From Inonotus obliquus (lineage: Eukaryota; Basidiomycota; Agaricomycetes; Hymenochaetales; Hymenochaetaceae): a DNA stretch of 64,000 nt. A program made the translations under genes and the position numbers. Position 1 is the first letter of the stretch. Each line of letters begins with the position of its first letter. Under the pieces are notes generated by a model, which did not search any database, was not told the DNA's origin, and was given only the letters and a program-made list of their open reading frames with translations. This document shows positions 1-64,000 of this stretch, one piece after another. Location: positions 1,674,001 to 1,738,000 of the forward strand of contig JAJHTX010000005.1 in assembly GCA_032164295.1 (NCBI GenBank). The letters run 5' to 3'.

Positions 1-412
1 GCGCTATCTGAAGCATTCGTCATCCCGACCACGCTTCTGCCATTTGCATCCTTAATTCGGTGCATTGGTCGTCTTTCGTATACAATGATTGCTGTAGTGT
101 TAATGAACGCTATAAAACGAATGTAACTCGGTCTGTGAAACAGACTCGATTATACAAAGCAAAGAATTTAATGCGTCGACCTGTACGCCAACTTCAATAC
201 GTGCTTAAGCCGTGTTTACGACGTTTTGTCATACACAGTCTCAATAATTGTTCTCTGCGTGTTATTTGGTTTACTATGTAGTATCGAAGATAGTCATTAC
301 GTAATTAATACCTGCCTTCTTTGGCCGATGCTAAGTGCAAGATTTTTTTTTCTTTGTCTCGACTTCAGGCGAGAAGAAAACAGCTCACACTTCCTCCGCG
401 ACCAATTCCTTC
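1..412. other. Upstream region of the ILV5 gene, no gene seen
   Basis: No open frame here shows recognisable similarity or splice structure. A run of nine T at about 342-350 followed by tttgtctcgacttcag near 352-367 resembles the 3' end of a 5'-UTR intron just before the ILV5 start at 413. This is inference only. Confidence 0.4.
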
Positions 413-1811
413 ATGGCCTCAATCGCTTCCCGCTCTGCTTCAAACGCTGCCCGTGCTGCTGTACGTAGTGTACCCCGTAGTGCTGCGGCTGTCTCTCGCA
501 ATGCTACACGATCGTTTTCCCTTGCTGCTCGCGGAGCAAGGATGGCGCAAAAAACTGCTACATTCGCCCAGGTACGCTACATCGAAGGGAATCTGTATCG
601 TCGTGTTTTCTAAAGAGGATGAAATAGCAGTCACGAGGAGTGAAGACTCTCAGCTTTGCTGGTGTCGAGGAGAAAGTGTACGAGCGCTCGGATTGGCCTC
701 TCCCAAAGTTGCAGGAATACTTCAAGAACGATACTCTTGCTCTCATCGGGTATGGTTCACAAGGACACGGACAAGGTCTTAATGCTCGTGATAATGGCTT
801 GAACGTCATCATCGGCGTCCGTGAGAACGGTGAAAGTTGGAAGCAGGCGCTTGAAGATGGTTGGGTACCTGGCGAGACTCTTTTCTCTATCGAAGAAGCT
901 ATCAAGCGTGGTACGATCATTATGAACTTGCTTTCGGACGCCGCGCAGAGCTCGACTTGGCCGAAAATCGCACCATTGATTACGAAGGACAAAACCTTGT
1001 ATTTCTCACATGGGTTTTCGGTTGTGTATAAAGACCAGACGCATGTTATCCCTCCGAAGGATGTGGACGTTATTCTTGTTGCGCCGAAGGGATCGGGAAG
1101 GACTGTTAGGACGCTTTTTAAAGAGGGACGTGGAATTAATTCGTCGATTGCTGTGTTCCAGGATGTGACTGGAAAAGCGATCGAGAAGGCTACTGCTATC
1201 GGTGTTGCTATTGGTTCTGGATATATGTATGAGACGACGTTTGAGAAGGAGGTGTACTCTGATCTCTTTGGAGAGAGAGGTGTCCTTATGGGTGGTATCC
1301 GTATGTCAAAAATCCTAAGCTATCATTTTGGCACTTTTTCTAATGTTGGTTATTTTGCAGAGGGAATGTTCCTCGCTCAATACAAAGTCCTTCGTGAGAA
1401 CGGTCACTCCCCATCAGAAGCATTCAACGAAACCGTCGAAGAAGCAACTCAATCCCTCTACCCACTTATCGGCGAAAAGGGTATGGACTACATGTACAAC
1501 GCCTGTTCAACAACTGCTCGTCGTGGTGCATTGGATTGGGCACCTATATTCGAAGCTGCTAATAAGCCGGTATTCGAGAAGTTGTATCAAAGTGTGAAGA
1601 ATGGCACGGAGACGAAGAATGCGCTTGAGTTTAATAGTCGTCCGACGTATCGTGAGGATCTTGCGAAGGAACTTGAGGAGATTAATGAACAGGAGATTTG
1701 GATTGCTGGTATGTGGTATGCGCGAGTATTAGGTTCACTAGTTTTCTGACGTTGTTTGTTTTTTTCTCAGGCAAAACTGTCCGTTCTTTGCGTCCCGATG
1801 CGAAGCAGTAA
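413..1811 (+). CDS. ILV5: Ketol-acid reductoisomerase, mitochondrial (acetohydroxyacid reductoisomerase)
   Basis: This enzyme catalyses the NADPH- and Mg-dependent isomeroreduction step of valine and isoleucine synthesis in the mitochondrial matrix. Exons read 413-571, 631-1300, 1361-1708 and 1771-1811, giving 405 aa, close to fungal Ilv5 (about 400). The N-terminus is rich in Ala, Arg and Ser without acidic residues, as expected for a presequence. The Rossmann motif GYGSQGHGQGLNARDNG, the metal-site stretch SDLFGERGVLMGG and the CSTTARRGALDW and EFNSRPTYRE blocks are all present. Intron 1301-1360 is exactly 60 nt with no stop, so an unspliced frame runs through it; removing it restores GGIQGMFLAQY, the family sequence. 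The last intron places a conserved tail (GKTVRSLRPDAKQ) after the apparent stop at 1747-1749. The start at 413 is the first ATG that gives a presequence. Confidence 0.96.
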
Positions 1812-2149
1812 ACGCACTTTTGGCCCTAGGCCTCATCCCGAAAAAAGAGACCGTCATTTCAGTATACGTCTCGACAACAACTAAACCATCTTTCTATCTT
1901 GATCTTAGCCGTATAGACCGAGTTGCTTCTCGTAGTGATTTTATCTTGTTTTTTTTTCTGCACATGTACATTTATCTGGACGACTGGATGAATTTCACTG
2001 AATTGGCGTGAGAAATGATTGTATGATAATGATTGGCGGGGGGTAGATCGTCATCAGTTCGGAGAAATAGTTCCCGCTTCTGTTACCTGTGTCTTGTTTC
2101 CGCCAGCCATACCAACTCACCATTTGTACCACCATCGTTGCTGGGGACG
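1812..2149. other. ILV5 / dioxygenase intergenic region
   Basis: About 340 bases between two genes on the same strand. It should hold the ILV5 3' end and the promoter of the next gene. The frame open before the ATG at 2150 has no upstream ATG. I see no other feature. Confidence 0.5.
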
Positions 2150-4426
2150 ATGTTTGCTACTCGGCCGGGAATAAAGTATTCTCTGTGCAAAGGATCTTTA
2201 CGACCAAGCTCAAGATGTTCCACGAAGGTGCATAGATCTTTGCTTCCGAATGTCTACGATCGCACTAACCACTGGATGCCACTGGATGCTCCCATTCTAT
2301 TATTTTGTCAGGATACATGTAACCACAGACCAACATTGACCAGAGCGTATTCGATCTCAATACCTTCTCACATCCGCACAAATGCAGGATGTACCAGAGA
2401 TACAAGTATACGGTTTCTTGCGACAGCAGCATTACAGAAACCGATACCGACAATACGGGATTCGACCTTATCGAATGCGAATACGAATGATTTGAATGCT
2501 GCTAAGACGAATAGAACCTCGAATGCTCCCGAGAAGGTGAAGGTGGAAGAGAAAGAGAAGCATTTACCACTTGTAAGAGTGGATGAGAAGAAGGTGCATG
2601 TTGGGTGGGATCCGTTGACTTGGTCAAGATAGTGCGTTCCTCACCTTTACTCTATGCGTCATTCTTACTAATGTACCGTTGATTTGTCCTTTGATTTGAA
2701 TGTGTGTTTGTAGTCTCAACTTCTGGTTGAGAGATCATTGTCGATGTCCAGAATGTTTTCACCAAATCACGAAGCAACGGCTTGTTAATACGTTTGATGT
2801 ATGCCTCTATTATTCTTGCGTACCGTACCCTTCTGTTATCCGAGACTGATGTGTATCGCTTTATGTTTAGATACCACCAGATGTACAACCTACGAAAGCG
2901 GAAGCAACAGCTGAAGGCTTGAGAGTAACATGTGAGAGCAAGCTTCTTCGTTCAGGATAGGCTGAGAGTTAATGGTTTTCCAGGGCACGGTTCGTCGAAA
3001 CCTCACATATCTATCTACCCATGGGACTGGTTAAAATGGCACTCACCCGATCCCGTCCCGTTGAAATCCACCGAGGAACCTCCGCTACAGCAATTCGAGT
3101 AAGTACTCATAATCTCACACTCTCGCTATAATAATAGCTGAATCGCCCGACGCGTTTTCCAGAAAGGTGTTGTGGGGAGCAAAGATCGTTCAAGATCCTC
3201 CAGCTGTACAGAACGAATATGTTATGAACGATGATCGAGGATTATGGAACTTATTGAGAAAGATCGTGCGTTGATCTTGCGATATAAGATATTCGTAAGA
3301 GCGAGAAAAGGAGCTGAGCTGGACTTTTTACAATGGGATTAGGATGTATTCGGATTCTGTTTCATTCAAGGTGTTGAGGCGACACCTGAGGCTACGGAGA
3401 AACTAGCTTTGCGGTTAGCGAATATCCGACAGACTCAATGTACGTCATATTTTTCTAGTCTATCATTATTGAGGGTTCTGGTGTTCACAGTCTAGTCTCT
3501 TCTTTAGATGGAACATTTTGGGATTTCACCTCAGACCTTGCAAAGGGCGATACGGCGTACACGACTCTCGCATTAGGCGCACACACAGATACAACCTACT
3601 TCGTAAGCTACCACGTAATCTTCTTAAACAATTCTCACCCTTTCCTGTAACAGACCGACCCATGCGGCCTCCAACTCTTCCACCTTCTCTCACACACCGA
3701 CGGACACGGCGGTGAAACTCTCCTCGTAGACGGATTCTACGTCTCTTCAATCCTAAAAGAACTTCACTCTGAAGCTTATCACATCCTCTCCACCGTCCCT
3801 GTACCTACACACGCCGCAGGCGAACCAGGAGAACTCCTTCGTCCTAATCCAATTAGTGGATACCCGATTTTGAACTTGGATGGAGATGGGAAGTTGTGGC
3901 AAGTTAGGTATAATAATGATGATAGGAGTGCTATGAGAGGTGTTGGGGTTGAGATGTTGGAGAAGTGGTGGGTTATCACCTTTTTTACGTTCAGTTATTT
4001 TATAATGGTGTGGTGTCTTATGTTCCGGATAGGTATGAAGCATTACGATTATGGAACAACACACTCAGAAGCGCGGATTCAGAATATTGGGTCCAGCTTA
4101 GTCCCGGAACAGCCGTCAGTACGTACACAACATCCCACTCAACTTCGACCACAACTAAACTCATCCTCCTTTCCTCCTCTCCTGTAGTAATTGACAACCA
4201 CCGCGTCCTGCACGGCCGTTCAGCCTTTGACGGTAAACGTCGAATGTGTGGAGCTTACATTGGAATGGATGATTACCGATCAAAGTTGACTGTTTTAACT
4301 GAAAGGTTTGGAGGAGCATCTGGAACTGAAACGGGGACGGAACAAGGTATGAAAGAAAAAGAGAAAGAGATGGAGGGGGAGGGGGAGGGGGAGTTTAAGA
4401 GGTCGAATTGGAGTCCACTTTTCTGA
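2150..4426 (+). CDS. Trimethyllysine dioxygenase (carnitine biosynthesis)
   Basis: This is a Fe(II)/2-oxoglutarate dioxygenase predicted to hydroxylate N6-trimethyllysine, the first step of carnitine synthesis. Ten exons close in frame: 2150-2631, 2714-2798, 2871-2931, 2984-3098, 3163-3265, 3343-3439, 3508-3602, 3654-3967, 4033-4118 and 4188-4426 (558 aa). The N-terminal GBBH-like domain has FWLRDHCRCPECFH. The TauD-type catalytic domain has WDFTSDLAKGDTAYTT, the iron ligands in GAHTDTTYF, GGETLLVDGF, and the distal His in DNHRVLHGRSAF. These blocks resemble trimethyllysine dioxygenase more than gamma-butyrobetaine hydroxylase (DTTYF, HAAGEPG), but the two enzymes are homologous and substrate is inferred. 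A long N-terminal extension of about 150 residues precedes the domain and may include a targeting peptide. The C-terminus ends in a Glu/Gly/Lys-rich low-complexity tail coded by 4345-4400. Confidence 0.9.
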
Positions 4427-4685
4427 TTCTGATTCAATAACGACTAATAACTTCTCGAGTGGTACACATGATTTCTTTTTTCCTCTGCCCAAATTTGTGT
4501 GTTAGATACAAGTGTTCTTTAGCGCAATGTTGAGGTCGTATGTGAACAAATGGATGGATGGACCTACTGCGATAATAGTTATGCTCCTTGCTTCATTCTT
4601 ACGCGGAAAGAGAAAGATCATCATTACTATTACATTAACCAATACTTTTACATGTATTTCCAGATAGATGTTCTATTCTCTAACC

Positions 4686-7001
4686 TTACGATTGCGATTG
4701 CGTTCGAGAATCCTCCTTAATTGACTTGAGCACGTACCCCTCCAATCCACCACAAAGCCAAAGCTCCTGAACACTAGGTCCAACAGGTTTAACACCAAAT
4801 ACCTTCCTCTCCCCATCTTCCCCTTTAACAACGACCTCTCCATTCCTCATATCAACCTCTACATCCATCCCCTTCGGAACAACAGTCAACTCTCCATCTT
4901 TCCCACCTTTACCCCGCTGACCTTCCTTAGTGAAAAGAGAAGTGAGGTAAGAAAGGAGAGAAGGAGAAGAGAGGCAGATTAGACCGTTGTTGATGGAATT
5001 ACGTTTGAAGATGTCGTTGAAGGAACCGGAGATGACGAGTGGGATTCCGGAAGCTTTGAGAGCTGTGGCTGCTTGTTCTCGTGAGGAACCAGTCCCGAAG
5101 TTGTATCCACTGATGAGGATTACACCCTTCTTCATGTTGGTATCAGTGCCAGTGTTACTGGAGGGAGAAGGAGGAGAGGATGTGTGGGACGGTTTCGGGA
5201 TGTTATTCGTCTCGAGTAGTTCTGCAACTGTCTTAGCAAAAGTAGGATCGTAATTCTCCATAACGACTTGAGCCTGTCTCTCAAGTGTAATATCATCCTC
5301 GTAAGTATACTTCCCAGGATAAATTCCATCCGTATTCAGATTATCCTGAGGAACGAAAACGAGTGGTCCACTAAATTTACTCGGGAACCCAGGAAGGAGA
5401 GGTTCGTTAGCCGTCTCTGTTCCGACGGCTTCGCTTGCGACCTCCGGCATTTCTTCGATCGAGAATGTCGGAGTTTTGGTTGAGGGTAGACGAGCCGGGT
5501 CGAGAGAGTCAGGTCCGCAGATGTAACCTCTCGCTGCACTTGCAGCGACGACAGCCGGACTGGCTAAATATGCCAGAGCCTTCGGATGTCCCATTCGACC
5601 TTTATAATTCCTATTCGTAGCGCTGATCCCAACTTCGCCTTCCTCCAAAAGTCCCGTCCCAAGTCCAATGCAAGGACCACAACCTGCCGGAAGGACTTTT
5701 GCTCCCGCAGATACCAGAGCATCCCAATCTCCTCGTTTTTCGGATTCCTGTTGTACGACAGAACTTGCTGCCGCGATGTAGAATTGAACTCCAGGTGCTA
5801 CTTTACGTCCTTTCATTACGGCCGCAGCTGCTGCGATGTCGGATGCACGAGAGTTTGTACAACTGACGAGGTAAGCTTTTTGGATGGGTATGGTCTGTGA
5901 TTCGAGATCTGGTAATGGAGTAGAGATTTTTACGCTGTTGGGGCCTGAAACGTGCGGAACAAGAGTTGAGAGGTCGAAGACGAGGTGTGAAGAGTATGAT
6001 GCGTCGGAGTCGGAATGCAAGAGCGACGCTCTCAGAGAGTCCAACCTTCGCCTGTTCAATCGAGGATGCTCAGGTGGAGCGGGGATAGACGAAGATAGGC
6101 CGGCGGCGAACGTTCGAAGTTCAAGTTTCGTTAGCACGTCATCATACCAGTTAAGCAAGATGTCGTCTGCTGGGAAGACTCCGGAAAGTGCACCCCACTC
6201 CGTCGTCATATTCGATATGGTTAACCTATCATCAACGGATAAACACGAAACACCGTCGCCCGTGAACTCGATTGCAGCGTTTAACACCTCGTCTTTATTG
6301 AATGACCCGCAAAGCGCGACTATGACGTCCTTTCCTGTCACACCAGGAGCGAGAGTTCCCCTTAGCTCGACTTTGACCATTCGAGGTACCTGCCACCAGG
6401 TTTTTCCCGTTGCCCAAATTGCTGCAGCGTCAGTACGCACTATTGGCGTTCCGACACACCCAACACCGCCATACATGTTGCTGTGACTATCACTTGCAAC
6501 AGTGAGTGTTTGGGGGAATGCGTAGCCTTCCTCGACGAGAACTTGATGCCCGATACCACGTCCAGCTGGATAGAAATCTACACCATGCCGCCGCGCGAAG
6601 GCTTCAATCGACGCATATTTCTGCAAGTTCTTGGACGACTTATTCTGAACATCGTGATCCAACGTGAAAACAGGCTGCTTCGGATCGTGTATTCGCGTCG
6701 CACCGATGGACTTGAATCTACAGATCATTAACTGTTTCAGTAATGCGTCAGAAAGCTAGGAAATACGCACTCACTTGGAGATTACAGGCCCGGTATTGTC
6801 ATGAGTCATAACGTGTTCGGGTTTAATCATCACATAGTCGCCCGCCCTAACGGTCTTCCCTGGAGGCAGTCCGACAGCATATTTCTGAACGACCTTCTCG
6901 ATAAACGTCTGGGAAGTACGCGCTCGGTCGGTGCTGGCGGTTGTGGCAAGATACCGGCAAGCAATACTCGCCCATCCAAAGGATGCGTAGCGCGATAGCA
7001 T
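4686..7001 (-). CDS. LYS4: Homoaconitase, mitochondrial (lysine biosynthesis)
   Basis: Homoaconitase converts homocitrate/homoaconitate to homoisocitrate in the fungal alpha-aminoadipate lysine pathway. Two exons, 7001-6775 and 6717-4686, give 752 aa, somewhat longer than yeast Lys4. The splice is decided by phase: joining to the AG at 6718-6719 restores VISKFKSIGAT, while the nearer AG would introduce a stop. The iron-sulphur cluster cysteines are visible as SCTNSR and GCGPCIG. The swivel domain contains [19 protein letters not shown] and [10 protein letters not shown]. The N-terminus ([17 protein letters not shown]) fits a mitochondrial presequence. Insertions of Ser/Pro/Asp-rich sequence lie between conserved blocks. 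It is convergent with the dioxygenase gene (260 bp gap). Aconitase itself is the main alternative, but the overall pattern ([18 protein letters not shown]) fits homoaconitase. Confidence 0.95.
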
Positions 7002-7287
7002 TAAGGTCGATCGATTCTTCTCTCAGCTGCGAGACATGCGAGTATAGTGTGGAAACAGCTAAGAATCCAGTGAGGAAAGGACGGGGAGGGAAAATTGGTC
7101 GCGGGATAAATTTAGCAATGATCGTCACATGATTGGCTGGCTTGTTGGTCGTGCAAGTGAGCATTGAGGTCTCTAAAATAGTATTCAATACATATGATAC
7201 ATTGCCTTGCTGATTACTATACTACAGTTCACTGTTCATGTGCGGGGGCTCTAAATGCGTAATAATGTATGATTATCCCAACCTTTG

Positions 7288-10200
7288 TCATAACATTTCC
7301 GAAAGCTGTTTGACGTGGACGTTTCGTCGTTTAAGAATATCCGAATGAACAACATTACTTCGCAGTTCAGCTTCTGCCTGAGTGACGAGGTGAGCCGTAC
7401 ATACGAGAAGGATAATTACAGCCGCCTTACCTGCAGAAGCCTGTCTGGTTGCCACATGCGCGTTGGAAAACTCTCGAGCGCAATATAGACGGCAGAGATT
7501 GACTGACATGCTAAGAGCTCCGGTTCGCTCATCTTCAATATGCCCAAAGCAATCCTAAAAAGTACATCGAGCCCATCAACGAAAAAGAGGTCCCAAACCC
7601 TGAAAAGGGTCTAGGCGGGGCATCAGTCACCTGGCATGTCCCAAGCTTTCGTAAACAGGAAAAAACTCACTTCAACTGGCAAACAATCCGTGAATAAAGA
7701 TAAAAACCAGGAAAAACATATGGCCGGAAGGTCGACGCCCAATTCCGTAAGATGCCTGTGAAGGGCAGGCATAAGGTCTTGGACGAAGTCCATCAATACT
7801 AGGGGACATGCGCGAGAAACTAGGAGGGAAGGCGAGAAGAAGTCGTTGGGCAGAAGACGCTCGATCGTTGCAGAAAGTATCCAAAACGCTTCCTCTTCGT
7901 TCCCGTAAACGAGGAGCAGGGTAGACGTTATGAGGTTCATGCCCTGGCAATATCCGACCGAAGGATTGCGTCTGAGAGATGAATTAGCACGTGTTCAAAT
8001 GCATGAAAGGAGGGTAAGTAACAGACCTGCTATAAGCCAGGAGAACCCTGCGGAGTTTATCAATACCCGGTCCATCTCCACCGAAAAATACGTTCAATGG
8101 CATCGTTCGCCCGACATCCTTCTCAATTTCGGCAGCTACACTTCCGGCATCCGCACGGTCTTGGAGCAGTTCTCTGAATAGTCCAGGTTCCATCATCTCC
8201 GATGTACCGCTGCATTCTAACCATATCTTGGCCCGATAATCAAGAGGGACTCCTCCACGAATTAACCGCTCCAGTTCCTTCCGTTCGTCACTGGTCAATG
8301 AGTATCCCATGCCGCTGAACCCAATAAGTCCATCATTATGATCGAGTTCTTCTACAACATCCGGAGTTCCCAGACCTAGCATCGCAGCCGCACCTCCCGA
8401 ACTACCAACACTTGACACAACAGATTGCTGAGCCTTATTCTTCACCTTGTTTCGTTGTCTAATGAAAACATCCCAAGCTTTCTTCCGCGTCTCCTGTTGT
8501 TGATCGTGAATTTCTCTAAGCCGATCGAGCATGATGCGAACTCGCTTCTCGCAAACGTGTGTCGGCGTATCTGCGTCGATGTGTAAGATTGAAACCAGGG
8601 ACTTGGGAGAAGGTGCAGGGACGGTGATGGTTCCAGACCTCCTGCGAGAAGAAGAAATGGAAGATGGTTGGCGATGGAGAGATGGTGTTTTGGTGTTTCG
8701 TGAGGTCTGAGAGAGTATTGACTCTTTACTTGGCGACTGGGGCCTTTCATCGTGATCTTCATCCTCCGAATGGTCGCAACTGCAATTGCCTTTGACAATC
8801 CCCAGAGTGGTCTTCTCAACGAGATCATCTGACCACTCTTCTTCCTCTCGCCGGTCGGCTATTTTGATACCTGTCAAGCAAGCCGGAGCAGAATTTTGAC
8901 ACTCCTCGGCTCTCTGAAGCAAGAGAGCATCATATTGCGTAACATCATATATGAAGCCGTATCTATCAGTCAGAGGTTCGCTTGTTGACCCCTCGCGTTG
9001 CCTCGAATAACGCGATGCCGCAGTTGATATCAGTATCGAAGAACGGAAGTCTTTCGAAGTAAGGGATACATAACGTTTCGAGAGGTATTGAGTTGGCGGT
9101 TTAGCTGTGTCGGGTATGATCGAATCCAATGGTACAGAACGAGATTTTGGTGCCCGCTGTTGCGCAGATTGGACATCAACACTGTTTTGCCCGGGTCCGC
9201 CGGCATTGCTTGAGGAGACGATGCCCGCACTTTTTTGAACGACACCCACAGCATTGGATATTTTCCGTTGTTGTTCTGCGATGAATGGTCCAAACAAAGG
9301 GCCACCAAATAAGGCCGTTGACGTTTGCGGTCGTCTGCCTCTATTCACTGCCGCCTGGCTGGAAAGGCTCTTATTAAGCGTGGCACGGGCATCTGCATGT
9401 TCAACAGGATCCATGACTCCTCTAACTTGTAAGATATCCGAAGAACCTGCTTGTTGCTTCTTTTCGCGTAGTTTCCCTCTAAACAATAAGCCTTCTTCCC
9501 GCGCGTTCGAAACAAGCGCCATCGCGAGTCGCGCGACGAGATCACTCGTTCCAAGACCGCGGTCGATAAGAATACTGGACGGGTCCTTGCTCATCACGCG
9601 GGTCGCGTTCACAATCGCTTGTAGGCTTGCGCCTTGTTGTGGAAGAACATCGGGGGAAGAATTGAAAGACGAAGTAATACTCTCGACATCCAAGGGATCG
9701 GGAGATGTGGTTAACTGTGGGGGAAGTGGAGTTGCTGGTGGGATATCATGGGTGGGCGAAGAGAGGGCAGGATGCGGCGTATCGGGTTGTTCTATGTCTT
9801 GAGAATCGGGTTCGCTCACGGAGACTTGATTCTCCGAGACGGTTTTTCTAGGTGATGGTGACAGGGCGGGGTTCATTATAGAGATACCAAGAGTCCCAAA
9901 TACACTCTTCGTATGCTTGCGTTTGGTCCTCTCAGACTTGACTGATTCGGGTCGCCTAGCTGTCGAAGGGGGCGGGGTCAATATACCAGGGCTACTGCTT
10001 GCAGAGGGGACCACAATATCAAGTCGCTCTCGTTTGCCCTTGTCTTTTGTCCACCATGTTCCCATCCACTTTCCGAAGGCTGGCCGCTCCACGGAAGCGA
10101 TTTTATCATGTGTACGGCCATCAAATGCACCGCGCAACGAATCAGACTGACCGCCATCCTTCGCAATTGAGGGGTCTTCTAATAAACCGGGTTCATTCCG

Positions 10201-11177
10201 AGTATTTGACATGCCGGTATGCAGCCCACTGTCCAAGTTCGATGGGATGATTTCGCTTTTAACCATCGTCTTCTCGAGAGTAGACGACGGGTTCATGTCT
10301 ACATTTTCCATCAGTGCTTCCGTGATAGACTGTGCAAGCGACTGATGATACTGATTAGTCAGGTAAATTTCGCAGACGACGCGCAGCTTACCATCTTGCT
10401 ACCGCGCTTCACAATTAAGCGCGGTTCCTCCACCTCAGAAAACATCGAGGATAGAATCCGTTTTCCAATCTCTTGCTCCGAAGGATTTAGCAAATCCAAG
10501 ACCTGTTCTGCTTTGCTCTTCAGAGATCTGTTGCGTTCCTCCATGAAGAACCGTAGCCTGTCCAATTCGTTGCGCTCCACAGATAGATCTTCCAGGGCAG
10601 CAGAAAGTGCACGCAGGGTGGAATGATATCCTTGAATGAGTACATCGGAGGAAGAAGTGGAAGTGCTATACCGGGAGACCGTTTCCTTAATCTGAGCATC
10701 TGACAGCTCGTGCCATCTTGTACTTAATACCTGAGAAGTTGTGAACGGACCAAATTCACCAGTCTCCTTGCCTGACAGACCTCTTGGCGGGGCAGCACTC
10801 CCTACAGTTTGGATCGAAGAAACCTCTTCTGAGGAAGAGTTATTTGTCCTGTTCGCCTTGGAGGCCAACCGACCATCCCATAAAGAAGATAAGGAACGTT
10901 CCGAGGCGTCGCGTGCTACTGGTGAAGCACCGGGACCAGGAAAGGCCTCGGAGTTGCCTCTGGACCGTCCATCGCGCCTTGTCCACTCGGAAAGAATTGA
11001 CTGGCTGTGTTCTGCTTGAGCTTTCAGAGTAAAATAATTCGTGCCAGGTCGGACTCCCTCGTCTGCAGCAGGGGCTTGTCTCGCGCGACCGCGACGGCTG
11101 GTTGAAGGAAGGGCGGGAGAAAGAGGATGACTGACGGCAACGTTAGATGAAGCAGGTGTACTTGGAGTTGAAGACAT
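7288..11177 (-). CDS. TBC-domain Rab GTPase-activating protein
   Basis: The product should accelerate GTP hydrolysis by a Rab GTPase in membrane traffic; the Rab partner cannot be told. Five exons close in frame: 11177-10392, 10329-8027, 7971-7671, 7610-7431 and 7377-7288 (1219 aa). The first 800 residues are mostly Ser/Pro-rich and probably disordered, with a predicted helical segment near residues 180-260 (VERNELDRLRFFMEERNRSL). A basic, Gln-rich helical stretch (REIHDQQQETRKKAWDVF) leads into the TBC domain. The TBC domain shows GGVPLDYRAKIWLECSG, the arginine finger in IEKDVGRTMPLN and the glutamine finger in VGYCQGMNLIT, so catalysis looks intact. The exon beginning at 7610 is fixed by TLFRVWDLFF. 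The protein stops soon after the domain. Confidence 0.9.
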
Positions 11178-11800
11178 CCCATCCCATGGATGTGTGCTAA
11201 TACTTTCTATGGTTCAGCGGGGGACATCCGAGTTGATACTGTTACTGTGTTGTGTGTGTGTGTGTAACCATCACTTCCGAACGACGTCTCTCCGAGAGAC
11301 CACGTGATAATGATGATCACAACTAAAACTATGTTACACCTGGCGCTTTGCATCTTTTTATCTTTCTGGGTGAGAACATGTATCTCGCTTGGCTTTCTTA
11401 GTCTGACTGTGAAGTTTCCTTGTTCATCCATCGTTTTTGCTGCGGAATCCGAGTCGTAACAACTGCTGATCTGGTCCCCAGACCAGTGCCTGCCAAAATG
11501 CCTACCAGTAGTAGAGTAACCTGCATCGACAAGGCTTGTACAGCACCCGGATTGGTCGGTTGCCGTGATCTGATACCGTGACTAGATGCCTATGCCTATG
11601 CATCAGCTATAAATCAGTAAGGCTGTTGACCTGATCACCCATGCTCCGAGTGGCCGTCGAGCAACCACATCAATGATGTATTTTCAACGTACTTTTACGT
11701 GGCCGTCACTTCCTTGGCCCCCGAGTCCAAGTCCGGGTCCGAGTATAAAAGGAAAAGGATAACCAATGGAATTACGCGTGGTGGCTCTCTTTACAACAAC
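11178..11800. promoter_or_regulatory. Divergent intergenic region with TATA box
   Basis: This 620-base gap separates the minus-strand Rab GAP gene and the plus-strand membrane protein gene. A (GT)n tract lies near 11249-11265. A TATA-like box (gagtataaaag) at 11741-11751 lies 50-60 bp before the ATG at 11801 and is the best core-promoter candidate. Nothing else stands out. Confidence 0.5.
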
Positions 11801-13455
11801 ATGGCACTACTAACACAGTTAAATTTCACTCTGGAACATACGAGCCCTATGTTTGAGTATTACCCTCGAAGTAAGTCTGAATCGGTAGTTGCTCACCAAA
11901 TTATTCCCCTGACGTGCGTCTTTGGTTTGCAGGCGACGAATCGCATGCTTCAACGGGATGGAGAACTGCGACTGATTTGTCGGAGCATTTCACGTCAATG
12001 CCGAACGCAAGCCTCACATTCACGTTTTTCGGTCAGTCTTCTCACTCCGTGGATGACGTCAATCTCACCAGTTTATTCAAGGCACTACGGTAACAATGTT
12101 CGGTTCAAGCAATGCATCGTTTACCACTTTCTTCGACGGGCAGGAGGTTTATGACCATTCCGACCAAGAGCTTCCCAATGTCTTATTTCACGCAAAGGAC
12201 ACCGAGGGATGCGAACACCGCGTCCGATTTGAAATTGGACCGGTAGAAGAAAATCAGGTTTTTCAGTTCTACAATGCGACCGTTGCGTCACCTGTAGTGG
12301 GTAGGTGAGCAAAACAAGTAAAACGGCGGTGCCACTGCAACAGCCTATTTAATGACCTACTAGGAGTCGGTTCCCAGTCTCAACTAGCCTCAGTAGTGCG
12401 AGGACCCACGGATCATGGCATACTAAGAATTTCCAGAATCATTTCGCCTTAAACACAACTTCGGACGTGTCTGTTCGCGCAACGAGGGAACCTGGAGACA
12501 GTATATCATTCTCCTTTCGAGGAAGGGCGGCCGCTGTATATGGTCATGTGAATGCTTCTAGTGGTCTGTTCTCCGTTGTGCGTGTCTCGTGTCGTATTGA
12601 CGCACTTTCGTTAAAGTGGAATAATGTGACTGAAAGATAGTTTACAGACACATAACGAACACGTACAAGTCGTGAATGCAAGTTCACGGGTCCCAGTTGG
12701 TGAAACAGTTCTCTACTACAAAGATGGACTCAGCGAATTCAACAACACAACGTTGCTCCTAACGAACTTGGGAAACGGAGAGACTTGTTTTGCTGTGACA
12801 AGAGTGCAAGTCTTTGCATTCAACTCGACCGATGGGAGTTACGGGTCCTATTGGGTAGGGTAGGTGATCATTCTATCCCAAATAGTACTCTTGGCTGATG
12901 AAATAGTACTTTTCAAGGCGGAGTAGGATCAACGTCAGTGCAATTGCTGGATCCGTTATTGGCGTTACCATCATCTTGGTCTTGGTGATCATCTGCGGGA
13001 TACTTATCGTGAGAAGGAGACGTAATAAAGCACGTACAGGACCCTGTGCAATAGCACCGTTTGAAATGGCTCGTGAAGTACCGATTAACTACACTGGAAG
13101 GCGACGACTCTGATTTTGGTTGATGACAGGCGACGAACGGTGCTATTATTAGCAGTTCAAAGAAGGAATCAACCGCAGCGGAATCAAATTCAGATGGTGC
13201 GTCAAAGATGGATGAGAACATATAAGACATTTACCCATTACAGAGCCTCCTCAACTTGCGATCGCAGCAAGAACTGATATCCGACCTACTGTATCATCAG
13301 TCCCCTTGTCAACTGTAGAGAGGCTGCTTCTACTAATCGCTCAACAAATGGACACAGTAGGGAGGCTGGGCGATGCTTCCGGTCAGCAAGACAGAAATAC
13401 CCTTCCCCCATACCCGGCGTCCATGCGCGATAGAAGCTTTCGCTCTATCCGATAG
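11801..13455 (+). CDS. Single-pass membrane protein with N-glycosylated ectodomain, function unknown
   Basis: Nine small exons close in frame: 11801-11870, 11933-12031, 12082-12300, 12364-12392, 12437-12577, 12648-12859, 12918-13077, 13130-13196 and 13244-13455 (402 aa). The order is an ectodomain of about 260 residues with many N-x-S/T sites (NFT, NAS, NAT, NTT, NST), one strong membrane span (VSAIAGSVIGVTIILVLVII), a basic stop-transfer (VRRRRNK), and a cytoplasmic tail with PPQL and LPPYPA near the end. There is no clear cleavable signal peptide at this ATG, and no upstream ATG in frame helps. The layout resembles a large basidiomycete family of predicted type I membrane proteins with two beta-sandwich ectodomains; I know no proven function. 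Exon 4 (29 nt) and the 44-nt intron after it, with a tactaag branch-like site, are the least certain parts. Confidence 0.75.
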
Positions 13456-13740
13456 TTTTTAGCCGCCTGTGCTCTTGAAGCAGGTCGCTCATCGTGGTGG
13501 ACTTTTCGATTTGGACACTGTCGTTTCATTTCCATCTCAGCTATGGACGATAAGGACAATCCTCAGATAGATGTACTTTGCGTTAAATGGAATTTTTGTA
13601 ATGAAGTAATATGTGGTAAAATTAGGGATACGGTGAAGTCTTGACTTTGCAAGGGCGACAGAAAAGAAAGTCAATCTTCCTGAACGCGGCTGCTTAAATC
13701 AGAGAAAGGAAGGCATTCAACTTACTTTTTTCTGACCCAA

Positions 13741-14096
13741 TCATCGCCCCTTCCTTCGGGCGTCTTCAGCTTGCGATTTTGCCATGGCAAGTTGTTCCTT
13801 CTGCTGTTCAGCAAGTACCCTCCTTTGATTGAAATACTCAATCTGTAACCATGCAGTCAACTGGTCGGCTACCACAAAGAGGCATAAAGACAGCTTACCC
13901 AGCTTTTGGCACAGCTCTGTTCATAGGTCTTTTGCTGAGGCTCACAGGCTTTGCCTTCATCACCGGGTTTCAGGACGCCTGCGGTGTCGAGACACGCGAA
14001 GTACGCATCTCGGCTTTCCCAGCATTTTTGACGGTCTCGGCGGGCTGGAGGTTTAGGTTCTGAGCTCTTGTCGCTTGACCAAGGTAGCCAGCCCAT
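13741..14096 (-). CDS. COA6: Cytochrome c oxidase assembly factor 6 (COX6B-like twin-Cys protein)
   Basis: A 99-residue protein from two exons, 14096-13899 and 13842-13741. It shows the COA6 signature: CWESRDAYFAC (C-x9-C), a GVLKPGDEG linker, CEPQQKTYEQSC (C-x10-C), then SWIEYFNQRRVL across the splice. Such twin-cysteine proteins fold in the mitochondrial intermembrane space by the Mia40 route, and COA6 assists copper delivery to Cox2. The start at 14096 (MGWLPW) matches family length; the open frame extends further upstream without an ATG. The C-terminal tail is a charged helix ending KGR. It is head-to-head with RIX7 across 256 bp. Confidence 0.92.
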
Positions 14097-14352
14097 GTCG
14101 AAGTCGTGGTCGACGTTGACTTGGAGGCCTTGCAGCCAGAGATCGGCGTGATTTATTTCCACCAATTTGGGGCGAAAGGATCGACGTTTCTGTCGAAAGT
14201 TTGTGCGTGCAGTTGGCTAACTGCGACGGTGGAGTAAAAATTGCGCTCACCCTCATCGACCAATAAGTATGGAAATATCAGTAAGTTTTACAATACAATT
14301 CGTTCTCTTGCGGCTCTAATATGCGTAGGGAAGAAATGCTCTTAATAGATCC
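14097..14352. promoter_or_regulatory. Bidirectional promoter of COA6 and RIX7
   Basis: 256 bp separate the two divergent start codons, so both promoters must lie here or overlap. I see no clear TATA box. If RIX7 has an additional 5' exon, part of this stretch would be transcribed. Confidence 0.5.
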
Positions 14353-16940
14353 ATGCAAGGCCTGTGGTCAACACATCGGCGAGGTAGAGTTAACCTGAAT
14401 TCGCCAATAACATCTACACCCGCAAGTCCTCCTGAAACGCCAAAGACCGAGGATGCATCAGCAATAAGTGTCGCTGGTACCGCAGGACCCAGTACATCGT
14501 CTAATGTATCCAGTAGTCAAGTGGGTGCTAACTCTATGGATGGTCCGTCTGAAGCACCCACGGGTGTGAAGAGGAAGCTACGATCTTCTCGGAACGTCAA
14601 TGGAGATGAAAAGAACAAAAAATACAAGCCCTCGTCATCTTCCAAGGACTATTCTCCGCCTTCCACTCGACTGTCTGACTTGGGCGGAGTAGAGATGTGC
14701 GTAGAGAAGATGCTAGAGCTCGTTGCGATGCCTCTTTGTCATCCGGAAATATACCTGCATACCGGAGTGCAGCCTCCTCGCGGTGTATTACTACATGGAC
14801 CTCCTGGATGTGGAAAGACATTGTTGGCCAATGCTATAGCTGGGGTGCGTCACGATTTTTCTCGATAGAAATACACCTCTCCAGCTGGAACTTATCAGGA
14901 ACTCGGTGTTCCTTTCATCAGTGTTTCCGCTCCATCGATTGTATCAGGGATGTCTGGCGAGTCGGAGAAAACGTTGAGGGACACTTTTGAAGAGGCAAAA
15001 GTACGTTATACTGGACTTAAATTGAGAGGGACTCATCCTTACTACCATTGTCCTTTGTCCATCAGAAGAATGCACCGTGCTTGTTATTCATCGACGAAAT
15101 TGACGCGATTACCCCGAAGCGTGAAAGTGCTCAGCGAGAAATGGAGCGGCGCATCGTCGCGCAGTTTCTGACGTGTATGGACGGTATGTACCGACATCTA
15201 TTGTCTTTTTTAATTGTTTAATTGTTAATGTAACGGACTGGATAGATATATCCTGGGAGAAGACGGACAACAAGCCTGTCATTATCATTGGTGCAACGAA
15301 TCGCCCAGACTCGTTGGACGCTGCGCTTCGTCGCGCAGGACGATTTGATCATGAAATCAGCATGGGTGTACCTGATGAGGAAGCTCGGGCACAGTAGGTA
15401 TATTTGCCAGACGAGAACAAGCCGTTACTAACGCTTCATTCAGGATTTTGCGAGTATTCTGCTCGAAACTTAGAATAGAAGGAAATTTCAGCTTTCAGGC
15501 TTTAGCTAAAGCGACTCCTGGATATGTTGGTGCTGACTTGGCTGCATTAACGGGCGCAGCAGGCGTTATTGCTGTTAAAAGAATATTCCAGCAGCTGTCC
15601 GATGGGTTGATCGTCCTTCCAGAGCCCGAAGTCAGCAAGATGGTAGTAGATGGTACCGAAACAGGAGTCTCAATTCCGCAAGCTGACGAGCCGTTGACTG
15701 AAGCACCGAAGTTAACAACGTTCACGAACCTTCCTCAATCCCTTCAATCGAACTCGATAGTGCATTTCCTCGTCGCACATCCAAGTCCTCTAACAGAAGC
15801 ACAACTAGCACCGCTATTCATCTCCTTTGATGACTTTATGCAGGCTCTCAAGCAAGTGCAACCCTCATCAAAACGAGAAGGATTCACGACCGTGCCGGAC
15901 GTGACTTGGGCAGATATTGGTGCCCTGCATGCGATCCGAGATGAGTTACACATGGCCATCGTTCAGCCCATCCGTCGGCCGGAGATTTTCAAGCGCGTTG
16001 GGATTTCTGCACCATGTGGGGTATTATTGTGGGGTCCACCAGGTTGCGGAAAGACGTTGTTAGCCAAGGCCGTAGCGAATGAATCGGGTGCGAACTTCAT
16101 CAGTGTGAAGGGTCCGGAGCTTCTGAATAAGGTTGGATAATCTTTGATCGCGAAGGATCATTCTGACTGTCTAGTATCTAGTATGTTGGCGAGAGCGAGA
16201 GAGCAGTAAGGCAAGTCTTTGCTCGAGCTCGAGCATCATCACCGTGTGTTATATTCTTTGATGAACTGGATGCACTCGTCCCTCGACGCGATGACAGTCT
16301 CGTAAGTCAATATTACTGATCAAATATTATCCACCTGATGATTATCTTTTCTACCTTTCAGTCTGAATCGTCCGCACGTATGGTAAACACCCTACTGACG
16401 GAGCTTGACGGACTCGAAGAGCGGCGAGGTGTACATGTCATTGGTGCTACAAATCGACCGGATATGCTAGACCCAGCAATGTGCAGGCCAGGGCGGCTTG
16501 ACAAGCTCCTCTACGTTGACCTTCCGTCAGCTAACGAGCGAGTAGAAATTACACGCATGCTCATCCGGGGGCTGCCGCTTGCAGGTGGCGACGAAGCTAA
16601 ACGTGATCTGGAGGTGCTCGTAAAGGAACGTTGTGAAGGGTTCAGCGGTGCAGATCTGAGTGCCATTGTTCGTGAAGCGGGTGTTAACGCATTGAGGCGT
16701 GTAGTATTTGGCTCACCTAGCGGAGAAATGGCGGATGGTGCGGATTGTAGCAACGTTGACGTAACACTCGATGATTTCCATGCAACTCTCAACAAGATTG
16801 GGCCTAGTGTATCGCCCGCGCAGCGGAAGAAGTACCAAGCCATGCGGAACAAGTTCGCGGGCTTATCGTTACGGTTCACAAAGGGAGCTGAGATAGATCC
16901 GGAAGATTCAAGTCAATCCAATGTAGCTGCAGCGAGCTAG
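14353..16940 (+). CDS. RIX7: AAA-ATPase RIX7/NVL, 60S ribosome biogenesis
   Basis: A tandem AAA ATPase of the Cdc48/NVL group; Rix7 extracts the assembly factor Nsa1 from nucleolar pre-60S particles. Seven exons close in frame: 14353-14844, 14899-15000, 15066-15183, 15246-15393, 15444-16131, 16182-16301 and 16362-16940 (748 aa). D1 has Walker A GPPGCGKT (about residue 149), Walker [10 protein letters not shown] and [10 protein letters not shown]2 has [17 protein letters not shown] and [20 protein letters not shown]. The Ser-rich, basic N-terminus with KRKLRSSR fits a nuclear protein. The start is uncertain: residues 1-20 look unlike the family, which usually begins with a helical domain, so a 5' exon may be missed. 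Cdc48 is unlikely because its N-domain is absent. Confidence 0.92.
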
Positions 16941-16985
16941 TTAACTACTTAGATATTTCTTTTTCTATATTGGGAACGCCTTTTA

Positions 16986-18013
16986 GTGGGGAGTGGCAAT
17001 CCCTATCAAAAAAACGACCGTTCTCACGGTCTATGCCGCGTCGTGCCGGAGCTCGCTTAAGCATAAGCGATGACCGGTTTTTGAGAGACACATTCGACTC
17101 CATGTAACCCTCCCACATCACAAAGATCACTAGTATTAAGTGTGTATATCATGTCTTTGATGTCTTTAGACCAATATCTTCAAAAAAGAAATCGACTTTT
17201 ACTATAATCCGCCGAGATATTGTATAGTTTTAGGTCATATCTAAGGAACTAGATAATTTCTTGAAAATTTTTTCTCAACAAAATGAAGATAGTCATGAAA
17301 CAATGCGATTCGTACATTTACATGGAAATCGTTGAGAAATTCAGTGAGTTCTGAGTATTCGAAGAGTGCATTGAATCTCACCGAATAAAGAAAAACTCTG
17401 TCACGTGACATTGCATTTGTATGGGTGCACGTACCAGCAAAAGAGCAATAATGCAAGAAAATATTGCAAAATGTCTGTAAACACAAAATTCATTTGATAA
17501 GTCAAGTAAATATACCATGGTACCTGTACAAGCTCCAAAAATGCCATCAATGATACTGCATAATGCTTATCTTAGTCTTTCTCAGAGATGCATACAGTGA
17601 CACCATCTACATCAAGGAATCAGTATAGCAAGCTTTAAAATACAGCAGATAGTATGATTCTGATATATTCATATTAGAAAGTCACTGTGTATACAAATGA
17701 ATAACCAGCAACATCACCAAAGACCTTGTTCAAGACCATGAGTACTGTTGACCGGTAATAATCTACAATAAAACATGCTATATACGCTCATTTTTGTCTT
17801 AATTTGTCTAGTATCATATCAAGTAAATGTCTTTATTTGATTCTCTGGTATATTTCTCATAAAATGCTAATTATCTGGTCTCATGAAGGATTGGTACATT
17901 GTATCGAAAGGCGGTAAATATGGATCGCTGTTTCTTACCATATATGGTAGATGTTACAACTCCGCTTGAAAAAAAGGGGGCTCGCGCGGCACTTGGAGAT
18001 TGCCACTCCCCAC
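16986..18013. mobile_element. Non-autonomous inverted-repeat element (MITE-like), 1028 bp
   Basis: Perfect 16-bp terminal inverted repeats, GTGGGGAGTGGCAATC at 16986-17001 and its complement at 17998-18013, are flanked on both sides by TTTTA (16981-16985 and 18014-18018), which reads as a 5-bp target duplication. The interior is AT-rich and has no credible coding frame, so it would need a transposase from elsewhere. The left end lies about 45 bp after the RIX7 stop codon. The superfamily is not clear from TIR and duplication length. Confidence 0.85.
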
Positions 18014-18180
18014 TTTTAGCCTGTTTTTTTTTTTGGCGCCAAGAAAGTGTTTGTGCACGTGATATTAGGAACGTTACGGCCAGCCCTAAAGTTGTTTGCC
18101 AAGCGCGTTTGGTGCTGTGACTGGTCGCGTTGGAACGTTCAAGTCGTCCTTCTCTATAACTCGCGACACATCCACCGGCC

Positions 18181-21100
18181 ATGCGAAGAGGTCATGGCTC
18201 AACAAAGGTATGCGAGTAGCCCGATATACTGGTGTGCGACGCTGAAGAGTTGAAAGGTCCCAGGCGTGAAGCTACGCCCAGCCGCTCCAACCAAATACAA
18301 CAAACCAGGCGAATCGTCCAGGCAGATAAATCACTATCAATCATCGATTGCAGATGACGTCGACTCTACAGATATCTTGAAAAGCTGCAAGAAGCCTTTT
18401 GTAGGAGTGGTAGTTTGTGCGTCTGGACTTACCGACAAAGTATGTCTCCGGACGGCAGTTATAATCCATCAACGTGGCTTATGAGTTGAACTTACAGATT
18501 AACTTGTTTCAACAAGCAGTACAGCTTGGAGCGCAAACTTCTTCAGACCTCACGGACAGAGTCACCCATCTCATTTGCGAAAAATCTGGAAGCGCAAAAT
18601 ACAACGTACGTCTCTGAATTTCTGGTTCCTTGTCTTAGGGATCTTATTTTCCTTAGTATTGTGTTGAGCATGGAATACCAATACTACAACCTTCTTGGAT
18701 AACCGACGCGTATGATAAATGGCTTAGCGGGGAGACTGTGGACGTTGCAAAAGTACGTGGCTGAAAAAGTAATTTCTAACCGAAACCATTCATAGTTTTT
18801 TTAAGAGCGCCACGATCCACCGCTTCCCTACCTTCGAGGGCGTAAGGCTCTGCCTTACAGGGATAAGCGATGTTGACAGGAGAAAGCAAATAAGGAGGCA
18901 GCTCGAAAAGAATGGAGGCGTATTCATTGAAGCGCTCGATAAGGACACAGAGCTCACACATTTGCTGTGCGGTCCGGACAGAGGAGAAAGCGCAGAGCAA
19001 AAAGGCTTGACATCAAAGATGCAGTTCGTCATAAAGGCTAATAAGGCGCGTGCCCAGAAGGTACATCTTGTTTGGGAGGACTGGTTTTGGGAATGTATGG
19101 AGTTCAAAGGTATGGACTTCAGATAAATAACTCGCCAGCCCGCTCACTGTTCATCAGGTACCCTTGGCGAGAAAGAATATCTAGCCACTGGATCCCGGCC
19201 ACCACGGAAGTTACGACGGGAACGTAAGTTCGAGGATCATGTTTTCTTACAGGACTTGATTAATCTTTTGCCCGATAGCTTCTCCACTTCTTGCACCAAT
19301 CGCCTCTTCCGCCGAACAAGTCAAACGTCGGTCCAGCGCCATCTCTCCTCTAGATTCCAACGCCGATGCAGAAGAAACCGCGGCCATAAAGCGGATGCCT
19401 GAAGCCGCAGCCGTACTATGGGAAAATGCCCTTCGTAAAAGGGGATTCGAGTTGAGGGACGGGAAGCTGTTGAGAAGTCCAAGCAAGTCAAGGATTTCGA
19501 GCTTTCTCCCAGTGGATGATTTGCAGCCATCAACCCCGTCCTCGGTCCAGTTACTTGAAGACTCTACGTCGCTATCACGAACGAAGAGTTCCCTCAGTGC
19601 TGCTTTTAAGCGGACGAAGTCATTCGCGGCTAAATCAACGGAACCGGAAGGGACGAAATCTACATTTCAGCGTATGCGTTCGATGCCTGCATCAGCCTTC
19701 AAACAATCAGCTTCCACAGCTAATTCAAATTCAGCATTAGCCAAGGAGAGCAATCAAGTTCCTGAAGGCGAGCGGAATCTTTTCGCGAGACTCCGATTTC
19801 GAACATTGGGTGAAGCAAGTGGGCCGAGGCTTACAGAAGCGCTTGAACTTCGGGGCGGAACTGTCATCACTGACACTGACGACGACGCTGACTTCATTAT
19901 AGTACGACTTGTCGGGTAAACATTTTCCATTCTTGTTGCCTCATCAAGTATCATTCTAACAAAATACACAGTGGGAGCACCTTCTATCATAACGAGCTAA
20001 GCGAAAAAGAGCGTGAAAAGTTCAGGACGGAATGCTGGATTGAGCAATGCATGTTCGAAGAGAGAGTCTGTGCTGGCGACGAGCACCCTGCTTTTGTCCC
20101 TCTCCGACTTTCCGCACCAATTCCTGGTACGCCAGAGCTCAGTGTATGAAGAATTGGCTGACTTTTCTTGAAGGTGCCGATTCGCTGGTGGTTCACATCT
20201 CCGGTCTGAATCCCTCGGAAAAGACACCGTCAGTTCGCCTTCTGAAGGCATTAGGTATGTCTATTCGCCGGCTTGACTTTCGTGTTCCATATTTGATACA
20301 TTTCTCATAGGTGCAACTGTGACCGACCAACTCTCCCGACGAAATACACACCTTATCTGTCCATGCGGTTCTGGCCCGAAATTCGACAAGGCACAAGAGT
20401 GGAAAATCCCTATTCTGCATTTGCACTGGCTCTTTGACACCGTGAAGTCCGGCCTGATACAGGATGCAGCGAAATACTTAGTCGTTGGGTCTTCACCTGG
20501 TATCCCTACAACATGCTCTTCCGAAACTACTGGGATGATGACGGACATAACGAACAGCGAGTTCGTCGAAGGATCTTCAAAGAAGAATAAGAGCTCCCGA
20601 AAGGGCTCTGATAAATCGCAATCTTCCACTTCGTCGTCCATTTCTGCAGCAACTTCACATGTCGAGATCGAGCCTATGTTCTCCGAATCCTGGATAGCCG
20701 ATGGTCTTCTTTCAGATACTGTGCCTGAACACCCGCCAACTTCGTCTCCGCCAGGAAAGTCCTGCCACTCTCCTGATACGGCTCGTACCACGCCTTCACC
20801 GATTCGAAGATATGCTACTGTACCTGCAGGAGAGAATGGACCGTCGAGGAAGCCATCTATCTCACCATTTACTTCACCGACAAAGTCAAAGGTGGCGGAA
20901 CGCGTCCCGTCAAGCGCAACCCCTTCACCTCTACGGATGCCTTCTATGCCGTCTCGAAACTCTCGTTCCACTCCCTCAGAACAGATTTCACCGAGTGTTA
21001 CGACAGCCCCTGCCTTAACAAGTACAAGCACGCTGAGTGAGGAGAGTGCGAATGTTCTTAAAGATGCTATTGCATCGTTATTGGGTAAGAGACCCTCTTC

Positions 21101-21704
21101 GGACGATGCATCATCTTCAGCGACGGGAAAAACGACAGGAGGGACAGCCGAGAGCGATGGTCGGAATCAGAGTACCTGTCGACAACCGCCCGCAAGGGCT
21201 ACAAAGCGCTCTAAACCACCTCCACGTACGAAATCACGCCAAGGAAAAGTATTAACAAGAGATGGTTCTTCGATCCCAGATTCAGCCCGCTCCTTCTCTC
21301 GTTCAACAAGTCTCGAAGTTCTGGGAATGGCGAAAAACAACGCCTTAACCGCGACCTCTTCCTACACATTCGACTTTACCGCCAACTCTCTCCCAACGGA
21401 ATCTTTATCACTATCATTATTTGACTCTATCAAACCGATTACGGAAGTTGCGGAGGAGAGTATGCGTGTGACGTATGAAGATCCTAGTCAGAGAGCTGAA
21501 GAGAGGAGGTTGTTGAATTTGATTTCTGGGAAAGGGGGCGGCGATGTGGATGTTGATGCAGATGCGATGAATGTGGATGGGGTGGAAGGTGCTTCCAAAG
21601 TCGTGCATGAAGAGTCGGGCGATGGGAAGGCACATACGAAGCCGAAGAGGAGAGGGAGGAATCTTGTAAGACGGGCGACTGGGAACGGTGCCGTACAATC
21701 TTAG
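18181..21704 (+). CDS. Multi-BRCT replication/checkpoint scaffold (Dpb11 / Rad4-Cut5 / TopBP1 type)
   Basis: Scaffolds of this family bind phosphorylated partners to load the replicative helicase and to activate the checkpoint kinase. Ten exons close in frame: 18181-18207, 18257-18439, 18498-18605, 18657-18752, 18806-19109, 19158-19223, 19279-19915, 19972-20126, 20174-20254 and 20311-21704 (1016 aa). BRCT1 (KPFVGVVVCASGLTD to LQPSWITDAY) and BRCT2 (FEGVRLCLTGIS to VHLVWEDWFWEC) form the N-terminal pair. BRCT3 (LFARLRFRTLGEASG to ECWIEQCMFE) and BRCT4 (LVVHISGLNPSEKT to ILHLHWLFDTVKSG) form the second. The tail of about 400 residues is Ser/Thr/Pro-rich with basic patches. The first exon codes only nine residues, chosen because it alone is in phase with exon 2. 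It is convergent with the next gene. Confidence 0.9.
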
Positions 21705-21922
21705 AGTGATTGAAGTCTTGCTTTGAAAATATTGTCGCATTTACACTTTGCATATCGATTGAATACAAGAAACGTAACTTTGTACATGATTTATCTACAT
21801 CAACAATTCAAGGCGATCACTACATATAAATCTGCTACAGGATATCACAAGCCAAAACCGAGAAGAAACGGACAGTGACACAAAAAGCGAACGTCGAGGA
21901 ACAGCAATCTCCGTAAAGTCCT

Positions 21923-24900
21923 CTACTTGTCATGATGATGCAACTTGTCCTTCACCTTTCCAACCAAATGCTTCACGAACCCCTCTTTCTTCTCTCGCTT
22001 GCTTTTCCCCTTTCCGTTCCCGTTCCCGTTCCCTTTCGAATTTTCTTTCGGCTTTGGCCCGTCATTACGAGGAGCACCATGCTTCATGTTCTCAATCGTA
22101 CTCGATCTCAAAGCACCGCCTTGCTGCTTTTCTTGCAAGCCTTCGGTACCGTAATAGCGGGATCTCGGCCTGTATAAATCCGTTCCACTCTCTCCCGCTG
22201 TGAGACCGCCTGCCGATTCAGCCCCTCCCATAGCTACTCCAGTCTGTCCCCCGTAACCGTCCTTCGCATCGCCAGTAGTATCGTTGGCATTGGCGTCCTC
22301 AGCAGGAAGAAAGAAATCACTATCCGCTCCTGATTTGGGCTTGTCGTTAGGACCTGCCGCTCCGAGTGTGGCGAATCCTGGACGATGGGGAGGCGCTGAG
22401 GCGGCTTTGACTGAAGGATGCACTGAACCGATTTCACTTGGCTCGGTAGTTGACCGTTGGGTCCCAGAAGGATCGCGTAAATGTGCGGATGTTGGGGGAG
22501 ATTGTTTAGTACCGTCAGCGGAAGCACCGATAAATCCGGCGCCGACCACCGCGCCTCCAGCAGCTCCTAAGGCGTTGTTGCTCTTTGACTCCCTTTTCTC
22601 CTCCTCTGCACTTTCCTTCAAGCCCTTCGGCTCCTTCGCATTCTTGCCATCAGTGGAAGAGGTGGTTGCGATATCCCCGTCCCGCTTCTTCTCTTGCTTC
22701 GTCCTCTCTTTCGCTTCCTTCTCACCGAACCTATTGGAGTGCGCTGCCGCGGCTCCGGCTACACCCCCGGCTCCAGCCCCGACTCCCGTGGCCTCAGCGG
22801 CATCCTTGCTGGGCTTCGACGACGAATTGGCGGCTGAAGTATTGGCCTCGTGCGCCTGGGAGCGGTCGGTAGTAGAGTCGTGATGAGATGCACTATAAGC
22901 AACGCTGCCCAGAAACATAGCACCCATTCCAAGAGCAGCGCCACTAAACCCCTTCTTCCTGTCCGAGTCAGAAGACTTGGAATTCGCAGTGTCATCATTT
23001 TCAGCATCTTTCGTATCCGCCTTGGAAACTGGCTTGGTGGTACTGCCGCCGGAAGCTTGAGCGTCTGGCCTGCGCTCAATCCCTGCATCGGACGCAATCT
23101 CCTTCGATGTCTCCGGAGAACTTTGCCCACGCCCGCGCGAAGTAGCGTATGCTGCGCCGCCCAGTATGCCCGCGCCCGCGCCCGCCCCAAGAGCAGTGGC
23201 TGAAAGGCCCTCCTTTGACTTCTCCTTTGACGCCGAGTCCTCAGAATTGTCATCCTTCTTACTGCGCGCACTGTCCGAAACTTTGTTGACAGCCCCGGAA
23301 GGAGAAACTTCTTCCACCGTTGCACTAGTGAATGCGCGGTCATTCTTATCCACCGAAGCACGCGTTCCGTTCGTCAGCTTGTCTAACGAGGTGGGCGAGG
23401 CTTCCGCCGCGGAAGCAGTAGACGTGTTTCCTGGAGCATGAGACTTTGCGAGAGCTGAACCGCCCAGCGCGCCCGCACCGACACCAACTGCACCGACAAG
23501 ACCTTGCTTGGCTCCAGAGTTAGTATCCAGATCCTTCTCGTCGACATGCTTCTCGCCCCCGCTATGGTAGCCTTCATCACGTGTAGCGGAAGTAGATGGC
23601 GCCCTAGCGTCACCCGTTGAAGCAACGCGTTTTGACCTATTGACCGCTTCAGGCTGGGATGCGCCCGTAGAGGGAATCTTGTCAGAAGAAGAGGGTGAAT
23701 TTGCATATGCTGCTCCTCCTACGGTTCCAATGCCCGCTCCCAGTGCGACAACCTCAATCACCCTCTTGCGCTCTGAGGATTCATCATATTTACCATCAGG
23801 ACGACTCAAGTCGTCCGCGCCCGCACCAGGTTTGGCTGAGTCATTCGCGGAGCCGTCGACAGATGGAGTAGGAATACCAGAAACAATCGGTGCCGCAGCG
23901 TAACTCGCAAACGCAGGCTGCCTTTCCTGCCTCGCACCTGCCAATCTCGATCCCTTGGAAGGTGGTTGAGTTTCGTCATCGGTGGTAAGTTGTCCCCCCG
24001 AACGCCTATGCTGGTACGCAGCACCGCCGAGAGTACCAACACCTGCTCCGATAGCAGAAGTTTGAATAGCTCTCTTCCTCCAATCCGAAGACCCGTCCGA
24101 GTCCTTGCTCTTCAGTACCGAAGCTGCCGAATCTCCCGCCACATCATCGTCCTTCTTCTCCTTCGACGCTGGGACTGATGCGCTTGATGCGAAAGGGTTA
24201 TTTGACGGCTGGTTCTCAGCTTTCGGCACCGTGCTGTCTAATGCCTGCGCAACGTTCGAAGAAGCGAACCGCTGTGTCATTGGTGTATTCTTTTCCACGC
24301 CAGAAGAAGGTGTGTGATCCGTGACAACCGGCCCAGGCGCATAGGAGACGAACGCTGGTTCAACACTATGTCCTCTAGTAGATGACTCGTCCGCTTCTGT
24401 GCTGGGGACTCCGCCTGGCGCAATAGACGAGTGTTCCAGGGAATTCACACTTTCCTTGGACTGTGCGATTCTAGACTTGCTCGAAGACGGTGCTGTAATA
24501 TAAGATGCGTTTAGCTAGACGAAAAGCAAAGTTTTTACGTTCCACTTACTGAAATCGGACGCAATGCCACCAATGGCGAGGTCCTTCTGTACAAATCTAC
24601 TGTTCCGTTTCGCGGGGGTCGAAAGACTGTCGACTGCAGACTCAGGTATCCGAGCCTTGCTTGACGAAGGCGCTGGAATGCAATAAGCTAAAGCGTGAAG
24701 TAAGTTAGAAGCAAATGCGCTCACTAAATTCGGATGCAATTCCTGCAACAGCAGTATCTTTCTTGTTGAATCTGCTTCCACCAAGTTGGGGGCGATGACC
24801 CGGATTGTGAACCGCGGATCTATGCTCGTTTCCGGAGCTTTCGTTCCCATCCAACTCTGGAATGTCCGCAGACTCGGAGGCTGGAACTTCAGTCAGCAAT

Positions 24901-25283
24901 GTCAGAAGGAAAGTTTGGTATAAGTACGAACGAATGATTGAGTCAACTGCTCCAGATACGCTATCCTGGAGATACCGAGACGCTGCACCGATCGCATTAC
25001 GCAAATCTTCTGCTGCAGAGTCGAAGATAGTACCGGTATCCTCAGCACCATTTTCGGCCTTGTCGCTCAGTTGGTCAAGCGCAACACGCGGCTCGCGTGG
25101 GTAACCTCCTGGAAGGCCTAGTTCCGAGGAAGACTGAGACGTGGTCGCCTTTGAGCCAGGAACGTTGCTCGTTGCGTCTGTGTTGCCGACCGGACGCCAC
25201 TGGTTTCGGAACATCCCTGGCTGAGTGAACGCAGAGAGTGGCTTTTGCTTTTGATCGTATGCCTTTGGGATGATAGAGGCCAT
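21923..25283 (-). CDS. Repeat protein with glycine-zipper-like segments, function unknown
   Basis: Exons 25283-24932, 24886-24725, 24687-24550 and 24492-21923 give 1073 aa. I do not recognise a named domain. The last exon carries seven or eight copies of a unit made of a charged Ser/Asp/Lys-rich spacer, a basic pair and a short hydrophobic Gly/Ala segment, for example AIGAGVGTLGGAAYQHR, VALGAGIGTVGGAAYANS, TALGAGAGAGILGGAAYATS and ALGAAGGAVVGAGFIGAS. Such spacing of small residues resembles glycine-zipper helices that insert in or pack against membranes. Exons 2 and 3 are internal duplicates (KKDTAVAGIASEF versus QKDLAIGGIASDF), and exons 3 and 4 both open with a PSSSK-x-RI motif. The C-terminus is a basic, His-ending tail (GFVKHLVGKVKDKLHHHDK). 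No signal peptide is seen. Membrane association is inference. Confidence 0.8.
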
Positions 25284-25598
25284 AGTCAAAGCAGTGTCTT
25301 GAGGAGGAATGTACGGTCAAATGGACCAGGTTTATATAGTGTGAATTGGCATGAAGTCATCAAGTGTCAGCCCATTTGGAGCATAGGACTGAGACACGGC
25401 TGGCTAGCAGATAATCACAGAGACAAATCTACCAGCCCAGTTTCGATTTGTATTGCAGACCATGTTTTATTTTCCATTTTTAATGTTTTGATTTGTAGAC
25501 CACAGAGAGATGATGACCAGACGTAAATGAAGTAATCAAGTGCACGCGATAGGTTATCGCGAGATTTCCCATATTGGAAGTTGACCACCGCGATCATC
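25284..25598. promoter_or_regulatory. Divergent promoter region of the repeat protein gene and PPE1
   Basis: 315 bp between head-to-head start codons (25283 minus, 25599 plus). A tttatatagtgtg TATA-like stretch at about 25331-25340 could serve the minus-strand gene. No other site is evident. Confidence 0.45.
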
Positions 25599-27132
25599 AT
25601 GTCAAACCTACGCCGTGCCGCTATACTAAACAGAATACCACATATGCCCACAATATCACCCTATGCTGACGATGCTGACGACGGCGAAGGAAATGAAGAA
25701 GAGGAAGGAAGTGATTCTCTGGGCGATTTACCTTCAATGGGTCCGCCACGATCGTGAGTACATTCACTTTGCCATAGCATCCCTCGTCCTGAAGATCTTC
25801 TAGAAAACCACACCACAAAGCTAGGAAAATTCCAGATCCTCAATATGCACCACTCTCTGCAGAAGGGTATTTTGCACAGGCAGCGGAGGTCGCCGTCCCC
25901 GCATCTGGTCTTTCTTTCCGTGTTTACTACACCCCTCCATCCCTCGCTCCAGGTGCCTCTCAAAGAGAAGGCACGGTATTGGTGTGTCATCACGGTGCGG
26001 GTCATTCTGCACTTAGCTTTGCACTGTTTGCGAAGGAGGTTAAGGAAAGGACGAAGGGTGAATGTGGTATGCTGGCATTAGATGCAAGGGGACATGGTGC
26101 GCGCATATATCCACGTCATTATTATGCGGCGTTGTTTAACCGGAGGATATGGTATTAGGTAAAACAGAACCGTTAGAAAAAACGAAAGAGGACCCAGATT
26201 TGTCCATCGATACCCTTGTCACAGATGCATACAATCTAGTCAAGACTCTCTTTCCAGATTCTGCCAATGCTCCCACATTCGTCGTACGTCCTAGTATCTT
26301 CCTCTGTATTGCAAATCTGAATTCTTGGTGAAGCTCGTAGGGCATAGCTTAGGCGGCTCCGTCCTGGTGCGTGCTGCTGCGCAACTTCTGGACGCCAAAT
26401 ACCGCCTTACAGGCATCGCGGTTCTCGATGTGGTGGAGGGTTTTACACTCGACGCTCTTCCGCATATGCATGCTTTATTAGACACACGACCAGACGGCTT
26501 TGACAGTTTAGAAGAAGCCATAGAATGGCAGTGCGTACAGTTTACTTCTCTGCTCTACGATGCATGAAAATATGCTAACATTCACAATGCATGAAAAGTG
26601 TCTCGAATCATACAATCCGAAATCCTCTTTCTGCACGAATAAGCGTACCATCCCTCGTCGTTCCCTCTAATTCTACCTCGGATCCAAAATATGTTTGGCG
26701 AACACCACTTCGTCTGACGGCACCATACTGGGAGAGTTAGTCTGAATGTCAATTCTACATTGTCAGATGTTAAAAAGCTGATCATTGTCTTGTGGATTAG
26801 GCTGGTTCCGAGGTCTCTCATCATCCTTCTTAAGCGTACGATCCGCACGATTGCTGGTTCTCGCTGGAACAGAGAGACTTGATAAGGAGCTCATGATCGG
26901 CCAGATGCAGGGCAAGTTCCAGCTTCAGGTTGTACCGGATACGGGACATATGATTCACGAGGTGCGTCTCCGTGCACAAATCTTTACTTTCGCCCTCTCT
27001 CCTGAGTCTTTATGATGCTGACTTTATTGGTGTTTGCAGGATAACCCAGCACGTCTTGCTGAGATGGTGGTTGAGTTCTGGAAGAGGAACGAGAAGGTCG
27101 TGGTGGGTGTCAAGAAAGTCGGTGAACTATAG
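25599..27132 (+). CDS. PPE1: Protein phosphatase methylesterase 1 (PME-1)
   Basis: This alpha/beta hydrolase removes the methyl ester from the C-terminal leucine of the PP2A catalytic subunit. Seven exons close in frame: 25599-25753, 25825-26096, 26159-26283, 26334-26530, 26599-26735, 26801-26961 and 27040-27132 (379 aa, usual size). The oxyanion region [18 protein letters not shown], the nucleophile elbow LVGHSLGG (catalytic Ser), the Asp in AVLDVVEG and the His in [12 protein letters not shown] complete the triad. The N-terminal 45 residues are acidic. It is the last intact housekeeping gene before the transposon-rich half of the window. Confidence 0.95.
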
Positions 27133-27536
27133 GACAGCTGTAGAATTTACAAATAATGGGATGATATAGAAAGAATAATATTGCATAATCTCGTAACATG
27201 GCATCAGAAATACGAAGGGGTGCAGGAGGGACATACCACCATAATAGGCCACCGGGCACAATCGGAGGTTCATCTCAATTGAGGCCTGCTGCGCTACGAA
27301 TGTGCTGGCTTGTTGACCCAGTGTCTTCTCTGGACCGAGGAACAACCATTGGATGGGTTGAGAACACTCGGTGAACTTAGTTTGCAGCCCTGTCGGGGTA
27401 AACAAAACATCGATTATTAAATCTTGGCATAATACTATATTAGATGGAAGAATGAAGAAATAGTACATGATTTGCTATGATCTAGCTAGACGACGGCGTG
27501 CGAGAGAGAAAAAACGGGCATCAGGCCCCAAAAACT
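27133..27536. other. Intergenic, no gene seen
   Basis: PPE1 3' flank. Short open frames here have no recognisable content. This marks the boundary between the gene-rich and transposon-rich halves. Confidence 0.4.
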
Positions 27537-27896
27537 CTAAGGTGGTCTATACAAATCAAAGAAAAACTGTCCGTTTTTGGCCGCATTGCCAAAATTAAGG
27601 GAGTGATCCGGAGACCTCAACTCGCGACGGTAGAAGTGCCGGTGACGTAATGTAGCGTAGCGTGTGCAGGTTGTGAGTCGATGGTCTACTGTGTCCAACT
27701 GGTGTTCAGCCGGACAGAAAGGTGATGCGTCGTTGGTGCAGCGAGACCTAGTTGTACCTGTATTAGATACGTTTGCTATGGTCTGCAGGTAGCGGACTTC
27801 TTGATTGCGCGGCCAGTCCCATTTAAGGGGTGGCTGTAGGTTGTAGTCGGGTTTTGAAAGGAGTTCTCGTCGCCACGCACCGCGTGTCGAGTCCAT
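27537..27896 (-). pseudogene. LINE reverse-transcriptase C-terminal fragment (zinc-binding region)
   Basis: The 119-residue frame reads RRELLSKPDYNLQ...EVRYLQTIANV, then a Cys/His array CTNDASPFCPAEHQLDTVDHRLTTCTRYATLRHRHF. This fits the C-x-C...H...C zinc-binding segment that follows the reverse transcriptase of some non-LTR retrotransposons. The frame starts on a non-ATG codon, and nothing like the RT core precedes it, so it is a 3' fragment. Its sequence differs from the LINE at 32.9-45.8 kb, so it is probably a different element. Confidence 0.5.
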
Positions 27897-28909
27897 CTGG
27901 TAGAGGGTGCCATAGACGAAAATATATCCCCTATTTCGACCTTTTGAGCCATGTATTAGATAATCTAGCTTAAATCGGACAGATACTTACGTCCACTCAC
28001 TATTAATGCATATAGAACCCCCGTCCCAGATACACTTGTACAGTCATAAAATAGATGGACAGATATACTATGTGAATACCTGTGTGAGTTTGGCAATAGA
28101 TAACCTGTGTAGATCTATTTCGGACAGCACAAGGCACATATTCTGACATAATGTAGATTGAAAGTCCGCTCATTCTGACATAATTTGGGTTGAAAGTCCA
28201 CTCAAATTACAAATCTTCACTTTATTAGAGATAAATAAATAAATACAAATAATGTATGTTTACATGTTTTGTGACACGAATTAATATTAATGGAAAGCAA
28301 GCCCTGCCGCATGACCAACCGGGAGATAAGTTATCACCTACCTTCAATTTTGCCTCCAACTTATCCCAGAGCATGCAATTGAATTCTTGGACATTGTGTT
28401 GTTAGAATGAGTCTAAGGATATCCAGCCGAAAGAATTTGTTAGTTCAGTTAACCCTGTACATGGTCTCATTAGCGACTTGGAATCAACTCCAAATAATGA
28501 TTCACGCACCAACATGTTTGAATAGCCAAAGCTGCACTTTGTCAGCAATGCACTGAGGCCAGCTCACAATAGAGGGCCAGGCTACACTAACTTGATCAGA
28601 GAGAGTAGGGGAGAGAGGGGAGAGTGAGCTTGAACGACACTAGTCGGTGTATTGACAAGGTTGAAACTGGGGAGTACAGGTGAACGCGCCTCCTACTTAT
28701 ACCCTGAGAGCATGTGAACTATCTACTATCTATATACAAGTCATAGAATGAGATAGAACATCATAGAATGTCCCCAGAGTCTTCCGGAACGGACTAAGAT
28801 CAGATGATAGGAAAGGATTAGTAAGATACAACTATTAATAGGAATTTAGTAAACGTAATTAGTAAAGGAGGTGGTGATGTAAGCAAAGAGAAATATAGAA
28901 GAAAAGAAA
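27897..28909. other. AT-rich intergenic, short direct repeat
   Basis: About 1 kb with no gene seen. Two near-identical units of about 33 bp lie side by side at 28138-28205 (attctgacataat...ttgaaagtcc). A GA-rich stretch lies at 28607-28632. Confidence 0.4.
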
Positions 28910-29980
<1,071 letters not shown>

Positions 29981-30798
29981 GTTACAATGAAATTCTATAA
30001 GGCAAAAACTGCGATTACTTAAGACTTTAACAGTCATCATTGCTTGGTCATCTTTTATTACTCATCCTTGCTGATTCAACTCAGCCTTTATTTATATCGC
30101 ACATTGTGCGTGCTATTTCTCATTCACTTTGTGTTCTCATAGCTCTATTATTTATCCTACATTGTGCCCATATGGTCTCACTCCACTTTGCTCTACCAGA
30201 CTCCACTCCACTCCACTCCACTGAAGCACATGTACCACTTTGCACGTACTAGTGGGGGTCTCTCTGACTCTGGTTTGCCCTCTCACTTTTTCCCCCATCT
30301 TCCTCTCCCACTTTGCCCAAGGGCCTGTAGTCTATATAAACCCCATGTATGAGGGACCTGACTCCCCAGCTTGACCTCTTGTACTCTCAGTGCAATACAG
30401 CTATTAGTCTCTCAACTTGACTCTAAGCCTTCCAGGCTGACTGAACCTCTGAACTCTGACTCGACCTTCCGAGACAGGAAGTGTCCTTGTAAACAAGACC
30501 TCTGATTATATTATCGGTGGTTGAGTAAGACCTGTGTTGTCTTAACACAAAGATGTGAAGAAAGAAAGAAGACATGGTCAGCAAGAACAGTTTGATGAAC
30601 AGAACACACATAGCAAAGGCATAAATGATGACGCAGGCAAGGAGTGACTTACCATGCCTAGTCATATAGAGTGAAGATGTCCGAATAGACTCAGAGTGGG
30701 CAATAAGAAAGATCTAGAAGAGTAAGTAAGATACAAATAGGGAGTGATTCCTCTGTAGAGGGTTTGGGAGTAAGGGAAGGTGTTTGCGGGGCAAGCAA
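29981..30798. other. Intergenic with possible LTR-like promoter remnant
   Basis: No gene seen. A short (CCACT)n tract lies near 30201-30222. A TATA-like box (ctatataaaccc) at 30332-30343 is followed by CT-rich sequence ending cagctattagtctctcaacttga near 30420, reminiscent of the R/U5 part of a fungal LTR. That interpretation is weak because I find no partner copy or target duplication. Confidence 0.35.
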
Positions 30799-32545
30799 TG
30801 AATGTGCGAGAACACGGCCGGTATCAGAAGTACCGGACGAGGGGGGTACAATTTAGATGCATTGGGAGGGCCGGTACGTGGCGGTACTAAGTCGTACAGT
30901 CACAGACAAGTCGTCCAGAGAGAATAGTAGGGCCTAGCTGGATTGATGAGTACAGGAGGCTATAGGTGACCGCTCAAGAGGCGAGGTATCAGAAGACGAT
31001 CGATACCGAGAAGAATCCGTCGATACCGAATTATCTGATGTCCGGTATCACGATAGAGAGAACGAAGCAGTAGAGAAAGCGAGCTGAGGAGGTGTTTCAG
31101 ATGGGACTGGTCGTGAGACGAGAGGCGAGGGCGACGAAGACGATAACGATGACTACCAGTATCGATACCGGCGACTACGAGACGAGACAAACGAACGGGG
31201 ACTTGAACGAGATGAGCAAAACCCGGACCTTCACTCTGGAAGTTCCTCTCAGATTAGCTGGTTTGCTACAGTAGAACATGCAGGCTATAAATACCATAAT
31301 ACCGTAGCCATTCAAGATACCAAATGGGGGGTTTATACAAGTCGAATCGTACCGCAATCCGGTACAAGAAAGGGAACATAAAGTCGAATAGAATGTAAGA
31401 TTACAATCAGGGGAAACATAAGATGATGAATGAATAAGAAGTTTTATCAGGGGGTAGCTAAGAATAGGGTGGGACGAGACAAGAACCCAATGAAAACTCA
31501 CGACGAGTGATACCGAGGTAGGGCGGCGGTACCGACGTCAACCAGCGCTAAAATAAGGACGTGTCTCAAGCTACCGCATGGGCGCTCCTGGTGATGTCCC
31601 TGTTGTAGGAGAAGCACGTCATCCTGATTTACCTTTGTTCCGGTATCATGATCCGTGCGGCGTCAGTCTGGGCGTCTACCGATCGATCGGACGGCGTGCT
31701 CCGATGTTGACGTGTCGGTACAACCCAACCTTGGCAATGGAGTACTCTACCGCTCGGTACCAATCAGTACGCTGGGATCGTCCCTGAGCATCAACGAGAT
31801 TGCTCGAGCCCCTCGATATCGATCGGTACGCGTTGCCTAACTCGACTGGGCATTGCTTGGCTTCCCCTCCGAGTCGGATCGATGGCCTCCTCCGAGATCG
31901 AAGCAGCGTACGGCGGACTTGATTCATTTTCCAACCTTCCTCTCGACGTAGATCTCTGAGGGCGTGGTCTCGACCTAGCACACATTACGAACTCCGGTAC
32001 AGGAGCGGACCATCGGTATCAACACTGGTATCGTCGGTATCGATGCATGGCGGTTCATAAGGGCATACCGTTGGACTTGGAGCTTCGACCATGATCCAAC
32101 TCTTCGCAGCAATGTATGGCAGACCGATCGTAGCTTTGTGAGCCTTTCCCTCTGGTATGGGCTGTCGAGGGTGTAGTACCGACTAGACGTGGACTATTAA
32201 GCGTCGGTATCAGGATTGGTGGACGGTACGGTATCGGTATCATCGGTATCGAAGTCTGGTGGTTCGGTACCGTGATGGAAGACGGGCGTAGGGATTGGTG
32301 ATTCGGTATTGGTGCAGAAGTCTGGCTAAACGTATGCAGGACCAGTTCTCAATCGTTCTTAGCCTTGTCAAATCGCAGAAGCCTCGTATTTTGTTGGAAC
32401 CGCAGGCGTAGATAGGACGGCAGAAGTACCGTGGTCCGAAGAGAAGTAAGAAGTGGTAGAATCACAGAAGTATTGTTAATTGGAAGAAGCGGTAGAATCG
32501 CAGAATTAAGCCCATATCGATCGTAGCCTCCGGTATTACTCTTTA
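30799..32545 (+). mobile_element. Type 1 solo-LTR-like element, copy 1 (1747 bp)
   Basis: Starts TGAATGTGCGAG and ends GGTATTACTCTTTA. The flanks GCAA (30795-30798) and GCGA (32546-32549) form a 4-bp target duplication differing by one G-to-A change. The interior is non-coding and packed with CGGTAYCG-like motifs such as ccgataccg, ccggtatc and tcgataccgg. A TATA-like gctataaatacc lies at 31284-31295. No reverse transcriptase or transposase frame occurs. I define type 1 from six copies in this window. Confidence 0.85.
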
Positions 32546-32984
32546 GCGACATGGTGGCAAGAAGTTAAGAGAGAGTACGTATGGTGGCACACATGTGCAA
32601 TGCATTGAAGTCAAATCTGACCTCGACGCGTCCATACTAGATCGACACAGGGAACATATGATTATTTGACACAAGCTGCACCAGATAATGTAGTGTTATC
32701 TAACAACTGACTGCAATAGACTTTCTCTGGGTAAACAGCTATACGTAAACACAGACCATTTGATTCTATCTTGTCCACACTTTGTCTAGATGATCTGTGA
32801 GTGGTACTTTGATAGATAAACAAAGTAGGTATCTTTTCGTCTAAACTGAAAATGAGACAGACAATCTATTTCTAATTTTGATGATACTTCTCCATGTGTC
32901 CTTCGTTTATCTGGACAGCCTCTACCAGATGGATCCGACATGCAGTGATGGGGTTGAAATGGTGTGGTGTCCCTGCTGCAGCCA

Positions 32985-33110
32985 TCACTCGTTCATCTGC
33001 TGCCATTCCCCTAGAAAGTACTCCTTAAGGTAGGCCACACTTCCCGGTACCGTCGCAAGTGGGATGTCCAAGAAATGTTCCGGCTCCTCCCTAGGTGATT
33101 TGAATAAATG
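32985..33110 (-). pseudogene. Probable C-terminal fragment of the LINE reverse transcriptase ORF
   Basis: A coding-like stretch PREEPEHFLDIPLATVPG, then SVAYLKEYFLGEWQQMNE and a stop. It lies in the same orientation and downstream of the RT pieces after removing the two MITEs, so I assign it to the LINE by position. It has no recognisable motif, and the link is inference. Confidence 0.4.
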
Positions 33111-33249
33111 GAGTGAGGTGTAAGTGAATATAATGCATCTAGGGTGTAAATCTTTGATTGAACGAGAAATCATGTAAATGAAATGGCAGGTGTATAGATC
33201 GCATGAGCGTTCCAATGAAAATAGAGAAGAAAGATGACTAGATACAATA

Positions 33250-33715
33250 CTGTCATGAACTGTAGGTAGGCAACCACTGGTGACGTGTTACATGTTACGT
33301 CGCTTCAAACTCATGAAACCTGATCAGTACTACGTGTTACAGGCCACAAAGTAAGCAACCAGCTTGTGTATGAGCACTTCTGACAAGCCTTTTAATTCTT
33401 TTTGTGTAAATACTGAGTTTATTGTAGCATCAAGTGAGTCCAATTACTCCTTTAGGCTCACTTTGAATGCTGAGGAGGAAGATGTCTGGAAATTTTCTGA
33501 TAACGGTACTCTGTGGAGTACCACATTCCCTGTGGATGTGCAAACTTATGCTATATGAAGCAAAAATTTGTATTAAAATGAAAAAAAAATGCGCCCTTTT
33601 TTTGATTTGTTACATGCCCGAAACTTATACAACCGGTCTTGCGTTACACGTTACTGAAGCGATGCAACCAACTCTGTGTTACGCATTACGGTTGCCTACC
33701 TCCAGTTCATGACAG
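33250..33715. mobile_element. Mariner-like MITE, 466 bp
   Basis: Terminal inverted repeats beginning CTGTCATGAACTG and continuing AGGTAGGCAACC (25 of 26 positions matching) at 33250-33275 and 33690-33715, each flanked by TA (33248-33249 and 33716-33717). The TA duplication suggests the Tc1/mariner group. No transposase is present. It lies in the 3' part of the LINE. Confidence 0.75.
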
Positions 33716-33756
33716 TATATACCGAATAAAGATAATGTACTGGAATAGTTTCCTTA

Positions 33757-34826
33757 CAGGGAAATTCATAAAAATCTGGACATGTGCCAAATTGCCAATT
33801 TTGGCCCCTTCAGTATCTCAGAACACAAAATAAATCATATCTCACTCAATTCTTGACCATTTCGTATTATCTAAGTTGCTAAATTCATGCCCCGATCGTG
33901 CCGTCCGAGCTGTAACAAACCTGAGCAAATCCGGGCAAGAATTGACCCCGAGACGGCGCAAAATGTCGTTTTTTCATGTATTCCTCATGTCCATTTTTTC
34001 CTGCACTCAATTCTGGGTCTGCAGCACCCACAAGTGTCTCAGAATGCTCAGATGGAATAACTGTGAATTTAGGGCCTGCATTTGAGATGAATTTTGAAGG
34101 TGTATGTGCCAGTCTGGGGGCATGCCTGGAAGGCAGAACTGCCCCCTCATCCCTCAAGCTCCCCATGCTCTAGAAAAAATATTTGAAGCCAAATTCATGC
34201 ATAGAAACTCATTTAGAGTGTATTTAAATGTATCTGAGCCTTTCCCAGATCAAATGGATATGTTGGGAAGCTGGGGAAAGGCAGGGAAGCATGGTGCATA
34301 TGCCCTGTCTCCCCCACCTCAAACAATGCACCAATCCTCATAGCAGACATGAGAAGTACTCAGATCACTTTCAATAGGCCTGGAATGAATTTGGCTTCAG
34401 ATATTTTTTCTAGGGCATGGGGAGCTTGAGGGATGAGGGGGCAGTTCTGCCTTCCAGGCATGCCCCCAGACTGGCACATACACCTTCAAAATTCATCTCA
34501 AATGCAGGCCCTAAATTCACAGTTATTCCATCTGAGCATTCTGAGACACTTGTGGGTGCTGCAGACCCAGAATTGAGTGCAGGAAAAAATGGACATGAGG
34601 AATACATGAAAAAACGACATTTTGCACCATCTCGGGGTCAATTCTTGCCCGGATTTGCTCGGGTTTGTTACAGCTCGGACGGCACGATCGGGGCATGAAT
34701 TTAGCAACTTAGATGATATGAAATGGTCAAGAATTGAGTGAGATATGATTTATTTTGTGTTCTAAGGTACTGAAGGGGCCAAAATTGGCAATTTGGCACA
34801 TGTCCAGATTTTTATGAATTTCCCTG
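33757..34826. mobile_element. Foldback MITE with 440-bp inverted arms
   Basis: Two arms of about 443 bp, 33757-34199 and 34385-34826, are near-perfect inverted copies separated by about 185 bp. Ends read CAGGGAAATTCATAAAAATC, flanked by TA on both sides (33755-33756 and 34827-34828). The same short frames appear in both arms on opposite strands, so they are repeat shadows rather than genes. A transcript would fold into a long hairpin. It is inserted in the 3' part of the LINE. Confidence 0.85.
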
Positions 34827-35584
34827 TAACATGACAAAGTACATGTAAGAAAGTGATGAGGTATTTAGAAAGTGTTTCTGTGTAAACAGTGAAACAAAGT
34901 GTAAAGAGAATGGTTGGTGGGTAGGGGTTTTCAATCCAGTATACCATTATCCAATTTTCTGCCTCGTTGTACCATAGTTCATACCATATTTCTCGGCATG
35001 AGAGGGTCTGCCTGTATCCTTGAATGATGACACTAGCCTTTCCCTTCAGTTCCGGGTGCATTATACAAACAGCTAGGCTTACTGGGTCATTTGGCCACAT
35101 CCCTCTGTAGTATTCAGCATGTAGGTTTGGGTTTGTCCTGGTGTGCACCACTATCCCCACATTCCTACTCATTGCTTCTACTGCCACATACTGCACAATT
35201 GGGGGAATAGAGAGCAGGGTCTCCATTGTAATTGTTGGCATGAAGTTTAGGAAGCCACCGCATCTCATCAATGTGTGTCGATGGATGGGTTGCATCCATA
35301 CCGGAGCTCCCCAGTACAGTACCAGCCTTAGGATTTGCAAGTAGTACATCCTCATGTAATGGGCTTTCAGTCCTCTGAACTGTGTGGTTAGCTACTCTAA
35401 TGCAGACCATGTAAAATGGCCTGCTATTACTCGTGACTTGATGAATGGTGTGAAGGACAAGTTCTTGTCAATGTGGATTCCCAACTACGTAACCAATGGC
35501 GAGGAGTAGATTTGTCGGTTCTGGTATGTTAGTGGTTGGTTGATAAGTGGCGTGTACCTTCCTTGTGTACTCCAGACATGTCGG
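34827..35584 (-). pseudogene. LINE reverse transcriptase, thumb and downstream part
   Basis: Reads from 35584 down: LGIHIDKNLSFTPFIKSRV, the family thumb-region pattern, then YLQILRLVLYWGAPVWM and on to PPTILFTLCF. At least two in-frame stops occur. The piece is cut from the RT core by the insertion at 35585-38616. Confidence 0.7.
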
Positions 35585-38500
35585 TAAAGGGTAATACCGG
35601 AGGCTACGATCGATATAGGCTTAATTCTGCATTTCTACTGCTTCTTCCAATTAACAATACTTCTGCAAGTCTACCACTTCTTACTTCTCTTTGGACCACG
35701 GTACTTCTGCCGTCCTATCTACACCTGCAGTTCAGACGAAGTACAAGGCTTCTGCGATTCGACAAGGCTAAGATCGATTGAGAACTGGTCCTGCATACTT
35801 TTAGCCAGACTTCTGCACCAATACCGAATCACAAATTCTTATGCCCATCTTCCATCACAGTACTGAACCACCAGACTTTGATACCGATAATACCGATACT
35901 GTACCGTCCACCCATCCTGATACCAACGTTTAATAGTCCACGTTTAGTCAATACTATGCTCTCAATGGCCCATACCGAGAGAAAGGTCACAAGCTACAAT
36001 CGGTCTGCCATACGTTGCTGCGAAGAGTTGGATCATCAAGAGTGTCAAAGCTCCCAGTCTGATGGTCTGCCCTTCCGAACCGCCATGCATTGATACCAAC
36101 GATACCGGTGTTGATACCGATGGCCCACTCCGGTACCGAAGTTCGTGACGTGTGCTAGGTCGAGACCACGCCCTCGAAGATCTACATTGAGAGGAAGGTT
36201 GGGAAGTGAATTAGGTCTGCTATATGCTGCATCGATCTTGGAGGAGACCATCGATCCAACTTGGAAGCCAAGCCAAGCAATGCCCAGTCAAGTCAGGCAA
36301 CACATACCGATCAATATTGACGAGCACGAGCGATCTCGTCAATGCCCAGAGATGATCCCAGCATACTGATTGGCACCGAGCGATAGAGTACTCCAATGCC
36401 AAGGTTAGGTTGTACCAACATGTCAACATTGGAGCACACCATCCGATCACTCGGTAGATGCCCAGACTGACGCCGCACAGATCATGGTACCAAAACAAAG
36501 GTAAATCTGGATGACACGCTTCTCTGGAGAAGAAGATGACAGGGCTATCGTTAGGAGCACCCATGTGGTAGGTTGAAACATGTCCTTACTTTAGCGCTAA
36601 ATGTGCGAGATCGCATCCAGTACTGGAGGTACCGAGATGAGAGGTGTATGGTTTTAAGTGGGGGAGGGCTAATACGTGCTGGTACTTAACCAGTACGCTC
36701 ACGGTACTTGTTGTCTATGAAAAGGGGTAGTGAATGGATGGGCTGGAAGTGAAGAGTATGAGATTCTGGTACGAAAAGGACAGGTTAGAACGTGGGAAAA
36801 ACTTCGGTATAGGTCGGTACAAGGGAGAATGTAGCAAAACACAAGTCTAATACCGTGGGAAAAACCTCGGTACAGGTCGGTACAGAAACAAAGGGGTCGG
36901 TACGTGGAGGTATGTTGTCAAACAAAAAGGTCAGTACAAAAACAAAAGGGTGACGTGCAGAATACGAAGGATAACAAAACGTCGGTACCGTGGGAAAAAC
37001 GTCGGTACAGGTCGGTACTGCAAGGAAACAGCTAGCACGGGGTGGTATAGCAAAAAACAGACTGGGGGAGGCTGGTGGCTGAGAGTGTTGACTGGACCAG
37101 GAAGGAAACCTGAGCCCTCACACGGGAGGCTAACTCCAAAGTTTCACTTGAGACAGAACTGGGATGGGACTGGGACAGAAATCGAGACGAGACTGAGACA
37201 GAACTGAGAAGGGGGTGAGGAAACCCAAGCCCTCATGCTAGAGGCTAGCTCCTGAGATTACCTGGAGAGCTACTACGTACAGGAGGAGATATTTATACTA
37301 CTGTACCGTAGTTAGCTCATAAATCCAAAAGGAGAAAGTAAAAAGGAAGATCAAAACAAAGAAAAATGTCATAAGAAGAATGAATACAGTAGAGCCATCA
37401 GGGGGACAACAAGAAAGGGTTAGGTAGAACAAGATACCAATGACAACGCAGCATATAGTACCCCTGGATGAAAAGTCCTCAGAACAAGAGATCTGCACCC
37501 CTGCTGATTGATACCGACACGTTCCTGGTGGTACCGGACCTGAAAACCTTAACGGATACTGACCCTGAGCTTCCCCAAAGAACCAGCATGCATACTCCAG
37601 CCATCAGGAATGAATACCAGAGAGGGAGACGTCCGATCCATGTCATGAGAGCACGTCGAATTGTCAAATTGTCTCGGTACCGGGTTTCTCGGCACTCGGT
37701 ACCGGTACTCTTGGCGTTCGGTATCTTGAGAAATGGGACCGACGGTTTCTCTAGGTGTGCTGGTGGATACTAGAAGGTGTAGATGGGACCGTACCGTAGC
37801 ATGGGGTAAGTGTAGAATGGGATACCGGGCTCAATACCGGGCTCAGCCGCATGTAGTTCTCTTCAGCACTGGTCGATGTCAGTACCACCACCCTATCTCG
37901 GTATCGCTTGTCGTAAGTTTTCATTGGATTCTTGTCTTGACCCACCCTATTCTTAGCTACCCCCTGTTAAAACTTCTTATTCATTCGTCATCTTATGTTT
38001 CCCCTGATTATATTTTTACATTCATTTCGACCTTATGTTCCCCTTCTTGTACCGGATTGTGGTACGATTCAACTTGTAAAAAGTCCTCATTTGGTATCTT
38101 GAATGGCTATGGTATTATGGTAATTATAGCCTGCATATTCTACCGTAGCAAACCAGCTAATCTGAGAGGAGCTTCCAGAGGGAAGATCTGGGTTTTGCTC
38201 ATCTCGTTCAAGTCCCTGTTCGTTTGTCTCGTCTCGTAGTTGCTGGCATCGATACCGGTAGTCGTCAATATTGTCTCTGTTGTACTCGCCCCTTGTCTCA
38301 CAACTTGTCCCATCAAGAACTCTTTCTCTACTCGTCTTCTCCCCTGCTTCGTTCTCACTACTGCAATACCGAACTACGAACTACTTGGTATCAATGAGTT
38401 CATCTTGGTATCGATCATCTCCTGATACTTCGTTTCTTGAGTGGTCACCTAGAGCCCCCCTGTACTCATCAATCCAGCCAGGCCCTATCTATCTCTCTCG

Positions 38501-38616
38501 ACGGCCTGTCTGTGACAGTACGACTTAGTACCGCCACATACCGGCCCTCTCAACGCACCTAAATCGTACCCCCCTCGTCCAGTACTTCTAATACCAGCTG
38601 CGTTCTCGCACATTCA
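35585..38616 (-). mobile_element. Type 1 element, copy 2 (interrupted by a type 2 element)
   Basis: Reverse orientation: starts TAAAGGGTAATACCGG at 35585 and ends CTCGCACATTCA at 38616. Flanks TCGG (35581-35584) and TCAG (38617-38620) are a 4-bp duplication with one G-to-A change. The type 2 element at 36598-37865 splits it; without that insert it is about 1.76 kb, as in other copies. It is itself inserted in the LINE reverse transcriptase. Confidence 0.85.
36598..37865 (+). mobile_element. Type 2 solo-LTR-like element, copy 1 (1268 bp)
   Basis: Starts TAAATGTGCGAGATCGC and ends GTAGTTCTCTTCA. Flanks GCGC (36594-36597) and GCAC (37866-37869) form the 4-bp duplication; uninterrupted type 1 copies (for example near 57820) have a single AGCGCTGGTCGATG there, which proves the insertion point. 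It contains three copies of a subrepeat of about 30 bp, CGTGGGAAAAACGTCGGTAC plus CAGGTCGGTAC-like sequence. Confidence 0.9.
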
Positions 38617-39368
38617 TCAGAACATGATAAACTGTACTGAGTCTGAGTCTATTGTTAGGGATGCATTTGCAAACTCCTCCCCAATCTTGCGTAGCCCTTC
38701 ACCAATTCGATTCAGAAGTCATCCAGGCGTGCTTGCAGTTGCAATGAAACCTCCATTGTCCATGTAGAATTGCAGCCATGGCAGGTCCCTCAACCAGTGT
38801 AACACTGACATGGCTGCCATGTTCGCAAGGATTGGTGACACTGAGGATCTCTGGGGTACCTCTCTGTTCAGCTTGATGAACCACTGTGAGCGATCCTCAT
38901 TGAATGCAAAACAAATTGGGTGATCGCATGCGAACACCTCTATTAGCTGGATCAGGTAAAGAGGTACCTCATGTAGCCTCATGGTGTGCTATAGCTGTCT
39001 GAGGTCTACATTGTCGAAATACCCTTTAACGTCGAATGTAACGAAGCCTATGCATGAGTCCTCCGCTGTGAGGAGGCAATTGTATAGGCCATGCCATGCT
39101 CTGTATACCGATGCCCCTGGCCTTCTGCCATGCTGTATTGGTAGGAAATACGTGTCTGGCATTATGTAGGTTTGTAGCTGCAGTATAATAGCTCACTCAA
39201 GTAGTTTCGCTAGCGACTCTTCCACACAAATAGGCCTGTATGTCCGCAGTGTTGTTGGATCATAGGGCTTCAGCTTCTTTACCATTACTACAGCTGTGCA
39301 TTTCAGCATCAGCGGGTAGTGTCCTAGCTCAATACACCTGTTTAGGAACCTTGCAAACATGCAGGCGT
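38617..39368 (-). pseudogene. LINE reverse transcriptase core, catalytically dead
   Basis: From 39368 down: LKPYDPTTLRTYRPICVEES, motif A GFVTFDVKGYFDNVD, motif B VPQRSSVSPILAN, and motif C as FYMDNGGF near 38770-38750. The family motif is [FY]xDD; the second Asp is Asn here (AAT at 38755-38757), so polymerase activity would be lost. Stops occur after SLAKLLE and DLRQL. It is bounded by the two type 1 insertions. Confidence 0.8.
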
Positions 39369-42300
39369 TGAATGTGCAAGAACATGGCCAGTATCAGAAG
39401 TACTGGACAAGGGGGGTACAATTTAGATGTATTGGGAGGGCCAATATGTGGCGGTACTAAGTCGTACTGTCACAGACAAGTCGTCGAGAGAGATAATAAG
39501 GCTTGGCAATATAGTGGAGTACAGGAAGGCTCTAGGTGACCGCTCGAGAGGGAAAGTAGCAGGCGACGGTCAATACCAAAACGAATCCATTGATACCAAG
39601 TCACTTGTAGTCGGTACCAAGGCAGTAAGAGTGAAGCAGAGGAGGAGACGAGCAGATGAGGAGTTCTTGATGAGACGAGTCGCGATAAATGTGCGAGATC
39701 ACAGCCGGTACCGAAGGTACCGGTCGAGGGGTGTATGGTATAAGAGTACGGGGAGGGCCAAATGAGGCAGTACTTATCCAGTACGCTCACGGTTCTTATT
39801 GTCTGTAGTAGAGGGATGTAAGGGGAGTCAAGGGAATAATAGAATGGGGTGCTGGATCAGCTAGACGTCGGGGGGAATGTGTTCTTGTCTGGAATCGAGA
39901 GGGTCGGTACCGTGGGAAAAATGTCGGTACAGGTCGGTACTTGAACGAATGGGTTCGGTATGTGCAGAAACGTTGTAAAACAAAAGCTCAGTACAGAAAC
40001 GAAAGGTGGATGTGCAGAATACGAAGGATAACAAAATGTCGGTACTGTGGGAAAAACGTCGGTACAGGTCGGTACTGCAAGAAAACAACTAGCACGGGGT
40101 GGTATAGCAAGGGACTGAATGGGGGAGACTGGTAGATGAAGGTGTCGACTGGACTGGGAAGCAAACCTGAGCTCTCGCACGGGAGGCTAACTCCTGAGGT
40201 TCACTTGAGACGGAACTGGGACGGAACTTGAGACGAAGCTGAGATGAGACTGAGAAGGGGGGTGAGGAAACCCGAGCCCTCACGCTAGAGGCTAGCTCCT
40301 AAGATTACCTCGAGAGCTACTACGTACAGGAGGAGATATTTATACTACTGTACCGTAGTTAGCTTTTAAATCCAAAAGGAGAAAGTAGAAAGGAAGATCA
40401 AAACAAAGAAAAGTCTGAAGAAAAATGTAACAAGGAAAGTGAACATTGCAGCGCCATCAGGGGGACAACAAGAAAGGGTTAGGGAGGACAAGATACCAAT
40501 GAAAACGTAGCATATAGCACCCCTGGATGAAAAGTCCTCAGGACAAGAGATCTGCACCCCTGCTGATTGATACCGACACGTTCCTGGTGGTACCGGACCT
40601 GAAAACCTTAACAGATACTGACCCTGAGCTTTCCCAAAGAACCGGCATGCATAGTCCAACCATCAGGAATGAATACCAGAGAGGGAGATGTCCGATCCAT
40701 GTTATGAGAGCATGTTGAATTGTCAAATTGTCTCGGTACCGGGTTTCTCGGCACTCGGTACTCTCGGTATTCTCGGTACTGGGTTTCTTGGCGCTCGGTA
40801 CCGGTACTCTTGGCATTTGGTATCTTGAGAAATAGGACTGACGGTTTCTCTAGGTGTGCTGGTGGATACTGGAAGGTGTAGATGGGACCATACCGTAGCA
40901 TGGGGTAAGCGTAGAATGGGATACCGGGCTCAATACCGAGCTCAGCCGCACGTAGTTCTCTTCAGCAAGATGAGAGGCATATACTGCAAAAGACAATGTT
41001 GACAACTACCGGTATTGATACCGTCGACTACAAGATGAGACAAATGAACTGGGACTTAAACAAGGTGAGCAAAACCCTGATCTTCACTCTGGAAGCTCCT
41101 CTCAGATTATCTGGTTTGCTATGGTAGAACATGCAGGCTATAAATACCATAATACCATAGCTATTCAAGATACCAAATAAGGAATTTCACAAGTCGAATC
41201 GTACCACAATCCGGTACAAGAAGGAGAACATACATTCGAAATGAATGTAAAAATATAATCAGGGGGAACATAAGATGACAAATGAATGAGAAGATTTATC
41301 AGGGGGATGCTAAGAATAGGGTAGAACAAGACAAGAATCCAATGAAAACTCACGACAAGTGATACCGATGTAGGGTGGCAGTACTGACATCGACCAGTGC
41401 TAAAGTAAGGATGTGTTTCAGGCTATAGCAAGGGCGCTCCTGACTGTGGCCCTGTCGTCTTCTTCTCCGGAGAAGTATGTTATCAAGATTTACCTTTGTT
41501 CTGGTATCCTGATCTGTGTGGCGTCAGTCTGGGTGTCTACTGAGCGTTCGGACAGCATGCGCCGATGTTGACATATCAGTATAACCCAACCTTGGCAGTG
41601 GAGTACTCTATTGTTCGGTACTAATCAGTTCACTGGGATCATCCCTGAGCATTGATAAGATCGCTTGTGTCTCTCAGTATCTATCGGTACATGTAGCCTA
41701 GCTTGACTGAGTTTTGCTTGGCCTTGCTTCTGAGTCAGATCGGTGGTTCCCTCCGATACCGAAGCAGCATATGGTGAATCTGATTCATTTCCCAACCTTC
41801 CTCTTGATATAGATCATTGAGGGTGCAGTATCAACCTAGCACATGTCACAGATGCTGATACTGGGGTGGGTGACCAGTATTAATATTGGTATCGTCAGTA
41901 TCGATACATGGTAGTTCAGTAAGGTAGACCAACGGACTTGGAGCTTTGATACTTTTAATAATCCAACTCCTCGCAGCAACATAGGGCAGACCGATTGCAG
42001 TTCATGACCTTTCTTATGGTATGGACTGTTGAGAGTGTAGTATCAACTGTACGGATCATTGAGGGCATAGTATTGACTAATGGTGGACCCTTAAACATCA
42101 GTATCAGGATGGGTGGACGGTACAGTATCAGTATCATCAGTATCGAAGCTTGGTGGTTCGGTACTGTGATAGAAGACGGGCATAAGAATTGGTGGTTCGG
42201 TACTGGTGCAAAAGTCTAGCTTAAAGCATGCAGGACCAGTTCTCAATTGATCTTAGCCTTGTTCAATTCACAGAAGCCTTGTATTCTGTCTGAACCATAG

Positions 42301-42440
42301 GCATAGATAGGACGGCAGAAGTACCATGGTCCAAAGAGAAGTTAGAAGCGGTAGAATCGCCGAAGTATTGTTGATTGGAAGAAGCGGTAGAATCGTAAAA
42401 TTAAGCCTATATCAATCGTAGCCTCTGGTATTTCCCTTTA
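39369..42440 (+). mobile_element. Type 1 element, copy 3 (interrupted by a type 2 element)
   Basis: Starts TGAATGTGCAAG and ends TTTCCCTTTA. Flanks GCGT (39365-39368) and GTGT (42441-42444) are a 4-bp duplication with one C-to-T change. The two halves (39369-39685 and 40965-42440) flank the type 2 element. It interrupts the LINE between the pre-RT region and the RT core. Confidence 0.85.
39686..40964 (+). mobile_element. Type 2 solo-LTR-like element, copy 2 (1279 bp)
   Basis: Starts TAAATGTGCGAGATC and ends GTAGTTCTCTTCA, flanked by GCGA (39682-39685) and GCAA (40965-40968). The uninterrupted type 1 sequence reads GTCGCGAGAC at the same place. It carries two of the GTGGGAAAAA-YGTCGGTAC subrepeats and the conserved cttggcgctcggtacc block. 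Confidence 0.9.
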
Positions 42441-42444
42441 GTGT

Positions 42445-42830
42445 GTTGCCACAGAAGGGCACCCAGCATCTCTGTTGACATGCCAGATATGCCTGGGGAG
42501 ACGTTCAGGGGTATCTCTCAATATGCCTCCCATATGTCCTTCTCTGTAAACATGTTTCTCAGCTTGTTGTATTCTGGTAGTGGCTCCTCCAGGCCCTCCT
42601 GTATATATGAGAAGTAGTGTTGTCTGAAAGCTTCACTTATTTCAACGTGGTAGATTGTTTGGAACAGTTCTTTCAGCGGTGGGATGTACGTCACCTTGCA
42701 TAGTTCCCCAGCACAGTAATGCTTCCATATACTCTTCACCGTGGCTTGTTCCTGTGCCTCCGCATATGCATTCTGCCGTTGCTTCATCAGGCAGTATAGC
42801 TTGTCTGGCCGGTTTGAGTTCATGAGCTCA
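42445..42830 (-). pseudogene. LINE, region before the reverse transcriptase core
   Basis: Frame reads MKQRQNAYAEAQEQATVKSI to KDIWEAY, a stop, then EIPLNVSPGISGMSTEMLGAL up to the type 1 insertion. The PG-x-SG-x-S-x-E-ML pattern is the usual lead-in to the RT domain in non-LTR elements. Confidence 0.65.
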
Positions 42831-43045
42831 TCTGTCTGGCTATTCCACCATCAGACGAAAGACTTGAGACTGCTCAGCTTGGTTATATCTTCTGTTGCTT
42901 GCTTGCTGTGGTGGAAGAGCTCCTGGACCCATTCATTCATTTTCTCTGCATTTCACCAGGTTTCGAGCCAGAACTTTCTTGGTACCCTCCAGTTAAACAC
43001 CTCCTCCCATCTCCCTATCAGTAAGTTTGGTAGTAAGAGCATTTC

Positions 43046-43850
43046 TCAGGGGATGGCATATGTGTTGTGTTGCAGTAATACAGAGTTTATCGTATGCCTA
43101 CACCTCGTACTGCTTATCAGGACTGCTGTCCATAAAAGTTTGAGGGGTGGCAGATCTGGTCTCTTGTACATGATAGCATCCAGGTGTGTGCCCTCCGTAT
43201 TGTGTATGTGGAAAGTATGAGCAGTTGGGTCATCAGCCACCTGGAACTCTGGGTGGTTCTCAAGCCATTGTTCAAAGAAAACAGTACATACAGGTGTAGT
43301 CTGTCCCCCTCTACGGAATACAGAGTCTACATCCCATCTTGTTGGGTGGGTGTTGAAATCCCTGCATATGATGCTGTTGTCTGGGTACTGGTGTTGTTTC
43401 CAAAACCTCCTTATGGCTGGCCATGCCTGAGCATGCATGCTAGGCTCTAGTGGGCAGTACCAGTTATACAAGTGGATGGTTGGGTTTCCCACGATTGATA
43501 TATGAATACCGCAGCGACCCACATTGTCTTCTGTGTAGTAGGTGGTGCGAAGCCATTTGGAGATGCACCATGCCACTTTTGGGTCTTTTTCTGTTAGAAA
43601 GAACTATTGGAACCGATTGATGAGGATTGAGCTGTACTGTTCAGCTCCCTCCTTATGTGTAGTCGAGTGAGCTCTTCCCACTGGTCCATATGGAACTTCT
43701 TGAAATGAGAATATAACTGATTTGAGGTATCCAGAGTGCCATAATTCGATCATCTGTAGGGCTGCTAATAGAGTGGCCCAGCTTCCCCTGCAATTTAGCA
43801 AGATGACATGTAGCGATCGACAGTTATCCATAACAACTTTGGGTGTTTAG
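43046..43850 (-). pseudogene. LINE APE-type endonuclease domain, decayed
   Basis: From 43825 down: LNCRGSWATLLAALQMIE, FQEVPYGPVGR (the QEP-like motif with its Glu), IRRFWKQHQYPDNSIICRDFNTHPTRWD, and AHTFHIHNTEGTHLDAIMYK. The usual GDFN motif is RDFN here. Two or more stops (around 43800-43740 and 43595) break the frame. This domain nicks target DNA in the intact family; this copy is inactive. Confidence 0.7.
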
Positions 43851-45789
43851 GGCATTCTTCAGCATCAGCATGGTGTGTCCCTTGGCAAAGGGTGCACCTG
43901 AGAGTGTGAGTGCAGTCAGCAGTCATCATGCACTTGGCACATTTGCTGGTGCATCGTAGTTCCAAGTGGAGTTCGCTGCATCGTCTGCACACCTGTACGT
44001 GCAGATAATCCAGTATTAAGTGAGAATACAACCAGCAATGGGTGCACTGGACCCGTTTGAAGTGTGCTCTTGATTCTTATATGATGTGCTGGTAACTGAA
44101 GAAATATAGGGCTTCTCAGTGCTTGTTGAAGAAAATGTTGTACACCGTCATTGGTTTGTCAACTGTCAGAATGACCGGGGCTATCGTGTTTCTGTCCTCT
44201 TGAAGGCATGTCTGAAGAGCCTCTTGGATGGCCAGGTATTATAGAGGAGCTACCATCGGATGTGTGTCAAATACCACGTTTGACTCATGGAATTTCTCTT
44301 GGAGCTCTTCTAGAGTGAATGGGGTGTTCGTCTTGGGGTTTCAAATTGGTATGTTAGGGACCCAGATCTGAAAACCTTCTGAGAAGGGATGGTATGTCAC
44401 CTTTGTCATTGGGTTTGTCTGTTGGTAGTAGTCCTGCAATGCACTGCTCAAGCGTGAGCCAAGCTCTGCCGGTTTGGATTCCTTGCCCACATGGATAAGA
44501 AGTCGGGGTCTGTCAGACCACGTAGTGCAGAGTAAACAGTCAGATTTCAAATCAAGTCAATTAAATATTCTCTTCACCATTGCGAACATGTCTACTGCTG
44601 ATCTCTTCTCTGGCACCGGTTCAACAGAGAATGACAGTGTGTGACCGTTCTTTGATCTGGCTGCGATCTGTGTGTTTACGGTCACTCCTTGCTTCTTCTT
44701 CTTGCTTGGAGGTAGTTGTGGTGTTCAGTCTGTTGCCGTATATGTGGGTGGGTGTCTCGCTATGACTGTCATTGTTGTCGTCAGTGCAGAGGTAGCCTTG
44801 GCTGCATATGAGGCTCTGCCCTGGATGAGATTTGCAGTGTTTGTGGGGGCATGAATAGAGAAGTTGAGACTTCTATCCTTGACAGGGGCTGCTGACGACT
44901 GTCCATGTGGCACGTGACTCTCCAAGATGGTGAGTCATGACTTTAGTTTGCGAAATTTCGAGCTGATCATATCACGGATGGTCTTCGTGTCACACAACAC
45001 TGTTTGGTTCTCTTCCAAACCGCCATGTTGCTTCGACTCAAGCCATTCCTTCAGCCCTTCTCTTTGTAAGTGTCCATTCCTGAAACCGGAGTTGAAGGTC
45101 TGCATTGCGATCTCGCTAAACGATCTCTCTGTTCTAGGTAGCAAATGTTCTAGGTCGTCCAGAAAATTGGCAACCTGGCTGAACACATACCCAAGCACGT
45201 AGGCATCGGAGTGAGCCATAATAAGGGATGGTGGGCACGGAATTGTCTGGAATGTTTCCTGGGGTGGCTGCTGGCCCCCGGGGTTGTTGAGTGAGTCTAT
45301 CGCCTGCCTCAGGGCATCCTGCATGACGGCCAGGACTACTGAATTATCAGTTTTGACCATATCTTCCATTGTATAGTTGTCCATTGTTGTGTTTTTGTCA
45401 TCCCACTGGAGGAGTGCAGGTTTTGCGGCCTTCGTGGATTGCTGCTGCTCTGGGGTAGGTTCTGGGGTAGGTATGTGCCTCTTGTCTCCTACCGTGGCCG
45501 TGGCCGAGGTGGGTTTCGAGTTGCACATAAGAACTGAGATACAATGTTTCTGATTCCATACACATGTCACCTCTTCGTAGATGCAGTGTCCAGGAGGGAA
45601 AGCACGCCTCTCCATGCCAGGTATGTAAATTGGTTTGTAAATAAGTTCTGCTGCTGATCTTGCTCCAGCAACGGTGCAATTGATGGCCTCTCAAATACGG
45701 GGGTCATCCACGTCGAAGGACACAATCTCCCCGTTGTCTTCTGGAGGTTGAGTCCTCTTTGTTGTCATCGACTTAGTACGTTTTGCCAT
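43795..45789 (-). pseudogene. LINE ORF1 / gag-like protein with zinc knuckles, decayed
   Basis: Starts at the ATG at 45789 (MAKRTKSMTTKRTQPPEDN). A TGA at 45693-45691 in the context ATT TGA GAG is a likely CGA-to-TGA change. A long open stretch then runs from 45615 to 44935 (EVTCVWNQKHCISV..., LERTERSFSEIAM-like helices). Further stops follow, and the Cys/His cluster CRRCSELHLELRCTSKCAKC and CTLCQGTHHADAEEC at about 43980-43840 is the nucleic-acid-binding zinc-knuckle part. Confidence 0.65.
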
Positions 45790-45836
45790 TTTTTGTAAGT
45801 TTTCCTTGTAAGTGATAATGGTGATTAAAAAGTAAG

Positions 45837-45919
45837 GGACCTGTAGCTCAGTGGTAGAGCGTGAGATTCCAGCTGACTAAGCTTCCTCAAGGCCATCCGT
45901 TCAAATCGGGTCTGGTTCA
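45837..45919 (+). tRNA. tRNA-like gene, anticodon CCA (Trp) if functional, with short intron
   Basis: A cloverleaf can be drawn: acceptor GGACCTG/CTGGTTC (one T-T mismatch, one G-T), TA, D-arm GCTCAGTGGTAGAGC (A box), anticodon stem TGAGA/CCTCA (one mismatch), CCA at 45869-45871, a probable intron of about 11-12 nt, variable AGGCC, and T-arm ATCCGTTCAAATCGGGT (B box). A T-run near 45938 could terminate Pol III. Two stem mismatches suggest decay or a tRNA-derived repeat. It begins about 50 bp from the LINE start codon. Confidence 0.5.
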
Positions 45920-46390
45920 GCTAATAATATTTAGTTGTTTTTTTCTTTTAATACTACCTACTTAAATGACGAAAAGTGAGAATATGGACGAAAATAGGAG
46001 TGGACTAACATCATTTTATGAATATGCTGTAGCTGACCTTTGCCATACTTTAACACTTACAGTTTCAGCAGAGCAGGCTAATTAGAATATCAATATTATA
46101 TAATTGTGAATGACACATGGCTACTCTATGGTGCAGAGCGTCACCTTCTATCAATTCGGCAGAGACTGTAATTTTTAGTTTTTAACTCTGGGGATTTTTT
46201 TACTGTAATACAAGTAACAAAAATACGAGTGAATCCGAGGTTTTTGATGAGTCATCAAAATGTTTCAATTTTTTTGGAAAAAAAAATAAGGAAAAATTTG
46301 AATTAAAAATAGAGGTGCCTAACATGTGTCCCTATTATTCAATTTGATGGTTTTCCATTTAACTCTTTGAACTAAAAATACTGCCTAATA
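45920..46390. other. AT-rich intergenic
   Basis: No gene seen between the tRNA-like sequence and the ubiquitin relic. Several A and T homopolymer runs occur. Confidence 0.4.
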
Positions 46391-46643
46391 ATGTCAAGTT
46401 AAAGTAAAGACCCTCACTGGAAAGACCATCACACTTGACATTCAGCTGTCCAACTCAATCAAGACGATTAAGAAACAGATCCAGGCCAAGGAAGGGTATG
46501 TTCTTTTTTACTCTTTGCCAGGCTCTGAGCTAATTGTCATCAGAATCATGCCTGACCAACAATGTCTTATCTTTGTGGAGAGAGAGCTCAACAACCATCA
46601 TCCATTGTCTGATTATAATAATCAGGACAGAAAGACTCTATGA
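46391..46643 (+). pseudogene. Ubiquitin gene relic with a retained intron
   Basis: Translates as KTLTGKTITLDIQLSNSIKT and IKKQIQAKEG, then across a spliceable intron (46496-46543, gtatgt...cag) as IMPDQQCLIF and LSDYNNQDRKTL followed by TGA. This aligns along ubiquitin to Leu67, but the start has a one-base frame slip, many conserved residues are changed, and the C-terminal RLRGG is missing, so it cannot be conjugated. The intron shows it came from a genomic copy, not a processed transcript. Confidence 0.85.
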
Positions 46644-47062
46644 TTCATCTTGTGCCCATGTGGTATAGATCTGTATTTTTCTTGTGCATTTCTTGAAAAT
46701 TTCTTGGAATGGATATCATCGGCGTGAGCATTATGTTATATTGCCTTTATTGATTAGATTTGATGTGATTTCTGATGGATTACTAATAAATAAAATGATT
46801 TTTCAATTATTTAAATATTTGTTTCAATTTCAGGTCAAATTTTTTTTCAACCTCGGAATAAAAATCTAAAAAAATGCAAGCTCTGTAGCTATGACCTCTA
46901 GCTATCCAATAATATGCTTTACAGGACTAAAAAGCGAGTTGTGGAGGAGGAGATACCTTTGCAAAATGATGCGGCTTCAGTTGTCGGTTTTAGCCGCTCC
47001 GCACCATAGTCTAGTACTCGCTATTTCTCCTCCATAACCAGCATCTCGAGCCTCATGTACTT
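46644..47062. other. Intergenic, no gene seen
   Basis: AT-rich up to about 46920, then more balanced sequence before the next ATG. No further ubiquitin unit follows the relic. Confidence 0.4.
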
Positions 47063-48491
47063 ATGGCTCGTCCAGAGCCCATAAATGCAACCAATGCTCA
47101 TAGCAAAGCTAGGGTATCGCTATACTTCCCTGACCCCCTCTTCATCGCAGGAGGAAATGTATCAGGTAAGATGGAATTGGAGTGCAAGGCGGAAAGGGGT
47201 TTGGGCATTGGTGATATCAAGGTCGAGTTGTTTGCGATCCAAGGTGCGTCTGCAAGGCCGCGAAGTAATAAGCGATATATAGTCTTCTGATGACGCTGCC
47301 AGAGCTGACGTCGAGAGATCACTCGGCAACGAGTGCGTTCCTTCACGTAACACGATATTTTCAAGGATCAGGGTTACCCCCTTCGAATGCTGTACATCCG
47401 CATCCATTACCAGGAGACGACAACGTCCTACCCGTTGATTATTACCTAGCACGAAAGGGAACAACGACATTCTTTTTTCAGTTTCCCCTCCCTGTGTCTT
47501 CGCCAGCAAGTATCGATTTCGGTAAAGGGCTTGCGAAGCTGAAATATGAAGTCAGAGCGAGCGTGGGTGTTTCGTGGAGGAATGACAGACAAAGAGTATT
47601 GGAGAGAAGAGAAGTTTCTGTCGTGGAGTCTCCTGGTGACGCGCAGGACGTTGAACGGATTGTCGTAGGAGAGAATGGGAAGATTTGGGCCAGGGGACGT
47701 GTTCTTAATCCGTATGTTGCTGCTGGACGGGATGCGTGTGTCGAGCTATTCATTAAGAATCACTCGACGAAACGTGTAAGCATGTCTATTTTTATCGGTC
47801 TGTGTGCATCCCATAACCATTTCATTGTTTAGACAACAAGTCTCAACATGATACGATACCCACTCGTTCGTCTGGTTTCGTTCTTCACGCAGCGAAGGAC
47901 ATTTCTTCGACCTTCGAGGCTCCTCCACCCCCTAAGCCTTCCGAAGAACCCAACAACCGAGCGTCGCCTCAGAATAGGGCTACCTCGTCGCCTGATGTGC
48001 CTACTCCGAAGGCGAGCACACCTTCTCCTCTCAAGCCAGTTCTTCGACGACTCGTAGCGGAGGTTCCGAATAGCAGAGGCTTGCCTTCGGAGAATAAGTA
48101 TGATGTCCGTTCTGCGTGCGGGGGGAAGGGAGGGAGAGTCACATCTGCTGCGGCGTTGTGGGCATCCCTTACATCTCAGCAGCAGGACCAGCAGAAGCAA
48201 GACAATCCTCCACTTCCAATCCAGAAAGCAGGGAAAGCAGCAGGAGCGTTCACACCCACTTTCAAAAGGATGCAAGACAAAACGTCTCCTTCGGATAAGC
48301 ATAAACCGCCAAGGACACCACCTCACGCTAAGAAACGACACGAAGATCCTACAAACGGAGATGGAACTGGGAATGGAATGCCGAATGTCGCCGATTTGAC
48401 TGTTCGTCGTGCAAGAATGGTCATAGCTACTTCCGTTCCTGCCGTTGTATCTTCCTCGCTCGCAATGCCTGTGTTATCGTCCACCGCTTAG
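47063..48491 (+). CDS. Arrestin-like N-terminal domain protein, truncated or chimeric
   Basis: Exon 47063-47243 joins 47303-47775 in phase and reads ARVSLYFPDPLFIAGGNVSG, KVELFAIQELTSRDHSATS and GLAKLKYEVRASVGVSWR: an arrestin-N fold as in fungal arrestin-related trafficking adaptors. The third exon depends on the acceptor. AG at 47832 continues TTSLNM but soon leaves the good frame; AG at 47840 enters a Pro/Ser-rich frame (EAPPPPKPSEEP, ENKYDVRSACGGKGGRVTSA) open to 48491, giving 434 aa. The arrestin C-terminal half is absent. I read this as a truncated gene fused to foreign 3' sequence, or a pseudogene. Partner and role are unknown. Confidence 0.55.
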
Positions 48492-48581
48492 CAAGTCGTC
48501 CACCGTCTGTATGCTGATGTACTTCTCTTGATCAACTGCTGTCCTGTACTGGTTGAGTGTCATCCTGGCCCTCAGCTCCTC

Positions 48582-49184
48582 ATGTGCGTCATGGATGGCC
48601 TTTGCCATGTGGTCCTGCTTCACTTTCTGGTATTGCCTCTTCATATGTATATTTATGGTGAGCACAAGAAAGGCCTACTGCACAAGTACCCAAACACCTT
48701 TACCGTCTACCTTTGCTATTACACAAACACGCACACTCATGGAACTCGTAATGGGACCGGTAAGGCATATTGGTGGTGCATATATTGTAGTGAGAAGGGG
48801 CGAATGACTTTTCGCAAGTTTGTTGGCCACTTGCATTCTAAGCACGGGAAAGATGAGCGGATTCCCGTAGATACAAGACTTGCTATCAAGGAGTCAGTGG
48901 ATGATCACCGTAGCTGCAACACAATCATCAATGTGAGCACCCTCAGATCTATTTTTGGGAAGGACAAGGACAAGGACAAGGACAAGGAGGAGACTCGTCT
49001 AGTGGAATGGTTACCAGGCGAGGACGTCTTGGTTGAACAGATGCAGTTAATCCACAATGCATCAGGGCTGAGAAACGAGGAGGTATTAAGAGACATTGGC
49101 GATCTCATCACAAACGAGATGATACAAGACATCGCAGAGGTCCACCACTTGTCCTTGGATCAGATGATGGAGCTCCTGGACTAG
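48582..49184 (+). CDS. Hypothetical protein with a possible C2H2-type zinc finger
   Basis: A single open frame of about 200 residues from the ATG at 48582. It contains YWWCIYCSEKGRMTFRKFVG followed by HLHSKHGK, spaced like a C-x2-C...H-x4-H finger, and a KDKDKDKDK stretch coded by a (AAGGAC)n microsatellite at 48959-48990. The C-terminal 70 residues look like ordinary acidic helical sequence (LPGEDVLVEQMQ, LDQMMELLD). I recognise no family. The first 25 residues are doubtful, and the true start may be further in. It sits among relics and may itself be decaying. Confidence 0.4.
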   Translation: MCVMDGLCHVVLLHFLVLPLHMYIYGEHKKGLLHKYPNTFTVYLCYYTNTHTHGTRNGTGKAYWWCIYCSEKGRMTFRKFVGHLHSKHGKDERIPVDTRLAIKESVDDHRSCNTIINVSTLRSIFGKDKDKDKDKEETRLVEWLPGEDVLVEQMQLIHNASGLRNEEVLRDIGDLITNEMIQDIAEVHHLSLDQMMELLD

Positions 49185-49892
49185 AGAACCCCACCGCGTT
49201 GTCGTCTTCTTGCACACCTCCAACAAATGTATTGTCGTTTCGATTACTTGCTTCACTGCTTTTTCAGATTAACTTCAACTCTATGGCATCAACTGCTTCA
49301 TCATGATACAGTGTCAAAGGCTGTTTTCACCAAACCCTACGTCGACTGCGGATCTCCTATCAACTGACTATGAATCTCCTATCAACTGACTGCAGATCTC
49401 CTATCAACTCGCTGTCACTGCCCTTACTGTTTTGTCGCTTCACTGCTCTTTCAGATCAACTCGCATTACTTCGACCCTATGACATCAACTGCTTTATTAT
49501 GTTTTACTGGCAAAGGCTCTCACCCTCAAACCCCGAACCCTTACAGCGACAGCTCTTTCAAATCAACTGTTTTGTTACCACAACCCCACAGCAATCACAA
49601 TTGCTCATTAGATTATGCATCAACTGCTTATTCCGCTCTTTCAGATCAACTGCTTTGTTATGTCGACTCAATTGTGCTCCTTAGATTATGTGGAACTCAT
49701 ATCAACTTGCATCAACTTTGACTCTATAGCATTGACTGCTTCATCATGATACAAAGGCTGTTTTCCACCCAACCCTTATATCAACTACTTACTTGTCATT
49801 CATACTCCACGCTGTACATATGTCTACCACTTTGCATAATGTTTAGATTACCGACTATACGTACAAGAAGCAATGAGAAAAAAGTTACAGTT
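49185..49892. repeat. Degenerate repeats of an ATCAACTG-containing unit
   Basis: Blocks such as cttcactgctctttcagatcaact, catcaactgcttcatcatga and aaaggctgttttcacc recur at about 49250-49330, 49435-49530 and 49715-49785, with short tatcaactgact units at 49358-49400. No coding frame is supported. Confidence 0.5.
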
Positions 49893-50534
49893 GGACATTC
49901 ACAGCCACATCGCATATATCGAAGCATTTCACATGAACTCCAGGGCTGTCCTCAAATTGCGCATTCAGTTCTTCAATACGTTTCTTGTATCTGGCACCAA
50001 TGTTATTGACTTCTGCTTTCAGACGACCGTTATACAGTGCATCGCCATGAAGCAGCTTCTTTATGAGTTTTTTTGCGTATTTGTGGTCTATCTTGAATTC
50101 GTCATTATCTTGCTACGGCTTCATATAACCTCGAGGTGCAAGCTGATCCAGATACATAACCAACACAACGAGGGCTGCGATATGTTCTTTGCTCTGCAGA
50201 TAACAATCTAAGAAAGAATCAGATGAGTGGGTGAATGACTCAGGTCTGGTGACGCGCACCTGGTAAAGCTTCGATAGCATTTAAATTATTTAACCCATCG
50301 ACAACCCTATCGAGTAACTTGAAAAACACCAATGGGGCATATTCTTTGAATAGAATATCAGGCTGCAGGCGAGAGTAGTGTTGGATAGTGATGACGTCAA
50401 GCGACTGTGAAATTAGCTCGCTGCAATAATAATGTCCCCCAAGCGTCAATGATCCTTCAATATTTAGCTGGATGTAACCATGAGAAGGGAGGATGAAGCT
50501 GTGTATGTGATAAATATGGATCTACGATCATCGC

Positions 50535-52279
50535 TGAATGTGCAAGATTGCGGCCAGTATCAGAAGGACCGGACGAGGGAGGTACAATTTAGGTGTGTTG
50601 AGAGGGCCGGTATGTAGCAGTATTAAGTCATACTGTCACAGACAGGTAGTCGAGAGAGGTAGTAGGGCCTAGCAAGATAGAGTAATACAGGGAGGCTCTA
50701 GGTGACCGCTCAAGAGGGGAAAATGGCGGGCGGCAGTTGATACCAAGACAAATCTGTCGATACTGAGTCGTTTGTTGTTCGGTATCAAGGTAGTAAGAAC
50801 GAAGCAGAGGAGGAGACAAAGTAGAGAAAGAATTCTTGATGATACTAGTCGCGAGACAAGGGATGAGTACTACAAAGACAATGTCAGCGGCTACCGGTAT
50901 CAATACCGGCAACTATGAGACGAGATGAACGAACGGGGACTTGAACAAGATGAGCAAAACTCGGATCTTCACTCTGGAAGCTCCTCTCAGATTAGCTGGT
51001 TTGCTATGGTAGAACATGCAGGCTATAAATACCATAATACCGTGGCCATTCAAGATACCAAATGAGGACTTTTTACAAGTCGAATCGTACCACAATCCAG
51101 TACAAGAAGGGGAACATAAAGTCAAAATGAATGTAAAAATATAATCAGGGGAAACATAAGATGATGAATGAATAAGAAGTTTTATCAGGGGGTAGCTAAG
51201 AATAGGGTGGGACAAGACAAGAATCCAATGAAAACTCACAACGAGTGATACCGAGGTAGGGTGGTGGTATCGACGTTGACCAGCACTAAAGTAAGGACAT
51301 GTTTCAAGCTACCGCATGGGCGCTCCTGACGATGGCCCTGTTGTCTTCTTCTCCGGAGAAGCACGTCATCCAGATTTACCTTTGTTCTGGTATCATGATC
51401 CGTGCGGCGTCAGTCTGGGCGTCTACCGAGTGATCGGACGGTGTGTGCCGATGTTGACATGTCGGTACAACCTAGACCTTGGCATTGGAGTACTCTATTG
51501 CTTGGTACCAATCAGTATGCTGGGATTGTCCCTGGGCATCGATAAGATCGCTCGTGCCCCTCGATATCTATTGGTACGCATTGCCTGGCTCGACTGGACG
51601 TTGCTTGGCTTCGCTTCCAAGTCAGATTGATGGTCTCCTCTGAGATCGAAGCAGTGTATGGCAGATCTGATTCATTTCCCAACCTTCCTCTCGGCATAGA
51701 TCTTCGAGGGCACAGTATCGACCTAGCACACGTCACAAACTTTGGTACCGGAGTGGGCCACCGGTATCGTTGATATCGATGCATGGTGGTTCAGAAGGGC
51801 AGACCGTTAGACTTGGAGCTTCGACAATGATCCAACTCTTTGCAGCAATGTATGGCAGACCAATTGTAGTTTGTGACCTTTCTCCCGGTATAGGCTGTCG
51901 AGAGTGTAGTATCGACTAAACGTGGACTATTAAACGTCGGTATCAGGATGGGTGGACGGTATGGTATTGGTATCATCGGTATCGAAGCCTGGTGGTTTGG
52001 TATTGGTGATGGAAGATGGGCGTAAGAATTGGTGATTTGGTATTGGCACAGAAGTCTGGCTAAAAGCATGCAGGACCAGTTCTCAATTGATCTTAGCCTT
52101 ATTGAATCACAGAAGCCTCATACTTCGTCCGAACTGCAGACATAGATAGGATGGCAGAAGTACTGTGGTCCGAAGAGAAGTAAGAAGCAGTAGAATCGCA
52201 GAAGTATTGTTAATTGGAAGAAGCGGTAGAATCGCAGAGTTAAGCTCATATCAATCGTAGCCTCCGGTATTACCCTTTA
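50535..52279 (+). mobile_element. Type 1 element, copy 4 (1745 bp)
   Basis: Starts TGAATGTGCAAG and ends GGTATTACCCTTTA; flanks TCGC (50531-50534) and TTGC (52280-52283) differ by one C-to-T change. It is inserted, in opposite orientation, within coding sequence of the JmjC-like relic: the frame RTVRVPVA runs into it from the right and resumes as MIVDPYLSH on the left. Confidence 0.9.
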
Positions 52280-54309
52280 TTGCGACAGGGACACGCACAG
52301 TTCGCAGCCCTGCTCGACTTGCAACACTGCCCATTTGACCCCCCAAATTCTTTTCGTACCCGTCGCCACGTCGATTGAGCCTCGGTGGACCCTCGGGTAT
52401 ACAGACAATCGTCGAGCCTATCAACGGAGTCAAGCAAGTCCCTAGACCAGAAGGACCGTAATGATAATCTATGATTGTCAATGGACCTGCAACATGGACC
52501 CATTTTGTACCGAGGATAGAATGACCGTCATGTGTGTGCCACATACTGGAATCTGCCCTCTCAGAGTACAGCATGCTAGACAAGTCATCCAAATCCCTGG
52601 GAGCACTGAGCAGCATGTATAATTACATTACTGGAAATACTTACTGAACGTTGAGAGAAACGGCACCATTGACTATCGGTATGTATCCACAATACAATGT
52701 GCGATCAGTCATCGTCTCAAGGTCATTTATCACCTCTGTGACAGAGGCCCTCAAATAATGCATCTGTGGATTATTGATATCCACGGCACAATCTTTTTTC
52801 CTCTGAGCGTCAATTGAAGTAATCTATATCAGCTTCTCACCTTTAACAAGACACTTATCGTGCATGTTGATAAGCGAACTCAAGCCGGCTGACTGCCAAT
52901 CTTTAATATGGAGCCTGTCAGAATTCGTAGCTTCATGTCGAACCATGAGGATCGGTTGCTGTGTGGCCTTCTTTCGGCAAACATTATAACCCAGGCTATC
53001 CCAAGTAGGCCCAGCATTGATATATATGAGATCCAATGGGTTTGACTGATTCCCTAGTATCATCTGTGATACCTTTTCTAAAATTCAGCTGCATGAAAGA
53101 GTGACATGTGATAGAATGTGATCTCACACTTGTACCTGCTTCCCATTCTTGTATGCTCTCTACGGTGTTGACAAACACAGACCTCACTACAGTCGAACCT
53201 GTGGATAAGCATAACCTGTGTGTAAGCATAGAAAATTTTGCCCACCGAGTCGGTAGACAGTAAAATCAGGGTCTAATAAGCATAATTCCATATAAGCATA
53301 TAGCATAACGTTTTTGGGGAAGTCCTAATGAAATAATGCTTACCGGGAGGTAATCAGATGATCTTTTGTTGCCTAATTTAGAGAAAGTGTGACTAATTTT
53401 GATCCGGGACAAATTTTTAAAGGCAACTAAGGGTTAAGAAAGCATTTTTTCTTATCCCAATTCGGCATATAGTACTCCAAAAACTGATGTGTGAAAGAAA
53501 ATGTAATTGTAAGTCACATGTCGACAATTTATGTTGCTTAACTTTCCATATTTAGAAAGATTAGGTATTATGTAATGACATTGTCGTGCTGGGATGGTAT
53601 TGGCTGTTGAATAACCAAGTACACTCCCACTGAGTCAACCGGTCTAATTATCTAGGCAGGTAGTCTTCCCAGTTGTTCGTTGAAGCTATAGGCAACTTGT
53701 TGTAGTTGGAGGGTTGAGGGACTCGAGTTCGAGTAGAGATGTAGAGTGAGTGAGAGATGAGTCTTTATCCAATTCTCTTGAAAGCGAGTGATAGGTCACA
53801 GTGGGTGAGGAGCAATTAAATTGTCCACACCGAGGTAGGCAATGACAAACTATGCAAAATAGATGTCAATGTCTAGAGGGACACACACATTCGAAGTCTC
53901 GAGTTATCAGATATTGACTTTGAGAGGGGTTTATCACCAATGTCCAATTGGAACAGAGGCAATTTAATACCTTTGACTAGTACCAAACTAGTCCTTAAGC
54001 AATGCAGTTACCCAGTCTTGAGCTGTGGTCAACTGTATGCGACGAAACCTTGACTTGACTTGACTTGCAAATAGTGTGACAAGGGGTCACAGAATGATGT
54101 GAGCTTGTCTTGTTCTGAGGAGAACTTGTACTGAGTTAGTTCTATGGGGAGTTAATTCTATATTCCTCTGGGGGGCTACATGCTGGTCCTTAAATACTAA
54201 TTCCAAGACCAATTTACATAATCCACAGCATAAGCTAAAAATAGATCTGCATCAACCACATCATCAAAATTTGATGTCTCCTTCCAAAGCTATGCATCAA
54301 ATACTCCAA

Positions 54310-54530
54310 ATCAAGTGATATGTATCAATGCATCAATGAGTTATTTGATGAATGATGCGCATCAATGAATTACTTGATGAATGATGTGCATCAATGCATG
54401 ACTTGATCAATGCTGTGCATCAATGAATTACTTGATAGATGCTGTGCATCAATGAGTTATTTGATGAATGATGCGCATCAATGAGTTACTTGATGAATGA
54501 TGTGCCATCAATGAATCAATTGATGAGTCC
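54310..54530. repeat. Tandem repeat, about 30-bp unit
   Basis: About seven degenerate copies of gatgaatgatgtgcatcaat followed by gaattactt, inside the pogo-type element. Confidence 0.75.
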
Positions 54531-54559
54531 AGAATATGGTTTAAGGTGATGACCTGATC

Positions 54560-54735
54560 GATGATCTAATCGATGACTTGATAAATGACCTAATGGATGA
54601 TATAATCGATGACCTAATGGATGATATAATCGATGACCTAGTGGATGAGATAATCGATGACCTGATGGATGATATAATCGATTACTTGATGGATAATATA
54701 ATCAATGACCTGATGAATGATATAATCAATTACCC
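54560..54735. repeat. Tandem repeat, 24-bp unit
   Basis: Six to seven copies of gatgacctaatggatgatat followed by aatc. As the unit is a multiple of three it creates a meaningless Asp/Ile-rich frame, which I do not call a gene. Confidence 0.8.
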
Positions 54736-55902
54736 AATTTGGGCTTATTTGGTTTTTGGTATCTAGACTGTGGTCTTTGGTTTTTCCAGAGCGATGGATC
54801 GGATGGCTTCTCAGATAAGACCAAATGAATGGTGCAACCGGTGGTTCTTGAACCTTCATTTCTGCTTCTAGAGCGTGACCATATAAAGAATGGTTTGTTT
54901 ATCTATCGCCGCTCGAGTTCCTTTTCTGCAATTCTTTGTTCTAATGCCACCTTCACGACTTCATGCACGACTTCACCATCTGCTCTGCCACGCTTCTGAA
55001 CTTCTCAGGCTGGCTTTTGTGTATCGTCGCGCTTCCTCTAACCCGATTCAGTGAGTTACTTTCTCGACACTTTTGCGATCTTTATGCTTAATAGCACGAA
55101 GAGTATTTGTGGAGACGACTATAATGATCGAGGAGGAGTGGGTCGAGTGGGTACCGGTGCTTGTTACTAGACGAGTTGTGCTCAATGCTTGATAGTAAGC
55201 TTGGCACTTTCCATCGGCTTTCGATTTACTAACTTGTGTGCAGAATTACGAGTTACTGCGACGTCCGATATTTCTTGTTTATCCTTTCTGATGTCCTGCT
55301 ATGTTCTTGCTTCCGATAGTGTAAAGCGTGCCAATATTACGATTGTTTATGTCCAGGCAATATCCTGGCCTGACAACGTGTACTAGCATAACCTGTAGTT
55401 AAGCATAGCCGAACCTGTCCACCGAGGGCTATGCTTATCCACAGGTTCGACTGTATAATTCTGTCATCATCATCGTATTCCAAATAAAATTTGTATAATT
55501 CAGGGCACCATGTCTTGGTACTCGTGATCTGAAAGATGAATTTTTTTATCATTAAAGAACAGTTATACCAATGGCATTGCCTAACTGATGCGATCAGGTC
55601 TGAGATGCAAGGCAACTTCTTGTCTGAATGTTCACCGAAAATGTTTCGTTCGATACGATCATCCGGGGTATTGCTTGTCAGTCTAATTTGTTTTGGTGTC
55701 TAACACTATTCATCATGGACATACAGGAATACAAAAAAAGTGTACTTACTCTCTCACGTGTGATATCATTGTGACACTCGACTATAGCTGATTCTTCCTT
55801 GTCTTGGTCCCTGTTACACATCTCCTCGTGTTCGCCTTCATCATTATACTTATCAACTCTGTAATGAACGCCTGTCTGTTGTATGACTGATTCAGCTTGC
55901 AT

Positions 55903-56539
55903 GATTCTAGAGGTGATGTATCATCTGGGAGTCTGGTCTGGGGCAGGTTTCACAGATGAATCTATTATACCAGCAAGAAGATCCTGTGTGCAAGTGAAAA
56001 GGCCTCGATTTAGTATAGGGGCCTCCTCGCAGAGGCTTTCAGCATTGTTCTGTCCTTCTATCTGTGAGCAAACTTGACTCCACTCCTCAGCAAGCATTGG
56101 AACATGCGTATCAAATGCATCACATCCATGTTACGATGTCTTTTCTATTTTCCTTATACGGCCTTTCTTTCATTTTCGTCAATGCATATTTACACTCCTT
56201 TAACCACATTCCTTACTTAATACATACAGGCTCAGCTAATTACAATCTATAACAACTTTATCCTGCCATTTCCCTCTTATTCCTTTCCTATTTTATTATT
56301 ACTCATTCTTGCTGACTTATTATTCTTCTTTCCGTTTAACCCGATGACACTTACTCATCATTACTCATTCTTGCTGACTCGTTGGGCCCCGTTGTTTATT
56401 TATTCATATTTACTTGCTGCTAGACAGCACCTATTCAGAGTAGAACTTACCCACAACCAAAGTGTATATAAGGCTGGATCAGAGAGTTAGGGATTCCCCA
56501 CTCTCTTGTTCTAGTACTATCACCTACGTTGCAGGTAAG
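55903..56539. other. Intergenic with TATA-containing, possibly LTR-derived segment
   Basis: No gene seen. A repeated ttactcattcttgctgact phrase occurs at about 56300-56320 and 56361-56381. A gtgtatataagg TATA-like box is at 56461-56472, with a CT-rich stretch after it. These resemble retroelement promoter remnants, without proof. Confidence 0.35.
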
Positions 56540-59170
56540 TTGCTTTCCCTCCTATATATTAGATAGACATGTACTATCACCTACGTCACAGACTACGGTC
56601 TCTTGTGATTTAGTGGCAGCTCGCTTTCTTGCCCATCGACGTCTCCGACTGTGCAAAGCGTAACAATCCATCCATGGCCATACTCCTCACAAGCCAAAAA
56701 AGTCTGCTTTCCATGTAGATGCATTCTGTGATATAGCAGCAGCTATCCACTGCCAATGACTGGTGTAAAAGGTTAAAAAAATAGTGAACAAAAACGTTAT
56801 TCAACATGCTAAAGGGTAATACTGGAGGCTATGATCGATATGGGCTTAATTCTGCAATTCTACCGCTTCTTCCAATTAACAATACTTCTGCAATTCTACC
56901 GCTCTTACTTCTCTTCGGACCATGGTACTTCTGCCATCCTATCTACGCCTGCGGTTCAGACGAAGTACGAGGCTTCTGCGATTTAACAAGGCTAAGATCA
57001 ATTGAGAACTGGTCCTGCATGCGTTTAGCCAGACTTCTGCGCCAATACCAAATCACCAATTCTTACGCCCATCTTCTATCACAGTACCGAACCTCCAGGC
57101 TTCGATACCGATGATACCAATACCATACCGTCCACCCATCCTGATACCGATGTTTAATAGTCCACGTTTAGTCGATACTACGCCCTCAACGGCCCATACT
57201 GAGGGAAAGGCTCACAAGCTACGATCGGTCTGTCATACGTTGCTGCAAAGAGTTGGATCATTGTTGAAGCTCCAAGTCCGACAGTCTGCCCTTCCGAACC
57301 GCCATGCATCGATACCAACGATACCGGTGTTGATACCAATGGCCCACTCTGGTACCGAAGTTCATGACGTGTGCTAGGTCGAGACCATACCCTCGGAGAT
57401 CTACATTGAGAGAAAGGTTGGGAAATGAATCAGGTCTGCTGTACGCTGTTTCGATCTCAGAGGAGACCATCAATCCAACTCGGAAACGATGCCAAGCAAT
57501 GCCCAGTCAAGTCGGGCAATGCGTACTGATCGATATCGAGGGGCACGAGCAATCTCATTGATGCCAGGGACGATCCCAGCGTACTGATTGGCACTGAGCG
57601 ATAGAGTACTCCAATGCCAAGGTTAGGTTGTACCAACATGTCAACATCAGAGCACGCCGTCCGAATGCTTGGAAGACACCCAGACTGACGCTGCATGGAT
57701 CATGGTACTGGAACAAAGGTAAATCTGGATGACGCGCTTCTCCGGAGAAGAAGACAACAGGGCCATCGTCAGGAGCACCCATGTGGTAGCTTGAAACACA
57801 TCCTTACTTTAGCGCTGGTCGATGTTGGTACCACCACCCTACCTCGGTATCGATCATCGTGAGTTTTCATTGGATTCTTGTCTTGACCCACCCTATTCTT
57901 AGCTACCCCCTGTTAAAACTTCTTATTCATTCGTCATCTTATGTTTCCCCTGATTATATTTTTACATTCATTTCACTTTATGTTCCCCTTCTTGTACCGG
58001 ATTGCGGTATGATTCGACTTGTAAAAGTCCTCATTTGGTATCTTGAATGGCTACGGTATCATGGTATTTATAGCCTACATGTTCTACCGTAGCAGACCAG
58101 CTAATCTGAGAGGAGCTTCCAGAGTGAAGATCCGGGTTTTGCTCATCTTGTTCAAGTCCCTGTTTGTTCGTCTTGTCTCGTAGTCACCGGCATTGATACT
58201 GGTAGTTGTCAATATCATCTTCGTCGTCCTCGCCCCTCGTCTCACAACTAGTCCCATCAGAAACTCACCCTCTACTCGTCTTCTCTACTGCTTCGTTCTC
58301 ACTATCGCAATACCAAACGACGAACACCTCGGTATCAACAAATTTGTCTCGGTATCAACCGCCTCCTAATATTTTGTCTCTTGAGCGGTCACCTAGAGCC
58401 CCCCAGTACTCATCAATCCAGCCAGGCCCTACTATCTCTCTCGACGACCTGTCTGTGACTGTATGACTTAGTACCGCCACATACTAGCCCTCCCAACGCA
58501 CCTAAACCGTACCCCCCTTGTCCGGTACTTCTGATACTGGCCGCGTTCTCGCACATTCAATGCACTTGGACAATACTTGGCAAAGGAATCCTTTAATCTG
58601 AGTTGTTGAGACTCAAGCGTCGTCCAGCCAGGAGAGAAAAAGGAGTAAAAGTCACCGCAAAATAAATAGACTTGAGCAAATCGTAATCCTTGTAGGTCTT
58701 GATAAGTTCTCTAGTCCTGACATCGTCTGCATCAATAGCATGTCTTTAGATGCATTCCAGTTAGATAGTCATTTAGACAAAGGAACATACACACAATAAG
58801 CGATTAACAACAGAGTCATGAGAAGACAACATCAGCTGTTAAAAAGGGACAATTAATCAATACCGAGTTTGGGTTAATCTGTATGACATACAAGGGAGAG
58901 CGTGATAAAACTGAGGCTGGCCATATAAAAGTTGTACTTGATGATAGAAAGCAAGGCATCCCTTTTCGAGCGAACTGCACATGTTACCAGAGAGATGATC
59001 GGGATGCATTGGGTTGTGTCTTCTGCGGCCTGTGACTGAGTACCAATGAAAAGTTCAGTTTTGATACAGGACACAAAATTGTTCATGACAGATATCCAGT
59101 CCACAGTAGCGAGATTGAGTTCCTTTGTGTGTTTTGGTACCTCAAGACCAGAATGTTAGGAATCTGCTCT
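56540..59170 (-). pseudogene. Unrecognised coding relic split by a type 1 element
   Basis: Minus-strand coding-like pieces flank the element at 56810-58559. Right of it: GLEVPKHTKELNLATVDWIS and CAVRSKRDALLSIIK (about 59140-58940), and HAIDADDVRTRELIKTY through FTPFSPGWTTLESQ (58745-58563). Left of it: ISQNASTWKADFFGL, a TGA, then GVWPWMDCYALHSRRRRWAR (about 56750-56600). The TGA lies where CGA would fit. I know no matching family; frame, composition and splice-like borders suggest a former gene. Confidence 0.45.
56810..58559 (-). mobile_element. Type 1 element, copy 5 (1750 bp)
   Basis: Reverse orientation: TAAAGGGTAATACTGG at 56810 to CTCGCACATTCA at 58559. Flanks ATGC (56806-56809) and ATGC (58560-58563) are an exact 4-bp duplication. 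Uninterrupted, it shows the intact AGCGCTGGTCGATG site used by type 2 in copy 2. Confidence 0.9.
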
Positions 59171-59294
59171 CGTAAGCATTATTTGATTCCTTCTTTTTCC
59201 TTTTTTGTCATCCCTTCCTTTTATCTTCCGACGTCGTGACTCGAACCCATGACCTCTCACTCCTTTCTTTCTCATTAGATAATGACTGAACCGC

Positions 59295-61025
59295 TAAAGG
59301 GTAATACCGGAGGCTACGATCGATATGGGCTTAATTCTGCGATTCTACCGCTTCTTCCAATTAACAATACTTCTGCAATTCTACCGCTTCTTACTTCTCT
59401 TCGGACCACGGTACTTCTGCCGTCCTATCTACGCCTACAGTTCCAACAAAGTACGAGGCTTCTGCGATTCGACAAGGCTATGAATGGTCCTGCATACGTT
59501 TAGCCAGACTTCTGCACCAATACCGAATCACCAATCCCTACGCCCGTCTTCCATCACAGTACCGAACCACCAGACTTCGATACCGATGATACCGATACAG
59601 TACCGTCCACCCATCCTGATACCGATGCTTAATAGTCCACGTTACGCCCTTGACGGCCCATACCAGAGGGAAAGGCTCACAAGCTATGATCGGTCTGCCA
59701 TACGTTGCTGTGAAGAGTTGGATCATTGTCGAAGCTCCAAGTCCGACGGTATGCCCTTCTGAACCACCATGCATCAATACCAACGATACCGGTGTTGATA
59801 CCGATGGTCCACTCTGGTACCGAAGTTCGTAACGTGTGCTAGGTCGAGACCACGCCCTCGGAGATCTACGTCGAGAGGAAGGTTGGGAAATGAATCAGGT
59901 CTGCCATACGCTGCTTCGATCTCGGAGGAGACCATCGATCCGACTCAGAGGGGAAGCCAAGCAATGCCCAGTCGAGTCAGGCAACGCGTACCGATCGATA
60001 TCGAGGGGCTCGAGCGATCTCATTGATGCCCAGGGACAATCCCAGCGTACTGATTGGTACCGAGCGATAGAGTACTCCATTGCCAAGGTTAGGTTGTACC
60101 GACATGTCAACATCGGAGCACGCCGTCCGATCGACCGGTAGACACCCAGACTGACGCCGCACAGATCATGATACCGGAACAAAGGTAAATCAGGAGGACG
60201 TGCTTCTCCAGAGAAGGAGACGACAGGGCCATCGCCAGGAGCACCCATGCGGTAGCTTGAGACACGTCCTAATTCTAGCGCTGGTCAACGTCGGTACCGC
60301 CACCCTACCTCGGTATCACTCGTCGTGAGTTTTCATTGGGTTCTTGTTTCGTCCCACCCTATTCTTAGCTACCCCCTGATAAAACTTCTTATTCATTTAT
60401 TGTCTTATGTTTCCCCTGGTTATATTTTTACATTCATTTCGATCTTATGTTCCCCTTCTTGTACCGGATTGCGGTACAATTCGACTTGTAAAACTCCCCA
60501 TTTGGTATCCTGAATGGCTACGGTATTATGGTATTTATAGCCTGCATGTTCTACTATAGCGAACCAGCTAATCTGAGAGGAACTTCCAGAGTGAAGGTCC
60601 GGGTTTTGCTCATCTCGTTCAAGCCCCCGTTCGTTCGTCTCGTCTCGTAGTCACCGGTATCGATACCGGTAGTCGTCTATATCGTCTTCGTCGTCCTCGC
60701 CTCTCGTCTCACAACTAGTCCTATCAGAAACACCCCCTCTGCTAGTCTTCTCCACTGCTTCGTTCTCTCTACCACAATACCGGACGACAAACGACTCGGT
60801 ATCGACAGATTCGACTCAGTATCAATCGTCTCCTGATATCTCTTCTCTCGAGTGGTCACCTAGAGCCCCCAGTACTCATCAATCCAGCCAGGCCCTACTA
60901 TCTCTCTCGACGACCTGTCTGTGACTGTACAACTTAGTACCGCCACGTACCGGCCCTCCCAACGTACCTAAATCGTACCCCCCTCGTCCGGTACTTCTGA
61001 TACCGGCCGCGTTCTCGCACATTCA
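59295..61025 (-). mobile_element. Type 1 element, copy 6 (1731 bp)
   Basis: Reverse orientation: TAAAGGGTAATACCGG at 59295 to CTCGCACATTCA at 61025. Flanks CCGC (59291-59294) and CTGC (61026-61029) differ by one C-to-T change. Internal CGGTAYCG-like motifs are especially well kept. Confidence 0.9.
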
Positions 61026-61740
61026 CTGCCGACTGACACTTGTTGGTCTGTGCACTATCTTTGATGTTGGTCTGTGCACACTTAATGTCGTAGATAGTCC
61101 CACAGTCCAATACAGTATAAAAGGAGTAGGGAGTCCACCTTAGCCACCTCAGCTTTGGTATCTCCTCTACCTCCCGGTGTTAAGTCAAACTTGGTGTGCT
61201 GTCCTTCTAAGGGAGCGAAGCTCACCTCGATGCTGCGCTTTGTAAGCGTAGTAAGCTGGCCGGGAAAGGTTGATTGCCAAGCCTACCCTCCATCGTCGAC
61301 ATGGCTGCAGCTGGCTTGTGATGGTAGACCTCGGAGATACGTGTTCGTCTGGGTATTGCGCCTGGGCATGTGCCTCTGTCTCCAGTCGTCGGTCTTTATG
61401 GTCGGCATGGGTTTGCTGTTGTGGGTTGGCATTCGTGGTCTGTGTCTTCAACGTACTCCTCTAGGATCCGGGTATCTCCCGTGGCCTAGTCCACTCTCGC
61501 GACGTGCTAGAGATGGGTGGCGAGACCCTCGCTCCCCGCTGTCTGTCTCAAAGTCTCTTTTGCGTTATCCTCTGATCGTCTACTAGTCTAGTCTGCTGGC
61601 CTGACGATGTCCCTCCTCCCTGACCTCGTAGGAGAAGTACTCAAGTGTCGACTGTGGGTACAATCCCTTTCACGAGTTGCTTAGGTGTTATAGTGCGCAC
61701 CTCCCCTGTGGAGAGTCCCCGCATGCTGTCTCATCGACGT
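61026..61740. other. Unannotated sequence with a TATA-like box
   Basis: No gene recognised. A cagtataaaaggag box lies at 61113-61126 after a repeated ttggtctgtgcac phrase (61042-61054 and 61066-61078). The sequence is more GC-rich than neighbours and continues after the type 2 insertion at 61741-63035. An open frame of 143 codons at 61155-61586 has no recognisable content. Confidence 0.35.
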
Positions 61741-63035
61741 TAAATGTGCGAGATTGCGTCCGGTACCGAAATACCGAGACGAGGGGTGTATGGTTTTAAG
61801 TGGGGGAGGGCTAATACGTGCCGGTACTTAACCAGTACGGTCACGGTACTTGTTGTCTATGAAAAGGGGGAGTTAATGGATGGGCCCAAAGTGAAGGGTA
61901 TGTGATTCTGGTATGAAAAGGACAGGTTAGAATGTGGGAAAAACTTTGGTACAGGTCGGTATGGGAGAGAACGTAGCAAAACAAGAGTCTAATACCATGG
62001 GAAAAACCTCGGTACAGGTCGGTACAGAAAGAAAGGGGTCGGTACCGTGGGAAAAATGTCGGTACAGGTCGGTACTTGAACGAATGGGTTCGGTATGTGC
62101 AGAAACGTTGTAAAACAAAAGCTCAGTACAGAAACGAAAGGTGGATGTGCAGAATACAAAGGATAACAAAATGTCGGTACCGTGGGAAAAACGTCGGTAC
62201 AGGTCGGTACTGCAAGGAAACAGCTAGCACGGGGTGGTATAGCAAGAAACAGACTGGGGGAGGCTGGTGGCTGAGAGTGTTGACTGGACTGGGAAGGAAA
62301 CCTGAGCCCTCACACAGGAGGCTAACTCTGAAGGTTCACTTGAGATGGAACTGGGATGGGACTGGGACGAAGCTTGAGAGGAGACTGAGATGGAACTGAG
62401 AAGGGGGTGAGGAAACCCGAGCCCTCACACTAGAGGCTAGCTCCTAAGATTACCTGGAGAGCTACTACGTACAGGAGGAGATATTTATACTACTGTACTG
62501 AACATTGCAGCACCATCAGAGGGACAACAAGAAAGGGTTAGGGAGGACAAGATACCAATGAAAACGTAGCATATAGTACCCCTGGATGAAAAGTCCTTAG
62601 GACAAGAGATCTGCGCCCCTGCTGATTGATACCGACACGTTTCTGGTGGTACCGGACCTGAAAACCTTAACAGATACTGACCCTGAGCTTCCCCAAAGAA
62701 CCGGCATGCATAGTCCAACCATCAGGAATGAATACCAGAGAGGAAGACATCTGATCCATGTCATGAGAGCATGTCGAATTGTCAAATTGTCTCAGTACCG
62801 GGTTTCTCGGCACTCGGTACTCTCGGTATTCTCGGTACCGGGTTTCTTGGCGCTCGGTACCGGTACTCTCGGCGTTCGGTATCTTGAGAAATGGGACCGA
62901 CAGTTTCTCTAGGTGTGCTGGTGGATACTGGAAGGTGTAGATGGGACTGTACTGTAGCATGGGGTAAGCATAGAATGGGATACCGGGCTTGATACCGAGC
63001 TTGATACTGAGCTCAGCTGCACGTAGTTCTCTTCA
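61741..63035 (+). mobile_element. Type 2 solo-LTR-like element, copy 3 (1295 bp)
   Basis: Starts TAAATGTGCGAGATTGC and ends GTAGTTCTCTTCA, flanked by an exact ACGT duplication (61737-61740 and 63036-63039). It holds four GTGGGAAAAA-containing subrepeats between 61930 and 62215. It keeps CpG in both duplicates, so it may be a younger insertion. Confidence 0.9.
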
Positions 63036-64000
63036 ACGTGACGAACAAAGAATGTCTCGACCTCACAGTTGAGCGTGTTGGCCTCCCCCGACGTTGGAGC
63101 CGTAGTTCAGCATTAGGATTATTACCTTGCCCAGCAACGTGATGTCGACCGTGTATTCCGATAAGTCCTCCGTCCTTTCGCCCCTGCCCCCCTTCTCTCC
63201 CGATCTTGACGTCGTAAGGGATCTAGGGTGCTATGCCAATCCTTCACGGGTGCGGACAGTGCTCTAGTGATACGATGTTAAGGTCACCCCTATACCGATG
63301 TCCGGCATCTCGCTGGATGTCACCTTTCAAGGCAGAGCTGTTACTGTATCACAAACAGGGTTTGACGAGATGTACCATACTCGTCATAGGAGTGCTTGTT
63401 GGTGAGACTCTAGTATGTGTGTTGATGCGCTAGGTGTACAGGCACTGGGAGCAGAGTTGTACTGTGTTACAAACAACGGTGTGAGGGCATTACCGATAGC
63501 TCTTAATGTAGTCTGCTGGGGAGTGTTGCGTAGTAGATGCACCAGTAGTGCTCTGGGTTATTAAAGCATACACACCTTCGTCTACGACGTTGGTGCCAGT
63601 CTCGTGGTTGGGTGGTCTAACCATCTGATCCTATGGCTGAGGGACATGCCTGAGATAGGACGTCATGGTGTTCAGTAGATGGCGGGATGTAGTTTCTCAC
63701 CTAAGGTTGCAGAGTTGTACTGCGTACTAAACAACATTGTGATGCATGGATGTTAGCGTGTCTCTCTGATGTCCTCTTAGTAGGATAGACTGGTGGGTGG
63801 TTGTGTAGTAGACGTACCTGAGTCGTCCAGGGATATTAAACGAGGTTACTAAGGGTGTGCCTTACCTTGCGCATTGCCTTCCTTCGGCGACGTACCTTCT
63901 TGGTTTAGGGGTTATATCTCTAGGCCTCGTACTCCGGGATATACGTGCTATGGGTGTGGGAACCCCAGGGCCGTTGTCACCTTCCCTCCAACGTGTTATG
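63036..64000. repeat. Degenerate direct repeats at the right edge
   Basis: A phrase GCAGAGYTGTWACTG followed by caaacaac-like sequence recurs near 63332, 63451 and 63706, with a second shared phrase (gtagtagaYgYacc...tattaaa) near 63528-63565 and 63808-63840. No coding frame is supported; the unit is probably continued beyond the window. Confidence 0.45.

Follow-up and report, generated by a model that had tools for sequence, protein, structure and literature searches.

CpG-centred target duplications flank the LTRs of a Ty3/Gypsy retrotransposon lineage in Inonotus obliquus

Results

The window, that is, the whole 64,000-nucleotide stretch of DNA that was analyzed, carries repeats of two types that appear, from the domain order and database matches of their full-length copies, to be the LTRs of one Ty3/Gypsy retrotransposon lineage. 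Genome-wide, their copies nearly always lie in 4-bp target-site duplications (TSDs) with CG at the center, far beyond chance. The best reading, to which we give a probability of about 0.85, is that the choice of the central CpG step is intrinsic to the integrase of these Ty3/Gypsy elements and that the CpG decays after insertion.

Insertions in the window

The first-pass annotation had described nine insertions of two element families in the window. On re-check, all nine boundaries and plus-strand flank pairs were exact, CG was at the center of at least one copy in eight of the nine duplications, and the seven mismatched pairs each differed by one CpG transition, as it had claimed. The description as two families had to be corrected, since the nine repeats are leftover solo LTRs of Ty3/Gypsy-type fungal retrotransposons, with types 1 and 2 in antisense reading. 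A type-1 solo LTR of 1747 bp, recognized as an LTR from the full-length copies, occupies positions 30799 to 32545 of the minus strand (flanks GCAA/GCGA). Another, on the plus strand, spans 3032 bp in total (35585 to 38616; TCGG/TCAG) and is split by a type-2 solo LTR on the minus strand (36598 to 37865; GCGC/GCAC). The joined flanks of the latter gave 71 BLAST matches, all of them gapless at the joint, from overlapping loci and thus from fewer than 71 separate copies. Within LINE-like sequence, a minus-strand type-1 solo LTR (39369 to 42440; GCGT/GTGT) is likewise split by a type-2 solo LTR of 1279 bp on the same strand (39686 to 40964; GCGA/GCAA). Further type-1 solo LTRs were found at 50535 to 52279 (minus strand; TCGC/TTGC), 56810 to 58559 (plus strand; ATGC/ATGC) and 59295 to 61025 (plus strand; CCGC/CTGC), and a type-2 solo LTR at 61741 to 63035 (minus strand; ACGT/ACGT). 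The sole uninterrupted counterpart of each of the last two (L054 in both cases) carries CG. The window holds one further such insertion, the tenth, which was absent from the earlier nine: a 1794-bp solo LTR on the minus strand at 53582 to 55375 (ACAT/ACGT) that belongs to a second CpG-targeting Gypsy family, here called Z.

Structure of the elements

Three copies of about 13.4 kb, on C2, C5 and C12, consist of two direct LTRs around a coding interior with matching open pol, and their outer TSD pairs are GCGC, CCGA and TCGC. Between the LTRs the full-length layout is a tRNA-like PBS, gag-protease, RT-RNase H-integrase and a PPT-like tract. Pfam matches above cut-off were obtained for aspartyl protease, RT and RNase H, the last two upstream of the integrase. 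The integrase core gave no match to Pfam rve; H2C2 and the matches to PFV (E 4e-15, the best PDB match) and Ty3 (E 3e-5) point to its identity. Among its relatives, the best 120 of 979 showed 50-70% identity, and where a source was named, in a few cases, it was a mushroom. A comparison of the pol protein with viral contigs yielded no relative. Pfam searches at E 0.01 detected no chromodomain or methyl-CpG reader in gag or pol of the type-1/2 lineage, nor a chromovirus-type chromodomain at the integrase C-terminus.

The PBS, TGGAGCCCACCGCGAGGG, lies two bases inside the LTR and matches one tRNA gene in the genome. ARAGORN called this gene Arg or Lys, and another run left it unnamed with anticodon ct; we read it as a probable tRNA-Lys(CTT) with an intron. 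In sense orientation the LTR termini are TA...CA in type 1, TG...TA in type 2 and TG...CA in family Z. Only 7 of the 248 U5-side ends in the genome join a PBS, therefore nearly all copies are not full-length. One full-length copy with gag only (L069) is flanked by ACGT on one side and GCGC on the other, a difference that we attribute to recombination between nested copies.

Two other features were observed. The motif CGGTA is more than tenfold enriched throughout the element, and the element carries a long antisense frame with a Cys-rich stretch, whose conjectural DNA partners would be CGGTA or CGGTACCG. A Zn2Cys6 reading of this frame had no Pfam support at E 1 and no homologue.

The target rule across the genome

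Among the 241 chromosomal U5-side joints of this one genome, a count that takes in only copies keeping a 21-base end pattern, 202 had CG at the TSD center; 38 of the other 39 had another pyrimidine-purine step and one had neither. Every non-CG joint among the first 100 listed was TG or CA. At type-1 U3-side ends NCG occurred in 154 of 182 and a purine at the second position in none, the remaining 28 being decayed sites and PPT-side internal joints counted together. A logo of 40 sites, which includes the mispaired C2 1854910 and uses the CG copy of mismatched pairs, showed no position above 0.2 bit apart from the two central ones, and all four bases were found at both outer TSD positions (NCGN). 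There were few exceptions. The U5-side joint L063 (TGGT) is off-rule and a search for its other end found none, and among the right ends without a PPT in the fetched loci two of 50 also depart from the rule, one in a 78-bp type-2 fragment (C2 1852345) and one in a rearranged type-2 copy (C6 2081023).

Family Z, whose integrase is 40-42% identical to that of the type-1/2 lineage, had CG at 36 of 40 outer ends and TG or CA at the other 4. By contrast, control repeat family X, which occupies the same landscape, lay at CG in 1 of 57 cases. Repeat X and a further repeat, Y, are putative LTRs by their TGTTAG starts; a third match to Y (L070) was a chance match and was dropped.

Paired copies and uninterrupted sites

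After two of 41 start-end pairs (C2 942519 and C2 1854910) had been dropped as mispaired, boundaries held in the 39 remaining pairs and CG was present in at least one TSD copy of 38 of them, in a non-random sample made up of best BLAST matches or first places on C1 and C2. The only pair lacking CG in both copies is the window insertion at 56810 to 58559, where ATGC stands on both sides, either because the two copies decayed in the same way or because the element integrated at a TG/CA step. Uninterrupted paralogues found by BLAST fitted a 4-bp duplication at 18 of 19 testable sites, which supports duplication of a pre-existing CpG; the best gapless counterpart carried CG in 16 of 18 comparisons. 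The nineteenth site, C2 1852422, had no gapless counterpart, and matches were gapless in part at C5 1713686 (19/78), C5 572052 (2/94), C3 2717727 (2/4) and C2 943631 (21/29). We looked for shifting boundaries, TSDs of other lengths and lack of an NCGN excess, and the rule stood. The earlier proposal of integration centered on CpG followed by CpG decay is thus supported by both the pairs and the empty sites.

Discussion

Mechanism and alternatives

From this one genome we infer that the integrase itself picks the site. Its closest solved relative is the PFV integrase, which cuts 4 bp apart and unstacks the central pyrimidine-purine step of the target; in the type-1/2 lineage this step would have become restricted to CG. 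After insertion the CpG, probably methylated, would mutate to TG or CA, and the two TSD copies would differ because of this mutation.

A less likely proposal is that methylated CpG is what the integrase specifically recognizes; the element would then direct its own insertions to repeat DNA that already bears a silencing mark. CpG is indeed the dinucleotide that can be methylated, and the elements are often nested. When type-1 copies are compared with one chosen copy, 36-70% of the differences are CpG-type transitions, although CpG covers about 15% of the positions of that copy. However, decay after insertion is uninformative on the methylation state at insertion, and a plain CG preference accounts for all data. 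If methylated CpG were read, target chemistry, and no chromodomain, would account for nesting in the element's own kin, and the element would serve as a natural CpG-methylome reader.

It is unlikely that the integrase has little preference of its own and that its pre-integration complex is instead tethered by a host factor at CpG, for example a protein of heterochromatin or one that binds methyl-CpG. In line with such tethering, 13 of the 39 sites of our non-random sample fall within copies of the element itself, either in an LTR or in the interior. By our estimate from 248 ends, each about 1.6 kb long, this sequence makes up 1-2% of the genome, so that repeats are favored for insertion or for retention. 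Moreover, the repeats of another mushroom are CpG-methylated according to a part of PMC9674265. Yet a tether would give regional bias and not the single-base register observed, with CG exactly central and almost no surrounding information, family X shares the same repeats without the rule, and the Pfam searches of gag and pol at E 0.01 matched no chromodomain or methyl-CpG reader.

Since long coding frames are missing from the solo copies, these were first thought to be non-autonomous DNA transposons. This idea was dropped because seven of eight joints with a purine at -3 shared a PBS-like sequence, a trail that led to the gag-pol copies. Mobilization by a Ginger1-like transposase with 4-bp CCGG/CCGT duplications, for which parts of PMC2836005 provide the same TSD length and CpG center, is very improbable: long terminal inverted repeats are lacking, the outer TSD bases are not restricted, each of the four being found there, and the full-length gag-pol copies, where the same sequences flank PBS and PPT, contradict it. 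Least credible of all is that base composition, the choice of boundaries or selective survival produced the pattern artefactually, with CpG-rich repeats being hit or the CG being the element's own. Although element DNA is fairly CpG-rich (132 CpG in the L020 LTR), in the fetched loci CG takes up about 6% of positions, against 84% of U5-side joints, and the uninterrupted targets and family X also contradict this reading.

The almost absolute two-base rule common to two families provides a clean natural system for the study of the central-step choice of intasomes. Such an unusually short and strict rule could also tie landing sites to DNA methylation and, since CpG is the methylated dinucleotide of mushroom repeats, it can be tested directly whether target choice is connected with silencing. 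NCGN is in addition a practical TSD signature for annotating such elements.

Comparison with known systems

The earlier statement that no transposon or LTR element is described with this target rule was too strong, because Ginger1 and ZAM have published targets that contain CpG or are centered on it; among the papers listed by our literature searches, none described an LTR retrotransposon with a bare CpG target lacking a wider motif. Ginger1 elements are not known to carry an RT. They resemble the type-1/2 lineage in the 4-bp TSD with a CG center and the Gypsy-type integrase domain, but in the parts of PMC2836005 that bear on this they are DNA transposons with terminal inverted repeats and restricted TSDs (CCGG 75%, CCGT/ACGG 24%). 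In types 1 and 2 the outer bases are nearly free and the ends show, by eye, only an imperfect TRAA instead of inverted repeats of 40-270 bp. ZAM of Drosophila is, like the type-1/2 lineage, an LTR retroelement, and its integration at a CpG-containing site is highly sequence-specific; a part of PMC2527525 places its copies in CGCGCg, bound by the ZAM integrase itself, whereas the type-1/2 lineage accepts any NCGN.

LTRs, PBS, PPT-like tract, the order protease-RT-RNase H-integrase and a short TSD are shared with Ty3/Gypsy elements (Metaviridae). Drosophila Gypsy families have mostly 4-bp TSDs according to one table passage of PMC3276498. The Cryptococcus elements TCN3 and Gypsy-1_CrGa are also basidiomycete Gypsy elements but have TSDs of 5 and 6 bp with variable sequence in a part of PMC12810828. 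Passages of PMC4422553 and PMC3276498 describe retroviral and Drosophila LTR integration sites as weak or extended palindromes, the LTR motifs of the latter source tending to AT-richness and extending past the TSD; the type-1/2 target is CG by itself, with hardly any information around it. Finally, the PFV intasome has the same 4-bp stagger, with the central pyrimidine-purine step unstacked (PMC4422553, in part), but PFV shows a weak consensus for pyrimidine-purine steps generally, whereas the step in types 1 and 2 is CG or apparently decayed CG.

Window insertions and their setting

On re-checking the window, all nine insertions of the first-pass annotation, with the flank pairs that describe a 4-bp NCGN target site duplication (TSD), proved exact as given. 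These copies are solo LTRs of types 1 and 2 of one Ty3/Gypsy lineage, presumably what remained once the internal part was lost via LTR-LTR recombination, and type 2 lies nested inside type 1 at 36598-37865 and 39686-40964. The window corresponds to C5:1674001-1738000 in an assembly that comprises 36.07 Mb in 30 contigs. The ketol-acid reductoisomerase gene at 640-1749 encodes a protein that matches those of basidiomycetes, the best named match being from Schizopora paradoxa (84%), which makes the host a basidiomycete and probably an Agaricomycete. LINE-like sequence occupies 38640-39365 and 42441-45800, split by a nested LTR pair at 39369-42440, and shows an endonuclease-RT match under the curated cut-off at 43046-43576. 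Another element, at 33754-34829, has 445-bp inverted arms, 98% complementary and spaced by 186 bp; it ends in TTACAGGG...CCCTGTAA, possibly CAGGG termini within a TA duplication.

Identity of the elements

The 21-base left-end pattern common to both types, TRAATGTRYRAGWWYRYRGCC (left being the U5 side), had 248 matches genome-wide and none in the reversed control. Just eight of these ends carry a purine at -3, and in seven of the eight the upstream sequence ends in CCCTCGCGGTGGGCTC[CT]AG[TA]. Read from the opposite strand, the variant with [C]AG gives TGGAGCCCACCGCGAGGG, a primer binding site (PBS) placed two bases inward of an LTR. A single tRNA gene in the genome (C1:3067821) has a PBS-matching 3' end; ARAGORN gave it as Arg or Lys in one run and without a name in another, and we read it as a probable Lys(CTT) gene with an interrupted anticodon. 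Behind the PBS, antisense to the orientation of the first-pass annotation, lie gag, together with an aspartyl protease (L070:6457-4484), and a pol of 1252 codons with RT, RNase H and H2C2 integrase (L070:4574-819). Among PDB chains searched with phmmer, the nearest to this integrase was that of PFV (E 4e-15), Ty3 being more distant (E 3e-5). A PPT-like tract precedes the other LTR; in sense it reads ...GGGGAGA (type 1) or ...GGGAGA (type 2).

The pol gene is free of stops in three copies, on contigs C2, C12 and C5, where it is 100% identical at the rounding of the search. Their LTRs are spaced by about 10 kb and their TSDs are matched (GCGC/GCGC on C2, CCGA/CCGA on C5 and TCGC/TCGC on C12). 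The other pol copies are those of C9 (98%, one TGA), C11 (92%, one TGA) and C13 (two pieces, 94% and 93%, three TGA). Also on C13, a gag-only internal region between type-2 LTRs (L069:73-5783) holds a frame of 846 codons, its DNA 66% alike to part of the gag in L070, for which no Pfam match was found. It is flanked by unlike tetramers, ACGT and GCGC; because both lie within sequence common to type-1 elements, we explain the mismatch by recombination between nested copies. In two loci, L077 (C9:1343280-1343480) and L064, a type-1 LTR sits between PPT-side internal sequence and a PBS, and is seemingly common to two tandem elements. At C12:1878850-1879100 the C12 copy's 3' TSD, TCGC, is followed at once by a type-2-like LTR in opposite orientation, as though this CpG had served two insertions.

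The target is a CpG

Genome-wide, CG occupies positions -3,-2 in 202 of the 248 left ends and a pyrimidine-purine (YR) step in 240, counts that omit copies whose 21-base end diverged beyond the pattern; the remainder are seven PBS joints and one end (locus L063) with TGGT. Without the PBS joints, the 241 chromosomal left joints thus comprise 202 CG, 38 other YR steps and one that is neither. All the non-CG YR joints were TG or CA among the first 100 of the 240 listed. In the fetched loci and the window, the 79 unique left joints were CG (61), AG (7, PBS), CA (6), TG (4) and GG (1). The 53 unique right joints (U3 side) were CG (42), CA (3), TG (3), CT (3, PPT), GG (1) and TT (1), the last two coming from type-2 copies, one a 78-bp fragment and the other rearranged. 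Type-1 right ends genome-wide showed NCG in 154/182 and a purine at the second base in 0/182. Across the fetched loci, CG accounts for about 6% of positions.

Starts and ends were joined into 41 pairs, of which two were mispaired and 39 used. The rule read from the window held when the flanks were aligned, with CG kept in at least one copy of 38/39 pairs: 24 have identical NCGN copies, five have one difference outside the CG, and nine (seven from the window) show CG in one copy only. The pair lacking it in both copies is that of window 56810-58559. In a logo of 40 sites, for which the CG-bearing copy was chosen wherever the two TSD copies differ, the two central bases reached 2.0 and 1.83 bits and the other 22 positions at most 0.2 bit.

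To look for empty sites, the two flanks of each insertion were fused so as to leave a single TSD copy, and the fetched sequence was searched with the result. Uninterrupted counterparts, which are paralogous repeats, were found for 19/39 sites, and for 18 of these at least one match was gapless across the joint. The centre of the best gapless counterpart was CG in 16 sites, TG in one and CA in one. These matches support a duplication of 4 bp and show that the CG predates the insertion.

A sister Gypsy family and control repeats

Family Z, a sister Gypsy family, is mostly 50-51% identical to the type-1/2 lineage over RT and 40-42% over integrase, and has LTRs of about 1.77 kb (TG...CA). Its copy on C11 is flanked by GCGG/GCGG, and its solo LTR in the window (53582-55375) by ACAT/ACGT. 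Allowing two mismatches, its right-end pattern had 64 genome matches. The 53 with an exact 16-base end comprised 36 NCG, four TG/CA and 13 AAAA, the last being internal joints on the PBS side; the 11 altered ends were eight CG and three TG/CA. Two minisatellite arrays, of 29-bp and 12-bp units, lie inside the window copy at 54329-54751, and the Z copy of L040 shows repeats of a similar kind. As a control served family X, a putative LTR by its start, TGTTAGGACCAGTGC..., which adjoins type 1 and is itself a type-1 insertion target in several loci. It has CG at the corresponding place in 1/57 exact ends, and family Y in 0/2. The rule thus belongs to the lineage and not to the genome.

CpG differences among copies

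Differences were scored against one chosen copy, L020, in which CpG covers about 15% of positions. Among the differences of three window copies, 89/234, 80/199 and 45/125 were CpG-type transitions; for six further copies the figures were 32-42 of 60-78. CpG lost and gained stood at 71:18, 64:16 and 25:20 in the former, and close to balance in the latter. The window's gene part had an observed/expected CpG of 1.02, its repeat parts 0.66 and 0.80. The CpG differences would fit decay of methylated CpG, as first proposed for the mismatched flanks; a RIP-like process is a possible source of the same differences.

A dense CGGTA motif

CGGTA/TACCG occurs at 16-21 per kb in both LTRs, gag-pol, the gag-only element and an antisense frame, at 1.4 per kb in the window genes, at 0-2.0 in X, Y, Z and LINE, and at 2.7 in one 1.5-kb flank. 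The enrichment over the window genes exceeds 10x throughout the CpG-targeting element (type-1/2 LTRs, e.g. 30799-32545; L070:819-6457; L099:550-3120; the L069 internal region). In 500 codon shuffles that kept the protein, gag had 31 motifs vs 7.1 (s.d. 2.1) shuffled, pol 64 vs 14.8 (s.d. 3.3), the antisense frame 50 vs 10.5 (s.d. 2.9) and the gag-only frame 46 vs 15.7 (s.d. 3.3), while two host genes had 1 vs 1.8 and 0 vs 2.6.

The antisense frame (C2:1088949-1091921; L099:550-3120 (+), then L070:3-422) lies on the strand opposite gag-pol, in the stretch that separates pol from the 3' LTR; it spans about 990 codons from stop to stop and is rich in Q. Searches gave it no Pfam match and no homologue. 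Its cysteines, C-x2-C-x6-C-x7-C-x2-C-x7-C, are spaced much as in the Zn2Cys6 domains of fungi, whose DNA targets are CGG triplets. By analogy, CGGTA may be a self-recognition motif, a lead and not a result, in parallel with VANDAL/VANC. In Arabidopsis, VANDAL elements have an anti-silencing protein of their own, which binds a motif that is dense in these elements, chiefly in non-coding parts (PMC5735166).

Proposed mechanism and known target rules

With a single known exception among the 241 joints, the central step is either CG or derivable from it by one change. In PFV, which also duplicates 4 bp, a sharp target bend unstacks the central dinucleotide and favours flexible YR steps (PMC4422553). 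The present elements have the same stagger, and their central step is YR in all but one of the 241 joints. The simplest step from what is known would be that base contacts of the integrase turned this choice near-absolute. If a tethering host factor chose the site, a regional bias would be expected, but no single-base register. Nesting is strong, 13/39 sites lying within LTRs or internal sequence of the element itself; a preference for methylated repeats would lead to this, but so would selection against genic insertions, and the target rule is as yet silent on methylation.

Concerning other elements, published reports describe Ginger1 transposons duplicating CCGG or CCGT/ACGG (PMC2836005), a ZAM integrase that binds its target site CGCGCg (PMC2527525), palindromic motifs of AT-rich tendency reaching past the TSD in Drosophila LTR families (PMC3276498), and variable TSDs of 5 and 6 bp in two Gypsy elements of the basidiomycete Cryptococcus (PMC12810828). 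Among the matches listed by searches of open-licence literature, judged by title and abstract opening, none concerned an LTR retrotransposon whose target is a bare CpG. Since CpG-containing targets are already in print, the bare CpG of these LTR retrotransposons is a new variation on a known theme.
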